A DNA stretch of 64,000 nucleotides from Pseudonocardia sp. HH130630-07 (GTDB lineage: Bacteria; Actinomycetota; Actinomycetes; Mycobacteriales; Pseudonocardiaceae): the NCBI RefSeq assembly GCF_001698125.1, contig NZ_CP013854.1, positions 1,116,001 through 1,180,000 on the forward strand, given 5' to 3'. A program made the position numbers and the translations under genes. This document shows, in pieces, positions 1 through 64,000 of the stretch. Within the stretch, counting starts at the first letter, position 1. Each line of letters starts with the position of its first letter. The notes under the pieces were generated by a model. The model made no database searches. It was not told the origin of the DNA and saw only the letters and a program-made list of their open reading frames with translations.

Positions 1-65
1 GACCGCTCCCGCCGGGACCCGAGCAGGGACAGCAGCTGCAACGCGCGCCGCGAGGTGTTCGCCAC
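1..65 (-). CDS. Partial HTH transcriptional regulator (N-terminus only)
   Basis: Only the first 21 codons lie in the window; the gene runs off the left edge. It would start at GTG 65, preceded on the - strand by a good GGGAGGAT Shine-Dalgarno. The visible residues (VANTSRRALQLLSLLGSRRE) resemble the first helix of helix-turn-helix regulators of the WYL/DeoR kind, which often begin this way. It faces away from the monooxygenase at 154, and a perfect inverted repeat lies between the two starts, which fits a local regulator of that gene. Family assignment from 21 residues is weak. Confidence 0.5.
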   Translation of the reverse strand, partial: MANTSRRALQLLSLLGSRRER

Positions 66-85
66 CGGCCCATCCTCCCGCCGAT

Positions 86-106
86 GGCGGACATCCGGTG
101 TCCGCC
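86..106. promoter_or_regulatory. Inverted-repeat operator in divergent intergenic region
   Basis: A perfect 8-bp inverted repeat (GGCGGACA, 5-nt spacer, TGTCCGCC) lies between the divergent starts at 65 (-) and 154 (+). Size and position suit a dimeric regulator binding site; the likely binder is the product of the partial upstream gene (inference). Confidence 0.55.
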
Positions 107-153
107 ACCGGTGCCACGGTGGCCTCGTCCGGTCCGGCAGTGGGAGAGGAACG

Positions 154-1389
154 ATGGACATGCACGTCGTGGTGGTCGGTGGCGGGATCGGTGGGCTCGC
201 GCTCGGGGCGGGACTGCGCCGCCGGGGCCGTGCGGTGACGGTGCTCGACCGCGACGTCGACGTGACGGCGACCGGCGGGTACCACATCACCCTGGACGGG
301 GCGGCGCAGTCGGCGCTGGCCGAGCTGGTGGACCCGGCGGTCCTGCGCCGGTTGCTGGCCTCGGGATCGGCGTTGCGCCGGCGCGAGCGCGACGCGTTCT
401 GGGACCCCGACGGCCGGCTGCTCGGCCACGGCCCCGACCTGTCGGACGACCGGGGCGTCGACGTCGACCGGATCACCCTGCGCACGCTGCTGGCCGAGGC
501 CGTCGGTGACGACCTGCAGCTGGGCCGGCGGGTGTCCGGCGTCGAGCACGGCCGGGACGGCGACCGGCCGCGGGTGCTGTTCGACGACGGCGCGCCGCTG
601 CCGGCCGACCTGGTCGTCGGGGCCGACGGCACGCACTCGGTCGTCGCCCGGCACCTGGCGGGCGGCCCGACGAACGCCCCGGCCGGCATCGTCGGGTTCT
701 GCGGCCGCACCCGGTTCGAGGACCTGGGCCCGGCGGAACGGGCCCGGCTCGGCCGCCGGTCGGGGCTGACCGTCGGGCCCCGCGGCGCGGCGCTCTACGT
801 CGGGTTCCTCGACCCGGTCGGCAACGCCGCCCTCGACGGTCCGGACGCCGCCCGGCTGCGGATGTCGGTGACCACCGGCCCCACCCACATCTGGGGCGCG
901 ATGTTCGGAGAGTCCACCGCGTCCGGTGCCCTGCGCGGGCTGCACGGTGCCGACCTGCAGGACGCGCTGGTGCACGGCTTCCGCGAGCGCGGCTGGGCCG
1001 GGCACACCCTGGAGGTGGTCGCCCGGGCCGACCCGGCGACCGTCGCCGCGTTCCGGTTCCACGCCGCCGCCACCCGCGCGGCCGATCTCGCACCCTGGGC
1101 ACCCGGCCCGGTCACCGCGCTCGGCGACGCCGTGCACGCGACCCCGCCCACCGCCGGGATGGGCGCCGGGGCGGCGATCCGTGACGCCGCCGCGCTGACC
1201 GCGCAGCTCGATCTCGTCGCCGCCGGTACCAGCACCCTCACCGAGGCCGTGCGCCGCTTCGAGGACGACCTGCGCCCGCGGGGTGCCGAGGTCGTGGCCA
1301 GGGGCATGGCCACGGTCCACCGGATCCTGTCCACCGACGGGCCGCGGCCTGCGGCGAACGGGCGACCCGGCGCCACCCGGAACGGGTGA
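154..1389 (+). CDS. FAD-dependent monooxygenase (PHBH fold)
   Basis: Predicted 411-aa flavoprotein that would use NAD(P)H and O2 to hydroxylate a small organic substrate; the substrate is unknown. The N-terminus has the FAD-binding Rossmann motif (VVVGGGIGGLALGAGL, about residues 5-20). A mid-protein DG motif (VVGADGTHS) and a C-terminal GD motif (LGDAVHATPPTAGMGAG) are the two other hallmarks of the family. The ATG at 154 is chosen because GGGAGAGGA precedes it at good spacing; an in-frame start at 55 would overlap the divergent regulator and its operator. No second domain is present and the length is usual for the family. Confidence 0.85.
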   Translation: MDMHVVVVGGGIGGLALGAGLRRRGRAVTVLDRDVDVTATGGYHITLDGAAQSALAELVDPAVLRRLLASGSALRRRERDAFWDPDGRLLGHGPDLSDDRGVDVDRITLRTLLAEAVGDDLQLGRRVSGVEHGRDGDRPRVLFDDGAPLPADLVVGADGTHSVVARHLAGGPTNAPAGIVGFCGRTRFEDLGPAERARLGRRSGLTVGPRGAALYVGFLDPVGNAALDGPDAARLRMSVTTGPTHIWGAMFGESTASGALRGLHGADLQDALVHGFRERGWAGHTLEVVARADPATVAAFRFHAAATRAADLAPWAPGPVTALGDAVHATPPTAGMGAGAAIRDAAALTAQLDLVAAGTSTLTEAVRRFEDDLRPRGAEVVARGMATVHRILSTDGPRPAANGRPGATRNG

Positions 1390-1843
1390 CACCGGCGCTG
1401 CGCCCGGTCGCCGGCGACTGGTCCCGACGGGGGAACGCCGGTCACTACGGCATGTATCGAAACGTGCGGAGACGCACCGCCCGGATCGGTACATTCTGCG
1501 ACGTCCGGACGGGCGGGGGCTTCCCGGACGCACCCGAAGAACACTTGCTGCACTAATGCAGCGACTGTATATTTGGGTCTGCTCGCCACCGGTCCACCGG
1601 GCGGGCGGGTCGGGAGACCAGGGGGAAGGCGTTCCACCGCCGGGGCGGCGGCGGCGCCGTGGTCGGAGGGGGTCGTGCGCGTCGTGCACCGTCAGGCAGA
1701 GCTCGTCCCCCGACCCGGGCCACCGGGGCGGGGCCGCTCCCGGCCGTATCCGAGCCACGCCGCCTGAGCGGCGCATCCGGACGGTCGCGTGCTCGGCGGG
1801 GCACGGTCCCGGCGCGGCCGTCGCAGCAGAGGAAGCGGACTAC
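1390..1843. other. 454-bp intergenic region, promoter-bearing
   Basis: I see no convincing gene here; the frames that cross it lack a plausible start or ribosome binding site. The only clear content is the promoter/palindrome at 1545-1573 and a GC-rich untranslated leader running to the ATG at 1844. Confidence 0.6.
1545..1573 (+). promoter_or_regulatory. Sigma70-type promoter overlapping a palindrome
   Basis: TTGCTG (1545-1550) and TATATT (1568-1573) are separated by 17 bp, a near-consensus housekeeping promoter, unusually AT-rich for this genome. A perfect inverted repeat GCTGCA-CTAA-TGCAGC occupies 1547-1562, inside the spacer and overlapping the -35, as expected for a repressor site. It would drive the ATPase operon starting at 1844, leaving a leader of roughly 260 nt. 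Confidence 0.6.
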
Positions 1844-3211
1844 ATGGAGATCCGGACACGGACCTGCGCACTTCCCGGGTGCAGCACGTCGATCGAGCAG
1901 CTCGCCGACCGGCCGGCCCGGCTCTACTGCTCGGCGGCCCACCGCCGCGACGCCCGGCGGATGCGGGCCGAGCACGCCCGCGGGCGCGGCACCGAACCGG
2001 GCCGCAGCACCGAACGGGGCCGCGTCGCCGAACCGGGCCGCGCCACCACCGAACCGGGCCGCAGCACCGAACCGGGCCGCGCCACCACCGAGCCTGCTCG
2101 GGTCACCACCGAGCCGGGCCGGGCGAATCCCGGGACCGAGCGCGGGGGTGGGCGTCGCGAGCCCTCCGGCGGCCGGATCGGCGTCCGCGGGCCGGTGCGA
2201 CCGGGCGCCGCGACCGATCCCACCGGTGCGGCCGGGACCCGCACCGGCAGCGCCACGACCGGGGAACGGGCCGACCGCACCAGCCCGGAGCTCAACCACG
2301 ACAACCTGGTGAAGCGACCGTCGGCGCCGCGGTCGCGGTCCTGGACCCCGCCGCCGTCGCGGGCACCCGGGGACTGGCTGCAGAAGGAACGTCAGCTGGA
2401 GGCCGAGCGCCACCACACCGCGCTGCTCGACGAGGTCGCCGCGCCGCTGACCGGCCCGGTCCGGGTCGCGGTGATGTCGCTCAAGGGCGGGGTGGGCAAG
2501 ACCACCGTGGCCGCGGGCCTCGGGCTCACCCTGTCCGAGCACCGCGGCGACAGGATCGCCGCCGTCGACGTCTCCCCCGATCCCGGCACCCTCGCCGACC
2601 GCCTCGCACCCGGCGGCGCCGGTGCCCGCGAGCAGCTCGCCGGGCGCGAGCGGGTGGAGACCCTCGCCGAACTCGTCTCGCTGTCCGGGCTGGCCGGGCG
2701 GCTCACCGTCGTCGGGGCCACCACCGACTCCGAGGTCGGATCGGCCTTCGACACCGACCAGTACCACCGCGTCGACGCGCACCTGTCCCGGTTCTTCGAC
2801 GTCGTCATCGCCGACTGCGGGCCCGCGGTGCGCCACGGCGCCGCACGGGCCGTCGTCGACGCCGCCGACGTCGTCGTCGTGGTCGGCTCCTTCGCCATCG
2901 ACGACGCCAGCCGGGCCGCGGCGACCGTGCGCTGGCTGACCGCCGAGGGGTTCTCCACCCAGGCCCGCGCCGCACACGTCGTGCTCACCGCCGACCGGCA
3001 CGCCCCGGACGTCTCGCCGGGGCGCGTCCGGTCACACTTCGAGCACCACGCCCGGTCCGTGCTGACCCTCCCCGACGACCCGCACCTGCGCTCCGGCGGG
3101 CCGATCGCCTACGACCGGCTGCAGGACCGCACCCGGACCCGGTTCCTGGAGCTGGCCGCCTCGATCGTGACGACCGTGGGCACCCGCGGCGCCGGGGAGC
3201 TGGCCGGATGA
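1844..3211 (+). CDS. MinD/ParA-like ATPase with Cys-rich N-terminus (EspI-like)
   Basis: 455-aa deviant-Walker ATPase. The start ATG 1844 follows GAGGAAG. Domains in order: a possible zinc-binding motif CX4CX15CX3H (residues 8-33); a basic low-complexity stretch (about 45-160) with repeats of the type EPGRATT; then a MinD-type ATPase domain with deviant Walker A SLKGGVGKTT near residue 212 and the motif DVSPDPGTLADRL. That last motif is typical of the MinD-like ATPases linked to actinobacterial type VII secretion (EspI type), so a role in secretion or protein positioning is inferred. It is the first gene of an operon with the two following genes (4-nt ATGA overlap). Chromosome partitioning is less likely: no parB and no parS-like sites are seen. 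Confidence 0.75.
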   Translation: MEIRTRTCALPGCSTSIEQLADRPARLYCSAAHRRDARRMRAEHARGRGTEPGRSTERGRVAEPGRATTEPGRSTEPGRATTEPARVTTEPGRANPGTERGGGRREPSGGRIGVRGPVRPGAATDPTGAAGTRTGSATTGERADRTSPELNHDNLVKRPSAPRSRSWTPPPSRAPGDWLQKERQLEAERHHTALLDEVAAPLTGPVRVAVMSLKGGVGKTTVAAGLGLTLSEHRGDRIAAVDVSPDPGTLADRLAPGGAGAREQLAGRERVETLAELVSLSGLAGRLTVVGATTDSEVGSAFDTDQYHRVDAHLSRFFDVVIADCGPAVRHGAARAVVDAADVVVVVGSFAIDDASRAAATVRWLTAEGFSTQARAAHVVLTADRHAPDVSPGRVRSHFEHHARSVLTLPDDPHLRSGGPIAYDRLQDRTRTRFLELAASIVTTVGTRGAGELAG

Positions 3212-3438
3212 GCCGCCGCCGTCGCGGGCCGGCCCGCCCGGCGAAACGGGGCGCCGCACCGCGCACCCGGCCCGGGCGCGGCACCGGTGGTGGCGCCCGC
3301 ACCGCCCGGCGCGGGATCCTGATGACCCTGCTGGTGGTCGTGGTGCTGGCGCTGATCGCCTCGGTTCTCACGACCACTCCGGAGATGGACCCCCTACCGG
3401 GGGTGGGCATCGAGCAGGTTCCACCGCCATCATCGTGA
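3208..3438 (+). CDS. Small basic single-pass membrane protein
   Basis: 76-aa protein starting in the ATGA overlap with the upstream ATPase stop, so probably translationally coupled. Residues 1-36 are strongly basic (Arg/Pro/Gly/Ala rich). A single hydrophobic helix follows (about 38-54, MTLLVVVVLALIASVL), then a short acidic/proline tail. Positive-inside topology puts the basic part in the cytoplasm, where it could contact the ATPases. I do not recognise a family. Its position between two MinD-like ATPases suggests a membrane anchor or adaptor (inference). Confidence 0.7.
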   Translation: MSRRRRGPARPAKRGAAPRTRPGRGTGGGARTARRGILMTLLVVVVLALIASVLTTTPEMDPLPGVGIEQVPPPSS

Positions 3439-3485
3439 GTACCAGCCTGCTCACCCCATCGCGAACCCGGAACGGAGAGGGCCCG

Positions 3486-4445
3486 ATGACGGCTCCAGAC
3501 CGACGACCGTCGCCGCACGCCCCCGGGGCGACCCCGGCCGACGAGATCACCCACGACGCGCTCATGCGGCGCACGGCCGAACGCCCCCGCCGGGGCTGGC
3601 GGCGCCGGGTCTACGAGATGTCCGGTGGTCGCTACAACCCCGGGATCAGCGAGAACGAGGCCGAGCACAACGCGCTGCTGCGCCGGATCCGCCGCCAGCT
3701 GCCCGGCGCGCACCGGGTCGCGGTCACCTCGATCAAGGGCGGCGTCGGCAAGACCACCGTCACCGCCTGCCTGGGCCTGACCCTGGCCGAGCACCGCGGG
3801 GACCGGGTCGTCGCGCTCGACGCGAACCCCGACGCCGGGACGCTGGCCGACCGGCTGACCGGCGAGACCGGCATCACCGTGCGGCAGATGCTGGAGAAGA
3901 TCGACGACATCGACTCCCTCACCGAGATGAGCCGGTTCACCAGCCTCGCCGGGCGGCTGCAGGTGCTCGCCAGCGACCAGGACCCGGCGATGAGCGAGGC
4001 GTTCAACCGCGACGAGTACACCCGCATCTGCACGGTGCTCTCCCGGTTCTGCAACCTGCTGCTCACCGACTCCGGGACCGGATTGGTGCACTCGGCGATG
4101 GAGGGGACCCTCGAACTGGCCGACAGCATCGTCGTCGTGGGGGCACCGACCGTGGACGGGGCCAGCCGCGCCGGGAAGACCCTGGACTGGATGGCCGCGC
4201 ACGGCTACCGCCGGCACGCCGAGAACGCCGTCGTCGTGCTGTCCCACGACCGGGTCAGCGACGAGGTCGACATCGACCGGATCCACGACCACTTCGCCCA
4301 GCGCTGCCGCGCCGTGCACTCCATCCCCGCCGACCCGCACCTGGCCGCCGGGGGCCGGATCGACCTCGAGTCCATGCGCGAGCCGACCCGGGACGCGTTC
4401 CTGCGCGTCGCGGCGAGCGTCTCGGACGACTTCCCGGCCCGGTAG
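3486..4445 (+). CDS. MinD/ParA-like ATPase (EspI-like), second copy
   Basis: 319-aa deviant-Walker ATPase, paralogous to the C-terminal domain of the gene at 1844. Walker A SIKGGVGKTT lies near residues 81-90, followed by DANPDAGTLADRL, the motif shared with type VII secretion-associated ATPases. It lacks the Cys-rich and repeat N-terminus of its paralogue. I prefer ATG 3486 because GGAGAGG precedes it; a GTG at 3435 overlaps the upstream TGA (GTGA) but has no ribosome binding site and would add 17 residues. Last of the three ATPase-operon genes; the TetR gene begins in its stop codon. Confidence 0.75.
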   Translation: MTAPDRRPSPHAPGATPADEITHDALMRRTAERPRRGWRRRVYEMSGGRYNPGISENEAEHNALLRRIRRQLPGAHRVAVTSIKGGVGKTTVTACLGLTLAEHRGDRVVALDANPDAGTLADRLTGETGITVRQMLEKIDDIDSLTEMSRFTSLAGRLQVLASDQDPAMSEAFNRDEYTRICTVLSRFCNLLLTDSGTGLVHSAMEGTLELADSIVVVGAPTVDGASRAGKTLDWMAAHGYRRHAENAVVVLSHDRVSDEVDIDRIHDHFAQRCRAVHSIPADPHLAAGGRIDLESMREPTRDAFLRVAASVSDDFPAR

Positions 4446-5107
4446 TGGAGACCCCCGTCCGCCGCGACACGGTCGCGCTGCACCCCACCGCCGCCCGTAG
4501 CACCGACATGCGTGAGCGCGGGAAGCTCGCGACCCGTCAGGCCCTGCTCGACGCGGCCATGGAGCTGTTCGCCCGGCACGGCTTCGAGGACGCGACGATC
4601 GCCCGGATCGCCGAGCTGGCCGACGTCAGCACGCGCACGTTCTTCCTGCACTTCCCGTCCAAGGAAGCCGTGCTGACCGGCGGGGACGACGCCCGGGTCG
4701 AGCTGGTGACCCACATCCTGCGCACGCCCGAGCCGGGCGAGAACGCCGTCGAGGTCTTCTCCCGCGCCCTGCACACGATGATCGACGACTACCCGCCGCA
4801 GGAGGTGCAGCTGGCCCTGATGCGGCTGCGCCTGTCGGCGACCAGCCCGGCGTTCCGCACCAGCATGGCCCAGCGGCACAACGTCGCCGAGGCCCGCTAC
4901 GCCGCCACCCTGACCGAGCACTTCCCGCAGGAGTTCGACCGGATCGGGGCCGGGGCGACCGTCGCGGCCGTGATGGCGGCGATCCGCTCGGCCGCGCACC
5001 TGACCCTGCGCCGCAACGAGCCGCCCGAACAGGTGCGGGAGGCGATGCGCCGGGCCGTCGACGTCGTCCTCTGGGGCCGGGCACGCACAGTGCCACGCCA
5101 GCACTGA
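4445..5107 (+). CDS. TetR-family transcriptional regulator
   Basis: 220-aa repressor-type protein from GTG 4445, which overlaps the upstream TAG by one base; ATG 4508 is an alternative and removes only a 21-residue unstructured leader. Neither has a strong ribosome binding site, so coupling to the ATPase operon is likely. The TetR DNA-binding domain is clear (LATRQALLDAAMELFARHGF, then IAELADVSTRTFFLHFPSK). The C-terminal ligand domain resembles that of the TetR gene at 8225-8833 along its whole length, so the two are paralogues flanking the monooxygenase/hydrolase operon. Confidence 0.85.
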   Translation: METPVRRDTVALHPTAARSTDMRERGKLATRQALLDAAMELFARHGFEDATIARIAELADVSTRTFFLHFPSKEAVLTGGDDARVELVTHILRTPEPGENAVEVFSRALHTMIDDYPPQEVQLALMRLRLSATSPAFRTSMAQRHNVAEARYAATLTEHFPQEFDRIGAGATVAAVMAAIRSAAHLTLRRNEPPEQVREAMRRAVDVVLWGRARTVPRQH

Positions 5108-5177
5108 CCACGGACCGCGGACCACCTCCCGCCCCGCCCCGCACAACCCCGCCCCGGTGTCCTCGCAGCGCGTGCGG

Positions 5178-5211
5178 CGACGTCGCAGCAACCGCAGAGG
5201 CTGCGACGTCG
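5178..5211. terminator. Bidirectional hairpin between convergent genes
   Basis: A perfect 12-bp inverted repeat (CGACGTCGCAGC, 10-nt loop, GCTGCGACGTCG) lies between the ends of the convergent genes at 5107 (+) and 5264 (-). There is no T-run, as is common in GC-rich genomes. It could alternatively be a protein-binding site, but placement favours termination. Confidence 0.6.
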
Positions 5212-5263
5212 ACGATGCGTCTGCGAGGTCCGGCGACGCGGGTGGGGCGCGGCCGGGGGCGGG

Positions 5264-6832
5264 TCAGACCGGGCGGGCGACGGCGCGGGCGAGCGCGGCC
5301 GTCACCTCGGCCGGGCCGGGGCGGTCCAGCACCGCGGCGACGTGCGCGTCCGGGCGGACGACCCAGACCTCACCGGGCCGCGCACCGAGCGTGCGGGTGA
5401 GCGTGCCGTCGGGGTCGGCGGGGCCGAGGTCGAGCACCCGCACCGGGGCGGGCTCGGCCGCCGCGGCGGACCGGGCGCCGGGGCCGGGCCCGGCGACGAG
5501 CAGCAGGAACCCGTCGCGGGCCAGCTCGCGCAGCCGCCGGGGGCCGGCCGGGGTGAGCACCGGGGCGTCCGGGACCAGGATGCCCGGGCCGGGCGGCGGC
5601 ACCCGGCCGCGGGACGGGCGTCCGGCGAAGGGGCGGTCCGGGCACGGCGTGGTCAGCGGGGAGTCGACGTACCAGAACGGTTCGCTCAGCCGCCCCGAGT
5701 CGACCAGGGCACGGGCGGCCGGGTCGGCGGCGGCCCGGGTCAGGATCTCGTGCCGGGTGCGGGCCGCGGCGTCGTCCGGGGGGAGCAGGAAGTCCATCGT
5801 CGCCGTGGTGACGGCGAGGTTCTCCCGGGCCGCGGCGTGCCGCTCGTCGTGATAGCTCTCCAGCAGCGCCTCGGAGGCGTGACCGCCGGCGACCAGGGCG
5901 ATCTTCCAGGCGGCGTTCTCCGCGTCGGCGACACCGGAGTTCAGCCCGCGGGCCCCGAACGGCGACAGCAGGTGCGCGGCGTCGCCGGCGAGCAGGACCC
6001 GGCCGCGGCGCATCCGGTCGGCGAGCCGGGAGTGGAACCGGTAGACCGAGGACCAGACGAGCTCGTGGCCGACGTCGCCGACAACCTGCCGGATCCGCCG
6101 CTCCAGGGCACCGCTCGCGGCCTCGGCGGCCAGGTCGTAGTCCGCCGGGACCTGCCAGTCGATCCGGTAGGTCGAGTCCGGGCAGGGGTGGATCAGCACC
6201 TGACGGCCCGGGTTGAACGACGGGTCGAAGTGGAACCGGCGCTCGGTGGCCCATCCGGGCAGGTCGGCGCGGACGTCGCAGATCAGGAAGCGGTCGTCGA
6301 AGGACCTGCCCCCGAAGGAGATCCCGAGCCCGGCGCGCAGCACCTCGCTGCGGGCGCCGGAGCACAGCACCAGGTACGAGCCGCGGACCGGGGCGCCGCC
6401 GGCGACGGCCACCGTGACCCCGGCGTCGTCCTGGGAGATCCCGGTGACCTCGTGCCCCCACCGCACCCGGACCAGCGGGGTCTCGGCGAGACACTCGTCG
6501 AGGATCTGCTCGGTCCGGCTCTGGGAGATGTTGACGAACGGCGGGAACGCCGGCCGGCCGGGCTCGTCGAGGGTCTCGGCGAACAGCTCGGCGTCGCGGT
6601 GGAAGGTGCGCGCCGTCGTCCAGGTGACACCCTCGCCGGCGATCCGGTGCCCGGCGCCGACCGCGGCCCAGACGTCGAGCACGTCGCGGTGCTGGCAGAT
6701 CGCCTTCGACCCGGCGGCGTCGCGGCGCGGGCGCCGGTCGAGCAGCACCGACGGCACGCCCCGGCGGGCCAGCAGCAGCGCGGTCGTCTGCCCGACCGGG
6801 CCCGCCCCGACGACGATGACCGGCTCGCTCAT
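5264..6832 (-). CDS. FAD-dependent aromatic hydroxylase, MhpA-like
   Basis: 522-aa flavin monooxygenase. The Rossmann FAD motif opens the protein (VIVVGAGPVGQTTALLLARRG). The central region and the GD motif (LLAGDAAHLLSPFGARGLNSG) match phenol/3-(3-hydroxyphenyl)propionate-type hydroxylases, and the extra C-terminal domain of about 130 residues is the thioredoxin-like tail usual in that subgroup. Such enzymes add a hydroxyl group to a phenolic ring using NAD(P)H. The start at 6832 overlaps the stop of the metallo-hydrolase by four bases (ATGA), so the two are cotranslated. The physiological substrate cannot be read from the sequence. Confidence 0.85.
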   Translation of the reverse strand: MSEPVIVVGAGPVGQTTALLLARRGVPSVLLDRRPRRDAAGSKAICQHRDVLDVWAAVGAGHRIAGEGVTWTTARTFHRDAELFAETLDEPGRPAFPPFVNISQSRTEQILDECLAETPLVRVRWGHEVTGISQDDAGVTVAVAGGAPVRGSYLVLCSGARSEVLRAGLGISFGGRSFDDRFLICDVRADLPGWATERRFHFDPSFNPGRQVLIHPCPDSTYRIDWQVPADYDLAAEAASGALERRIRQVVGDVGHELVWSSVYRFHSRLADRMRRGRVLLAGDAAHLLSPFGARGLNSGVADAENAAWKIALVAGGHASEALLESYHDERHAAARENLAVTTATMDFLLPPDDAAARTRHEILTRAAADPAARALVDSGRLSEPFWYVDSPLTTPCPDRPFAGRPSRGRVPPPGPGILVPDAPVLTPAGPRRLRELARDGFLLLVAGPGPGARSAAAAEPAPVRVLDLGPADPDGTLTRTLGARPGEVWVVRPDAHVAAVLDRPGPAEVTAALARAVARPV

Positions 6833-7788
6833 CCCTGCAGCTGGTCCCAGACCGCGCGGTCCCGTTCGGCGGTCCAGATCACCGGCCGCTCGATCCCGGA
6901 CAGCTCGTCGAAGAGCCGGGAGACGTCGAACGGCAGGCAGTGCTCGAAGATCGGCCAGTGGCCGTAGTCGTCGACCAGGGCGGCGTGCGTCGCGGCGAAG
7001 GCCTCGGCGAGGGTGCCGCCGCGCCGGTGCACCGCCCCGACCTCCTCCAGCATGACGTGCAGGAAGTGCCGGGTCTGGGCGATGGCGGCGTCGACCTCGG
7101 CCCGCCCCCGGCTGACCGCGCCGCGGCCGCCGACCAGCTGCTCCGCGCCGAGGGCGGCGACCGCGTCCAGGGTGCTGGTGGACCACTCGCGGTGGAACGC
7201 GTCCCCGGTGTAGAGGGCGGCCCTGGCCTCGACGAGGTCGCCGGCGAACAGGATCCGCTGCCGGGGCAGCCAGGCGGTGAGGTCGCCCTCGGTGTGCCCG
7301 CGGCCGTGGTGGGCCAGCACCAGCTCGCCGCGGTCGCCGCCGAGGTCGATGGTCATCCGGTCGGCGAAGGTCAGTGTGGGCCGGGTCAGCCCGGGCACGG
7401 AGGCGGCGTCCTCGGCGAGGCGGGGCATCCGGGCGAACTCCGAGGCCCAGTCCTGCTCACCGCGCTCGGCGATCAGCGCCGCGGTGTTCTCGTGGGCGAC
7501 GACGGTCTGCGCGTCGAACGCGGCGGCCCCCAGCACCCGGACGGCGTGGTAGTGCGAGAGCACCAGGTAGCGGACCGGCTTGTCGGTGTGCCGGCGCAGG
7601 CGTTCGAGCCAGCGGCGGGCGGCGACCGGCGTCGCGAGCGCCTCGATGCAGACCAGGAAGTCCTCGCCCTTGATCGCGCCGACGTTCGGATCCCCCTCGG
7701 CGGTCAGCGCGTACACGCCGTCGGCCAGCACCTCGAGGGTCTGTTCCTTGGCCGCGGTGTCGGCGGACGAGGCGAACGGCTTGGCCAT
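6829..7788 (-). CDS. Metallo-beta-lactamase-fold hydrolase with altered metal motif
   Basis: 319-aa MBL-fold protein, first gene of a two-gene operon with the hydroxylase. Start 7788 follows GGAGGAA at ideal spacing. The usual HxHxDH metal motif reads HYHAVR here (in LVLSHYHAVRVLGA), so the second Asp and third His are replaced. Other family features remain: the AHHGRGHTEGDL and LFAGDLVEARA segments. I recall the same HYHAVR variant in a subgroup of MBL-fold proteins, so it may be a family feature rather than damage; one metal site is probably altered. Role in the operon is unknown; hydrolysis of a ring-cleavage or ester intermediate is a guess. Confidence 0.7.
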   Translation of the reverse strand: MAKPFASSADTAAKEQTLEVLADGVYALTAEGDPNVGAIKGEDFLVCIEALATPVAARRWLERLRRHTDKPVRYLVLSHYHAVRVLGAAAFDAQTVVAHENTAALIAERGEQDWASEFARMPRLAEDAASVPGLTRPTLTFADRMTIDLGGDRGELVLAHHGRGHTEGDLTAWLPRQRILFAGDLVEARAALYTGDAFHREWSTSTLDAVAALGAEQLVGGRGAVSRGRAEVDAAIAQTRHFLHVMLEEVGAVHRRGGTLAEAFAATHAALVDDYGHWPIFEHCLPFDVSRLFDELSGIERPVIWTAERDRAVWDQLQG

Positions 7789-7863
7789 GACGGTTCCTCC
7801 GGACGTGCGCACTGCGGCGGGCGGGGCCACCCCGCACGGTACTCCGAGGCGTACGCCACATTT

Positions 7864-7886
7864 ACTGCATAACTGCAGTGACTGCA
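7864..7886. promoter_or_regulatory. Operator: palindrome and repeated ACTGCA half-sites
   Basis: In the divergent region between 7788 (-) and 7918 (+), TGCAGT-G-ACTGCA (7874-7886) is a perfect 13-bp palindrome and a third half-site ACTGCAT lies at 7864-7870. This locally AT-richer stretch is the likely binding site for the winged-helix regulator starting at 7918, controlling both directions. Confidence 0.6.
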
Positions 7887-7917
7887 TACTTTCCCGGTCC
7901 CGGGATCGGAGGAGCCG

Positions 7918-8220
7918 ATGCACCACAGCACCGCCCACAGCGCCACCCACAGCACCGACCGCACCGACCGCAGCGGTCTGGAGGCCCTGCTGACACCGGC
8001 CCGTGCGCGGCTGCTCGCCGCCGTCGCCGTCGAGCGGTCGATGGCCGACATCGCCGGGCTGCTGCACAGCGTGCCGGCGGCCGCGACCCACCAGGTCAAC
8101 GCCCTGGAGTCCGCGGGCCTGGTCCGGCGCCGCCGGGACGGCCGCCGGATCTGGGTGCAACGCACCCCGCGCGGGAACGCCCTGCTCGACCTCTACGGGC
8201 TGCAGGTGCCCCGGGCCTGA
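7918..8220 (+). CDS. Small winged-helix regulator (ArsR/MarR-like)
   Basis: 100-aa protein with a strong GGAGGAG ribosome binding site before ATG 7918. The first 20 residues are His/Thr/Ser rich and unstructured. The rest is a single winged-helix domain: SMADIAGLLHSVPAAATHQVNALESAG fits the helix-turn-recognition helix and LVRRRRDGRRIWVQRT the beta wing. It is divergent from the metallo-hydrolase/hydroxylase operon with the palindrome between them, so it most likely regulates that operon. The His-rich N-terminus could bind metal, which is speculative. Confidence 0.75.
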   Translation: MHHSTAHSATHSTDRTDRSGLEALLTPARARLLAAVAVERSMADIAGLLHSVPAAATHQVNALESAGLVRRRRDGRRIWVQRTPRGNALLDLYGLQVPRA

Positions 8221-8224
8221 GCGG

Positions 8225-8833
8225 TCACCGCGCCGGCAGGGTGCCGGTGCCGTGCAGCGCGATGTCGACGGCGCGGTGCATCGCGGCCCGCACCCCCTCC
8301 GGAGCGTCGTTGCGGCGGATCGCGGTCACCGCAGCCGCGTAGGTCGCACCCATGGCCGCGGAGACGGTGGCGGCGGCGCCCAGCTCGTCGAACTCGTCGC
8401 CGAAGCGTTCGAGCAGCGCCCGGGTGTACTCGACCTCGGCCTCGTGGCGGCGCCGGAACACCCCGGCCTGGAAGGTGGGGTTCACCGCACCCAGGCGCAG
8501 CCGCAGCCAGGTCAGCTCGGCCTCCCGGGGCGGGAAGTCGTCGATCATGGAGTGCAGCGCGCGGGCGAGCACGTCGACGGCCCGTTCCCCGGGCTGCGCG
8601 GCGTGCAGCACGCCGAGCACCAGGTCGACCCGGTCGATGCTCCCGCCCATCAGGACGTCTTCCTTCGTGGCGAAGTGCAGGAAGAACGTGCGCGCGCTGA
8701 GATCGGCCCGCTCGGCGATCTGGGCGACCGTGGTGCCGTCGAAACCCCGCTCGGTGAACAGGTCCACCGCGGCGTCGATCAGGGCCTGGCGGGTCGCCAG
8801 CTTCTTGCGTTCCCGGCGCCCCAGCTCCGTCAC
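8225..8833 (-). CDS. TetR-family transcriptional regulator
   Basis: 202-aa TetR protein from GTG 8833, preceded by GGGAGG; an upstream in-frame start at 8902 would add 23 residues without a ribosome binding site. The DNA-binding domain (LATRQALIDAAVDLFTERGF, IAERADLSARTFFLHFATK) and the effector domain both resemble the TetR protein at 4445-5107, pointing to a duplication. It converges on the winged-helix gene at 7918 (4-nt gap). Its own target is not evident. Confidence 0.85.
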   Translation of the reverse strand: MTELGRRERKKLATRQALIDAAVDLFTERGFDGTTVAQIAERADLSARTFFLHFATKEDVLMGGSIDRVDLVLGVLHAAQPGERAVDVLARALHSMIDDFPPREAELTWLRLRLGAVNPTFQAGVFRRRHEAEVEYTRALLERFGDEFDELGAAATVSAAMGATYAAAVTAIRRNDAPEGVRAAMHRAVDIALHGTGTLPAR

Positions 8834-9105
8834 TGGACCTCCCACGGGTTCGGCGGACGCACGGCTGCGGGCGACGCCGGCGGCCGCCGGGTCCGCCGTC
8901 ACCGGCCCGCGCCCGGGATGCCGGGGCCCGTACTACTGGCCGACAACGCTACCGCCGCCCTCCCGGTTCCGCCGTGCACAATTTTTGCAGGGTCAAACAT
9001 GCAGCGGGTGCAACCGTACACCAGTACCGGAAACGGACACGGTCACCGCGACGGCGACGGCGTCGACGGGCAGGCGCGGCGCCCGTCCGGCCGCCCCGTA
9101 CGCGC
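8834..9105. other. Intergenic region upstream of TetR gene
   Basis: 272 bp without a supported gene. It holds an AT-rich patch around 8976-9000 with the imperfect palindrome TGCACAATTTTTGCA, which probably belongs to the promoter or operator of the TetR gene reading leftward, and it abuts the end of the giant-gene tail at 9106. Confidence 0.4.
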
Positions 9106-9489
9106 TCACCGGATCCTGGCACGCTCACGGGATCGGGTGAGCGCGGACCGGACCCGTGAGCGGGGAGCGGACGGCGGGCCGGTCGAGACGGGGGTACGGG
9201 CGTCGAGCAGTTCGGATGCCAGTGCGGCGGCGTCGCGGTCGTGCGCGGCGGCGTCGTGGGGGCGCGGGAGGCCGCGCGGCGCGGCCGGGCGGTGGAACCG
9301 GTGCTCGTGGCCGAGCACCCGGCCCGGCCACGACGGGTCGAGCCGCCGCCGGCGGAGCAGCCGGGTGATCTCGGTGAGCATCTGCGCGGTCAGCACGGTC
9401 CGGCCGTCGTGGGTGTGCGCGACGACCTCGTCGAGCAGCGCGGCCGGGACGCCCGCGGCGACCAGCTGCTCCGCGGGGAGGACCGTCAT
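9106..9489 (-). CDS. Tail of the giant gene, or small coupled ORF
   Basis: 127 codons from ATG 9487-9489, which overlaps the TGA of the giant frame (9486-9488) as ATGA. Codon bias is good to about 9200, and the product contains a helical stretch ending in LTAQMLTEITRLLRRRR. Coding character extends upstream of the ATG in the same frame (LGPPIGAELPGVPAGS), where the giant frame turns Ser/Pro/Arg/Cys-rich. So this is either a coupled small gene or the true C-terminus of the giant protein after one more single-base frame change near 9527-9550. No recognised domain. Confidence 0.5.
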   Translation of the reverse strand: MTVLPAEQLVAAGVPAALLDEVVAHTHDGRTVLTAQMLTEITRLLRRRRLDPSWPGRVLGHEHRFHRPAAPRGLPRPHDAAAHDRDAAALASELLDARTPVSTGPPSAPRSRVRSALTRSRERARIR

Positions 9490-12100
9490 CGATCCGGCGG
9501 GGACGCCGGGCAGCTCCGCGCCGATCGGGGGTCCGAGGTCCCGGGTCCGCTCGGCCCGGTGATCAGCACCTCGTGCTCCGCGCGGGTCAACGGGCGCAGC
9601 GAGACCGGGCCGCTGCTGACCGAGGAGTAGCCGGTGCTCGCCTCGACCGCGGGCGGCCCGTCGCCGGGGCCGGCCGGTGCCGGGGCGGGACCGGCCGGGT
9701 CGAGAGCGACCGGTAGGCCGCGCCGGGCCAGCGCGTCCCGGACGACCGCGGCGAACGGCCCCCTGCCCGCCGCGTGCAGCCGGCGCAGATCGGGAAGGTG
9801 GTGCGCGGCGGCGGCGAGCAGTTCGGGGGGCAGGCTCGCCAGAGCTGCGGCGTACCCGCCGTCGCGGACGCCGTGCAGGGCACCGTCGGGGCCGGCCCGC
9901 GCCCGGCCACCCCCGGGCAGCTCGACGACGACCGGGCGCCCGGACCCGATCGCGGCCCGCCGTGCGTCGGTGAGCTGCCCGGCCGTGCCCGGTGCGCCCG
10001 GGCCGGGGCCGGCGGGGTGGGGGGCGAACGGCGAGGCGTGGCCGTGGCCGGTGCGCAGCCGCCAACCGCCGTCGTCGCGGGCCGGGGTCTCCTGGGCGGC
10101 GAGGGCTGCGGTGAGGTCGCCGTCGAACAGGGTCAGGTACGCGGTGCCCCGGTCCCGGGCGGTGACGGTGCGCCGCACCGCCGGCTCGTCGCGGTACCCG
10201 GTGAGCGTGCCGCGGCGGAGCTCGACGACCAGGCCCAGCTCCGTGCGGGCGGTGCCGCCCTTCCCGGCGAGGATCAGGGTCGTCTCGGCGCGGGTCCCGG
10301 CGACCGCGGCCCCCCGGTGCCCGGACTGGTCACCGCCGGAGAGCCCGATCGATCCGGGTTCCCCGGCCAGCGTCGCGCCGCGGCCGACCGGGGCCATGCG
10401 GGCGTCGGAGGTGCCGGTGGTGGTCTGCTCCTGGAACCGGCGCACGGTGCGCTTGTCGAGGTCCCAGCCGCGGAGCAGCCGCTGTGCGCCGTACAGGTCG
10501 GCGCGCACCACGACGTCGACCACGGTGCGCCCGCCGGCCGGGATCCGGTGGAACAGGTGTCCCTCTCCGGTGAGCATGTCGCGCAGGAAGGCGGTGAGCG
10601 CGTTCGCGGCGAACACGTGCTCCAGGTCGGCGCGGTGGTCCTCGGCGCGGGTGCGGCCCAGCATGCCGCGGGCGGCGAGCGCGTCGACGACGGTGTCGAC
10701 CAGGCCGGGGGCCTCGACCGCCTCGGCGCTGTAGACGCGCGGCAGGACCAGCGGGCGCGGGTCGGCCGGGCCGTCGCCGTCGGACCGGGCCTGCGTGCCC
10801 GCGACCCGGTCACCGGCGGGGACGGGTGTGGCGATCCCGGCGGGGACGAGGCGGACCAGGCTGCCGTCGAGCACGACGCGGGTGGGGGCGGCGGTGCCGC
10901 GGTCGAGCAGCCCGCCACCGGCCCGGGCGGTGACGGTGATCCGCACGCCCTGGGCGATCCGGTCGGATCCGCCGAACGACGCGGTGCCGTCGAGGCGGGT
11001 CCGCTGGGTGCTGATTCCGCCGGTGGCGCCCCGGCTGTGGTCGGTGGACACCGACGGGACGAGCCCGGCGCCGCCGTCCCCCGGCGCGAGATCCACGGTG
11101 GTGCCGCCGCCCGTGGTGCGCGACCACGATCCGCTCCGGTCGTGCTGCAGGTAGCCGTAGTCCTGGTTGATCTGCCCGGCGGCGGTGGTCGAGTCGAGCA
11201 GGCGGGCGTCGTCGACGAGCCGGGCGGTGATCCACACCTCGATGCGGCGGAGGCGGTCCGCGCCCGGCACCGCGACGCCGCCCGGGCCGATCTCGGGGAT
11301 CCGGACCGTGGCCTGCAGGCTGAACCCGTCGCGGTCCAGCATGGCGTCGAGCTTGCCCCACCAGCGCTTGCCGGCCAGGTTCTTCCACAGCTGCTGCCAC
11401 AGCAGCGGGTCGTGGGCCAGGGTGCCGGGCGGCAGCTGCGCGGCGACGGCGTCGCGGACCTGGGCGAACAGCCGGGCCGGGGCCCCGGCCGGGGTGCGTA
11501 GCGTCGCGGTCTCGATCGACGACTGGCCCAGCCGGGTCGCGAAGGGCTCGGCGAGGCTCACCCGGACCTCCTGCGCGACACGGGCGAGACCGGCCCGGAT
11601 CCGTCCGTCCAGATCGTGGTGCGGCAGCGCCCGCGCGTCGCCGGAGAGTTCGCCCAGGCGGGTGCTCACCGCGTCCCGGGTCCCGGCGGCGAGTCCGCCG
11701 CCCGTTCGGAGGTAGCGGTCGAGCAGGCGGTGCACCAGGGCGTCGTCGATCGCGAGGTCGCCGTGGGCGAACCGGACGACGACGTCGTGGACCTGCGCGG
11801 CGGGCAGGTCCCAGTCGCCGCGGCCGTAGAGGTCGATGGCGGTGCGCTCGGGCAGCGCGAACACCACCCGGGCGCCGTGCACCGCGGCGGGGGCGCCGCC
11901 GCCGACGGCGAGGCCCATGTCCAGCGGCGCGGTGTAGAGGTAGTGCAGCCCGGTCTCGATGGTGAGCCGCTCGCGGCCCCAGATGCTCAGCCAGGACCGG
12001 TTCCGGCCGCCGTCGACCGAGCGCGACCCGTTCGGGCCGGCCGGGCCGATGGTGAGCCCGCCGTTGACCGAGCCGGAGCCCGAGGTCGCGGCCTTGGCTG
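9486..12100 (-). pseudogene. Giant gene segment 8: beta-rich modules, C-terminus
   Basis: About 871 codons (reconstructed residues 8380-9250). Alternating helical linkers and beta-rich modules with long runs of alternating polar/hydrophobic residues, for example GGVAVPGADRLRRIEVWITA, and Gly/Ser/Thr turns. Modules resemble those in the preceding segment, so the C-terminal third is built by internal duplication. The last 120 codons are Gly/Pro/Ala-rich. No Cys/His catalytic cluster, nuclease or ADP-ribosyltransferase motif was recognised at the end. The frame is entered through a frame change near 12090-12108, where the upstream frame has one extra base. Confidence 0.75.
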
Positions 12101-14570
12101 CCGCGGCTGGCCAGCGTCAGGTTGATGTCGCCGGTGACCAGCGCGGACACCCCGGCGAACCGGGCCCCGCCGAGCCCGGCGGACAGCTGCACCGAGGTCC
12201 GGCGGTGGCGCAAGCCGCGCTCGCGGACCGCGACCGCGGTGCGGTAGTCCTCCTCGAGCAGCTGGCCGAGGTGGGAACGGACGCCCTCGACCCCGAGGAG
12301 CTCCCGCAGGTGCTGCCCGGCCGGGGAGTCCGGATCGTGCGCGCGGCCCAGCGTGGCGGCGGCGACCGCGTCGAGGTCACCGGTCTCCAGCGCGAGCGGG
12401 GTCATCCGCTGGCGCACCACCTCGGGCACCGCCTGCGCGGCCCCGCCGGCCACACCACCGGCCGGGTCGGCGGCGGGCAGCCAGTCGCTGGGCAGGTACA
12501 CCGTGGCCCGCCCCGGGGCCGACGCCAGCGGGGTCGCGGTGCCGCCCCGCCCGAGGCGTTCGACGACGACCCGGTGGGTCAGCGCGAACGCCGCGGTCGT
12601 CGTCGTGGACTCCACCAGGGGGACCTGGTTGACCGTGTCCGCGATCGAGATGCCCCAGCTGCGGCCCCGTGACCCCCCGGCGCCGACGGTGATCCCGGAC
12701 AGCCGTCCCGCGTTCAGCTTCCACGACGCCGAGACGCCTACCCGCGCCGAGCGTGACCCGCCGCGGGAACGCCCCGAGGTGTTGGACCCGATGTCGAGCC
12801 CGACCAGCGTCCACCGCGTCGAGTGGCCCAGCCAGCGCATCCGGTCCCAGTCGGCGTCGACCCGCACCCGCAGCGTGACGTGCTCGGGGCCCTGCAGCCG
12901 GCGGTAGCGGCGCAACGAGATGACGATGCCCTGCTGGGCGGCCTGGTCCAGGCTGCCCGCGATCCGCTCGTCGGTCAGCTGCTCGGCGACCTCGGTGGCA
13001 TTCGCCCACTGCACGGCCAGCTCGTCGCGGTCGGCCGTCCACCGGTTGTGCGCCGCGGCGGGCAGCAGGCCCTCGGCACGCAGCTGCGCGGTCACCCGGG
13101 CCCGCAGCTCCGCGGCCCCGGTCAGGTCCCGGACCAGGCCGTGCCCGACCCCGCGGACCTGCCCGATCCCGGTCCCGATGAACGACGGCTGCACGGCCCG
13201 CCGTCCGGGCGGGGCACTGCGGCCGAACTGCTCGCGCAGCACCGGCCCACCGGCCCGGTCCCGGCGCACCGCCGTGGTGTCGACCTCCATGCCGTGGTGG
13301 AAGGCGGCCGCCTCCGGCATCCGGACCAGCATCGTGACGTCGCCGGTGACCGGGTCCGGGGTTGCGGCTGTCCGGTCCAGCCAGGTGATCGCGACGCTGT
13401 AGCGCAGGCCGAGCAGCTGGGCCTGGGTGTAACCGGAGTAGCGGTGCACACCCGGGTGGATCGCGTCGCCACCGGCGTTCGCCCCCACCGACCACGACCG
13501 GGATCCGCCCAGGACGCCGCCCGCCTCGGCCCCGAGCCGCGCGATGACCCACCGCAGCGCGGCAGGCACCCAGCCGGAGACCTCCCCGCCCAGGCTGCGC
13601 CCGGACGACCAGGACCCGGACGCCTTCGAGAACGCCACGTGCAGGTCCTCGAGATGCTCCTTCGTGCTGCGCGTGCCGAACGCCCGGCTCGACCCCAGCG
13701 TCGCGCGCACCGTCAGCACGGCCAGCGGGCGGCCCCGGTCGTTGGACAGCACGGGCTGCCAGCCCTCCGGGGCGTCGAGCAGCGTCGGCAGCCGCGACGG
13801 CGAGCCGCCGACCAGCAGCGTGCGCAGCTGCTCGCGGGTGGTGGTCCCGATCCCGCCGTGGCGGCCCAGCTGCTCGGCGACCCGGTCGGTGAGCGCCTGC
13901 AGCCCGTCGGCCCAGATCGGCGCCGCCAGCGGCAGCGTCTCCTGCGTGCGGGGGCCACGGATCCGCTGCGGCGGGCCGCGGGCCTCGTAGGTGTGCGGGA
14001 TCCAGGACCGCACCACCGCCCCACCGGTGTCCACCCGCACGGCCTGCGACCACGCCGGACCCCGGTCCGCGCGCCGTACGGCCGCCTCCCAGTGCCCGCT
14101 CGTCTCCACCAGCACCGACGTGCCCCGGTTGTCGACGACGCCGCCACCGACCATGAACCCGGCCGCGCCGCCGGCCAGCGACTCGGTGCGGCCCGCGGTC
14201 GCACCCAGCCCGAGCGCCCCGGCCGCGCCGCCGACGTTCCCGGACAGGGTGCGGGCGACGGTCGCGGTCACCGACCCGCCGGCCTGGGTCAGGTCCCCCA
14301 GTATCAGCTGCGAGGCCTGCTCGGTCACCTCGACCACCTCGACGCTGCGCCCCGGCACCCACCGCAGCGACAGCTCGACACCGCCGCCCACACCCAGCAC
14401 CAGGCCCTCCGCGCCGACGGCCGAACGCCACCGCGCGGTCACCAGGTCGTCGAGATCCTGCCCGGACAGCCGCACCGCCGCACCGGACTCGGCCAGCAGA
14501 TCCGCGACCGTGGCCCGCAACCCGGCCAGCCCCGGCAACGCGTCGGTGGGCACCCCGGCCGGCAGCGCGG
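12101..14570 (-). pseudogene. Giant gene segment 7: beta-rich repeat modules
   Basis: About 823 codons (residues 7556-8380) in a frame offset from both neighbours. Begins LPGLAGLRATVADLLAESGA and continues as repeated units, each with a helical half (for example LRAEGLLPAAAHNRWTADRD) and a beta half rich in Gly-Ser (for example SRSARVGVSASWKLNAGRLS), usually ending in a leucine/proline motif such as VYLPSDWLP. The same module type recurs in segment 8. Strong codon bias continues across both bordering frame changes, so the changes are recent or sequencing artefacts. Confidence 0.75.
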
Positions 14571-17436
14571 CACGGTGTCGGCCAGCGCCACGTCCAGCGC
14601 CCGGACCGCGGCCACGGCCCGCGCCGCTGCGTCGCCGGCCTGCGGCGGGGTCGGTTCCACCGCCCGCAGGCCGATCCCGAGCGCCTCCAGCGCGGCCCGG
14701 GCATCCTCGGCCTTCTCGGCCGCGGCCCGGTAGGCCCGCTCGGCCCGCTCCAGCCGGGCCCGCCGCTCGCCCGCCTCGACCACCCCGGCCCTGGCGGCGC
14801 GGCGACGCTCGGCGGCGTGGCGGTCGGTGCGCTCACGCGCGGTACGGGCGGCGGCGACCAGGTCGTCGATCTCGGTCGCCACCGCACGGACCGCGTCCCG
14901 CTTCACCCCGGCCCGGTGGGTGAGCTCATCGTGCATCGCCGTGAACGTGCGGGTCAGCTCGGCGACCGCGCCCGGCCGGTCGCCGTCCACCGCGTCCGTG
15001 ATCTCCCCGGCCACCGCGTCGAGATCGCGGTGCAGGGCCGCCCGGCCCAGCAGCTCCCCGGTGACCGGGCCGCTCGCCAGTACCTCGCCCACCACCCCGG
15101 CCCCGGCGCCGGTGAGCTCCACTCCGGTCAGCGCGTCGAGGCCCCCGTTGGCGGCCAGCACCAGGTCCGCGACGGCGACGGCCGCGGCTGCCCGGGCATC
15201 GCCCTGCACGTGCAGCACGCCGAGCGCGTCCAGCACCCCGGCCGCCGCCTGCCCGCGGGCCAGGCCCAGGTGCGCCCCCCACCAGGCCACGACCTCGGCC
15301 CGCACCTGCTCCGCCGGCGCACCGGCCGCGACCCGCCCGTCGATCACCGCCACCTGCTCGCGCAGGTCGGCCGCCGTGACCCGGACCCGCAGCCCGTCCG
15401 GACCGTCGGCGACCAGACCGCCGCGGCGCCACACCGGACGACCGACACCGAGCTGCTTCCCGGCCGCCAGCACCTCCCCCAGAGCGGCGTCGCGGCCCGC
15501 GGCGAGTACCCGCTCCCAGCCCAGGCCGTCCCTCAGCGCCGGTGCGACCCCGGCGTCCAGCGCGGCGTCCAGCGCCGCGGTCAGGTCCCGCTCCGTCTGC
15601 TCCCGCCCCGCGCCACCGGGCCAGGTGTCGGCCCGGGCGAGGACCGCATCGGCGACCGCGCGCCGCAACGCCGCCCGCTCGGCCCGGTCGGCCCGGACCT
15701 GGCGCAGCCGCTCAGCCGGGGTGCGGCGCCCGTCGACCGCCCGGGCCGTGTCCGCCGCGGAGAACCCGGCCAGCAGCGCGCCGTTCTGCGCCGCGGTGTG
15801 GGCGGCGACCATCGCCGACCTGGCCCGCTCGGCCCGCTCCCGCGCGGCGCGGATCTCCTCCGGCGCCGCGCCGGCGGCCAGCCCGTCGAGCTCGGCGGAC
15901 GCCGCCCGGTAGGTGTCCCGGGCCGTGCCGAACGGCTCGAACAGCATCGCCAGCCGGTGCCCGTCGCGCAGCCACAGCGGCAGCCGCTGCCACGCCCGGG
16001 GCACGGCCACCGCACGGGCCGCGTCCCGCATCCCGGCGCCGACCAGGTCGGCCAGTTCCATCGCCGACCACTCAGCCGGGGCCGACGAACCGAGCACGAC
16101 GCCCGGGTTGCGCAGCAGCGCCCCGGTGTAGTCCATCGGGGTCACACCGAGCAGCTCCGCCGGCCGGTACCCCGCGCCGTCGGCCACCAGGAGACCGGCC
16201 GCCGCCAGCTCGCCCAGCACCCGCTCCAGCTCGTTCTCCCGTCCCGCGCCCCGGGCCGGCGACAACGCCGACAACCAGGCCGGGACGTCCGCAGCCGCCG
16301 GACCGGCCAGGTCCGCGGCGCGCAGCGGGCCGCGCGCCGGTGCGTGCAGCCAGAGTCCCCACAACAGCCGCCACACCGTCACCGGGTCGATCCCCGGCGC
16401 GGCGACCGCGACCGCCGGCGGCACCGCCAGCCACCGGGTCCGGTGCCGCTGCGCCACCCGCGCCGTCACCGCGGCCCGCCGCGCCGACGCCACCAGGCCG
16501 CGCAGGGTCGCCGCGCTCGCCGCACCCAGCGCGGCGCCGGCCCAGAGCGAGCCGCTCAGGACGCCCACCAGGACCGGGAGCCCCGCCAGCGCGATCCCGC
16601 CGAGGACGGGCGCGCCGGCGAGGACCCGCAGGCCCGATCCCGGCCGCCCGGGCAGCGCTGCGCCCCGGGTGGCCCGCCGGGTCGCGCCGTCACCCGCGGC
16701 GGCCCGGCCGAGCAGGCCCCGCCAGTGACCGTCCGCCCGGATCCCGGCGGCCGCGACCAGCCGCCGGTGCCGCTCGGCCGCCCGCACCGCGTCGTCCCCG
16801 GTCCTGGCGTGCGTCACCCGGTGCGCCGAGCGGGCCAGCCAGTACGCGTCGCCCACTGCGCCCGGCAGCCGGGCCCCGGCCCCGACCGACAGCCGGATCC
16901 CGATCCGCAGGTCACGCAGCAGCAGGCCGACGGCGCCACGGAGCCGCGGTGCCCCACCGGTGGCCGGGGACCCGGACCGGAGACGACCAGCCGCGGCGAC
17001 CGCGTCGCCGATCCCGCGCACCGTGACGGCCAGCGCCGTCCGGACGCCCCGCACGGCACCGCGCAGGCCCGGGAGCAGGACCCGGCCGTGGGACACCAGC
17101 AGCAGGACGGCGACCGTCCCGCCGACCAGCCACGCCGGAGGTCCCGGTCCGTGGTCCGGCGGCACCGGGACCGCGAGCGGACCGGCGTGTGCCGGGACCG
17201 CGCCGACGCCGAGGAGCACCACCACGGCTGCGGCGGCACGCGGCAGCGCCGCCCGGGCCCGGCCCGCGACGGCCCGCAGGGCCACCGGCACGGCCGCCGC
17301 AGCGGTACGCAGCCACGGCGCCGCCCGGCCCTCGGACACCGGGCGCGCCGGAGCCTGCGACGCCTGCGGTGCCGCGCCGTCCGGCGCGGGTCGCGCCGGA
17401 CCGTCGGGCGCGGGCCGGGACCCGTCCTGCCCGGTA

Positions 17437-18172
17437 CCCGGCCCGACCCGGACGAGGACGACCGTCTTGTTGCCGCTGCCCAGGCCCTGGACCCGGTCGA
17501 TGATCCGGTCCGCGGCCGCACCGAGGTCGCCGACGGCGGCCGTCGCGAGGTCGTCGCGGTTCGGGTGCTCGGCGCGGTCGGGGTAGAAGTCGTGCAGCTC
17601 GTCGGTGCTCAGCAGCAGCGTCGCCGGCCCGTCCGCGGTGACCGTGACCGTGGACGGCGCGAACCGGGTCCCCTGCCCGACCCACCGGTCGACGTACTCG
17701 ATCCGGGCCTCGTGCGGCGTCGTCCCGTCCGGGGCGGCCAGCGTGGTGAAGGTGTGGTCGGTGGTGATCTGCTCGACCCGCCCGTCGGCGTGCACCAGGT
17801 AGCCACGGGTGTCCCCGGTCCAGGCGACACCGATCCGCCCGGTGGCCGGGTCGGCCACGGCCAGCAGCAGTGTGACCATGCCGGGCCGCTTGCGGAGCCG
17901 GTCCCGGGCCGACTCGAACGCCGTCCGCGCCGCGTCCCCGACCGGCAGCCGCGGGTCGGTGGCCAGCAACGCCTCCAGCGCCACCGCGACCGCCCTCGCC
18001 GACGCCGTGTCCGCCGTCGGGCTGACGCCCAGCTCGTCGGACAGCACCGCGAACCGGCGCCCGTCCGAGGCCCGGACCGCGCCGGCCATCGCGTCGCGGT
18101 TGGTGGCCTGATCGGGGTGCCCGGCGTCGGTGCGCCCGGCCATGGCGCCCAGGTCGAACCCGACCCGGCCGG
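17437..18172 (-). other. PP2C-type phosphatase-like domain in the giant protein
   Basis: The order of PPM/PP2C motifs is recognisable: GRTDAGHPDQATNRDAM (motif normally RxxNQD), AVLSDELG (normally VxDGMGG), WTGDTRGYLVHADGRVEQIT followed by DHT (normally GDSRxYL...DH), LLLSTDELHDF (normally LCSDGL), and NKTVVLVRV at the end (normally DNxTxxVV). The metal-binding Asp of several motifs is kept but neighbouring Gly residues are replaced by Glu-Leu, so activity may be altered or lost. Such domains reverse Ser/Thr phosphorylation; finding one inside a giant membrane-associated protein is unusual. Confidence 0.6.
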
Positions 18173-20066
18173 TCCCGCCCCGGACCGGCAGCGGCCCGGC
18201 CCGGCGGCCGCCCTCGGCCAGCTCCTCGGCCGCGACCAACCTCGGCGTGGTCGGCGAGGTGACCGCCACCGGATCAAGCCTGCTGCCCGGGGCCTCCTGC
18301 ATCGCGGCCCGCCGGCCCAGGTTCACCGCCAGCGCGTCCCGGGCCCGGCCCCAGCCGTGCACGAGACGGGCCACCCGCAGCGCGCCGAGCGGCGAGTACG
18401 CAGCGCCCGACCGGAACAGCGCGTCGATCCGGGCGTGGTGGCGCAGCGTCAGCTCCTGCTGGGCCGCGATCGCCCGGTCCAGATACACCAGGCCGCGCTG
18501 GCGCCGGCTCTCCAGGTAGCCGCGGTGGCGCTCGGAGATGTCCCGGGGCACCAGCCGCCGCACCAGCGCGGCGGCCGCCGTCCGCACCCGGCGCGGGACC
18601 ATCCGGGCCGGCCCTGCGGCCAGCCACCGGCCGAGCGTCGCGCTGCCCTGCGTCGTCATGTCGAACTCGGTCGTCGAGACCGCACCGGCCACCGGGTCGC
18701 GGCGCTGCCAGGTCTGCCTGGTCAGCGCCGCCCGGTACTCCGCGATGTTGGGCAGCAACGCCTCCCGCGGGCCGACGCCGACGCCGTACTGGGTCTGGGA
18801 CAGCCCGGCGGTCCACTTCAGCAGCCGCAGGTCCCGGGCCCCGATCCAGTTCCGTACCTGCAGCCACGGGTTCCACCGCTGCCACCCGGCCAGCGCCGGC
18901 GGGTCGAACCGCTTGACCGCCTGGTTGCCGGGCACGTCGAAGTGCAGCGCGAACAGCTCCACCCGGACCGGGCCGAGGTAGATCTGCAGGCCGTAGCGGA
19001 GGAACGGGACCGCCCCGACGCTGCGGTTGTCGCTGGTCGTGGTCTGCAGCGGCCGCCCGACCTCGGTGACGTCCAGCACCGTGAACGACCCCAGCGAGCC
19101 GGCCGTGACCTTCAGCCCGGCGCCGAACACGCCTCCCCACTCCGGGCCGATCGGCGGAGACATCACCGGCAGCCCGGTGAAGGCGCGGTTGAACTTCATC
19201 GTCCGCCAGCGCTGCCACAGCGGCGGGAGCCTCCCGTCGCCGGTCTTGCGCAGCTTCAGGTGCACCAGCTGGGTCAGCCCCTGCCAGTTGAGCAGCCACA
19301 ACCCGGCCCACAGGATCGCCGCCGGGGCCATCCCGGACAGCACCAGCGGCAGCGCGACGACCGGGTAGACCAGCGGGTAGCTCAGGAACGTCGGGTAGAA
19401 GCGGTGCTCCACCCCGAACGGCGTCCACATGCGGGCCCCGATCGTGATCGCCGCGACCGTCAGCACCGCACCCGCGGCCGCGACGACGCCCGACCCGGCC
19501 AGTGCCGCGACCGTCCCGGCGACGGTGCCGACGGCCGCGGCCACCGTCACCCGGGTCCGCCACGACCCCGGCGGCACCGCCCGCCGCCAGCCCAGGTCGG
19601 CGATCCCGTCACGGACCGTCCGCCCGGCCCGGAGCACCCCGCCGCCGAGGCGCCGCAGCGACTCCGCGACCCGCGAGAGCCGGGTCGGGCCGTCGGCCGC
19701 CACCGGCGGCGGCGCCACGAGCCGGACCAGGGCGGTCGGCGGCAGCACCGAGTAGCGCAGCCAGGACCCGACCGCGGCACCGGCGACGACCGCGGCGTCG
19801 CCGACGACGGCCGCCGTCGCCCCGACCGCGTCGCGCCCCGCCGCGACCGCCCGGCCCAGCGCGAACCCGATCCGGCCGACGGCGCCGAGCACCGCCAGCG
19901 CACCGGTCAGCGCCGCGCCGAGCACGACCGTCCACGGCGGACCCCGGGCCGGGGCCGGTCCCGGCTCGGACGGCGCCGGAGGTTGCGGCGCGACCGGGGA
20001 CACCGGCTCGGCCGGGGTCTCGGCCCGCGGCGGCTCCGGACGCTGCGGCCCGCCCGGCGCCGGGCG

Positions 20067-20238
20067 CAGCTCGGCACCCGGGATCCGCAGCACCGTGCCC
20101 GGCCGGATCAGGTCGGGGTTCGCGCCGATCGTCCGGCGGTTCGCCGCGTAGAGCTCCGTCCAGCCGCCGCGCACGTCCTGCTCGCGGGCGATCCGCTCCA
20201 GCGAGTCACCCGGGCGGACCGTGTACGACACCTGGTTC
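20067..20238 (-). other. LysM peptidoglycan-binding domain in the giant protein
   Basis: YTVRPGDSLERIAREQ followed by WTELYAANRRTI, NPDLIRPGTVLRIP is a clear single LysM motif of about 55 residues, which binds N-acetylglucosamine-containing glycans such as peptidoglycan. It directly follows a hydrophobic signal-like helix (VTAAVTATLVLGLAGDAFG), so it should face outside the membrane. Confidence 0.8.
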
Positions 20239-23200
20239 CCGGCGCCCGAGGTCCCGAACGCGTCCCCGGCGAGACCGAGCACCAGGGTCGCGGTGACGGC
20301 GGCGGTGACCAGCACCCGCGCGGTCATCCGCCCGATCCGGCGGCCCACGCTGCGCGGCGGCGCGTTCGGGGTCGCCTCCCCCGCCATCGGGGCCGGGGTA
20401 CCCGCGTCCGCAGCCGGACCGCCCGGCGTGCCGTCGTCCCGCGCCGGTGGCACCGCACCGGAGCGGTGCAGCAGCCGGTACGCCACCCCGGCGACGGCCA
20501 GCGACGCCGTCGTCCCGATCAGCACCGGCAGCGAGTTCAGCTGGTACAGCGCCCCGTAGAGGCCCACCCCCAGCGCGCTGGCGACCGACACGGCGGTCGT
20601 CGCCCGGGCCGGGGCCGTGTGGGCCGGGTTGCGCGCGGTGCGCGCCGCGGTCCACAGGGTGTAGAGCGCCTCCCCGCCGAACCCGACGAACGTCGCGACG
20701 ACGAGCCACTTCACCGTGGCGTTCATCGACACGATCGGGTCCAGCGCCGCGTTCGGGCCGAACACCGCGATCACCAGCGGAACCAGGGACAGCGCGACCG
20801 CCCAGGTGCCCGCCGTCGCAGCGGCCCGGAAGACCTTCACCGCCCGCGGGCCGTCCAGGACCATGTCCTGCTTCCAGGTGCCCAGCATCGCCGGGACCAG
20901 CGCCAGCAGCGCCGTCACGTCGACGACCAGGAACGCGGCGGCGCCGGCCCGGAACTCCCACGTCGAGGCGGGGTTGAGGACGCCGAACACGTGCAGCGGC
21001 AGGTTCACCGTGAACGTGACGACGACCAGGGCCGTGCGGATCGTCCGCACCCACCGGTTCGACGACAGCAGGTTCGTAACCGCGTTCAGCGTGCCGCGCA
21101 CCTGGAAGGCGACCATCGCCGCGATCGCGGGCAGCGGCGCCGTCAGCATGACCGCGGCGCTCACACCGAGGCCCCCGACGGTGGCGACCCAGATCAGGCC
21201 GGTGGTCGTCGTGAACGCCCAGGCCCAGGCCCGGGTCATCTGCATCGCCCGGTGACCGGCCGGCGGGCCCCGGTTCCCGACGCCCGAGCTCATCATCTGC
21301 GCGTGCGCGGCGGCCGCCCGCCGCACGAGCAGCGCCGGGACGCCCGCGGCGGCAGCACCACCGGCCGCGACGACGGTCAGCACCGCGGTCGTCGCGGCGT
21401 CTCGGGACAGGGTCGCCGCCCGGACGCCGTCCGGACCGGACCGGTACCGGGAGCCGATGTGCGCGGCCGTGTCGCCCGGCACCGCGCGGAGGACGGTGAC
21501 CAGAGCGGTCACGGTCCCGTCGTCCCAGCCCGTGCCGTGCCGCTCGCCCCACGCCCGCACCTGCTCGGTGGCCGAGGCGCGGTCGGGCGTCCACGCGGCG
21601 CGGAACAGCCGCGGCAGGCCGGCTACCCCCAGCGGGCTGGAACCGACGTCGGCGACGACGGTGCCGGCCAGCTGCGCGACGGTGCGCCGTGTCCGGTCGT
21701 CGGTGTTCGCGCGCCACAGCTCGTTCAGCACGAGCAGGGTGCGCCGCACCCGGACCGACTGGGTGTATCCCTTCGCCACGACCAGCCGGGGCAGGACCGG
21801 CTTCGCGGCCAGCTCCCGGGCGAGCGCGTCGGCCGCAGCCCTGGCGTGGCGTGCCTGCTCCCGCAGCCCCGCGATCGACGCCTGGGCGCGCTCGACGTCG
21901 GCCCGCCGGCTCACCTCCTGGTTCCGCCCGGGCCCCTTCGACGCCGGCCGGTTCGCGCGGCCGATCAGGTTCGCCGTCTGCCGGGCCCCCCGATCGGCGA
22001 GACGCTCCAGCTCGGTGGCGCGCTGCGCCGCCGCCTCGTGCCGGTCGGCCAGCTCGGCGCGCTCCGCCGCGCTGCGGCGGGCCAGGGACTCGTAGCCGAC
22101 GGTGGACCGGTCCAGCTCCCAGGCGCGACGCACCCGCCCGGCCATCCAGCCGACGCCGTACCCGCCGTAGTAGCCGAGCTTCACATCGTCCGCCGGGTGG
22201 TCGGCGCTCGTGCCCTTCGCGAACCGGACGCCGCGCGGGGCCTGCTGCACGATCCGCTGCCAGGTCTGCACCGACATCGGCGCGACCGTCGTCCCGAACG
22301 CGGTGACGGGCCGCACGAACGTCGGCTGCCTCTGGTCGTTCACGACGTAGGGCAGGAACTTCTGCTGCTCGGTGCGGGTGAGCCGCTCCATCAGCGCCCA
22401 GCGGGCCCGGGAGACGTGGGACGGCCGGATGCCGGCGAACGTCGCCGTCTGCATCCGGTGCACCGCCCGCTGCTCCGCGGAGTACGCGAGCCGCGACCGG
22501 AAGGACATGTACTCCCACGCCAGCCGGTAGTCGAAGACCGGAACGGCCCGCGACGGCATCAGCGGGACCGGCGGGGACGGGTGGACCGGCGGCACGCCCA
22601 CCTGCACCGTGGGCGGGAGATCAGCCTGCACGACGGCGTGTCCCGGCGCCGGCGTCCGGTCCGTACCGGCCAGGGCCGGGCCCGTCACCCGCTCCGGGGC
22701 CGTTCCCGCGGGGGCGTCGGTCGTCGCCCGCACCGGCCCGGTTCCGGCGGTTCCCCGCCCGGCGACGTCCGGACGGGTGGGCCCGGCATCGCGGACCGGT
22801 GTGGCACCGGCACGGGGCGGGGCGGTCGTGGGCTCCACGGTGACTCCCGCCCTGGCGGGCGCCGGGGTCGCGGTGGTCGTGACGGTCGAGGTGGTGGCCG
22901 CCTTGCCCGGCGGCACCGCGGACACGTGGCCGGTGAGCATCACGAAGGCCGTGGCCCACGTCATCGCCCGGTGCCGTGCGCCGGCCCAGCGGCCGGGGGA
23001 CGGACGTCCCGCGGGAGGGGCCTGCGGCGGCCCGGCGTGACCGGTGGGTGGCCCTGCCTCCGTGCCCGTCGGCGCGGCGCCGGCCGGGAGGTCCGGCCGG
23101 CCGGTGGGACCGGTGACGCGGTTCGAGCCCGTCCCGGTCGGCATCTCGACGAGAACACCGGTCGGGCCGTCGGCCGAGAACCTCGGGGGCGCGGTGGGAC

Positions 23201-23452
23201 CGCGCATCCAGTCCATCCGGGCCACGGCGTCGACGTGGCCCTGGCGGGCCCGCCCGAGCTCCTCGTTCAGTGCCCGCCGGGCGTCCATCGCCCGTGCGTC
23301 CTCCGGGTCCGGCGTCCCTCGTCCGGCCTGGGCCTCGAGGTCGCGGACCCGCTCTGCTGTCTCGCGCACGCGGTTCGCCTGCGCATCGAGTGCGTCGTCG
23401 CGTACGACGCGCACCGTGCCGCCGCCCGGGGTCTCCGGGCGACCGTCCTGGG

Positions 23453-24400
23453 CTAGGGCGTGTCTCCCAGATAGGCGGACCGGGGTGCGCGATGCTTGAT
23501 CGGTGCCGCGTACCGCTGTCCTGACTGATGCCCAGTGGGCCCGTCTGGCGCCGCTGTTGCCCTCCTCCGAGGGTCGTCGCGGGCGCCCGTTCCGCGATGA
23601 CCGCCGGGTGATCGAGGGGATCATCTACCGGTATCGGTGCGGGCTTCCCTGGCGCGACGTCCCAGCCGAGTTCGGGCCGTGGCAGACGTTGTGGAAGCGG
23701 CACCGCCGCTACAGCGGCGACGGCACCTGGGACCACATCCTGGCTGCTCTTCTGATCGAGGCCGACGCCGCCGAGGTGCTCGGGTGGGCGGTCAGCGTGG
23801 ACTCCACGATCATCCGTGCCCACCAGCACGCCGCGACCCTCAAGCGCGACACAGGGGGCCGGATCGAACTACACGAATCTGCTCGCCGAACCAGCAGATC
23901 ACGCGCTGGGACGGTCCCGCGGAGGGCTGTCGACGAAGATCCACCAGCTCGTTGACGGGCACGGCCGCCCGCTGGTGGTCCTCCTCGGCCCCGGCCAGGG
24001 CGGCGACTCGCCAATGTTTCCGCACCTGATGGCGCACCTGAGCATCGCCCGACCGGGCCCGGGACGACCCCGGACCCGGCCTGAACGCGTGCGCGCGGAC
24101 AAGGCCTACTCCTCACGCGCGATCCGCCGGCACCTGCGCGAGCGCCGGATCATCGCTGTCATTCCGGAGCCCTCTGACCAGCAGGGACACCGCAAACGAC
24201 GGGGCTCACGCGGCGGCCGACCGCCCGCATTCGATCCGGTCGACTACCGAAACCGCAACGTCGTCGAGCGCGGGTTCTGCCACGTCAAGCAGTGGCGCGG
24301 GCTGGCCACCCGTTACGACAAGCTCGCCCTGACCTTCCGCGGCGGCGCCGTCCTGAAGGCAATCGTCACCTGGCTCCGCGCATTGGGAGACACACCCTAG
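23453..24400 (+). mobile_element. IS5-family (IS427-like) element inserted in the giant gene
   Basis: Element 23457-24396 with terminal inverted repeats GGGYGTGTCTCCCA just inside a CTAG flank; CTAG is present at both ends (23453-23456 and 24397-24400), the duplication expected of IS427-type elements. The reading frame of the host gene is restored on removal. About 940 bp, one transposase split over two frames. Confidence 0.85.
23503..24400 (+). CDS. IS5-family transposase in two reading frames
   Basis: The first frame (from GTG 23503) gives an N-terminal IS5 domain, LTDAQWARLAPLLPSSEGRRG through the first catalytic Asp region AVSVDSTIIRAHQHAA. The second frame continues from about 23850 (GAGSNYTNLLAEPADHALGR) through the second Asp region and the terminal Glu region RNRNVVERGFCHVKQWRGLA. 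Joining them requires a +1 change around a CACAGGGGGC stretch. Two-frame transposases are common in this group, but the usual programmed shift is -1, so this copy could be defective. The stop lies at the end of the element. Confidence 0.7.
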
Positions 24401-27328
24401 CTCATCGTTGCGTCCTCCGTCGCGGTTGTGCTGCTGCCGGCCTGCCGGCTCCTGTCCCGCGCGGCCTCCGTTCCCGTTCGTTCCGTCCTGGGCGTTCGTC
24501 GGGGCATCGGCACCACCGTCGGTGGCGCGCTCCGGCGCGCGGGGCGCACCGGCCTCGCCCGGGGTGCGGGCGGTGGTGGGATCGGTCCCGGCCGGCGGAG
24601 GTCCACGGTTGCGCGGGGTCCCCGGCGTCGATCCGCTCGCCGCCGTCGGGTCCGTGCCGGGACCGTCCCGGGTCGGGACGGGCCCGTCGGCGGGCGACCT
24701 GTCCAGCGTGCCGGGCGGCGGCTTGTCGCCGCCGGTGCCGGTGGAGCGTTCGGCGACCACCTCGTCATTCGTTCGGTTCGGCTGCTGCCGGGGCGGCGCA
24801 GCGGGTCCGGTGGGACGCTCGCGGCCCGGCTTCGGCGGGTCGCCTGCGGGGATCCGCGAGTCGCCTGCGGAGGCGGGGGCACGGTCGCCGCTCGGCGCAG
24901 GAGGCCGGCCGATACCGGTGACACCGGTGCGGTCCGGGCTGGTGCCCCGTCCCGAGGTACCGCCGCCCCAGCCGGTCGTGGTCCCCGTGCCGGGGACCGC
25001 CCCGGTGCCCTGCCCGTTCTGGCCACGGGCCAGGTTCTGCAGGTCCCGCGCCCGGTTCTGCAGGGTCCGCGCCTGCGCCTGCATCTCACGTGCCTGGCCC
25101 TGCTGACCACGCGCCCGGCTCTGCAGCTCCCGCGCCTGCTCCTGCAGAGCCCGCGCCCGGGCCTGCAGGTCCCGCACCTGCGCCTGCGCCTCACGCACCT
25201 GGCCCTGCTGACCACGCGCCCGGCTCTGCAGCTCCCGCGCTCGGCGGTCCAGACCGCGCGCCTGGTTCTGCAGCGTCCGCGCCTGGCCCCGCAGCACCCG
25301 AGCCTGGCTCTGCAGACCACGCGCCCGGCCCTGCTGGTCCCGCACCTGGGCACGCAGATCCCGCACCTGGTTCTGCAGCGTCCGTGCCTGGCCCCGCAGC
25401 CCCCGGGCCTGGTTCTGCCGGCCCCGTGCCTGGTTCCGCAGATCCCGGGCCTGGTTCCGCAGGTCCCGCACCTGGTTCCGGAGGTTGCGCGCCTGGTCGC
25501 GCAACCCGGTCGTCGTGGAGCGCTGACCGGATGCGTTCCGCCCGGTCCCGGGTCGCGTGGTCTGGCCACGTTCCCCCGGCGACCGCGTCGGCGACGTCGA
25601 CGGCCGCGACGTCCCGTCCGACGGGACGCGGGGTGGGCGCGGGCCCTCGATCCCGGAGAGCGGCTCGGTCACCCGGGACGCCGGGGCAGCCGCCCCCGCC
25701 GGGTCGACCCGCGCGATCCACGCTGCGGGCGGTTCGGTGCCGTCCCGCAGCGCGACCAGCGCGTCCGGCGGGACGTAGTTTTTCCGCATCTCGCCGTTCG
25801 CGAGCCGCTTCCCGGCCGGGGACGACGACGGTGGCCGTACCTTGCTCATCGCGATCGGTGCGGCGAGCATCCCCCAGGTCAGCGCGAGGTCGCCGATCTC
25901 ACGGGCGCCCTTGGTGTCGCTCTTGACGAAGGCCACCGTGTGGTCGACGGCCGTGGCCCCGAACGTGCCCAGCGCAGCCCGGTTGGCCCACCGCGCGGCG
26001 TCGCTCGCATGCAGGGACGATCGGGCCAGCGTGGCGGCCCGTGCCTGGTTGCCCGCGGTGAACGCCCGCGACGACAGGGTCGCCAGCCTGGTGGCACCGG
26101 CGCCGAGCCCGAACGTGACGGCGGCCAGCGCGTTGCCGCCGAACGTCAGGTAGGCGTTGCGGACGGTCGGATCGGAGAGGCTGGTGCTCTGACCGTGGGC
26201 TTCACGGTTGTCCAGGGTCTTCTTGGCGTCGATGGTGGTGTAGACGGTCCCGCCGGCGAGCAGGACGACACCGGCGCCACCGGCGCCACCGGCGAGGATC
26301 GCCCCGCCGGACATCGCGACTCCGGTCCCGACGCCGGTCCACCAGGTCAGCGCACCACCGACGACCATGGCGCCGCCGAGGACGTAGCCCTTGCTCTTGT
26401 CCCAGCCGCTGATGTGCCGTCCGTTGGTCGAGGTCATGTCGATCGGTCCGCCGGTGGCTCCCCAGTCGCCCGGCGTCGAGATCCTCGTGTCCTCACCGAA
26501 GATCTCGTTGTTGTTGCGGAAGTCCTCGAGGTCGCCGTAGTGGTGCCCGTTCGCGTCGACGTACCGGTCGCCCGCCCGGTAGACGTCGATCATCCCGAGG
26601 TTTCCGTCCTCGTCCTCGAACAGGATCCCCCGCCGTGCGACCGAACCGCCCTCGCCGACGCGCTTCGCCACCTCGCGGCGGGCGCTCAGCTCCTCGATGT
26701 CCTCGACCTTCACCTCGCCGCGCAGGAGCTCGCCGAACAGCTCGTCCGCGTTGCCCCGGGCGGCCAGTTCCGCCCGGCGGTCCCGCGGGTCCTCACCCAG
26801 CGACGGCTCGCCCGCGAGGCCCTCGTCGAGGTACCGCTTGGCCAGCGGATCGGTCACGCCGTCGAGCGAGGGCCGGTTGAACGCGGACCTCTTCGCGTAG
26901 AAGACGTCGGCCCGGCCGCTGGAGGGCAGCTGCAGCTCGCCCAGGGTCGATCCCGGGGTCCGGGATCCCTGGTCGCGGGCGATGGTGTTGTAGTTCAGCG
27001 CGACCGCGGAGCCGAGCTTCTCGTAGCGCTCGGCGAGCTGCTCCTGCCGCGGGTCGCCGGACTCCTTCATCTCCCGGCCCAGCCGCTCGCTGCGGGTCAG
27101 CAGGGAGTCCCACGTCCGCAGCTCGGCGGCCAGCGCGGTGTCACCGGTCGCCTCGGCCGCGGCGATGTCGAGCTGCCGACGCCGCTCCGGGGAGAAGACG
27201 ACGCCCGCGCCGCCGACCTCCTTCAGGTGCGCGTCGGTGGCCGCGATCCGGTTCCGTACGCCGTTGACCGACCCGATCTCCTCGTTGAGGCTCAGCCGCT
27301 CGGCCTCGAGCGCCGCGTACTGCGCGGG
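24397..27328 (-). pseudogene. Giant gene segment 5: membrane domain and heptad repeat
   Basis: About 977 codons (residues 3618-4595). It begins with a helical part, then a globular stretch (YRAGDRYVDANGHHYGDLED), then a hydrophobic Gly/Ala-rich region with two or three membrane-compatible helices around 26260-26420 and a helical part (STSLSDPTVRNAYLTFGGNA) that reminds me of the actinobacterial DUF4781 family, a weak match made by eye. A Pro/Ser/Thr linker, the 23-unit heptad repeat (25028-25510) and a disordered Gly/Pro/Thr tail follow. The tail is cut by the IS at 24397. Confidence 0.75.
25028..25510 (-). repeat. 21-bp / 7-residue tandem repeat, about 23 units
   Basis: Consensus per unit is L-[QR]-[NSG]-Q-A-R-[DGTE]. 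Twenty-three consecutive heptads are readable without a break, for example LRNQARDLRNQARG. Leucine every seventh residue with Arg and Gln between predicts a long, highly polar helix or coiled coil. DNA units are imperfect, so the array is old rather than freshly expanded. It lies within segment 5 of the giant gene. Confidence 0.85.
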
Positions 27329-28178
27329 GGGTGGCGCTCGGGTCCTTCTGCAGGGCGGTCCGGCGGTCGGTGAAGGTCGCCTGGCGCGTGCTCAGCTCGT
27401 ACTGGCGGGGCACCAGGGTCATCCCGGCGATCTGGGCGGCGTTCGCCTTCGCCCGGTCCGCGGGCGACGGCTCGACCGCGGGTGTGCCGTCCGGGGCGCG
27501 ACCCATCCCCTCGAACCCCTCCCGGTGCCCGGGGATCGTGGTGGCGCCGCCGATCGCGTCCGCCTGGTCACCGGTGATGTTCGGGCGCTGCCCGGCCACG
27601 CCGCGGACGGCGTCGACCAGGCCGCGGGCGTGGGCGATCTCCGGGTCGGCCTTCGCGAAGTCGTCGATGACCCGCAGGTGCTCCGGGGCGACGGCCACCC
27701 CGTCGCGGTTGGCCCGCTCCTGCGCGGTCAACGCCTCGTCCAGGGCACGGGCCCGGGGGCCGTTCTCCGTGCGGCGGACCTGCAGCGTGCTCAGCGCGCT
27801 GCCGACCTTCAGGACGGCGCCGTCCTCCTGTGCCGGGGTCAGCTCCGGCAGCGCCTCCTGGTACCGCGCGTAGAGCTCCGGGTTCTCCTCCTCCATGGCG
27901 CTCAGCTCGGACGGGTTCAGCGGCGGGAGCGGGTCGCCGGGCTTCAGCCCGAGGTGGCCGGCCAGCTCACGGTCGACCGCGCTGTCCTGGGCGGGACGGG
28001 TGAACGTGGGGTCGATGGCCGGCATCCAGGACGCGTCCGGGTCGGCGATCCAGCCCAGTTCGGGCAGGTCCGGGGAGGTGGTGCACTCGCCGGCGCCCGC
28101 GCGGCAGCCGAAGCCGACGTTCTCCCGGCCGTCCTTCGTCGGGTAGAGCAGGTACCCCTCGCCCTCCAGCGAGTGGCG
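27329..28178 (-). pseudogene. Giant gene segment 4: helical region in offset frame
   Basis: About 283 codons (residues 3335-3618) read in a frame different from both neighbours, yet strongly coding: for example EEENPELYARYQEALPELTP and ADRAKANAAQIAGMTLVPRQ. Mostly helical with no recognised domain. It is entered near 28175 where one base seems missing and left at the run of six G (27326-27331) where one base seems extra. The second site is a homopolymer, so slippage or a base-calling error is plausible there. Confidence 0.7.
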
Positions 28179-31100
28179 GCGACGGTGGTCGACCTGCAGT
28201 CCCCGCCACGGCAGACCGCACCACCGCCGGGCCCGTAGTTCATCCCGACCTGGCAGCCGTCGGCACTGGTACCGGCCTTGCAGCTGGTCGAGTTGCCGTA
28301 CGGGTCGGTCCACGTCTGGGTGGCGTCGGAGTCGCCGAGGAAGACGACCGACGCGGTCTCCGACGGCGTCTGCCCCTCCCGGACCATCGGCTCGACGATC
28401 CGGCAGTTCGGGCAGTTCTGCTCGCGGACCTGCGCCCAGTCCGGCCGGGTCAGGGTGCAGTCGCCGACACAGCTGATCCGGCCGCCGTCGCCGTTCGCGT
28501 CCGGGGTCGTCACCTGGATCCGGTTGCTGCCCCCGGAGGTGATCTGCTCGGGAAGGTTCACGCCTGCCGCTGCGGCCTCGAGGCGCTCGCCGTCGGTGAA
28601 CGTGTGGACCTGCCGGCCCCGGTCCTGGCCGATCCGGTAGCCCTCACGCAGCGCGATGTGACCGGTCTCGGACTCGCCGAGGCTGTACTGACCCGGGTTC
28701 CCCTCGCCGTCGCGGCTGATGATGGTGGTGACGTTCCTGCTCGGGTCGAACGCGACGCCGTCGGAGTGCACGACGTCGCCCTCGGCCGAGGTGAAGGTCC
28801 CCTCGCCCTGGAAGGTGATCCGCGCGGGGTTACCGGCGCCGTCGCGGCCGGTGATGTCGCCCGAGGGGCCCTTGACCTCCAGGTGGTCCCGGCCGCCGCT
28901 CTCCGGGACGCCGCCCCCCTGGGTGGGGCCCTGGTAGTCGCAACCGCCGTTGCAGGTGCTGTGCACCGGCGAGCCCTTCGGGCTGCTCGTCCGGAACGAG
29001 TTCTGCATCTCGGCCGGCTTGCGGCCCTCGGAGTTGGTGTAGCGCACGGTCTCGCCGGTGCGGCCGTCGCGCATCCGGCCGGTACCGCGGACCCAGCCCG
29101 AGCCGTTGCCGTCGGCGTCGCGGTGCAGCCCGACGCCGTGCGAGCCGGCCACCGTGTCCTTCTCCTCGGCCTTCCGCTCGATCGGCACCGAGCCGTCGAA
29201 GCCCTCGCCCGGGCGGTAGCGGACGGTCTCGCCGTCCTCGGTCGTGAGGGTGGCGCCATTCGCGCAGCCGTCCCGGCAGGTCTCGGTGGTGACCTCGTCG
29301 TCGCCGGAGGACTTGACGCTCAGGACGGGGTTGCCGTCCTCGTCGAACCTCCCCTCGATCCCGCGGTCGTTCTCACCCATCTCCTCGATCGGGATCGGCT
29401 TGCCGTCCGGCCCGAGCTCCTCGGCCTCCTGCTGCTGGGCGGCGGCCTGGTCGCGCAGCGAGGGAGCGGTGACGACGCCGGTGTTCGAGCCGCTCTGGGT
29501 GAAGTTCGCGCAGTCCCCGGAGCAGGTGGCGCCACCGCCGCCACCCGGACCGGCCACGGCCCACGCGGAGACCCCGCAGCCGCCGTTGCCGCTGCCCGAG
29601 CAGGTGCCCTCGCCGTGCGCCTTCCAGGCCAGGCCCGGCTGGTCCCAGCTGGGTGCGGTCTCGGCGCTGTCGTCGGCCTCGGCGTGTGCCGAGTAGCTCG
29701 ACGAGCAGTTCGCCGCGCCGGAGCAGGACGCCGACGCCGACGCCTGCCCCGGGCTCGCCGACACCGACACCGACACCGACACCCCACCGCCACCCTGCCC
29801 ACCACCACCGGACCCCGACGCCGACGCGCTGGCCTGTGCCCCCGGAGCGGACGCCGACGCGCTCGAGGCCGCCGAGTAGGAGTGCCGGCAGTTCGCCGCA
29901 CCCGAACACGACGCCGACGCCTGCCCGGGACCCGCGACGGCCTGCGCGGTGACCGCGACCCCACCACCACCCGTGCCACCCCCGCCGGTCCCGGCCGCCG
30001 ACGCCGACGCGGTCGACCCACCAGCCGTAGCCGAGTCGCTGACCTGCGCGGAGTAGGAGTGCCGGCACGAGGTACCCGCACTACCGACACACGACGACGA
30101 CGCCTGCGCCGCCCCACCACCGGCCGCCGCGGCCGCACTGGTCTGGACGAACCCCGACCCCCGGCCACCGGACCCGTACCCGGCCGCATCGGCCTGCGCG
30201 GCCGCCCCGGCCGTAGCCGTACTGGACGCGGAGTAGCGGTAGGAACACCCCGACCCGGCGCTGCCCTGACACGCCGCGGCGGCGATCGCCCCGTCCGGGC
30301 GGGCCTGCGCGGACGCGGTGGTGGCACACCAGCCGCTGCCCGCTCCGCCGGCGGCCGAGCAGCGGGCCGAGGCGTCGGCCCGGTTACCCGGCGCCCGGTC
30401 CGACGCGGTCGAGCCCGCGGAGTAGGAGTGCCGGCAGGTCGAGCCCTCGGTCGCCGCGCACACCGCGGAGACCTGCGCCCCGTCGGTGGTGGCCCCGGCC
30501 TGCCCGCCGCCGCGGCAGGCACCGTCGGCACCGGCGACGCACGACGTCGTCGAGCGTGCGGCGTTCCCGCCGGCGTCGGCGACCGCGTGGGTGCGGGTGC
30601 GGCACCCCTCACCGGTGCACTGCGCGGTCAGCTCGGCGTTGTCCCGCGCGGTCGCGCCGCCGGTGGCGACCTCACAGGCCCCCTGCCCGCCGCAGGTCGC
30701 GGTGGCGATGCCGTGGGCGAGCCCGTCGCGCGGGGCCACCGAACCGGCCCGCAGGTCGGGGGCGATCGTGGTGGGGTCGTCGGTGCTGAGCGTGGTGCTC
30801 CGTCCGCGCACCGGGCAGTCGGAGTTCCCGGAGCGGCAGGTCCCGGACGCGCCGGCGGTGCTCGCCCCGGTCGCGTCCGCGCCGGTGCCCGACAGGGTCA
30901 GTGATCCCTCGGTGCCGACCACGGCACGGCAGCTCTGGCCGTCGCCGTCGCAGCTCGTGGCCGACCCGGCCAGACCGACGGTCGCGGACCGGCTCTCGAC
31001 GCGGGGGACCTCGATCGCGTCGAGGGCCTCGCGGGCGTTCCGGGCCCGGGCAGCGGCGGCCGCGGCCTCGGCCCGCCCGGTGGCGGCGGTCGCGGCCCGT

Positions 31101-34100
31101 TCGGCGGCCACCGCCCGCCCAGCGGCCACGGCGGCCGCCCGTCCGGCGGCAGCGTCGGCCGCCCGCTCGGCGGCCGGGTCGCCCGCCGGCGCGCCGGCGG
31201 CATCGGCCGGGTCGGTGGCCCGCGCTCGGGCCGACTCGGCGTCAGTACGGGCGGACTCGGCCGTCTTCTCCGCGGCACGGGCCGCCTGCTCGGCGGCGCG
31301 GGCGGCCTCGTCGGCGGCGCGGACGGCCTCGTCCGCGGTGGCCTGGTCGCGGCCGGCGCGGGCGGCGGCGATCGCGGCGTCGGCGTCGCCGTCGATGACG
31401 GTGGCCGAGACGGTGTCGGCCGACGCCGCACCCCGGCACGAGCCGTCGGGGCAGTCCAGGGCGGCGGTGGCGTTCGTGGCGCCGCTGCGGGTGCCCTCGA
31501 TCGTCGGGTCGGTGACCGCCGACGCCCCGGCCTGTACCGCGCACCCGCTGTCACCGGCGGTGCAGGTGGCGCGGGAACGGGAGTCGGAGACGGCGTCCCC
31601 GGCCGGGGTGGTGGAGCGGGCCTGCCCGGTGACGGTGGCGGTGCAGCCGGTCCCGGCGCACTCGCCGGAGGCCTGGGAGTCGCTCGTCGCCGCGGAGGCG
31701 CCTTCGATCTTCGAGCGGGCGCTCTTCTCGGCGGCGGTCGCGGTCTTCTCCGCGGTGGTCGCCGTCGTCTCCGCGGCCGTGGCGGCCTGCTCGGCGGCGG
31801 CCTGCTCGGCGGTCGCGGCGCGGCGCTGCTCCGATGAGGCGAACGGGTCGTCCTCGACACGCTCGGCGTGCTCGGCGGCGGCGTCCGCGGTCTCGCGGAG
31901 CCGGTCGGCCTCGTCGGTGGCGGTGTCGGCGTCGGTGCGTGCGGTCTCGGCGGCCGCGCGACGCTGCAGGACGACGACGTCGGCAACGACCTGGCCACTG
32001 CCCGCAGTGGAGCTCGTGGTGCCCCGGCATGCGGTGCCGGTGCTGGTGCAGGTGCTGGTCGAGGAACTCGCATCGGCCGGGGGGCCGCGCGCACCCCGGG
32101 CACCGACCTCACGACCGGTGTCCTCGCTACCGGAGGCCGAGCTGCGCACCGTGCCCCGGCAGGGACCCTCCCCGCCGGCGCAGTCCAGGACCGCGGAGGC
32201 GTTCGTCCACGCCGAGGCACCCGACACACTCGGGGCGGCGTTCGCACCCGCGCCCGGCGACCCGGCCGGCAACGTCGCCGGAGGCTGCTCGCCCTCATCC
32301 CGCGCCTCGTCGCCCGGACCGGTCGGCTGCCGGTCGGAAGCCTGCTCGCTGCGCCCCTGATAGACCGTGGCGTTGCTGCTCGAGTGGCCCTCGACCAGGG
32401 CGGCGATCACCGAGGCGTCCGGACCGGCCGAGCCGCCGGAGTTGCTGACCGCCCGGCACCCGTCGGCCGCACCCTCACACGACCCCGACCCGTGCGAACC
32501 CCGACCCTGACCGCCGTCGTCACCCGACGCGGCGCTGCGCACCGTCCCGTCACAGGACGCGCCGGCGGCGCAGTCCAGCGCGGCCCCCGACGCCGACGCC
32601 GCGGACGCCCCGGCCTGCTGCGCCTTCGGCGTCTGGGCGGGGTCGGCGGACAGGGTCCGGGCCGCACCGGGGCCGGTGGAGGCGACCGAGGTCGTCTGCG
32701 GGGAGCAGCCGCCGCTGGTGCCCGTGCACGACGCCGACCCGGTGGTGGTCCTCGGCTTCCCGGTGGCGGGATCGTGGCTGGTCGCGGTACTGGTCGCCGT
32801 ACCCGAGCACTGCGCACCGGCCGCACAGTCCACCCGCGCCGAGGACGTCGAGATCGCCGACGGCCCCGTACCCGGCTTCTCCCCGGGCAGCGTCCGTTCC
32901 GGACCGGACGAGCCCTGCGAACGGGTCTGGGCGTGGCAACCGCCGCCGGTCACGGTGCAGGTCGCGCCACCGGTGCTCGTCTTCGCCCTGCCGCCGTCGA
33001 CGTCCGCGTCGGCGCCGGTGACCGTGCTGGTGACCTTCCCGGAGCAGTTCTCGGCGCCGGCGGCGCAGTCGGCGGTGCCGGTCACGTCCGAGGTGCTGGA
33101 CAGTCCGGCCGGGACGTCACCGGTGGCGGCGCGCGCTCCGGTCTGCGCGGTCGAGGTGCTCTCGCACGTGCCGGCGGTGGTGGTGCAGGTCCCCGAACCG
33201 GTCGCGGTCTTCAGCGTGGCCGCGGTGACCTTCCCCGTCGCCGGGTCGGTGACCCGGTCCCCGGACCCGGCACTGCTCGTGGACGAAGCGCCCTTGCCGG
33301 TGCAGCCGGTCGTACCCACCGAGCAGTCCACCCTCGACGACGCCCGGCTACCCGAATCAGCCGCGTCACCGGTGTCGAGACCGGCGAACCCGGTGCCGGG
33401 AGCCCCGTCCGGGGGCGAGGCGTCCGAGGAGCTGCCCGCGGTGCACCGGCCGGCCTCGGCGGTGCAGTCCGCCGCACCCGACGTCGTCCGCACGACCGGG
33501 GCGGTGATCGCCTTCGTGCCCGCGGCCCCGCTGGTGGCACCGGTGCCGGCGGTCGCGGGCGTCGTGGCCTCGGTGGTGACCGGGCGCTCGCCGGCGGCCT
33601 TCGTGGTGCTGCGGCCGGTGCCGGTGCAGCCCTCCCGACCGGCACAGTCGACGACCGCCTCGGCCTGGCTACGACCCGCACGGTCGGCACCGGCGAACCC
33701 GGACCGGTCGCGGGAGGCCGGCCCGCCCGGCTCCGACGCGCTGCGGGCCTGGCAGCCACCACCGGTGACCTCGCAACGCGCGGTACCCGCGGTGTCGCCC
33801 TCCGCCGGCGTCACCCCGGCCGGGGCCTGCGCGCCGGTCGCGGACGTGCCCGCCGCCGGGGTCGTGCCGGTCGACGGGGTCGTGCCGGTCGTCGGGGTCG
33901 TGCCGGTCGTCGCGGCCTTCGGGGACGTCGCGGTGGAGGTCTCGACCTCACCGCCGGTCTCGACCGAGGCCTGCCCGGTGCAGCCGCGCTCCACGGCGCA
34001 CTCGACCGCGCCGTTCGCCCGGGCCGGGGACCACTCGTCGCCCGGGGACGCGGTGAGCCGCAGCCCGCAGCCCTCGGCACCGGCGGTGCACGACGCCGAC

Positions 34101-35006
34101 GCCGACGCCGTGCGCTCCGGCTCCGACGCCGCGGCCGGCCCGGCGCCGGCACGCTCGGCGGAGACCTGCCCGGTGCAACCGGCGCCCGTGCAGTCCGCCC
34201 CGGCACCCCGCTCGCCCACCGTGGACCCCAGACGGCAGTCACCCTCGGCGGTGTCGCAGGAGGCGTTCGCGGTGGTCGTCGCGCTCTCGCCGCCCGGACC
34301 GGTGGTGGGGCGCTCGCCGGTGGTGCTGGTGGCGCAGCGCGGGTCGGAACCGGTCAGCGTGCACGACGCGGACGCCTTCTGCTTGCCCTCGCCCGCGGTG
34401 ACGCCGCAGGAGGACACCCCGGCCAGCGCCCGGCAGTCCTCGGTGTCCCGGCGCTCGGCCACACGGTCGTCACCGAAGGCGCCGTCGTACCCGGCGGTGC
34501 GGACACGGTCGTCACGCCCCGCGCCGGGCTCGGCGGGATCACCGGGGGCGCGGGCGGCGCAGGAACCGAACGCCCCGCTGGTGGTGCACCCGGCCGCGGT
34601 GTCACCGTCGAGATCGACGCCGGTGTCGTGACCCGACGCCGCGGCGAGCCGGTCGGTGTCGTCGTAGACCTCGGCGGCGCGGTCGTCGCGGGCGGCCTCG
34701 GCCTCGTCGTAACGGGCCTGGGACAGGGTGCCCGCCTCGACCTGCTTGCGCTGGGAGGCGAGCTTCTCGTCGGTGGCGGTGAGGTCGCGGTGACCGTCCA
34801 CCACGTCGTTGACCAGCGCGGCGCGCTCGGGGGACAGGGCTGCGGCGTCGTCGTCGACGCGCTGCTCCAGTTCACGCTGCTCGGTCTCGGCCTCGGTGTA
34901 GGAGGCCTTCGTGGCGTCGCCGGAGGCGACCTTCTTCTTCGTCGCCGCCAGGTCCTTGCGGCCCTGCTCGACGTCCAGCCTGCCCTGCAGGACGCGGTCG
35001 GTCTGC
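28179..35006 (-). pseudogene. Giant gene segment 3: coiled coil and Cys-pair repeats
   Basis: About 2,276 codons (residues 1059-3335). The first 120 codons after the IS1380 site are a charged coiled coil (DVEQGRKDLAATKKKVASGD). Then comes the Cys-pair repeat region (29480-34600) broken by two Ala-rich helical stretches (about 31030-31400 and 31690-31980). The final 400 codons are beta-rich with Asp/Gly turns (for example RITFQGEGTFTSAEGDVVHS) and a few more Cys pairs. Composition is Ser/Thr/Ala/Gly with many cysteines, which suits an exported, disulfide-stabilised stalk. Confidence 0.8.
29480..34600 (-). repeat. Cys-pair repeat region (more than 30 units)
   Basis: Degenerate units of roughly 25-50 residues, each with two cysteines about 4-7 residues apart. 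Two flavours alternate in the first part: V/LDCAxGxxCxGT and ASCTxTxGGCxxxT, separated by Ser/Thr/Gly-rich spacers. Towards the C-terminal end (29640-30120) units become nearly identical, for example ASASCSGAANCRHSYSA preceded by GSGGGGQGGGGV. The even number and regular spacing of cysteines suggests small disulfide loops in an extracellular fibre. I know no named family for it. Confidence 0.75.
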
Positions 35007-36754
35007 TCAGACTCGAATCCGCGAGTAGGCTATGAGCTGATCTTGGTCGGCCAAAGTTGATGTTGCTTGGGTCGGGAGTTGGGTGGTGGGCAAGCGGGCG
35101 GCCCGAGTGTCGCCTCGGGTGGCGGGTTCCTGTGCTGGTCGGGGCCGGTGCGGCCGGGTCAGGACGGAGCGGGCAGGGCGCGGACGCGGGCGAGGACCTC
35201 GGCGAGTAGGTGCTCGCCGGGTGGTAGGCGCAGGGTGAGGCCGCGGGCGTGGCGCACGAGGCGGGCGGGGATGGTGATCAGCCGCCGGCGCAGGGTGGCG
35301 ATCATGGCCTGGCCGCCGCGGACGCCGTGCCCGACCAGGCGCCCGTCGCGGGTGCGGGCGGTGAGGTGGTGCAGCCACCCGCTGGTGGTGGCGGCCAGGA
35401 GTGCGCCCCACATCCAGGCTCGGTTCACCGCGAGGTGTCCGGAGGGGAGGTGGCGCAGCGCGGCGCCGTGCTTGGTGTCGCGGAACAGGTTCTCCACCTT
35501 CGTGCGGTGGCGGTACCAGTACTCGGCCTGCGCGGCTGCGGCAGGTGTGGAGACGTCGAGGTTGGTCACGATGAACGAGTAGGCGAACACCCCGTCGACC
35601 TTGGCCACCGTAGCGAGGTCGTCGAGCGGGAGCGCCCGCTGGGCGGGGTGCAGGGTGCGTCGGCGCCGCGCTCGCGGGTCACCGGAGACCTGGCCGTGGT
35701 CCAGGTCGAGCCGGACCCGACGGATCAGCAGCTGGGTCGCTGCGGGCCACCAGTTCGGGCAATAGTCGGCCACCGCGACCTGCGCGCCGGTCATGTCGAT
35801 CGCGTCGGTCCACCCGTCGGCCGCGACGCCGTCGAGGATGCGCCACAGCGGCGCGATGCGTCGGGCGCCGATGGCGAACTCCACGCCGACGAACAGGGCT
35901 GCGCGGGCGAGCTGCCCGGCGAAGTAGCCCGCGTCCGCACGCACGCGGACTCGCCCCGCCCGCGCCTGCGCGGGGAGCGCGGCCAGCGCCCGGTGGAACA
36001 GCTCGGCGCTGGTGGCGCGGGGGTCATCCCGGCCCGAACCGAGGTCAGCGGCCAGCACCACCGCGGTGTCGGCCCAGGTCGCGACGTGCGGGCGGGCGAC
36101 CCGCTGGCCTTGGTGGTTGAACGCCACGCCCTGCTTGAGCCGGCCGTAAACCTCGACATCGGTGGTGTCCAGATCGATCGTCACGTCCGCCGTCAGCTGC
36201 TCGGCCCGGTCCGGGTCGACCTGGGCGAGCAGGTCCAGCGCGGTGGTGTGCACGTCACCGAGCCCGGTCTCCACCGCCGCCCACTGCCCCTCGATGAACT
36301 TGCGCGCGAGCCCGGCGGCGGTCGTGGACGCCAACCCCGGCACCGGCGTGAGTGCCTGCCCGGCGGTGTCGGCGCGGTGCCGGTCCAGCCCGACCAGGAA
36401 GTCCTCCCCGCACAGCTGCGCCGCCGACATGCCGACCAGCATCTGCCCGGCGCTGCACCCGCGGTCGCGGTCCTTGATGGGCCCGACCGCGGCGTCGAGC
36501 TTGTCGATGATCCCGAGCCGGTCGATCAGCTCGGTCACCGCGGCCAGCCCGGAGAACCTGGTCAGCGCCGCGTCCGGCGCGCCGAGACGCACCCGCGCAC
36601 ACCGCGGGCGTCGCTTGCGTACTGTTCGCACCTGATAGGTGTCCTCTCAACCCGCAATGTCGTGTCGTCGCAAACACGATCATCGCAGGTCAGCGGGCAC
36701 CTATCGCCATCTCCCCAGTCCGGCCACCAGCGCAACTCGCGGATTCGGGTCAGA
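35007..36754 (-). mobile_element. IS1380-family element inserted in the giant gene
   Basis: Element 35012-36749 (1,738 bp) with inverted ends CYCGAATCCGCGAGT and a 5-bp target duplication TCAGA at 35007-35011 and 36750-36754. It encodes one transposase in the same orientation as the host gene. Removing the element plus one TCAGA joins the host frame as SDSSE-QTDRVLQG. Confidence 0.88.
35159..36631 (-). CDS. IS1380-family transposase
   Basis: 490-aa DDE transposase, intact from GTG 36631 to stop 35159. Recognisable IS1380 features are the N-terminal LTRFSGLAAVTELIDRLGII, the first Asp region (DVTIDLDTTDVEVYGRLK), the second (RVRADAGYFAGQLARAA) and the terminal region with YRHRTKVENLFRDTKHG. 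No frameshift, so this copy may be active. Confidence 0.88.
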   Translation of the reverse strand: MRTVRKRRPRCARVRLGAPDAALTRFSGLAAVTELIDRLGIIDKLDAAVGPIKDRDRGCSAGQMLVGMSAAQLCGEDFLVGLDRHRADTAGQALTPVPGLASTTAAGLARKFIEGQWAAVETGLGDVHTTALDLLAQVDPDRAEQLTADVTIDLDTTDVEVYGRLKQGVAFNHQGQRVARPHVATWADTAVVLAADLGSGRDDPRATSAELFHRALAALPAQARAGRVRVRADAGYFAGQLARAALFVGVEFAIGARRIAPLWRILDGVAADGWTDAIDMTGAQVAVADYCPNWWPAATQLLIRRVRLDLDHGQVSGDPRARRRRTLHPAQRALPLDDLATVAKVDGVFAYSFIVTNLDVSTPAAAAQAEYWYRHRTKVENLFRDTKHGAALRHLPSGHLAVNRAWMWGALLAATTSGWLHHLTARTRDGRLVGHGVRGGQAMIATLRRRLITIPARLVRHARGLTLRLPPGEHLLAEVLARVRALPAPS

Positions 36755-37338
36755 GGAGTCGGAGTACCAATAACCGTCGTCGCTCGGGGGGCCGCGGCCC
36801 TCGACGGTCAGCTCGTCGCGACCGTCGCGGACACCGTCGGAGCAGCCATGGCCGTCGCAGCCACGGCCGAGACGGGCCTGCGGAGTCTCGCCCAGCAGAT
36901 CGGTCGCCGGGCCGTCCAGGCCGGCACCACCGCGGTCCTCGTCCGCCGATCCCGCGGAGAGCCGATCGCGCTCACCCGAGCGCGGCACGAGCACACCCTC
37001 CGGGCTGCGCTCGCCCGGGAACTCCCGAGCGTGCTGCGGAACACCGTCGCCGGCCGCGGCCAGGAGCTGCTCGGCCAGCCGCAACCCCGCATCGACCGCG
37101 CCCCGAGCCACCTCCAGCACCGCACCCACCACGGGACCACCGTGGCGCCCGGCCCCGGATCCGGCCCGCTCGAACGCCCCGTCCGCCGCGTCACGCACCT
37201 GCGCCAGAGCCTGACGGGCCTGCCCCCGACCCCCGGGTGAGGCCCCACCCACCCGCTCGGCCGAACCCTCACCCAGCACCAGCGACCGGCCCTCGCTCCG
37301 GGCGTCCTCGACCGCGTTCCGAACGGCCTCGCGCAGCG
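36750..37338 (-). pseudogene. Giant gene segment 2, between two IS elements
   Basis: About 196 codons (residues 863-1058) stranded between the IS3-like and IS1380 elements. It reads SLREAVRNAVEDARSEGRSL, then Ala/Gly/Arg-rich helical sequence and ends GYWYSDSSD at the IS1380 site. Frame and composition match the flanking segments on both sides once the IS are removed. Confidence 0.8.
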
Positions 37339-37387
37339 ATCTGCGGTTCCCCCATGATCGGGGAGGCATCAGCTATAAGGGGTAGCG

Positions 37388-37678
37388 ATGCCAGAGGTAC
37401 GGAAGCGCTACGACCGGGAGTTCCGTGACGGAGCGGTCCGGGTCGTGGAGGAGACGGGCAAGCCGATCGCCCAGGTCGCCCGTGACCTGGGGGTCAACGA
37501 GGGCACGCTGGGCAACTGGGTGGCCCGTGCACGAGAGGCCCGCGAGGACACCGAGGGCCTGTCTCGCGGCGGCGTCGAGGAGCTCAAGCGGCTGCGCGCG
37601 GAGAACGCCGAGCTGCGGATGGAGCGTGATGTCCTCAAGCGATCCGTGGTCCTGTGGGTCAAGGAGGCGACGAAGTGA
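37388..37678 (+). CDS. IS3-family transposase OrfA
   Basis: 96-aa helix-turn-helix protein (YDREFRDGAVRVVEETGKPI, then QVARDLGVNEGTLGNWVARA) ending in a leucine-zipper-like helix (ELKRLRAENAELRMERDVLK), the standard OrfA layout. It binds the IS ends and, by -1 frameshifting with OrfB, yields the full transposase. Its TGA overlaps the OrfB GTG. Confidence 0.9.
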   Translation: MPEVRKRYDREFRDGAVRVVEETGKPIAQVARDLGVNEGTLGNWVARAREAREDTEGLSRGGVEELKRLRAENAELRMERDVLKRSVVLWVKEATK

Positions 37679-38583
37679 GCGTGGCCCGTTTCATCGCCGA
37701 CCAGAGGACCTTCCACCGGGTGCCGCACACGCTGGCCTGCGCCCTGTTGGGGGTGTCGATCTCCTGGTTGTACAAGTGGCTCGACCGCGCCGCGCGTTCC
37801 GACGGTGGTGCCACCGCGACCGAGAAGCGCCGCTGCGCGTTGGACGCCGCCGTGGCCGTGGCGTTCGACGACGCCCAGCGGCTACACGGCTCACCCCGTC
37901 TGCACGCCGACCTGTGTGAGGCCGGATGGCGGGTGTCGGAGAAGACCGTGGCGGACTCGATGCGCCGCCAGGGCCTGGTCGCCCGCCGGATCAAGCGGCA
38001 CAACGGGCTGACCCGCCAGGACCGCACGGCGCCGAAGTTCCCGGACCTGCTTCGTCGGGGTTTCACTGCGGCCGAGCCGAACCGCAGATGGGTCGGGGAC
38101 ATGACCGAGATCCCCACCGCGGCCGGGAAGTTGTATCTGGCCACGGTGATCGACCTGTACTCGCGGCGGCTGCTCGGCGCGGCCACGGGGCTGCACCCGA
38201 ACGCCGAGCTGGCGTGTGCGGCGATCCGGATGGCGGTGGCGGCCCGCGGCGGGGCGGACCGAATCGCCGGGGTGATCTTCCACACCGACCGCGGGTCGAC
38301 CTACACCGCGGGCGCGTTCACCGCTCTGTGTCGGCGGCTCGACATCCGTCAGTCGATGGGCCGGGTCGGGTCGTGTTTCGACAATGCCGCGGCGGAGGCG
38401 TTCTTCTCCAGCCTGGAGTGGGAAGTGCTGTCCCGCAACGACTTCGACACCATCAGTAGGGCGCGGGCGGCGGTCATCGACTGGTGTTACGGCTTCTACA
38501 ACCACCGGCGGCGACACAGTGCCGCCGCCGGGCTCTCACCGATCAACTACGAGAACGCCGCCCTCACCCGAGACGCGGCATAA
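37675..38583 (+). CDS. IS3-family transposase OrfB (DDE integrase)
   Basis: 302-aa rve-type integrase, from GTG 37675 (GTGA overlap with OrfA) or as a frameshift fusion. It has the HTH_21-like N-terminus and all three catalytic positions: RRWVGDMTEIPT (D), VIFHTDRGSTYTAGAF (D) and NAAAEAFFSSLEWEV (E). C-terminal YGFYNHRRRHSAAAGLSPI is the family signature. Intact, so the element may be mobile. Confidence 0.92.
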   Translation: MSVARFIADQRTFHRVPHTLACALLGVSISWLYKWLDRAARSDGGATATEKRRCALDAAVAVAFDDAQRLHGSPRLHADLCEAGWRVSEKTVADSMRRQGLVARRIKRHNGLTRQDRTAPKFPDLLRRGFTAAEPNRRWVGDMTEIPTAAGKLYLATVIDLYSRRLLGAATGLHPNAELACAAIRMAVAARGGADRIAGVIFHTDRGSTYTAGAFTALCRRLDIRQSMGRVGSCFDNAAAEAFFSSLEWEVLSRNDFDTISRARAAVIDWCYGFYNHRRRHSAAAGLSPINYENAALTRDAA

Positions 38584-38612
38584 GAACCCTCCACGATCTC
38601 GGGGGAACCGCA

Positions 38613-41199
38613 ATCCGCTCGCCCCAGACCCGTCCCGGGCCCCACGGCCCAGATCCCGGGCCCGGTCGGCCCACTCGGCCCGGTCCGCCTCGACGCGCCC
38701 GACCAGATCGGCCCGATCGCCCCGCTCGACACCGGCCCGCTCGACACCGGCCCGCTCGACACCGCCCCGCTCGGCCAGATCCGCCCACTCGGCCCCGTGG
38801 AGACCCGTCCGATCGACCGGATCCAGCCGACCGCCACGGTCGGCGCGGTCGGCGCCGGCCAGATCCGCACCCGTGCGCTCGGCCACCCGGCGCCACGACT
38901 CCCGACCCTGCAGAACCTGCCCGGCCGCACCACCCGCGACAGCCCGCTCGACCAGACGCTGCAGCGACTCCCGACCGTCACCGGCCCGCTCCCAGCGGTC
39001 CGCGTCCAGCCCGGCCCGGCGCAGAACGTCCAGGACCCGCGTTCCGGCCGTCCCCGCCTGCTCCCCCACCGTCCGGCGTGCCTGCGCCACCGCCGCCCGG
39101 ATCCCCTCCGGCCCGGCCCCACGCCCGACGCTGCGGCCACGGTCGAGGACCGCGCGCTCGACCACACCCGCCAACCCCGTCGCCAGACCGGTCACCGGCT
39201 CGACCCCGGCCCGCCGGGAACCGGCCACGACCCGCTCGACCGAGCCGTCCCGCTGCCGATCAGAGACCTGCTCCCCGACCGCGGTGAACGCCTCATCGGT
39301 CACACCACGCACACCCGCCAGCGCCCGCCGCAACTCCGACCGCACCCCGGAGCCCGACACCACCCGCTCCGCCACCGCGCCGCCACTCCCGAGCACCTGC
39401 CCGGTGACCTGCCGCGCCCGCTCCAGCACCTGCGTCGACCCGACCGTGTCCCCGGCGCCGCGCCGCAGCTGCGCGACGAGCGCACGCTCGAGCTCCGCGA
39501 CCGACCGTCCGGACACGTCCCCGCCCCGCTGCGACACCGCGCCATCCACGGCGGTGCCCTCCGCGGTCGCTGCACCCGCCGCATCGACCGCCCGCTCCAC
39601 ATCGCGTCCCGGCACACGCTCCCGGACGTCCACAACGGTCGACCGGGTCCGCTCCACCGCGTGGCCGGCGATCTCGCGCCCCATCGCCGGTGCGCTTCCG
39701 CCGGTGACGTGGGCCCGGTCGAGGATCTGTCGCACCATGGCGCGCACCTGGTCCGCGGGGACCTCACCCGGCCGCTGCGCGGAGCCGCCCACCCGATGCG
39801 CCGCCAGTACGTGCTCCACGCGGTCCCGGGTCTGCGCGCCCGCCTCACCGGCGATCCGGTCGACACGGTCCATGGCCCGCTCCGCGGACCGCAGCGCCGC
39901 CCCCGACCGCTGTGGGTCGGAGTCGTGCACCCCGTGCCGCTCCGCCGCGGCACGGACCGGCGCCACGTCCCGTCCTACCCGCTCCACGACCCGCCGGGCA
40001 TCGGCCCCGCCGGCCTCGGTGGACAACCCGGCCGCCCGCCGGGTCGCCCGCTCGGTGATCGCGCCGGCCGTCTCGTGCGCGACGGCGGTCCTCGCCCGGG
40101 CGATCTCCCCGGCCGATTCTGCTGCCGCGGCGGCCTCGTCGGCGACCTTCCGTGCGGCCGCCGTCTTCTCGACAGCGGTCTTCTCCACGGTCTTCCGGGC
40201 GGCGTGCTCGTGCACGGCGGAGATCTGCTCGGGCACGGCCTTCCCAGCGGCGTCAGCACCAGCCGTCGTGGCCGCGATCGTGGCCGCGGCAATCCTCTCG
40301 GCAGCCTTCCCGGCCTTCCGCGCGACCTTCTCCTGCGCGGCGGCGACCTTCTTCTCCACAGCCCGCTCAGCGGCGGCGACCTTCTTCTCCGCGGACTTCC
40401 GCGCAGCGGCCGCCTCCTTCTCCGCCTTCTCCGCGACCCGATCCGAGGACCCCGCACGACCGGAGGAACGCTCACCGGAACGCGACGACGCGGAACGCTT
40501 CGGCTGCGCCCCGGAACCGGACCGCTCGGCCCGCTCACCCTTGCCCCGCTTCGAACCACCCTCGGACGTCCGGACGCGATCGGACTTCTCCCCGCCCGAC
40601 TTCCCACCACCGTCGGATTTCCGGGAACCGCCCGACGACGCCGAGTCACGATCGGACTTCCGCTCACCGCGGTCGGACGCCGTGTCACCGCCCGACTTCT
40701 TCGCACCGCTGCCGGAGCTCTTGGCGCCGCCGGACCTCCCACCACCACGATCGGACTTCTCGCCACCGGACTTCTCACCGCCGCGGGACTTCCCATCGCC
40801 GCGGTCGGCCTTCTCACCGCCGTCGGACTTCTCACCGCCACGGTCGGACTTCTCACCGTCGTCCGAGTTCTTCTCATCGCCGCCGGACTTCTTACCGCCG
40901 CCGGACTTCTCATCCCCGCCGCCGGACTTCTTACCGCCGTCCGACTTCCCGTCCCCGCCACCGGAATCCCCGCCACCGGAATCCTCACCGGAGGAATCGC
41001 CACCGGAATCCCCGTCGGACGAATCAGCCGACGACGCCACCAGCTCGACACCCACCACCCGAGACGATGCCCCGGACGACAGGAACCAGGCGGTCGCGAC
41101 CCCACCCAGAACCACACAGGCGACCAGCGCCGCACGCAACACGACCGACAGGACGACGCCGCAACGGCGCTCCCTGCCCATCGTGAACGTGCGCACCAT
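38613..41199 (-). pseudogene. Giant gene segment 1: N-terminus with membrane anchor
   Basis: 862 codons from ATG 41199, preceded by GGAG at a workable distance; ATG 41181 is an alternative. Residues 13-39 form one hydrophobic helix (VVLSVVLRAALVACVVLGGV), a signal anchor. A long Gly/Ser/Asp/Lys low-complexity stalk follows (units like KSGGGDEKSGG), then Lys/Ala-rich coiled coil (SAEKKVAAAERAVEKKVAAA) and an Arg/Ala/Val-rich helical region with units such as GVERAGVERAGVERG. Ends at the IS3-like insertion. The first part alone could be expressed as a truncated membrane protein. Confidence 0.8.
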
Positions 41200-42193
41200 C
41201 GGAAGACTCCAACCGGAAGAAGAGGAACCAGCGAACGGGCCGCGCGTGCAGGCCCATCGGAGAAGACACCGGCCGAACGACCAGGACTTCGGGCGGTACC
41301 GGGGAAGGTGACCCCTGGGAAACTGTCGCCTACACGGCGCCGGCACCGGCCACGGTCACATCACGCAGAGGCACCCGGCCCCACGACACAGGGAGCCGCA
41401 CACCACAGACGAAGCGGGCGGGCCACGAGCACCACCGGCCTCGGCTGCGAACCGTACGGGCGACGCGAGTACCCAGCGCTGCACGTCCGATCGACGAGGA
41501 CTGTAGTTCGGCGAACCCGCCGTGTCACGCTTCCTTCGACGATCTCCTGAACGATCGCCCCCCACCGCAGGCCACGACCCGTGCGATCGGGGAGCCGGAC
41601 ATGGCCCGGGACGGTCCTCTCACGAGCCCGCCCGGGCAGCGGTCAGCGACCGGAATCTGCGCCGCGGCGGCCCGACAGGTGCCACACCACAGAACCGGTC
41701 CCCTGCGGGATCGGTGGATTCCGGACGTTCACTCACCGGGCCCGTATCCGGCGGCGGGACACCAGGAACACCCGAAGACGGGGCCCGCGCGAATGCCGGG
41801 CCTCTGCCGCTCGGTCGAACAGGACGGCGCACGACCGGAAGAACGGTTCGTGGATCCGGATCGGCCGCCACGGATGTCGTGCGAGCCCTGCTGTCGACGA
41901 GTTCGCGAGAACGGGCGCGGCCGGGGAACAGGTTCGCCGGCGGCGCCGAATGCCGGGGATCGGCCACACCCGGCTCTTCCGTATCCGGTGGACGGGGCCG
42001 ATCCGGCGTCGAAGCGTCCGCGGTTCCGTTCGATCGGATCGGGCGAGCGGCCGCCGATTCCTCCCTGTCCGCAACGGCGTCACCGGGCGGATCGTGACCG
42101 GACGCGGGCCGATTCGCCGCACGATCGCCCGATCCGATCGCCCGCGCACCGGATACGCGCGGAACCCTGTTCGCGCCCGATCCGGGACCGGCG
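41200..42193. other. Near 1-kb region without a supported gene
   Basis: Several open frames cross this stretch on both strands but none has both a ribosome binding site and the codon bias of its neighbours. Base composition is slightly lower in GC with many CGGATC/GATCGG words. It contains the upstream region of the giant gene (near 41200-41300) and, on the far side, the 3' end of the hydrolase gene at 42194. It may hold decayed coding sequence; I cannot identify it. Confidence 0.45.
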
Positions 42194-42979
42194 TCACCCT
42201 GCAGCGAGGTCCAGCCATTCACCGACGGCCAGTACGCGTGCCCGCGGTCCGGCGTGGGCACGGAACTGCACCGCCGGATCAGCGGCCTCGACGTAACCGG
42301 GGATCTTGTCCGGCTGCCTGGTCTCGTAATGCATCGGAATCGCGTGCCGGGCGTCGAGGATCTCCGCGGCCGCGGCGGCCTGGCGCGGGTCCATCGCGGC
42401 GGGGAACGGGCTCGGCGGCTGCAGGTGCGGCGCATCGACCACGGCGCCGTTGGCGGGAAGGACCACCGCGTCGAACGGCGCGAACCGGCGCGCGACGAGC
42501 CACCAGTAGCCGTGGAACATCGTGTCGCCACCGTGCAGGACCCGCTGCCCGTCGGCCCGCACCACCCAGTTCAGCTGCGGATCACCCAGCCCGTCGACGG
42601 CCGGGACCGCGGTCACGCGGAACGGCCCGAGGTCGCGGACGGACCAGGCGTCGACGACCTCGGTCGCCAGCCGGTGCCGGACCAGCTCGGCCTCCGCGGG
42701 CAGCGTCGTCACGTTGTCCACGTCGTCGCCGTGACCGGGTGCCGGGCGCAGCACCGGCGCACCCTGTTCCAGGACGCCGGCGAGCGCGGCCGCGTCGGTG
42801 TGGTCCCGGTGCAGGTGGGTGAGCAGCGCGGCGGCGACCGGCCCGGCCGGCACCGACAGGTCCTCGCCGGGCCGCCACCCGGTGAACAGCGGCGAGAGGT
42901 CCCGCACGTAGTCGATCACCAGCCGCGCACCGCCCGCCTCGAGTTCCAGCCCGGCCCAGCCCAGTCGTCGCACCCGCAT
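42194..42979 (-). CDS. MBL-fold metal-dependent hydrolase (UlaG-like)
   Basis: 261-aa metallo-hydrolase. Start 42979 follows AAGGAG. The metal motif is intact (LLTHLHRDHTDAAAL), followed by the second-metal Asp region (RVLHGGDTMFHGYWW) and a C-terminal His (AIPMHYETRQPDK). This layout fits the UlaG/L-ascorbate-6-phosphate-lactonase-like group, whose substrates vary widely. It is divergent from the TetR gene at 43074 and shares a long operator with it, so is probably induced by the TetR ligand. Confidence 0.82.
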   Translation of the reverse strand: MRVRRLGWAGLELEAGGARLVIDYVRDLSPLFTGWRPGEDLSVPAGPVAAALLTHLHRDHTDAAALAGVLEQGAPVLRPAPGHGDDVDNVTTLPAEAELVRHRLATEVVDAWSVRDLGPFRVTAVPAVDGLGDPQLNWVVRADGQRVLHGGDTMFHGYWWLVARRFAPFDAVVLPANGAVVDAPHLQPPSPFPAAMDPRQAAAAAEILDARHAIPMHYETRQPDKIPGYVEAADPAVQFRAHAGPRARVLAVGEWLDLAAG

Positions 42980-43016
42980 CTCGCACTCCTTCGTCCCGGT
43001 GGTCGTCCGGGGGAAA

Positions 43017-43064
43017 TTAGCGTACGGGCGTTCGCTTAATCAATAGCGAACGGACGTACGCTAA
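43017..43064. promoter_or_regulatory. 48-bp inverted-repeat TetR operator
   Basis: Left arm TTAGCGTACGGGCGTTCGCT (43017-43036) and right arm 43045-43064 match as inverted repeats at 18 of 20 positions around TAATCAAT. It fills the space between the divergent starts at 42979 and 43074. The length allows two TetR dimers and would cover both promoters. Confidence 0.8.
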
Positions 43065-43073
43065 CCTCGTCAC

Positions 43074-43676
43074 ATGTCACCTCGACGCTCAGTGGCCGAC
43101 ACGCAGGCCACCCGGGGCCGGATCCTCGGCCGGGCCGCCGAGATCGCCTCCGAGGAGGGCCTCGACGGCATCACCATCGGCCGGCTCGCCGAGGAGCTGG
43201 CGATGAGCAAGTCCGGGGTGCACAAGCACTTCGGCACCAAGGAGACGTTGCAGATCTCCACGCTGGACACGGCGTTCGCGGCGTTCTGGGACCGGGTCGT
43301 CGAACCGGCGGCCGCGCTGCCGCCGGGCCTGCGCCGGCTGCGCGCGGTCTGCGCGAACTCCGTGGACTACCTGGCCGAGCCGCTGCTCCCCGGCGGCTGC
43401 ATGATGACCGCGGCGCTGACCGAGTACGACGGCCGCCCCGGGCGGGTCCGGGACGCCGTCGCCGAGGCCTGGGCACGCTGGCGGGACCGGCTGCGGACCG
43501 ACCTCGTCGCCGCGGTGCGGAACGACGAGCTGCCGGCCGGGTTCGACGTCGAGCAGGCGCTGTTCGAGATCCTCGCCGCCGGGCTGGCGCTCAACGCCGC
43601 CGTACAGCTGCAGCACGACCCGGCCGCCGCGGGCCGGGCCCGCCGTGCGATCGACCGGACGCTGACCCGGACCTGA
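43074..43676 (+). CDS. TetR-family transcriptional regulator
   Basis: 200-aa protein from ATG 43074. The DNA-binding domain is clear (TRGRILGRAAEIASEEGLDG, then LAEELAMSKSGVHKHFGTKE). The rest is helical, with CANSVDYLAEPLLPGGCMMT resembling the TetR_C_6 type of ligand domain. It lies ten bases from a 48-bp inverted repeat and should repress itself and the divergent metallo-hydrolase. Confidence 0.88.
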   Translation: MSPRRSVADTQATRGRILGRAAEIASEEGLDGITIGRLAEELAMSKSGVHKHFGTKETLQISTLDTAFAAFWDRVVEPAAALPPGLRRLRAVCANSVDYLAEPLLPGGCMMTAALTEYDGRPGRVRDAVAEAWARWRDRLRTDLVAAVRNDELPAGFDVEQALFEILAAGLALNAAVQLQHDPAAAGRARRAIDRTLTRT

Positions 43677-43722
43677 CCGGCGGCGCGGGCGGCGGGCGAC
43701 GTGCCCCTCCGGACGGATCGGG

Positions 43723-44538
43723 TCAGCGACGCAGCAGGTCGTCGATCACCCGGGCCACCTCGGCCGAGCGCATGAGGTCCTCGTAGGGCGTCTCGCACTG
43801 GATGACCTCGGCCACCAGGCCGGCGCGGTCCGCCTCGTCGAAGGCGTCGAGGCCGTATCCCTCGGAACCGGAGTTCAGCGCGATCGCCGAGGACCACAGC
43901 GGCCGTACGTCGAACTCCGTCGCGGCGGCGAGCCAGTGCAGGTAGCTGGCGAGGATCCGGGCCAGCTCGGTGCTGCGCTCCCCGACCATCCCGGCCCGCT
44001 GGCAGGCCGGCGGCAGGATCTGGCGGCAGAGCGCGCCGAGGCCGTCGGCCAGCTCCAGGGGGTCCGCCGCCTTGCCGTCGACGTCGCGCCCGGCCTGGAC
44101 CACCTCCTCGATCTCGGTGGTCGAGAGCATCGGTTCCAGCCGGGACACCAGCATCTCGCCGAAGTAGTCGACGATCATCCTGCGGTGTGGCCGGTCCGGG
44201 TCGAGGAGGATGAGCAGCGGCGGGTCCTGCCACCGCGAGATCTCCCGGTGCATCGCCCCGGCGTAGACGCTGCCGCGGCAGAACCCGAGCACCGCGCGCA
44301 CCGCCCGGCCGCCGTCACGGACGTCGCGCACCCACCGGTCGACGTGCTGGCGCCCGCCCATCCCGGTCTCGTCGCCGTAGGGCGGGGGCAGGGTCTCCCA
44401 GACGGTGCACTCGGTCTTCAGCTCGGCGACGAGCTCGGTGACGGTGGCGGCCGGGCGCCCCGCGACACCGAAGTCGGCGGCGACGACGAGGTCGTCACCG
44501 TCGAAGCTGCGCAGGACGGCGTGGGCGGACGGGCTCAT
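43723..44538 (-). CDS. Alpha/beta-hydrolase-like (thioesterase-like) protein of unknown role
   Basis: 271 aa from ATG 44538; longer in-frame extensions lack coding bias. The segment AVLGFCRGSVYAGAMHREIS fits the nucleophile elbow region (G-x-C/S-x-G) of thioesterase-like alpha/beta hydrolases, with Cys at the nucleophile position, and LLILLDPDRPHRRMIVDYF fits the following strand and loop. A catalytic His is not obvious. No NRPS or PKS genes are near, so a role in such a pathway is not supported here. Convergent with the TetR gene at 43074. Confidence 0.5.
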   Translation of the reverse strand: MSPSAHAVLRSFDGDDLVVAADFGVAGRPAATVTELVAELKTECTVWETLPPPYGDETGMGGRQHVDRWVRDVRDGGRAVRAVLGFCRGSVYAGAMHREISRWQDPPLLILLDPDRPHRRMIVDYFGEMLVSRLEPMLSTTEIEEVVQAGRDVDGKAADPLELADGLGALCRQILPPACQRAGMVGERSTELARILASYLHWLAAATEFDVRPLWSSAIALNSGSEGYGLDAFDEADRAGLVAEVIQCETPYEDLMRSAEVARVIDDLLRR

Positions 44539-44694
44539 CTGCACACCGCCGACGCGGGCCGGGACGGGCCGTCGGTCCGCCGGACGGCCCCGCCACCAGC
44601 GTGGATCCGGCCGGTAAAGCCGCCGCGGAATCCGGAGGATTCCCGCCCCTGGCGCGCTCCCGAACTGTGGTGGACGGCGTCGGAGATTCCCGCC

Positions 44695-45689
44695 CACTGA
44701 GCCTTTCCCAGTAGTGGGGAGCGGCTGGCGGCGACACGCCGGGGGCGTGGAGGTGCTCAACGAGGGTGCGGGACCCCGGTAGAAGAGGTCGGTCCGCTCA
44801 AAGATCGACTCACCACCGAGGTCCCGCGTGCCCGATCCTGTCACCTACACCGCCGTGCTCCCGATCGGGGAGCCCACCGCGTCCATGTTGTCGCGACTGT
44901 TGGCCGAGGAACGCCTCCGGCGCGGGACCCGGCGCGGGCGCCGCGCGCTGGACTGTGACCGCCACGCGGTGCTGGTGCTGCGCTGGTTCCTCGACGCCAC
45001 CCGGGTCGCCCAGCTCGCCGCCGACAACCAGCTGAGCCTGTCGAGTACCTACCGCTACCTGCACGAAGGCATCGACGTTCTGGCCGCCGCCGCGCCTGGA
45101 CTGCCCGGCGCGCTGCTCGCGGCCCGCACCGCCGGGCACACCCACGTTCACCTCGACGGCACCGTGATCCACACTGACCGCTCCCGCACTCCCGGACCGA
45201 CCCCGGGAGTGGATCTGTGGTGGTCGGGCAAGCACCACGTCCACGGCGGGAACGTTCAGGTCCTCACCGCGCCTGACGGGTGGCCGTTGTGGACATCCCC
45301 GGTGCGCCCGGGCCGCGAGCACGACACCACCTGCGCCCGCGGCCACCCCGGCCTGCTCGACGCGATCGAGGACTGGACCGACGACACCCACGTCGTGCTC
45401 GCCGACCTCGGCTACGACGGTGAGAACACCCGCCTGACCTGCCCGTTCAAGACCCCCACCGGCGGTGGGCTGTCGGTGGACAAGCGCACCGTCAACACGC
45501 TGCACTCCGCCGTCAGGGCTGTGGCCGAACGCGGGAACTCCCTGCTCAAGACCACCTTCAAGGCGCTGCGTCGGGTCAGCTTCTGCCCCTGGCGGATCGG
45601 CGCGATCACCGCCGCCGCGCTCGTTCTCCTCCACGTCGAGCACGACCGAACCACATGATCAACCAGCACCTACTGGGAAAGGCTCACTG
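44695..45689 (+). mobile_element. IS-A: first of three tandem DDE_Tnp_4-type IS elements
   Basis: Element 44700-45684 with inverted ends AGCCTTTCCCAGTAG, flanked by CACTG at 44695-44699 and 45685-45689. One transposase, + strand. Its right CACTG is also the left flank of the next element. Confidence 0.8.
44828..45658 (+). CDS. IS-A transposase (DDE_Tnp_4 / HARBI1-like)
   Basis: 276 aa from GTG 44828. An N-terminal helix-turn-helix (VAQLAADNQLSLSSTYRYLH) is followed by a DDE nuclease core: HVHLDGTVIHTDRS (D), TWTDDTHVVLADLGYDGE (D) and a C-terminal ERGNSLLKTTFKAL (E). This is the HTH_Tnp_4/DDE_Tnp_4 arrangement of IS5-like elements. Closely related to the IS-B transposase across the whole length. 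Intact. Confidence 0.85.
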   Translation: MPDPVTYTAVLPIGEPTASMLSRLLAEERLRRGTRRGRRALDCDRHAVLVLRWFLDATRVAQLAADNQLSLSSTYRYLHEGIDVLAAAAPGLPGALLAARTAGHTHVHLDGTVIHTDRSRTPGPTPGVDLWWSGKHHVHGGNVQVLTAPDGWPLWTSPVRPGREHDTTCARGHPGLLDAIEDWTDDTHVVLADLGYDGENTRLTCPFKTPTGGGLSVDKRTVNTLHSAVRAVAERGNSLLKTTFKALRRVSFCPWRIGAITAAALVLLHVEHDRTT

Positions 45690-46675
45690 AGGTGTTCTCA
45701 GTAGTGGTGGTCGTTCCGCTGCGACACGCCGAGGGAGTGGAGATGTCTAGGACATGGGGCAGGGCCCCGGTAGAGCAGTTGGTCGACCAAGATCAACGAA
45801 CTCTCCGAGGCCCCGCATGTCCGATCCTGTCACCTACACCGCTGTCCTCCCGATCGGGGAGCACACCGTGGCCTACCTGGCTCGGCTTCTGGCCGCTCAA
45901 CGCTGTCGCCGCGGTACCCGCCCCCGGCGGCGGGCGTTGACCCCGTTCGCCCAGGCAGTGCTGGTGATTCGCTGGTTCTGCGACGCCACCCGGGTCCGGC
46001 ACCTGGCCCGCGACAACGCGATCAGTACCGCGACCACCTATCGCTACCTGCACGAAGGCATCGACGTCCTCGCCAGCGCCGCACCCGGGCTGCACGGTGC
46101 CCTGCTCGCCGCCCGCCTCGCCGGACACACCCACGTTCACCTGGACGGCACCCTGATCGCCACCGACCGCTGCCGCGCGCTCGGCCCCACCGCGGGGGTC
46201 GACCTGTGGTGGTCGGGTAAACACCACCGCCACGGCGGGAACGTCCAGGTCGTGTCCGCCCCGGATGGATGGCCGCTATGGACATCCCCGGGAAGACCCG
46301 GGCGCGAACACGACGTGACCTGTGCCCGAGCCCACCCCGGTCTGCTCGAAGACCTCGATCACTGGATCGATGATGACCACGCCGCGCTGGGCGATCTCGG
46401 CTACGAAGGTGAGGCCCACCGACTCACCGTGCCGATCAAACCCATCCCCGCCGGCGGCCGAACAGTCGATCAGCGCACCGTCAACAGCCTGCACTCAGCC
46501 ACCCGAGCACTCGCCGAACGAGCAAACGCCCTGCTCAAGACCACCTTCGCAACGCTACAGCGAGTCACCCTCTGTCCCTGGCGCACCGGCGCGATCACCG
46601 CCGCCGCGCTCGTGTTACTCCACACCGAATACGACCGCACAACATGATCACCACGCTACTGAGAACACCTCACTG
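45685..46675 (+). mobile_element. IS-B: second tandem DDE_Tnp_4-type IS element
   Basis: Element 45690-46670 with inverted ends AGGTGTTCTCAGTAG, flanked by CACTG on both sides (45685-45689, 46671-46675). Same orientation as IS-A and IS-C. Confidence 0.8.
45817..46647 (+). CDS. IS-B transposase (DDE_Tnp_4 / HARBI1-like)
   Basis: 276 aa from ATG 45817 (SDPVTYTAVLPIGEHTVAYL). Same domain order as the IS-A product, with HVHLDGTLIATDRC, DDDHAALGDLGYEGE and ERANALLKTTFATL carrying the DDE residues. The close similarity of the two proteins and of the start-proximal DNA shows a common recent ancestor. Intact. Confidence 0.85.
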   Translation: MSDPVTYTAVLPIGEHTVAYLARLLAAQRCRRGTRPRRRALTPFAQAVLVIRWFCDATRVRHLARDNAISTATTYRYLHEGIDVLASAAPGLHGALLAARLAGHTHVHLDGTLIATDRCRALGPTAGVDLWWSGKHHRHGGNVQVVSAPDGWPLWTSPGRPGREHDVTCARAHPGLLEDLDHWIDDDHAALGDLGYEGEAHRLTVPIKPIPAGGRTVDQRTVNSLHSATRALAERANALLKTTFATLQRVTLCPWRTGAITAAALVLLHTEYDRTT

Positions 46676-47620
46676 AGCCTTTGCCAACCTGGTGTTCGGG
46701 CTCGTCAGGGCGGCTACGGCGTGGCGTGCCCTCGGATGGGTGAAGCTCCTGGTAGACGGGCGATTGCTGAGATCGAAACCGTCCGACCAGGAGCTTCAAG
46801 GTGCTGTCCTACCCGTCCGGGATGACCGTGTCCAGCCGTGCCCTGCACGTACTCTCTGACGCGCTGCGCGCGCACCGCAACCAGCGGGCGACCCGGTGGC
46901 GGAAGCTGACGTGCGGCCGCCAGGCCCTGCTCGTGGTCGCCCACCTGCGCAAGGGCGAGACCTACACCGACCTCGCCTGCGGTTTCCGGGTCGGGACCTC
47001 GACGGTCTACCGCTACCTGCGCGAGGCGATCGAGCTGCTCGCGGCGATGGCCCCGACCCTGGAGCAGGCGATCGACGTCGCCATCGGGAAAGCGTTCGTC
47101 ATCCTCGACGGCACCCTGCTGCGCATCGACCGCGTCGGGATGGCCTCGGGCTATGACCGCGGGTTCTACTCCGGCAAGCACAAGTGCCACGGACTCAACG
47201 TCCAGGTCATCGCCGACCCCGCCGGCCGGCTGGTGTGGATCTCCCCGCCGCTTCCCGGAGCCCGCCACGACATGGGCGCCGCCCGCGAGCACGGCATCAT
47301 CGACGCCCTGACCGAACATGACATCCCCGCCGCGGCCGATACCGCCTACCAGGGCGCAGGCCCGACCGTGACGGTCCCCCAGAGGCGTCGGCGCCTTGAT
47401 CCCGACACCGGCCACTACCGCCCCTTGTCCAGCAACCAGAAGGCGGTCAACGCCGCGCACGCCCGCCGCCGCGGACCCGGTGAGCGGGTCAACGCCGAGC
47501 TGAAGAACTGGAAGATCCTCCGCAAGATCCGCTCCAGCCCGAACCGGGCCGGACAGCTCATCGCCGCAGTTCAGACCCTCATGATCGTCAACACCTGACC
47601 AGGTTGGCAAAGGCTCAATC
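46671..47620 (+). mobile_element. IS-C: third tandem DDE_Tnp_4-type IS element
   Basis: Element 46676-47615 with inverted ends AGCCTTTGCCAACCTGG. The left flank is CACTG but the right flank is CAATC (47616-47620), so the right side was rearranged or the target copy mutated. It sits directly against the 3' end of cas1; cas2, expected just beyond cas1, is absent. Confidence 0.75.
46801..47598 (+). CDS. IS-C transposase (DDE_Tnp_4 / HARBI1-like)
   Basis: 265 aa from GTG 46801. HTH part YTDLACGFRVGTSTVYRYLR, DDE part FVILDGTLLRIDRV, AAADTAYQGAGPTV and ERVNAELKNWKILRKI. More distant from the IS-A and IS-B proteins than they are from each other, but the same family. Intact. Confidence 0.85.
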   Translation: MLSYPSGMTVSSRALHVLSDALRAHRNQRATRWRKLTCGRQALLVVAHLRKGETYTDLACGFRVGTSTVYRYLREAIELLAAMAPTLEQAIDVAIGKAFVILDGTLLRIDRVGMASGYDRGFYSGKHKCHGLNVQVIADPAGRLVWISPPLPGARHDMGAAREHGIIDALTEHDIPAAADTAYQGAGPTVTVPQRRRRLDPDTGHYRPLSSNQKAVNAAHARRRGPGERVNAELKNWKILRKIRSSPNRAGQLIAAVQTLMIVNT

Positions 47621-48793
47621 ATTCGTCGTCCCGCAGGGTGGTGCCGTCGTCGAGGTGCGGGAACTCGTCGGTCGGGTCGAGGTAGACCCCGCCGGTGTAG
47701 GACGTTCCGGCGGCGACGGCGCGCCCGTTGCCGTCCCAGAGCATGACGACGTCGGCGTCGTGGTCGGGATCGGCTGTGGCGTCGTCGGGGTCGGTGAGCA
47801 GGGTCTTGATGTCGCGCACGCAGGTGTCGAGGAACGAGCTCCCCTTGAGGCGGTCGCGGACGGCGCGGCGGGTCTCACCGCCGATGTCGTCGACGTCGGC
47901 GGCTGCGATGTCGAAGGCGACCGGGACGGCGATCTCGGCCTTGTACAGGTCGGCGACGTCGAACACGAACGACAGCGAGTGCCCGGTGTGGACGAACCCC
48001 AGTCCGGGTGCACATCCGAGGGCGACGACGACCGCGTGCACGACGCCGTACAGGCTGGTGTTCGCGGCGGAGAGTGCCTGGTTGATGGCGCTCCCGGCCT
48101 CGAAGTCGGTGCTGTCGTAGTCGCGGCGGGTCCATTCGACGCCGGTGCGGTCAGCGTGCTCGCGGTAGATGCGCCGTACGCGCGCACCTTCGCGTCCGCG
48201 GAGCTGTTGCATGCTCTGGCCGGAGACGTCCTCGCCGGGAAAGCGCATCGCGTACATCTCGCGGGCGACGCGCAGGCGGGACCGTTGGTGGGACACGAGG
48301 GCGGCCTGGGTCTGGAGAAGGACGAGCGGGCGAGGGACCGCCCGTGTGCGTAGTAGCGGACTCCCTGCTCGCCGACCCAGAGCGCCGTCGAACCGCTCTC
48401 GGCGAGCAGCACCATCGCCTGCTGGCTGACCGTCGTCCCGGGCCCGAGCAACAGCGCTCCGAGCGCGGCGGCGGGGACGTGCACGGTGCCACGGGCGTCG
48501 CGGGCGGTGATGGCGTTCGCGTCGCGGTGCACGACGCAGTGAGCCTTTTTCAACCTGCCGTTCCGGCAGCTCAGGGGCCTGGTTGTGTGGGTGCAGACGC
48601 CGAGCTGGCGAGCCGGTGACCTGTGCAGCTGTGGTCAGAGCAGTTGCGCTGCAACCTTCGCGATCTCCTGACGCAGAAGCTCGCTGGTCAGGTTGAAAAA
48701 GGCTCAGTGTTCGAGATAGACGAAGGTCAGCCGGTCCTGGGCTCGGACCAGCTGACCCAGCGGGACCGGCTTGGCGCCGGGGATCTTCTTCAT
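47619..48793 (-). pseudogene. cas1: cas1 (type I-E), split by a MITE and frameshifted
   Basis: Type I-E Cas1, the integrase that inserts spacers. It starts at 48793 (KKIPGAKPVPLGQLVRAQDR) one base into the cas6e stop (TGATG), is cut after VYLEH by the 163-bp element 48542-48704 and resumes CVVHRDANAITARDARGTVH. Near 48300 one base is missing: the frame must change after GRSLARSS to reach LLQTQAALVSHQRSRLRVAR. The catalytic sites remain in the downstream part: GREGARVR (Glu), GFVHTGHSL (His) and FVFDVADLYK (Asp). The stop is two bases from IS-C. As sequenced it is non-functional. Confidence 0.85.
48537..48709. mobile_element. 163-bp MITE inside cas1, related to IS-C
   Basis: Element 48542-48704 with perfect inverted ends AGCCTTTTTCAACCTG and a 5-bp duplication CAGTG at 48537-48541 and 48705-48709. 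No coding capacity. Its ends nearly match those of IS-C (AGCCTTTGCCAACCTG) and the target is the complement of CACTG, so it was probably mobilised by an IS-C-type transposase. Removing it restores VYLEH-CVVHRD in cas1. Confidence 0.85.
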
Positions 48794-49443
48794 CACGGTG
48801 CGGCGAGGGTCAGCAGCCCGCAGCCGTACCCCTTGCCCGGGCCGATCCCGCCGGTCAACGCGGAGCGCAGCGCGTCGGCGTCGCGTACGACCAGGCTTCC
48901 CTCGAACACGGCGGTGCTGAGGGTGACCGTGCGTCCGCGCCGGTCGAAGCGCTGGACCCGCCGGTCGCGGACGACGACATCGTTGGACCCGATGTGGGTC
49001 TGCGGGATCTCGATGCCGTGGCGTTCGGCCTGGCAGGCGAACCAGTCGCCCTGCTGGGCCGCGGTGATGTGCCCGACACGCTTGCCGCGGCCCCCGCCCT
49101 CGGGCCGGGTGTTGCGGACGGGGTTGGCGAGCACCCGGAACGACCACCGGTCACCCGGAGCCAGTCGTTCGAGGAAGGGGCCGTAGTCGCGGGTCTGCCA
49201 GCCGTAGGTGGGGCGCCCGATCTGCTCGACGAGGTGGGTGAGGTCGGGCTTGGCGGTGCTGACGATGTAGAGCACGGCGTCGTGCGCGCCGGGATCGAGA
49301 CGCCACAGCACCCGCCCCGGCCCGTCGGGCTCCAGCGAGTCGGGGAACCCGGCCAGGACGCCCGCGTGGATCCGATGGGGAGACGCCAGCATCCGGCGCG
49401 CGTCACGGCGGGCGGGGTTGATCTCGAATCGGGTCAGGTACAC
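48793..49443 (-). CDS. cas6e: Cas6e, CRISPR pre-crRNA endoribonuclease (type I-E)
   Basis: 216 aa from GTG 49443, two bases after the cas5e stop. Begins YLTRFEINPARRDARRMLAS and has the conserved early His (PHRIHAGV) that serves as general base in Cas6e; the C-terminal glycine-rich signature GIGPGKGYGCGLLTL is intact. It cuts the CRISPR transcript within each repeat and stays bound to crRNA in Cascade. The reading frame is complete, but with the rest of the locus broken and no array seen here it is probably an orphan. Confidence 0.88.
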   Translation of the reverse strand: MYLTRFEINPARRDARRMLASPHRIHAGVLAGFPDSLEPDGPGRVLWRLDPGAHDAVLYIVSTAKPDLTHLVEQIGRPTYGWQTRDYGPFLERLAPGDRWSFRVLANPVRNTRPEGGGRGKRVGHITAAQQGDWFACQAERHGIEIPQTHIGSNDVVVRDRRVQRFDRRGRTVTLSTAVFEGSLVVRDADALRSALTGGIGPGKGYGCGLLTLAAP

Positions 49444-49445
49444 GC

Positions 49446-50144
49446 TCAGAGCACCCCCATCGGGTCGTGGGTTCGTTGGGTGACCAGCGGATTGGTGACC
49501 GTGACGGGGTCGTGGCGCTTGACCGGGCGCCACTCCCACTGGCGGTGCCGCGGGTCGAAGCCCTGTTCGACGGGTTCGTTGCGGACGAGTTCGGCGGCAG
49601 GGTCGGTCGGGTCGCAGTCGGCAACGAGGTCGAGCCGCACGCTCGGGTCCGGGTGGGCTTTCTGGAACCACGGCGCCGCACGCCAGGGTTCGGCCTGCAA
49701 CGCGGTGACCGCGGTGCCGTCGCGCATGCCCTGGACGATCGGACCGGCCGGCGGGCAGGAACGACGGCCGAGGAACAGCGGGAAGTGTGGCCGGCGCAGC
49801 GCGTCGTGCAGCGCGTCGAGGAGGATGGGGTCGCCCTCGACGGCGGCGAGGAACACCGCGTCGGCCAGGTAGTGCCGCGTGCTCACCGACACCGGTGTGC
49901 GCTCACCGGGCCGGGCGGCGGTCTGGAAGTCACGTTCGACGCGCCCGGCCTGCTCGATACGCACGCCCATGCGCAGCGACAGCAGTTCCTCCAGGGGATC
50001 CGTGCGTCGGCGGCCCTGGGCCGCGGCGAGCAGACCGACGACGCCGCTCTTGGACGGGACCCGGTCGGTCGCGCGCCGGGTGAAGCGACTGCCGGTACCC
50101 CACGACTGCAGCGGCCCGGCCAGCCTCAGCAGCAGGACGGTCAC
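49446..50144 (-). CDS. cas5e: Cas5e, Cascade subunit (type I-E)
   Basis: 232 aa from GTG 50144, which overlaps the cas7e stop (GTGA). N-terminal LLLRLAGPLQSWGTGSRFTR and TDRVPSKSGVVGLLAAAQGR are the family hallmark; Cas5e binds the crRNA 5' handle in Cascade. The frame is complete, ending THDPMGVL. Part of the cas7e-cas5e-cas6e-cas1 gene order typical of type I-E. Confidence 0.88.
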   Translation of the reverse strand: MTVLLLRLAGPLQSWGTGSRFTRRATDRVPSKSGVVGLLAAAQGRRRTDPLEELLSLRMGVRIEQAGRVERDFQTAARPGERTPVSVSTRHYLADAVFLAAVEGDPILLDALHDALRRPHFPLFLGRRSCPPAGPIVQGMRDGTAVTALQAEPWRAAPWFQKAHPDPSVRLDLVADCDPTDPAAELVRNEPVEQGFDPRHRQWEWRPVKRHDPVTVTNPLVTQRTHDPMGVL

Positions 50145-50883
50145 GACAGCCGCGCCGACACGGTGTCACCGATCGCGGTCACGGTGCTGTCGAGGTCACT
50201 GCGATCCGCGATACGTCCGAGGGGAGCCAGGCGATCACCGGGACCGAACGTCCACGCCGCGAGCGGAGTCTCGCCGTAGGCGTCGTGCAGCTCGGTGGCG
50301 TGGGTGGCCAGGCGGTCCAGTGCGGCCGGGATCCGCCGCTCGTCGGTGATGGCCTCCTCGAACGCCCCGACGAGGTTGATCGGCTGGGTCTCGCGGGCGA
50401 CGACGAGGACGGCGTCGGGCAGCGTCCGGTTGGCGAAGGTGTTCTGCTTGCCGGTCGGCATGCTGGTGACGAACGCACGGACGAACGCCTCCACCGCCCG
50501 TCGCGTCGCGGCCGGGTCACCGAGGGTGTCGTACAGCCGGTCGACGTCGACGGCGGCGTAGCGGTACAGCGTGGCGGAGTTGAACTCGACGGTGCCGATC
50601 ATCCCCGCCCCGGCGTCCTCCTCGGCGTCGGCGTTCTTGTGGTCGTCGACGGCGGTGAAGTAGTCGTACTCGTTGGTTACGGCGTGCACCGAGATCGCGT
50701 GCGCGACCTGAGCTGCGGCATCGACGTTGAGGTCGGCGTCGTCGGCGATCATCCGTCCGAACAGGGCGACGTCGATCGAGCTGTCGGTCTTCGCCCGGCG
50801 CTTGGCCTCGTCCTTGCGCACCGGGTCACCTGTTCTGCCTGCTTCCACCGCGAGCTCCGCCAACCCGCGGATCTGGCCGGGAC

Positions 50884-51813
50884 TCAGAGCGTGTTTGAGA
50901 AGATCGGGTTGTAGGCGTGAACCTGCGTCGTTGCTGCCGCGTGGCGGGTCCGCCGCGGGCGAGGCGGCGGGTCATGGTGTTGATCGCGGCCCAGCGGATC
51001 ATGGCTTCGGAGGTGGCCGGGTGGCGTTCGTAGTCGCGGGCCAGCCGGCGGTGGGCGGTCAGCCACGCCAGGCTGCGTTCGACCGCCCACCGGCGCGGGA
51101 TGACCACGAAACCTCGCTGGCCTGCGGGTTTACGCACGATCTCGATCGTTGTGCGCAGGAAGGTCTGTGCCCAGTCGACCAGGCGTCCGGCGAAGCCGGC
51201 GTCGGCGAAGATGAACCGCACCGCGGTGGCCAGGTAGGCGCCGAGCAGCGCGGTCTTCGCGCCGTCACGGTCCTGGCGCCCGGCCGAGCAGACCATCACC
51301 GTCAGCAGCAACCCGAGTGTGTCGGTGACGATGAACCGCTTCCGGCCGTTGACCTTCTTCCCGGCATCGTAGCCGCGCGACTGGGTGCCGACGGTGTCGG
51401 ACCCTTTGACGCTCTGGGAGTCGATGATCCCCGCGCTCGGCTCGGGATCACGCCCTTCGGCCACCCGACCTGCCCGCGCACGATGGGCAGGATCTTCTCG
51501 GTGACCCGCTGCCGCTCCCACCGGTTGAAGTACCAGTACACCCTCTGCCAGGGCGGGAAGTCCGCCGGTAGCGCCCGCCACGCGCATCCGGCCCGGACCA
51601 CGTAGAGGATCGCATCCACCACGTCACGACGCGGATGCTTCTCCGGGCGCCCTCCGGTCTCCGGCGCGGGCAACAAAAGCTCGACCACCGCCCACTGCTC
51701 GTCACTGGTGTCCGACGGGTACCGCCTACGACGTCGAGTCATCACCACCCACAGTGGATCACCACGGGCCTGTGGTCACGCAGACACGCCAACCCTTCTC
51801 AAACACGCTCTCA
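50884..51813 (-). mobile_element. IS5-family element inserted in cas7e
   Basis: Element 50887-51810 (924 bp) with inverted ends GAGCGTGTTTGAGAAG and a TCA duplication at 50884-50886 and 51811-51813, consistent with the TNA target of some IS5-family groups. The transposase is spread over two frames on the - strand. Confidence 0.82.
50887..51748 (-). CDS. IS5-family transposase in two reading frames
   Basis: The first frame starts at 51748 (YPSDTSDEQWAVVELLLPAP; AILYVVRAGCAWRALPADFP), the usual N-terminal domain. The catalytic part is in a second frame, from about 51460 (VAEGRDPEPSAGIIDSQSVK) through FADAGFAGRLVDWA and IPRRWAVERSLAWLTAHRRL. The shift needed is -1, around GGTCGGGTGGCC, as for programmed frameshifting in related elements. 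The second frame reads out of the element into flanking DNA before its stop at 50826. Confidence 0.75.
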
Positions 51814-51965
51814 GGAAGATGAGGTAGTTCGACTCCTCGGGTTCCCCTTTACGGTTCTTCGGTTCCTCCAGCTTGATGCCGTTCTTGCCGAAGGTCTTGA
51901 AGACGGCCTTGACCAGCTCCGACTCCCGTCCGGCCAGCGACGGGTCCCCGCAACGGTCGACATCA

Positions 51966-52138
51966 GGTTCACCGGAACGGCACAACGATCGTGGAGCAGG
52001 ACCCTGACCCCCTTCCGCACCGTGGCGCAGCATGCGCCACGATTGCTCCACGATGCGACCACAGTGGACGAAACCATGATCGCCAGCGATCATCGCTGTT
52101 TGATCATGAACTCCGGTATCGCCCCAGGTCAAACACAG
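51966..52138. other. Probable IS/rearrangement remnant between cas7e fragment and tRNA
   Basis: No gene. The stretch has inverted pieces (CGTGGAGCA near 51990 and TGCTCCACG near 52045) and a second smaller pair (GCGCC...GGCGC around 52025-52040), the look of transposon ends or a collapsed element. It marks the breakpoint where the upstream half of the cas operon was lost. Confidence 0.4.
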
Positions 52139-52174
52139 AACAGGCGGCACTACCCGTAGGTAATACCGCCTGTT
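52139..52174 (-). terminator. Intrinsic terminator after tRNA-Ala
   Basis: A perfect 9-bp stem AACAGGCGG/CCGCCTGTT with an inner TACC/GGTA stem lies just downstream of the tRNA on the - strand, followed by CTGTGTTTG. Strong hairpin with a short T-rich tail. Confidence 0.75.
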
Positions 52175-52180
52175 AACAAG

Positions 52181-52255
<75 letters not shown>

Positions 52256-52341
52256 TTGCGACATGCAGGACAGTACACGCCCCTTTCACCGCCCCCGTAA
52301 GGGGGGTGCCCTCCGCCCGCCGACCACCTAGCCTCCGACGG

Positions 52342-54336
52342 GTGCAGCCCTCCGACATCGGACGACTCGTCTCCCTCGGCTCACCCGCGGTCTCCCCGGA
52401 CGGCGCCTGGATCGCCGTCACGGTGCGGCGGGTCGACCTGGAACGCAACCGCTACGACACCTCGGTCCTGCTCGCCGCCGCGGACGGCGGCGTCGCACCG
52501 CGCCGGTTGACCGGCTCCGCGCTCGGGGACGGCTCGCCCGTCTGGTCGCCGGACGGCTCGCGGCTGGCGGTCGTCACCACGCGGGAGGAGGGCGGATCGA
52601 GCCTGCGGGTGCTGCCGATCGGGGTGCCCGGCGAACCCGTCACGGTGTGCGAGCGGCCCGAGGCGATCACCGAGCCGGCGTGGTCACCGGACGGTTCGCG
52701 GATCGCGTTCGTGTCCCGGGAGCGCTCGGCCCGCTGGGCCGCCGGCGAGGACGAGCGGGCCCGCGAGCCCCGGCGGATCGACCGGCTGTTCACCCGGCTC
52801 GACGGCGAGGGCTGGATCGTTGACCGGCCGTCGAGCGTCTTCGTGGTCGACGCCGACGGCGGCGCACCGGTGGTCGTCGCCGGCGGGCCCTACGAGCACG
52901 CGAACCCGGCCTGGTCCCCGGACGGCCGGACGCTCGCCGTCGTCTCCGCCCGGGAGCCGGACTGGGACCTGCAGGAGATCACGCACATCTACCTGGTCGA
53001 CGCCGCGGGCGGCGCGGAGCCGCGCCGGCTCACCGTGTCGGGCGCCATGCACACGCACCCGGCCTGGTCGCCGGACGGCGCGTCGCTCGCGACGCTGGCC
53101 TCCGACGACCACGTCGCCGTCCCGGCGCACGGGTACCCGGCGCTGGTCGACGTCGCCTCCGGCGCCGAGCGCGCGCTCACCACCGGGCTGGACCGGCAGT
53201 GCCGCCCGTACCCGTCGGCCCGCGCCCCGGTCTTCGACGGCGACGAGGTGATCTTCGCCGTCGAGGACCACGGCGGCGTGCACCTCTACCGGGCGGGGAC
53301 CGGCGGGAACGGCTCCGGACCGGCGCGACCGCTGCTGACCGGGGACCGGGTCGTCACCGCGTTCGACCACGCGGGTGGCACCACGGCCGTGCTCCTCGGC
53401 GACCCGGACCACCTGCCGGAGCTGCACGTCCTGGACCCGGGCGGCGCCGTACGCCGGCTCACCGGCCTCACCGACGCCTTCCACGCCGCGCTCGGCGGTG
53501 CCTCCCCGGTCCGGCTCGCCGTACCGTCCCCGGCCGGCGACGGCGACGTCGACACCTGGGTGCTGCTGCCCGACGGGGGCGACGGTCCGGTGCCGGTGCT
53601 GCTGTCCGTCCACGGCGGACCGGCCACCCAGTACGCCTCGGTCTGGTTCGACGAGTTCCGGCTCTGGGCCGCGGCCGGTTACGCGGTGGTGTGGTGCAAC
53701 CCGCACGGCTCGACCGGCCACACCGAGGACTGGACCCGGGCGATCCGCGCACCGCAGGCCGTGACGGCACCGGGCACCGGCTGGGGCGGCATCGACGCCG
53801 ACGACGTCCTGGCCGCCCTGGACGGCGCGCTGGCCGCGTTCGACCGGCTCGACCGCGACCGGGTCGGCGTGCTCGGCGGTTCCTACGGCGGGTACATCAC
53901 CAGCTGGCTGGCGGCGCACCACTCGGACCGGTTCGCCGCCGCGTGCAGCGAGCGCGCGGTGAACAACCTCGAGTCGCTCGACTGGAGTTCCGACGCCGCG
54001 GGCTGGTTCCACTGGGAGTTCGGTCCCTCACCGTGGACGGACCCGCAGCCCTACCGGGACATGTCCCCGCTCACCCATGTGGCCGGGATCGACGTCCCGA
54101 TGCTGATCCTGCACTCCGAGGAGGACCTGCGCTGCCCGGTCGAGCAGGCCGACGCGCTGTTCGTGGCGCTGCGCCTGCTCGGCAAGCCGGTCGAGTACTG
54201 GCGGTTCCCGGCCGAGAGCCACGGGCTGTCCCGCTCCGGTTCGCCCCGGCACCGGGTGCACCGCGCGCAGATCATCCTGGACTTCTTCGGCCGGCACCTC
54301 GGTGGTACCCGGCCGGACGAGGTGCCGGCGGGCTGA
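52342..54336 (+). CDS. S9-family serine peptidase (prolyl oligopeptidase/acylaminoacyl-peptidase type)
   Basis: 664 aa. The first 400 residues are a beta-propeller with repeated W-S-P-D-G motifs (TDP/TolB-like blades), which gates access to the active site. The C-terminal alpha/beta-hydrolase domain has the nucleophile elbow GVLGGSYGGYITSW, a catalytic Asp region LILHSEEDLRCPVEQADALF and the terminal His in FPAESHGLSRSGSP. Such enzymes trim short peptides or N-acylated peptides in the cytoplasm. GTG 52342 fits the first blade; a TAGCCT -10-like box lies just upstream, so the message may be leaderless. No signal peptide. Confidence 0.88.
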   Translation: MQPSDIGRLVSLGSPAVSPDGAWIAVTVRRVDLERNRYDTSVLLAAADGGVAPRRLTGSALGDGSPVWSPDGSRLAVVTTREEGGSSLRVLPIGVPGEPVTVCERPEAITEPAWSPDGSRIAFVSRERSARWAAGEDERAREPRRIDRLFTRLDGEGWIVDRPSSVFVVDADGGAPVVVAGGPYEHANPAWSPDGRTLAVVSAREPDWDLQEITHIYLVDAAGGAEPRRLTVSGAMHTHPAWSPDGASLATLASDDHVAVPAHGYPALVDVASGAERALTTGLDRQCRPYPSARAPVFDGDEVIFAVEDHGGVHLYRAGTGGNGSGPARPLLTGDRVVTAFDHAGGTTAVLLGDPDHLPELHVLDPGGAVRRLTGLTDAFHAALGGASPVRLAVPSPAGDGDVDTWVLLPDGGDGPVPVLLSVHGGPATQYASVWFDEFRLWAAAGYAVVWCNPHGSTGHTEDWTRAIRAPQAVTAPGTGWGGIDADDVLAALDGALAAFDRLDRDRVGVLGGSYGGYITSWLAAHHSDRFAAACSERAVNNLESLDWSSDAAGWFHWEFGPSPWTDPQPYRDMSPLTHVAGIDVPMLILHSEEDLRCPVEQADALFVALRLLGKPVEYWRFPAESHGLSRSGSPRHRVHRAQIILDFFGRHLGGTRPDEVPAG

Positions 54337-54340
54337 CCGC

Positions 54341-55168
54341 TCAGGACGGCTCGCCGGCCGGCTCCTCGCGGAGGTCCTTCATCACGGGGTCGTGCTGCCA
54401 GAACTCCTCGAACCCCTCGGCCGCGAACCGTTCGCCGACGGCGTGCAGCACGATGTCGCCGCGGACGTGCCCGACGGCGAGCTGGACGGTGGCCGGGTCG
54501 TCGGTGTAGAGCCCGCGGGTACGGCTGCCGTCCAGCCCGCCGACGACGGCCTGCGTCCGGTCGGCGACCGCGACGAGCAACCGCCATCCGGGATACTGAC
54601 GGATGCGCTCGTTCCCGGCGTAGCGGTGCTCGATCGTGCGGCCGACCGGGTCCGGGTCGTGCCCGTAGACCACCACCCGGATGTCGACGCCACGCTGCTC
54701 GGCCCGGCGCAGCTCCGGCTTGAGCGCCACGAGATCCTCCGCCCGGGCCGCGATCTCGACCATGTGGAACGCTGCGGCGACCACGTCCTCGGCACGTTCG
54801 AGCAGGATGCGCTTCTCGTCGAGAGAGTGCACCAGGCGCGCCTGCAGCGGGGAGCTGAGCTGGGGCATCTCCCGTTCGAGGACGTCGATCGTCCGGTCGA
54901 AGTCACGGCGCATCCGCTCCAGCAGCGACGCCACGGGCAACGGGACGTAGCCGACGCCGTCGTCGTCGGTACGGACCTCGTAGGCCGCACCGCGGCCGAC
55001 GAGCTTGCCGAGGGTCTCGTAGACGGTGCTCCGCGGGACCCCCGACCGCTTCGCGACCTCGTAGCCGTTCAGCGGCTCTCCCGCCACGACGAGGGTCACG
55101 TACGCTTTCGCCTCGTAACCGGACATGCCGAGACGCTGCAGCTCGCCGATCACTCGCTGCACGGACAT
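54341..55168 (-). CDS. TrmB-family transcriptional regulator
   Basis: 275 aa. An N-terminal winged helix (VIGELQRLGMSGYEAKAYVT, then YEVAKRSGVPRSTVYETLGK) is of the TrmB type. A coiled linker and a C-terminal effector domain with phospholipase-D-like fold (DIRVVVYGHDPDPVGRTIEH) follow. TrmB proteins often sense sugars, and this one is divergent from a gluconokinase gene, which fits a role in sugar metabolism (inference). Convergent with the S9 peptidase, 4 bp apart. Confidence 0.82.
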   Translation of the reverse strand: MSVQRVIGELQRLGMSGYEAKAYVTLVVAGEPLNGYEVAKRSGVPRSTVYETLGKLVGRGAAYEVRTDDDGVGYVPLPVASLLERMRRDFDRTIDVLEREMPQLSSPLQARLVHSLDEKRILLERAEDVVAAAFHMVEIAARAEDLVALKPELRRAEQRGVDIRVVVYGHDPDPVGRTIEHRYAGNERIRQYPGWRLLVAVADRTQAVVGGLDGSRTRGLYTDDPATVQLAVGHVRGDIVLHAVGERFAAEGFEEFWQHDPVMKDLREEPAGEPS

Positions 55169-55426
55169 TGCGAGATCATCTCACCCTTTCGACGGAACGT
55201 CGCCGCTCCCGGCCACCCGCGGACGCCGGGTGCGAACCGAGGATCTTACGTCCGGACCATCCGGTTCCTCACGGGTTACCGCCCGTCCGATCCGGTGTCA
55301 CCCCGACGTGCACGTCGTCGCGCCGCCGGACGGGGGCCGTTCGACACCGGCGGTGTGCGTCGCGCAGGCTGGACCGGCGCCCGCGCGGAGGCGTGTCCGA
55401 GATCGACGCACCGAGGAGCCGATGCC

Positions 55427-55930
55427 GTGCCGCAGCAACCGCCACCCGTCGTCGTGATGGGGGTGTCCGGGTCCGGCAAGTCCACGGTGGGCACCGCGCT
55501 CGCCGAACGCCTCGGGGCCGCGTTCACCGACGCCGACGGCCTGCACCCGGCGGCGAACGTCGCGAAGATGCGGGCCGGGACCCCGCTCACCGACACCGAC
55601 CGGGCGCCCTGGCTCGATCTCGTCGGTGCGCGGCTCGCCGAGGGCGCCGGTCACGGCGTCGTCGTCGCCTGCTCGGCCCTGCGCCGGTCCTACCGGGACC
55701 GGCTGCGCGGGCACGCCCCGGACACGGTGTTCGTGCACCTGACCGGGGCCCGCGACGTCCTGGCCGCCCGGATGGGCGCCCGCACGGACCACTTCATGCC
55801 CGCGGCCCTGCTCGACTCCCAGTTCGCCACGCTCGAACCGCTCGGTCCCGACGAGGCCGGCGTCGTCCTGGACGTCGCCCGGCCGGTCGGCGAGCTGGTC
55901 GCGGCGGCCGCCGACGCCGTGCGCCGGTAA
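55427..55930 (+). CDS. gntK: Gluconokinase
   Basis: 167-aa P-loop kinase that phosphorylates D-gluconate to 6-phosphogluconate, feeding the pentose phosphate pathway. Walker A GVSGSGKSTVGTALAERL is at residues 12-29, followed by the GntK signature DADGLHPAANVAKMRAGTPL and the CSALRRSYRDRLR motif. GTG 55427 is preceded by GAGGAG; length is normal for the family. No gluconate permease is adjacent. The product is soluble and cytoplasmic. Promoter would lie in the 258-bp divergent region shared with the TrmB regulator. Confidence 0.93.
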   Translation: MPQQPPPVVVMGVSGSGKSTVGTALAERLGAAFTDADGLHPAANVAKMRAGTPLTDTDRAPWLDLVGARLAEGAGHGVVVACSALRRSYRDRLRGHAPDTVFVHLTGARDVLAARMGARTDHFMPAALLDSQFATLEPLGPDEAGVVLDVARPVGELVAAAADAVRR

Positions 55931-55934
55931 CCCG

Positions 55935-57389
55935 TCAGACGACGATCCCGGCCCGCTCCCCCGCCCAGGTGTCCAGACCGGACGCCCGGCCCGCGACGTC
56001 GTCGGCCGCCCGGCGCAACCGGCGCACGGCGTCGGCCAGCACCGGCCCGGGGTGGGTGAACGGCAGCCGCAGCCGGTCGGCGAACACCGATCCGGCGCCG
56101 AAGCGCGGGCCCGGCGCGAGCACGAGCCCGTGCCGCGGCGCCACCGCCGTGAGCGCCGTGGAGCACGGCGTCCCGAGATCGCACCAGAGCGCCAGGCCGC
56201 CGTCCGGCACGTCGTACCGCCAGTGCGGCAGCGCCGCCGCCAGCTCGGACACCAGCCGGTCCCGCCGGGTCCGCAGCTGCCCGATCCGTTCCTCCCGGAT
56301 CGTCCCCAGCGCGTCGTGCACCTCCACCGCGACCAGCTGCTCCAGCACCGGCGGCGCGATCTGGGTCCGGGCCAGCCGGCGGCGCATCCGGGCGGCCGGG
56401 CCGCGACCGGCCCGGATCCAGCCGATCCGCAGCCCGCCCCAGGCGATCTTGCTGGCGCTCCCGACGGTCACGACGTCGTCCGGCCGCGGTGCGTGCGCGG
56501 CGCACGGCAGCGGGACCGGCGCACCGGGTTCCCGCAGGTCCAGCTCGACGAAGGTCTCGTCGACGATCGCGACCGTGCCGTGCCGGGCGAGGCGGTGCAG
56601 CAGCCGGGAGCGGGCCTCGTCGTCGAGCAGGCGGCCGGTCGGGTTCTGGAAGTCCGCCATCAGGAACGCGGCCCGGGCCGCCGTCTGCCGCGCGGCCCGC
56701 GGCAGCGCGAACTCGGCCGGGTCGTCGCCGACGGCAACCGGGACCGGGCGCACCCCGGCGTCGGCGAGCAGGTCCAGCGCCGCCGGGTACGTGGGGTGCT
56801 CGACCAGCACCCGGTCACCCGGCCCGGTGAGCTCGGCGACCGCGAGGTGCAGCGCGTGCAGCGCCCCACCGGTGACGACGATCTGGTCCGGCCCGGTCGG
56901 CACGCCCCGGCCGGTGAACCGGGCGGCGATCCGCTCGCGCAGGGCGGCCAGCCCGTCCGGGCCGTAGCCGTGCCGGCCCAGCTCGTCGTCGAGCCGGTCG
57001 GCGGCCCGCCGGACCAGCGCGGGCAGCACCGACGGGGCGGCCGGGGCGGCGTGCGAGAGGTCGATCGCGCCGCCCCGCACCGGACCGGGGGCCCAGACGC
57101 CGTCGACGCGCAGCTCGCCGTCCGGCAGCCGGACCCAGGTCCCCGCCCCCTGCCTGGCCTGCGCCCACCCGGCGTCGCGCAGCTCGCGGTAGGCGTGGGT
57201 GACCGTCACCCGGCTCACCCGCAGCTGCCCGGCCAGGGCCCGCTCGGCCGGGAGCCGGGTGCCCGACGCGAGGCGGCCGTCCCCGACGAGCACCCGGATC
57301 GTGTCGGCCAGCACGCGGTACGCCGGGCCGCGGCCCGCCCGCACGTCGCCGCACATCCCGGCCAGCCGGACCGCCCCGACACCGTCCAT
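55935..57389 (-). CDS. MocR/PdxR-type regulator (GntR HTH fused to aminotransferase domain)
   Basis: 484 aa from ATG 57389. An N-terminal GntR winged helix (GTRLPAERALAGQLRVSRVT, VTHAYRELRDAG) is fused to a fold-type I aminotransferase domain. The PLP lysine is present (VTVGSASKIAWGGLRIGW) with the Asn-Pro-Thr-Gly motif (ADFQNPTGRLL). These proteins bind PLP as effector rather than catalyse. It is divergent from the YczE-type membrane protein, the recurrent yczR-yczE arrangement, and the 68-bp intergenic space contains a direct repeat CCG(G)TCCA near 57383-57401, the half-site style of MocR operators. Confidence 0.87.
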   Translation of the reverse strand: MDGVGAVRLAGMCGDVRAGRGPAYRVLADTIRVLVGDGRLASGTRLPAERALAGQLRVSRVTVTHAYRELRDAGWAQARQGAGTWVRLPDGELRVDGVWAPGPVRGGAIDLSHAAPAAPSVLPALVRRAADRLDDELGRHGYGPDGLAALRERIAARFTGRGVPTGPDQIVVTGGALHALHLAVAELTGPGDRVLVEHPTYPAALDLLADAGVRPVPVAVGDDPAEFALPRAARQTAARAAFLMADFQNPTGRLLDDEARSRLLHRLARHGTVAIVDETFVELDLREPGAPVPLPCAAHAPRPDDVVTVGSASKIAWGGLRIGWIRAGRGPAARMRRRLARTQIAPPVLEQLVAVEVHDALGTIREERIGQLRTRRDRLVSELAAALPHWRYDVPDGGLALWCDLGTPCSTALTAVAPRHGLVLAPGPRFGAGSVFADRLRLPFTHPGPVLADAVRRLRRAADDVAGRASGLDTWAGERAGIVV

Positions 57390-57457
57390 TTTCCGGTCCA
57401 CTTCTGCTCGATTGGCCTGATGACAGCCGGCCACCCGAAGGAGAAGCATGCCAGTAC

Positions 57458-58087
57458 GTGACGATCGACAGGAGCCACAGCCGGTGGGCCGTGGCGGGCA
57501 TGCCACGGCGCGGACGCCGGCTCACCCAGCTGCTGCTGGGGCTGACCGCCTACGCGTTCTCGATGGCGCTGATGATGCGGGCCGGGCTCGGCTCGATGCC
57601 GTGGGACGTGCTGCACCAGGGCCTGGCCGTGCACACCGGGCTGTCCGTCGGCGTGCTGACGATGCTGGTCGCGGTCGTGGTCCTGCTGCTGTGGCTGCCG
57701 CTGCGCGAGCGCCCCGGGATCGGGACCGTGGCGAACGTCGTCGTCATCGGGCTGACGGTGGACATCGCGCTGGCCGTCGTGCCGGAGGTGGCGTCGCTGC
57801 CGGCCCGGATCGGGCTGGCAGCGGCCGGGATCGTGCTCAACGCGGTGGCGACGGCGGCCTACATCGGCGTCGGGCTGGGCCCCGGCCCGCGGGACGGCCT
57901 GATGACCGGCCTCGCGGACCGCACCGGCTGGTCCGTACGGCTGGTGCGGACCGCGATCGAGGTGACGGTCGTGCTCACCGGATGGCTGCTCGGCGGCACC
58001 TTCGGGGTCGTGACGGTGCTCTACGCGGTCGGGGTGGGCCCGCTGATCCAGTGGTTCCTGCCCCGGCTCACCGTCCGGGTGTCCTAA
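57458..58087 (+). CDS. YczE/YyaS/YitT-family membrane protein
   Basis: 209 aa from GTG 57458, with AAGGAG upstream at slightly long spacing. Five or six membrane helices are visible. The N-terminal LLLGLTAYAFSMALMMRAGL and AGLGSMPWDVLHQGLAVHTG are the family signature, with GPGPRDGLMTGLADRTGWSV in the middle. Function of the family is unproven; its partner MocR suggests a link to vitamin B6 or amine metabolism. Overlaps the end of the DsbA-like gene by four bases, convergent. Confidence 0.85.
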   Translation: MTIDRSHSRWAVAGMPRRGRRLTQLLLGLTAYAFSMALMMRAGLGSMPWDVLHQGLAVHTGLSVGVLTMLVAVVVLLLWLPLRERPGIGTVANVVVIGLTVDIALAVVPEVASLPARIGLAAAGIVLNAVATAAYIGVGLGPGPRDGLMTGLADRTGWSVRLVRTAIEVTVVLTGWLLGGTFGVVTVLYAVGVGPLIQWFLPRLTVRVS

Positions 58088-58830
58088 CCGGCCAGCTCGT
58101 CCAGCCAGCCCGTGTTCGCGAGGTCGACCTTGCGGCCGTTCAGCACGATGGTCGGCAACTCCAGCCGGCCGCCGGGAGCCACGACCGGGTCGTCCACGGC
58201 CGCCGTCGTCGCGTCGGCGATCGCGCGGCTGTCGCCCTGCCGGGCCACGCAGCCGCCGAAATCACCCGTCGCGCCGAGCTCGGTACCGATCGCGGTCAGT
58301 TCCTCGACCGTCCGGCCGGTGCTGCCCTCCGCGGGCTGCTCGGCGTAGAGCCGGGCGTGGTAGGCCGGGAAGATCCCGGCGTCCACGGCGCAGAGTGCCG
58401 CGTTGCCGGCGCGGGTGGAGTACCCGGGCGGGGTGGTCCGGTCGTCGAGGATGGCGATGTGGTGGTAGTTCACCTTCGCCCGGCCGGAGTTCAGGGCGGC
58501 GGTGATCCGGTCGCCGTACTGGGTCTCGGCCTGCTTGCAGAACGGGCAGAGGTAGTCCTCGTAGACGTCGACGGTGACCGGCGCCGCCGGCTCCCCCGCG
58601 GTGACGACGACGCCGGCCCGCGCCACCGCGTAGGCGGGCTCCGGCGGCCCGGCTGGCTGCGACACGTGGTTCTGCCAGACCGTGTACCCGCCGCCGAGCA
58701 GCACCGCGATCAGCACCCCGCCGGCGATGAGCAGCCCCTGGCGGCCCCGCGACTTCTTCGGCGGGGTGATCCCGGCCGCCTGCAGCCGGGCCTGCGCGGC
58801 GCCGTGCCGCTCCCGTTCGCTGCGTCCCAT
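58084..58830 (-). CDS. Membrane-anchored DsbA-like thioredoxin-fold protein
   Basis: 248 aa. A cytoplasmic basic stretch (residues 1-30) is followed by one membrane helix (GLLIAGGVLIAVLLGGGYTV, about 31-50) and an extracellular thioredoxin fold with the redox motif CPFC (DVYEDYLCPFCKQAETQYGD). The helical insertion and the cis-Pro region (RLELPTIVLNG) are those of DsbA/thioredoxin_4 proteins. It would oxidise cysteines in exported proteins. It is followed 16 bp later by a MauE/DoxX-like membrane protein, a common redox pairing. Confidence 0.88.
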   Translation of the reverse strand: MGRSERERHGAAQARLQAAGITPPKKSRGRQGLLIAGGVLIAVLLGGGYTVWQNHVSQPAGPPEPAYAVARAGVVVTAGEPAAPVTVDVYEDYLCPFCKQAETQYGDRITAALNSGRAKVNYHHIAILDDRTTPPGYSTRAGNAALCAVDAGIFPAYHARLYAEQPAEGSTGRTVEELTAIGTELGATGDFGGCVARQGDSRAIADATTAAVDDPVVAPGGRLELPTIVLNGRKVDLANTGWLDELAG

Positions 58831-58846
58831 CGTCCGTTCCTCTCCC

Positions 58847-59317
58847 CTACGATCCGTCGTCCCACACCCGGTCGACCGCGACGACCGTGCGCGGCCGGAT
58901 GACCAGCCACGTCGCGAGCGCCAGGAACCCGACGTCGCGCAGCAGTGTCAGCGGGTACTGCTCCTCGCCGGGCGGCACCGGGCCGCCGCCACCGAAGCAC
59001 CCGCAGTCGATGGACAGGCCCCTGGCCCAGGCCTGCACCAGCCCGGCGACGAAGGCGAGCAGCAGCACCGCGCTCACCACCGCGGCCAGCCGGGTCCCGA
59101 TCCCGAGCAGCAGCAACCCGCCCAGCGCGAGTTCGAGCAGCGGCAGCATCGTCGCGACGGCGCTCACCCCGGCCTGGGGCAGCAGCCGGTAGGCGTCCAC
59201 CGCGACGGCCGCCTGCAGCGGGTCGGCGAGCTTGCCGATCCCGGAGACCAGCCAGACCGCGGCGAGCCCGAGCCGCACGACGGTGCCGACGAGGTCGAGC
59301 AGCCGGCCGGTGGTCAC
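58847..59317 (-). CDS. MauE/DoxX-family redox membrane protein
   Basis: 156 aa from GTG 59317 with four membrane helices. The motif LSIDCGCFGGGGPV carries a Cys pair between helices, the feature of MauE-like proteins that support disulfide formation; the first helix VRLGLAAVWLVSGIGKLADP is typical of the DoxX/MauE superfamily. A TAGGCT -10-like box sits just before the GTG, so the transcript may be leaderless. It lies directly upstream of the DsbA-like gene and probably recycles it (inference). Confidence 0.83.
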   Translation of the reverse strand: MTTGRLLDLVGTVVRLGLAAVWLVSGIGKLADPLQAAVAVDAYRLLPQAGVSAVATMLPLLELALGGLLLLGIGTRLAAVVSAVLLLAFVAGLVQAWARGLSIDCGCFGGGGPVPPGEEQYPLTLLRDVGFLALATWLVIRPRTVVAVDRVWDDGS

Positions 59318-59340
59318 GGCCGCAGAGCCTAGCGAGGGGT

Positions 59341-60843
59341 TCAGTACTCCTCCCGCGCCGACTCCTGCTCCAGCAGCGCGTCCAGATCTCTCAACCGGTC
59401 CATCGTCGCGACCGCCCGCGCCGTCCGGTGGTTCGACGCGTGCAGCTCCCGGTGCCGGTGCACGAACTGCCAGTACCCCGCGGTGAACGGGCAGGCCCTC
59501 TCGCCCACCCGGACCTTCGGGTCGAACGCGCAGCCGGAGCAGAAGTCGGTCATCCGGTCGATGTAGGCTCCGCCGGAGGAGTACGGCTTGGTCACCATCG
59601 CCCCGCCGTCGGCGTACTGGCTCATCCCGATCACGTTCGGCGGCATGACCCAGGCGAACCCGTCGACGAACGCCGTCGCGAACCAGGCGTTCACCTCGGC
59701 CGGGGTGTAGCCGCGCTGCAGGGCGTGGTTGCCGAGGATCATCAGCCGCGGGATGTGGTGGGTCCAGCCGCGGTCCCGGACGTCGGCCAGCGCCGAGGAC
59801 AGGCACCGCGCGGTGACGGCGTCGGCGTCCAGGTCCGACCACCAGTCCGGCAGCGGGGTGCGGGCCCGCAGGTGGTTGCGCCGGGTGTAGCCGCGGCCGA
59901 ACCGCCAGTACAGCTGCCACACGAACTCGCGCCAGCCGAGCACCTGCCGGACGAAGCCCTCGACGCTGGACAGCCGGGCCGTCCCGTCGTGGTAGGCGCG
60001 CTCGGCGGCCCGGACCGCCTCCAGCGGGTGCAGCGCGCCGAGGTTCAGCGGCACCGACAGCAGCGAGTGCGCCATCGCCCAGTCCTGCGCCAGCACCGCG
60101 TCCTCGTACGGGCCGAAGGTGTCCAGGCGGTGCCGGACGAAGTGCCGCAGAGCCGTCGTCGCCTCGCCGTGGGTCACCGCGAACCGGCGCGGGCCGTCGA
60201 CGCCGACCGTCGGCCGGGTACCGGCCTTCGCGGCGCGGTCGAGATCGGCCCGGACCCGGTCGTCGATCTCGTCCTCGCGGGGCTGCCACGGGGCCCTCAC
60301 GTCGAGGGTGCCTGCCCCCTTGGGCGGGGACTCGCGGTTGTCGTGGTCGTAGTTCCACTTCCCGCCGACGGGCTCGGTGCCCTCCATCAGGACGTCGAAG
60401 CGCTCCCGCTGGGTCCGGTAGAAGTCCTCCATCCGGAACGTGTCGCGGTCCCCGGCCCACTCGTCGAACTCGTCCTTGCCGAGCGCGAAGGCCGGCGTCG
60501 GGCGGATCTCGGAGACCAGCCCGTCGGACCGGAACCGCCGCACCATGTCCGAGGCCGGGAACGACGTCGGCTGGTGCACGACGACCGGGTGCCCGACCTT
60601 CTCCAGCGCCTCCCGGTAGGTCCCGGTCCGCAGGTAGGTGGCCCGGTCACCGAGCTCGTCGGCGAGGTGGCGCATGCCCGACAGCACCAGGTGCAGCTTC
60701 TGCCGGTGGAACGGCTTGCGGGCCAGCGCACGCTCGGACTCGACCAGCACGACCTCCCGGCCGGCGAACTCGTCGGTGTCCCAGACGTGCGGTCCCAGCT
60801 GGTCGGCGAACAGCCAGAGCGGGGCGCTGCGGTCCTGCGGCAT
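59341..60843 (-). CDS. Deoxyribodipyrimidine photolyase-related protein (FeS-BCP type)
   Basis: 500 aa. An N-terminal Rossmann-like antenna domain (LWLFADQLGPHVWDTDEFAG) is followed by an all-helical FAD domain. VLGWREFVWQLYWRFGRGYT and HHIPRLMILGNHALQRGYTP, and the cysteines of the [4Fe-4S] cluster in MTDFCSGCAFDPKVRVGERACPF are split over positions near residues 430-455. This is the FeS bacterial cryptochrome/photolyase group, which repairs (6-4) photoproducts using light. Start ATG 60843; a 45-bp gap separates it from the ferredoxin gene. Confidence 0.88.
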   Translation of the reverse strand: MPQDRSAPLWLFADQLGPHVWDTDEFAGREVVLVESERALARKPFHRQKLHLVLSGMRHLADELGDRATYLRTGTYREALEKVGHPVVVHQPTSFPASDMVRRFRSDGLVSEIRPTPAFALGKDEFDEWAGDRDTFRMEDFYRTQRERFDVLMEGTEPVGGKWNYDHDNRESPPKGAGTLDVRAPWQPREDEIDDRVRADLDRAAKAGTRPTVGVDGPRRFAVTHGEATTALRHFVRHRLDTFGPYEDAVLAQDWAMAHSLLSVPLNLGALHPLEAVRAAERAYHDGTARLSSVEGFVRQVLGWREFVWQLYWRFGRGYTRRNHLRARTPLPDWWSDLDADAVTARCLSSALADVRDRGWTHHIPRLMILGNHALQRGYTPAEVNAWFATAFVDGFAWVMPPNVIGMSQYADGGAMVTKPYSSGGAYIDRMTDFCSGCAFDPKVRVGERACPFTAGYWQFVHRHRELHASNHRTARAVATMDRLRDLDALLEQESAREEY

Positions 60844-60887
60844 CGGCCCAGTGTCGGGGCCGGGCGGCCGCGCCGCGCGCCGACCGG

Positions 60888-61079
60888 CTAGCCCTCGACG
60901 CTGATCACCCGGGCCGGGCACACGTGCTCGGCCTCCTTCACCGCCTCCCGGTCGGTGTCGGCGGGGGCGTCGGTCAGCAGCTCGACCAGACCGTCGTCGT
61001 CCTGGTCGAAGACGTCCGGTGCGGTCACGACGCACTGCCCGGCGCCGATACAGAGGTCCTTGTCCACGGTCACGCGCAT
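60888..61079 (-). CDS. Small [3Fe-4S]/[4Fe-4S] ferredoxin
   Basis: 63 aa, the normal size of actinobacterial single-cluster ferredoxins. Cysteines: DLCIGAGQCVVTAPDVF and a C-terminal AEHVCPARVISVEG, giving three ligands in the CxxxxxC...CP pattern of [3Fe-4S] proteins that serve cytochromes P450 and similar enzymes. No P450 gene is adjacent in the window; the neighbour is the photolyase. Confidence 0.9.
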   Translation of the reverse strand: MRVTVDKDLCIGAGQCVVTAPDVFDQDDDGLVELLTDAPADTDREAVKEAEHVCPARVISVEG

Positions 61080-61174
61080 GACACCAGCATGCCACCGACG
61101 GGGTGTCGCACGGGTGACGACGGGGCGGCCGGTCCGGGAGCGGGCCCCGGTGGACCGGGGCGGGCGGCGAGGGG

Positions 61175-61648
61175 TCAGAGCTCGTCGTAGAGCGCGGCCA
61201 GCCGGGTGAGGACCGCGGCGGCCACGTCGATCGACCCGCCGTCGAGATCGGCGAGCAGCTCACCCAGCCGGGCGGCGAGTGCGGTCTCGCGTTCCCGGTG
61301 GCGGTGCAGACCCGCTCCGGTCAGCGTGACCATCGACGTACGCCGGTCGCCGGCGGCGGTGCGCTCCCGGGTGACGAAACCGGCGGTGGTGAGCCCGTGC
61401 ACGAGCTGGGTGACGGCGGCGGCACTGGTCTCCACATGGCCGGCCAGCTCGCCCACCGTCATCGGACCGTGTTCGGCCAGCACCTTCAGCGTGCGTGCGT
61501 GCGTGAGCGAGAGCGCCTCGTCGCGCCTCGTCGCCCGGCCGCGCAGTCGCGCATCGGCCGCGCTGAGCCGGTAGGCCGCTCGGGTCAGCTCCGCGACGGA
61601 GACAGCACGGCTGTCGTCGGTCCGGTCGCCGGTCGGTTCGCTCACCAC
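61175..61648 (-). CDS. MarR-family transcriptional regulator
   Basis: 157 aa from one of two adjacent GTG codons (61648 or 61645), preceded by GGGGAGG. The winged helix is clear (LKVLAEHGPMTVGELAGHVE, AAAVTQLVHGLTTAGFVTRE, RRTSMVTLTGAG). It is divergent from the hydrolase gene at 61774, and the palindrome at 61741-61760 in front of that gene is a textbook MarR site, so it most likely represses the hydrolase and itself. Confidence 0.88.
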   Translation of the reverse strand: MVSEPTGDRTDDSRAVSVAELTRAAYRLSAADARLRGRATRRDEALSLTHARTLKVLAEHGPMTVGELAGHVETSAAAVTQLVHGLTTAGFVTRERTAAGDRRTSMVTLTGAGLHRHRERETALAARLGELLADLDGGSIDVAAAVLTRLAALYDEL

Positions 61649-61740
61649 CGCATCCTCCCCGAGAGCGCCCGGTGACGGGGCGGCTCGGGTGGGCGACGTC
61701 TCATGCGGCCGCGGCGCTCGGGGGTCCGACCGGCGCTATA

Positions 61741-61760
61741 TTGACTAAGTACTTAATCAA
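61741..61760. promoter_or_regulatory. MarR-type palindromic operator
   Basis: TTGACTAAGTACTTAATCAA is palindromic at 18 of 20 positions, centred on GTAC, and contains a TTGACT that could act as a -35. It is an AT-rich island 13 bp before ATG 61774, overlapping where RNA polymerase or the leader must start. Length and style fit MarR dimers. Confidence 0.8.
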
Positions 61761-61773
61761 TAGAGGAGGTCTC

Positions 61774-63072
61774 ATGACGATCCGGTCGACCGGGCAGAGC
61801 TGGTCCCTGGACATCGCGCTCGCCCAGGGTGGCTTCGATGCACTGCACCCCGAGGCCAAGGGCACGATGCAGCAGCTGGGCCACGACACCGCCGATTTCG
61901 ACAAGGTCTTCGCCCTCGTCCGCAGCGGCGCGATGCTTCCCAAGGCGTGGGCGACCATCGCCGCACAGGCCCAGGAGCGCGGCGAGCACCACGAGCGACT
62001 CGGATACGCGCGCACGGCCTCGGACCTCTACGCGCGTGCGGCCGTCATGTTCGGGCGGGCGCAGTACTCCGTCCTGGACCCGGGCGACGCGCGCAAGACC
62101 GCGCTCCGGGAGCGGTGCGACGAGTGCGTGGCCAGGGTCGGACGCCTGCGCGGCGACACGGTCCGCAGGGTCGAGCTGCCCTTCGACGGCGGGACGATCT
62201 TCGCCCTCCTGCACCTTCCCGCCGTTCCGGTGACCGGGGCCCCGGCGGTCATCCTGGGGCCCGGCATGGACATGATCAAGGAGGGCTACATCGCCGCCGC
62301 CGAGCGGTACTACACCTCACGGGGCGCGGTGGCACTGTCGATCGAGGGGCCGGGCCAGGGCGAGACACGGGCTCGCGGCGTCACGGTGACGCTGGACAAC
62401 TACGAGCGCGCCATCGGGACCTACGCCGATCACCTGGCCGGGCTCGACGAGGTCGACGCCGAGCGGATCGGCATGTTCGGGATCAGCATGAGCGGCTACT
62501 GGTCGTTGCGCGCACTGGCCCGGCCGGACAACAGTCTGCGGGCCGTGGCCGCGTTCGAGGCCGTCTCCGGCGACTTCGAGACGATCTTCGAGCGCGCCCA
62601 GCCGAGCTTCAAGAACAACTACATGTACATGGCCGGCTACACCGACGAGACCGCGTTCGACCGTGATCTCGCGCAGCGGATGCCGCTCGGCGACCTGGTC
62701 GCGCGGATCACCCGGCCGGTACTGCTCGGCCTGGGGGAGTTCGACGAACTGACCCCGGTCGAGGACGCCCTGGCGACCTACGAACGCATCACCGCCCCCA
62801 AGGAGATGCGGGTCTACGAGGACGAGTTCCACCCGCTCGGCGGCACCGCCGCCGAGGTGTTCGCCTTCGGCGCGGAGTGGCTCGTCCGCGCGCTCGACGG
62901 GACGTTCGACACCCCCGGGCGCGACGAACGGTTCTTCGTCCACCGCGACGGGCGGACCACCGACGGCACAGCCGATCCCCGGTGGCGGCTCGGGGCCGCA
63001 CCCTCCGCCCTGACGGCGGCACGGACGCCGGCCCGGCAACCGAGCAGCCACGGGGCGGTGCGGCTCCACTGA
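61774..63072 (+). CDS. Alpha/beta hydrolase (FrsA / 2,6-dihydroxypseudooxynicotine hydrolase-like)
   Basis: 432 aa with an excellent AGAGGAGGT ribosome binding site. A helical N-terminal cap (about residues 1-120) precedes the alpha/beta-hydrolase fold with nucleophile GMFGISMSGYWSLRA, catalytic Asp in GLGEFDELTPVEDAL and His in DEFHPLGGTAAEVF. This cap-plus-core layout is that of FrsA-like esterases and C-C bond hydrolases such as 2,6-dihydroxypseudooxynicotine hydrolase. The Ala/Arg-rich C-terminal tail of about 45 residues is extra. Regulated, by context, by the divergent MarR protein; substrate unknown. Confidence 0.83.
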   Translation: MTIRSTGQSWSLDIALAQGGFDALHPEAKGTMQQLGHDTADFDKVFALVRSGAMLPKAWATIAAQAQERGEHHERLGYARTASDLYARAAVMFGRAQYSVLDPGDARKTALRERCDECVARVGRLRGDTVRRVELPFDGGTIFALLHLPAVPVTGAPAVILGPGMDMIKEGYIAAAERYYTSRGAVALSIEGPGQGETRARGVTVTLDNYERAIGTYADHLAGLDEVDAERIGMFGISMSGYWSLRALARPDNSLRAVAAFEAVSGDFETIFERAQPSFKNNYMYMAGYTDETAFDRDLAQRMPLGDLVARITRPVLLGLGEFDELTPVEDALATYERITAPKEMRVYEDEFHPLGGTAAEVFAFGAEWLVRALDGTFDTPGRDERFFVHRDGRTTDGTADPRWRLGAAPSALTAARTPARQPSSHGAVRLH

Positions 63073-63186
63073 GGACCGACCCGAGGACCGGCGGGCCACC
63101 GCGCCGCTGCGGATGCCGGGACGGCCGACCGGCCGGCCGGACACGGAGGCCGCCCAGTTCCCGGCCCTCCGGTCCGCGGCCGGCCC

Positions 63187-63831
63187 TCAGCCGGCCGTCA
63201 GTCGTCGGCGGTTGGCCGCCAGCACCTCGTCCGACAGGTCCGGGTCGGCATCGGCGACGGCCCGGGACAGCAGCAGCGCGCCGACCATCTGGCTGAACAG
63301 CGCCACCGCCCGTTCCCGGGCCTCGGCCGGGGCGAGCTCGCCGCCGGACTCCCGTTCGCGGTCGGTGAGCATGTCCGCGATGGCGGTCAGGTAGCCGTCG
63401 AGCCCCCGGCGGTACTCGGCCTGGGCCGCGCTCCCGTGCCGGCCGGTGTCGGAGACGAAGGCGGCCGAGGCACAGCCCTGCTCGGGCCGGTCACGGTGGC
63501 CGGCGTCGACGTACCGGTCGACCATGTCGTGCAGGGCCGCCCGGGCGGAACCGGGGTGCGCCGCGCGGATGGCGTCGAGCTCGGCCAGCGAGTCCGTGAA
63601 GCCCTGGTGCAGGACCTCCAGGGCGAGGTCGTCCTTGGACGCGAAGTGGTTGTAGAAGCCCCCGTGGGTCATCCCGGCGGCCTTCATCAGCTCGTCGATC
63701 CCGATGCCGTCGACGCCGCGGCGCCGGAACCCCTCCCCCGCCGCGCCGACGATCCGCTCGCGGTTGAGCCGCTTCTGCTCCTGCGTGATGCGCGGCACAC
63801 CGACCACCTTCCCCGGTCCCTGCCCAGCCAT
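63187..63831 (-). CDS. TetR-family transcriptional regulator
   Basis: 214 aa. The DNA-binding domain reads NRERIVGAAGEGFRRRGVDG, then LMKAAGMTHGGFYNHFASKD, the 'GGFYNHF' variant typical of TetR proteins that control oxidoreductase genes. The C-terminal ligand domain includes EQGCASAAFVSDTGRHG. It is divergent from the oxidoreductase gene starting at 63949 with two similar inverted repeats between them. Confidence 0.9.
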   Translation of the reverse strand: MAGQGPGKVVGVPRITQEQKRLNRERIVGAAGEGFRRRGVDGIGIDELMKAAGMTHGGFYNHFASKDDLALEVLHQGFTDSLAELDAIRAAHPGSARAALHDMVDRYVDAGHRDRPEQGCASAAFVSDTGRHGSAAQAEYRRGLDGYLTAIADMLTDRERESGGELAPAEARERAVALFSQMVGALLLSRAVADADPDLSDEVLAANRRRLTAG

Positions 63832-63854
63832 TTTCGATGATATCCACCATCAAA
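63832..63854. promoter_or_regulatory. TetR operator 1
   Basis: Read on the - strand, TTTGATGG...CATCGAA is an imperfect inverted repeat directly at the start of the TetR gene. It shares the TTGATG half-site with operator 2, which argues for one regulator binding both. Confidence 0.6.
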
Positions 63855-63910
63855 GTACCCGTTCGCGACGATCCCGGCGCTTGACAGGCCCCGCCGACCG
63901 CCGGAGTTTT

Positions 63911-63930
63911 TTGATGTCAATCGTCATCAA
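63911..63930. promoter_or_regulatory. TetR operator 2
   Basis: TTGATG-8 nt-CATCAA is a perfect inverted repeat 18 bp before the GTG at 63949. Same half-site as operator 1; it should control the oxidoreductase gene. Confidence 0.7.
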
Positions 63931-63948
63931 TCGGATCCGGGAGTCCCC

Positions 63949-64000
63949 GTGGAGATCGGAATCATCGGTGCCGGAGTGGTCGCGCAGGCCATCGCCGGTC
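63949..64000 (+). CDS. Partial NAD(P)-binding oxidoreductase (N-terminus)
   Basis: Only 17 codons before the window ends: from GTG 63949, EIGIIGAGVVAQAIAG gives a Rossmann GxGxxA motif at the very N-terminus. This fits an NADP-dependent F420-type reductase or a related dehydrogenase, the usual partners of such TetR regulators. The family cannot be fixed from this fragment. Confidence 0.6.
   Translation, partial: MEIGIIGAGVVAQAIAG

What the first reader, a model, noticed from the sequence alone, without database searches (positions are those of the whole stretch)
9486..41199. A single about 9,250-codon giant gene, hidden by three IS insertions
Seen in sequence: three unrelated IS elements each have a target duplication (ATC, TCAGA, CTAG), and removing each element plus one duplication joins long - strand frames with no codon lost. 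The remaining length from ATG 41199 to TGA 9486 is exactly 27,753 nt = 9,251 codons. The result is a membrane-anchored protein with coiled coils, Cys-pair repeats, heptad repeats, membrane bundles, LysM, a PP2C-like domain and beta-rich modules. I know no described protein with this whole order; an automated annotation would list it as ten or more unrelated hypotheticals. Inference: an envelope-spanning or secreted machine, perhaps a giant toxin-like or adhesion protein.
Basis: partly seen in the sequence, partly recalled or inferred. Interest (0 to 1): 0.93.

Follow-up and report, generated by a model that had tools for sequence, protein, structure and literature searches.

The report
Giant cysteine-segregated Pseudonocardia surface protein
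This stretch is the broken copy of one giant bacterial gene whose uninterrupted relatives, in genomes of the same genus, encode proteins of up to 58,228 amino acids with nearly all their cysteines at one end; the protein is predicted to stand on the cell surface as a stalk that would hold a long tail of enzyme and membrane modules outside the cell.

Summary
Confirmed in essence, with corrections. The three IS elements, their duplications and the frame arithmetic are exact. But the 9,251-codon frame is not open: there are five further frame changes, and TGA 9486 is probably not the old end. A congener (G050) carries the same gene as one uninterrupted 8,607-codon frame, which ten window pieces tile in order at 64-89% identity.

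It belongs to a family of the window's genus (inferred: Pseudonocardia): 15 of 62 genomes show family frames of at least 5,000 aa, one of 58,228 aa. An N-terminal core recurs (29 of 35 other frames); tails are mosaics with SecA-, MFS-, GGDEF-, PP2C-, trypsin-, HNH-, NUDIX- and HTH-type domains.

Most striking is a cysteine quarantine: median 94.5 Cys, largely in close pairs, in the first 4,600 residues; beyond residue 6,000 only 91 in 234,711, against about 2,065 expected. One run of 39,374 residues has none. No other residue is comparably depleted.

Best reading (inferred): a Sec-exported, disulfide-stapled stalk carrying a cysteine-free multi-module tail outside the producer. In this strain the gene is broken.

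The parts
38616..41199 (-). Piece 1: start (ATG 41199), hydrophobic signal/anchor about 41107-41163, Gly/Ser/Lys/Asp-rich linker, coiled-coil-like region
   Evidence: tiles G050 protein 24-909, 70% identity
37342..38612 (+). IS3-type element in the gene, duplication ATC
   Evidence: 18 full-length copies (this one included) at rounded 100% identity in the genome. IS-family name from Pfam domains and general knowledge, no IS database searched
36755..37336 (-). Piece 2, coding
   Evidence: tiles G050 910-1103, 75% identity
35012..36749 (-). IS1380-type element (transposase 35159-36631), duplication TCAGA
28200..35004 (-). Piece 3: Cys-pair repeat part (81 Cys), predicted disulfide-stapled stalk
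   Evidence: tiles G050 1107-3449, 86% identity; a frame change follows near 28.2 kb
27395..28150 (-). Piece 4, coding in another frame
   Evidence: tiles G050 3469-3719, 89% identity; a frame change follows near 27.35 kb
24401..27318 (-). Piece 5: DUF4781-like region (about 26006-26296), then coiled-coil-type repeats (about 25016-25567)
   Evidence: tiles G050 3746-4751, 70% identity
23457..24396 (+). IS5-type element, duplication CTAG
14580..23450 (-). Piece 6: membrane bundles, LysM (20079-20225), weak PP2C-like domain (17472-18065). The stretch 17181-20018 is absent, in frame, from the G050 gene. A frame change follows near 14.57 kb
12140..14566 (-). Piece 7: C-terminal beta-rich part
   Evidence: tiles G050 6764-7574, 89% identity; similar to G011 13,818-aa frame; a frame change follows near 12.1 kb
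9600..12032 (-). Piece 8: C-terminal beta-rich part, up to the TGA at 9486 in this frame
   Evidence: tiles G050 7612-8425, 85% identity; structure model of poor confidence
9175..9540 (-). Piece 9: probable former C-terminus in another frame (overlaps window ORF 9106-9489), after a fifth frame change near 9.55 kb
   Evidence: tiles G050 8447-8567, 76% identity

Best explanation
This is one giant gene, broken here by three insertion sequences and five frame changes, of a family whose uninterrupted members have a cysteine-paired N-terminal part and an almost cysteine-free mosaic tail; the protein is predicted to be exported by Sec, with the N-terminal part likely forming a disulfide-stapled stalk that would hold the tail outside the producing cell. 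Shown by calls: one continuous frame in a congener, a shared N-terminal core, mosaic tails, the cysteine segregation. Inferred: (1) the signal-like N-terminus sends the chain through Sec; (2) the repeated Cys pairs oxidise outside and stiffen a rod of beta hairpins; (3) the tail has been purged of cysteine because it too passes through or lives in an oxidising space and must not mispair with some 95 stalk cysteines; (4) the tail modules (membrane bundles, LysM, proteases, phosphatases, nuclease, SecA-type ATPase) would act at the wall, at the outer face or in neighbouring cells, and are exchanged in frame between strains. In this strain a full-length product is not expected.
For: Uninterrupted orthologue of 8,607 codons with empty IS sites, all ten pieces in order, dN/dS 0.34-0.82; relative of 13,818 aa with pieces 3-8 in order. 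Core found in 29 of 35 other frames. Cys: median 94.5 in the first 4,600 residues of 30 N-complete giants; beyond residue 6,000, 91 in 234,711 vs 2,065 expected at the control rate of 0.88% and 11 of 30 with none; other residues 0.83-1.53 of control. Same domain type: PP2C segments in giants 2 Cys in 3,097 aa (15 segments), stand-alone PP2Cs 17 in 1,098 aa (4 proteins). Cys-to-Cys gaps of 4-11 residues are 48% of N-part gaps vs 16% under random placement; nine Cys pairs are invariant in a six-sequence alignment of the stalk. Best stalk model: repeated beta strands with Cys pairs around the turns, pLDDT 71.5, pTM 0.54. In the three database members (P0014-P0016) Cys also sits in the N-terminal part apart from 2-4.
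Against: No expression, protein or localisation data. Export alone does not predict Cys loss: 13 signal-only control proteins from the same DNA have 0.98% Cys. SecA-type, GGDEF and FHA modules need ATP, GTP or phosphoproteins, not expected outside a cell. The SecA-like stretches keep 0-4 Cys per about 850 aa. The 58,228-aa protein has about 180 hydrophobic segments by a simple scan, so much of the tail may sit in a membrane and partly inside. Only one of five stalk models reached pLDDT 71.5 (others 55.9-60.3) and the fold search gave nothing significant. The true signal peptide was not tested with a predictor.
Confidence: 0.5

Rival explanations
1. A polymorphic-toxin-type system: a shared N-terminal delivery part with exchangeable C-terminal effector domains used against other cells.
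For: Shared N-terminal core with different tails; HNH nuclease at one C-terminus, DUF3990 with NUDIX at another, trypsin-like domains at three of 20 C-terminal pieces; giant multi-domain actinobacterial toxin-like proteins of over 10,000 aa are described (PMC3482391, passages).
Against: No recurring neighbour that looks like an immunity gene: 13 of 29 frames have a same-strand coding-like ORF starting within 125 nt, of diverse kinds judged by eye; MFS, PP2C, FHA and HTH are not typical toxin domains; 7 of 20 C-terminal pieces matched no family; PADLOC 0 of 6 window pieces.
Confidence: 0.25
2. An envelope-spanning scaffold: N-terminal stalk outside, LysM at the wall, and the enzyme modules of the tail inside the producer as a tethered signalling or metabolic complex.
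For: LysM between hydrophobic segments in the window; many membrane segments; PP2C, FHA, GGDEF, SecA and HTH modules normally work in the cytoplasm (general knowledge).
Against: Cytosolic modules have no known reason to lose cysteine, yet the depletion is general; the PP2C pair control.
Confidence: 0.2
3. Several separate neighbouring genes read by the first stage as one.
For: High GC makes long open frames cheap; the window has long antisense frames too.
Against: One uninterrupted frame in G050 and in many relatives, in the same order, with coding-type codon-position GC and dN/dS below 1.
Confidence: 0.03

Closest known systems
DUF4781 domain-containing proteins of Pseudonocardia (sp. CA-107938, 6,711 aa; P. 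xinjiangensis, 5,196 aa): database names only
   Same: Same family: found by the conserved core; same placing of cysteine
   Different: Uninterrupted and shorter; the CA-107938 protein also has SecA domains, which were not found in the window; no function described
Gigantic actinobacterial multi-toxin proteins (polymorphic toxin survey, PMC3482391, passages read)
   Same: Over 10,000 aa, many domains in one chain, actinobacteria
   Different: Those combine ADP-ribosyltransferase, lethal-factor-like, caspase-like, OTU and MCF1-SHE domains; none of these was named by Pfam in the pieces scanned here, apart from DUF3990 (its relation to ADP-ribosyltransferases is recalled, not looked up). Their sequences were not compared
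Giant ORFs of Omnitrophota (PMC10066038, passages read; 39,678 aa in V. archaeovorus)
   Same: Single frames of tens of thousands of codons, many membrane helices, proposed surface role
   Different: Another phylum; described as having few annotated domains and poor conservation; no Cys segregation mentioned in the passages read. Not compared by sequence

Membership tests
Giant DUF4781 family of the window's genus (defined here) | Collinear N-terminal core | tested here: met
   Pieces 3-5 match 29 of 35 other frames, 28 of them in two or more collinear blocks (chains are built collinear, off-chain hits were not shown)
Giant DUF4781 family of the window's genus (defined here) | Cys-rich N-part, Cys-poor tail | tested here: met
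   Window piece 3: 81 Cys; pieces 6-8: 1 Cys in 4,637 aa vs 41 expected
Giant DUF4781 family of the window's genus (defined here) | One uninterrupted frame | tested here: not met
   The window copy is broken by 3 IS and 5 frame changes; it is a broken member, orthologous to an uninterrupted one
Polymorphic toxin systems | Shared N-terminus with variable C-terminus | tested here: met
Polymorphic toxin systems | Immunity gene directly downstream | tested here: not met
   No common neighbour; diverse or absent. In the window the 128-aa ORF after the TGA is homologous to the relative's own C-terminus
Polymorphic toxin systems | Recognised C-terminal toxin domain | tested here: inconclusive
   HNH 1 of 20, DUF3990 1 of 20, others not typical toxins or none
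Polymorphic toxin systems | Known trafficking domain | tested here: inconclusive
   Pfam and NCBIfam named none in the window pieces or in the N-terminal 2,854 aa of the G011 protein; other N-termini were not scanned
Giant adhesins with repeated adhesion domains | Repeated Ig-like, cadherin, discoidin or similar domains | tested here: not met
   None named by Pfam in the window pieces or in the relatives' parts scanned (one search lists 25 of 27 families)
NRPS/PKS megasynthases | Condensation, adenylation or ketosynthase domains | tested here: not met
   None named in the same scans
IS3-, IS5- and IS1380-type insertion sequences | DDE/rve transposase, terminal inverted repeats, target duplication | tested here: met

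The most novel reading that the evidence does not exclude
A new class of exported mega-proteins: a disulfide-stapled rod carries a cysteine-free 'tape' of up to about 54,000 residues of captured enzymes, proteases, transporters and ATPases, purged of cysteine so that the whole tape can be threaded out of the cell and into neighbours; a single strain can hold at least twelve such proteins of 5,000 aa or more, about 7% of its genome, swapping modules in frame.
Probability: 0.25. Interest if true: 0.96.

Novelty: new variant of a known kind. Interest (0 to 1): 0.84.

Why it matters
Frames of 20,000-58,000 codons in an actinomycete genus exceed the 39,678-aa Omnitrophota ORF of PMC10066038 in the largest case (an 85,804-aa Omnitrophota ORF is recalled, not looked up). 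The near-total loss of one residue across unrelated domain families is a clean evolutionary signal about where such a protein must live, and it can be tested directly. In G012, 14 family frames fill about 7% of the genome, a large investment that the databases name only 'DUF4781 domain-containing' or 'hypothetical protein'. The window copy shows such a gene while breaking down, with a recently multiplied IS in it.

Tried and rejected
Separate-genes reading: contradicted by the uninterrupted relatives. Single open 9,251-codon frame: rejected. Homopolymer slips: no G or C run longer than 6 in the gene, so no obvious cause, but sequencing errors are not excluded. A genome-contig scan with the membrane/LysM region gave 19 Streptomyces loci matching only around the LysM part; not used further. 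A protein search with P0004 found only the window's own protein among 2,726 scored candidates, of limited lengths. Pfam, NCBIfam and PADLOC on the window pieces gave little. Fold search of the stalk: no match with E <= 0.001, best ones beta barrels at very low TM-scores; no conclusion. The beta-module model was too poor to search. DUF4781 outside the genus: 0 of 149 other genomes of the order, 1 weak hit below the cut-off in a 252-aa frame among 295 others of the class; both are samples. C-terminal beta module outside the genus: 1 of 149 (G072, 2,627-aa frame). Literature: searches listed no paper on this family that I could recognise; only their listings were seen apart from the passages named, and the three papers holding 'DUF4781' were seen as listings only. 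The library lacks most subscription papers and preprints.

Full report
Observation. The window is G000:C1:1116001-1180000 of a 6.68-Mb genome in 3 contigs. Three of them are crossed without a break by relatives' proteins; the one near 14.57 kb shows in the tiling of the G050 protein. A fifth lies near 9.55 kb, where G050 reads on into the frame of window ORF 9106-9489. Whether the frame changes are mutations or sequencing errors was not tested; no G or C run longer than 6 occurs in the gene.

One gene. In G050 (same genus) the gene is one uninterrupted frame of 8,607 codons at C1:3586816-3612639. DNA identity is about 75-88% in the main aligned blocks; an ordinary gene of the window (52306-54336) is 80% identical in G050, so the two giant genes are most simply orthologues. 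Ten window pieces, aligned one by one, tile the G050 protein from residue 24 to 8567 in order, 64-89% aa identity, dN/dS 0.34-0.82. The IS sites are empty there. Window 17181-20018, with membrane segments and the PP2C-like domain, is absent from G050 without loss of frame; the LysM just beyond it is not. The flanks differ as far as seen: no match over 100 bp left of window 9175 to the 12 kb fetched downstream of the G050 gene, and none right of 41574, where only about 2 kb had been fetched.

Family. (21 genomes) first showed open frames of 10,474-14,950 aa in G008, G011 and G012. A PF16013 search of 62 genomes of the genus gave 35 places in 17 genomes; 14 of these have frames of 5,000 aa or more, and G008, found with another module, makes 15 of 62. 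I fetched DNA for 25 of the 35 places; nine were left out and one is the window. From that DNA I kept 36 coding-type frames above 1,900 aa after dropping 10 judged antisense; 33 have at least 5,000 aa and 20 at least 10,000; several run off the fetched DNA or a contig. The largest is G012:C3:815157-989843, 58,228 aa, no stop, no N, GC by codon position 0.73/0.50/0.88; its true start is probably some 60 codons further in. G012 (9.6 Mb, 7 contigs, 97% complete, 7% contamination) has 14 of the frames, 222,983 aa in all, about 7% of the genome; four of them are cut by the end of the fetched DNA. In samples outside the genus the family was not seen.

Architecture. The core (about residues 1070-4140 of the G050 protein) was found in 29 of 35 other frames. 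The six without it are the two G053 contig pieces, a G042 fragment and three G012 frames (14,948, 4,675 and 4,479 aa). Two families were scanned at length: the 13,818-aa protein of G011 (DUF4781, SecA, LysM in two pieces, PP2C_2, NUDIX), and 48 slices covering 48,000 of the 58,228 residues (27 families, 25 shown, among them MFS, GGDEF, TauE, Rhomboid, FHA, SecA P-loop, cation efflux, aspartyl protease, GNAT, MarR). Twenty C-terminal 990-aa pieces gave MFS 3, trypsin-like 3 (one below its cut-off), PP2C 2, NUDIX with DUF3990 1, HNH 1, FHA 1, wHTH 1, sigma/HTH 1 (below cut-off), none 7. Motifs: GGDEF is present; GEGKT occurs in 9 of 37 proteins, of which 5 have DEVD nearby and 2 a GR[ST]GR motif; that HNH and NUDIX residues look intact is my reading of the C-termini.

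Cysteine segregation. In 30 N-complete giants the first 4,600 residues hold a median of 94.5 Cys (range 17-111). Beyond residue 6,000 there are 91 in 234,711 residues; expected are 2,065 at the 0.88% of 181 control genes from the same DNA, 1,479 at the 0.63% of 26 multi-membrane controls, and about 1,130 at the 0.48% of the 21 most hydrophobic controls. Eleven of 30 have none; 19 of the 91 lie in the last 300 residues of a frame. Of 67 positions printed (12 frames with most Cys), 54 lie 1-6 residues from another Cys. An earlier count with a data-driven cut gave 157 vs 3,259 in 371,069 residues for all 36 frames. Other residues stand at 0.83-1.53 of control, Trp highest. The longest Cys-free run is 39,374 residues, against 1,076 in the concatenated controls. 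Against a simple 'exported, hence Cys-free' rule: 13 signal-only control proteins have 0.98% Cys, 17 of 181 controls are themselves nearly Cys-free, and SecA-like stretches keep 0-4 Cys. Paired control: PP2C segments in giants 2 Cys in 3,097 aa (15 segments of 100 aa or more), four stand-alone PP2Cs 17 in 1,098 aa. In the window, piece 3 has 81 Cys and pieces 6-8 have 1 in 4,637 residues.

Mechanism. [quoted passage not shown] Daniels 2010, cited there, was not read). A signal-like N-terminus, a long Cys-paired part whose best model is a series of beta hairpins (one of five models) and a purged tail are together best explained if the whole chain leaves the cytoplasm; the tail may have to be Cys-free because it shares a molecule with some 95 stalk cysteines, or because it is threaded. 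What the tail does is inferred from its modules only. The main difficulty is that SecA, GGDEF and FHA modules need nucleotides or phosphoproteins, so either they act inside another cell or part of the tail stays inside. Polymorphic-toxin membership fails on immunity genes; that lowers 'it is one', not 'it works like one'.

Fate in this strain. The IS3-type element has 18 full-length copies at rounded 100% identity, this one included, so its insertion is likely recent. Three insertions plus five frame changes make a full-length product unlikely.

Noticed in passing
window 49446-50863 (-): Cas5-type and Cas7-type (CT1975-like) genes, the latter matching only profile positions 136-342 of 361, next to IS genes: looks like a remnant of a type I CRISPR system.
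   Followed up: no
window 44828-47598 (+): Three successive ORFs with DDE_Tnp_4 transposase domains just upstream of the giant gene.
   Followed up: no
window 1283-4445 (+): Two ParA/CbiA-like P-loop genes about 5-8 kb beyond the end of the giant gene; by eye, ParA-like proteins also follow the giants of G022 and G061 at about 200 nt.
   Followed up: partly
G042:C1:6433726-6475946: Another giant with a frame change: the 11,917- and 2,768-aa frames overlap and one module match passes from one to the other.
   Followed up: partly
G012:C3:815157-989843 and 193044-245822: Two giants with an MFS-type C-terminal part are each followed within 75 nt by similar 230- and 234-aa proteins.
   Followed up: no
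tails of 36 giant frames, pooled: Trp is 1.5 times as frequent in the tails as in control genes, the largest enrichment of any residue.
   Followed up: no
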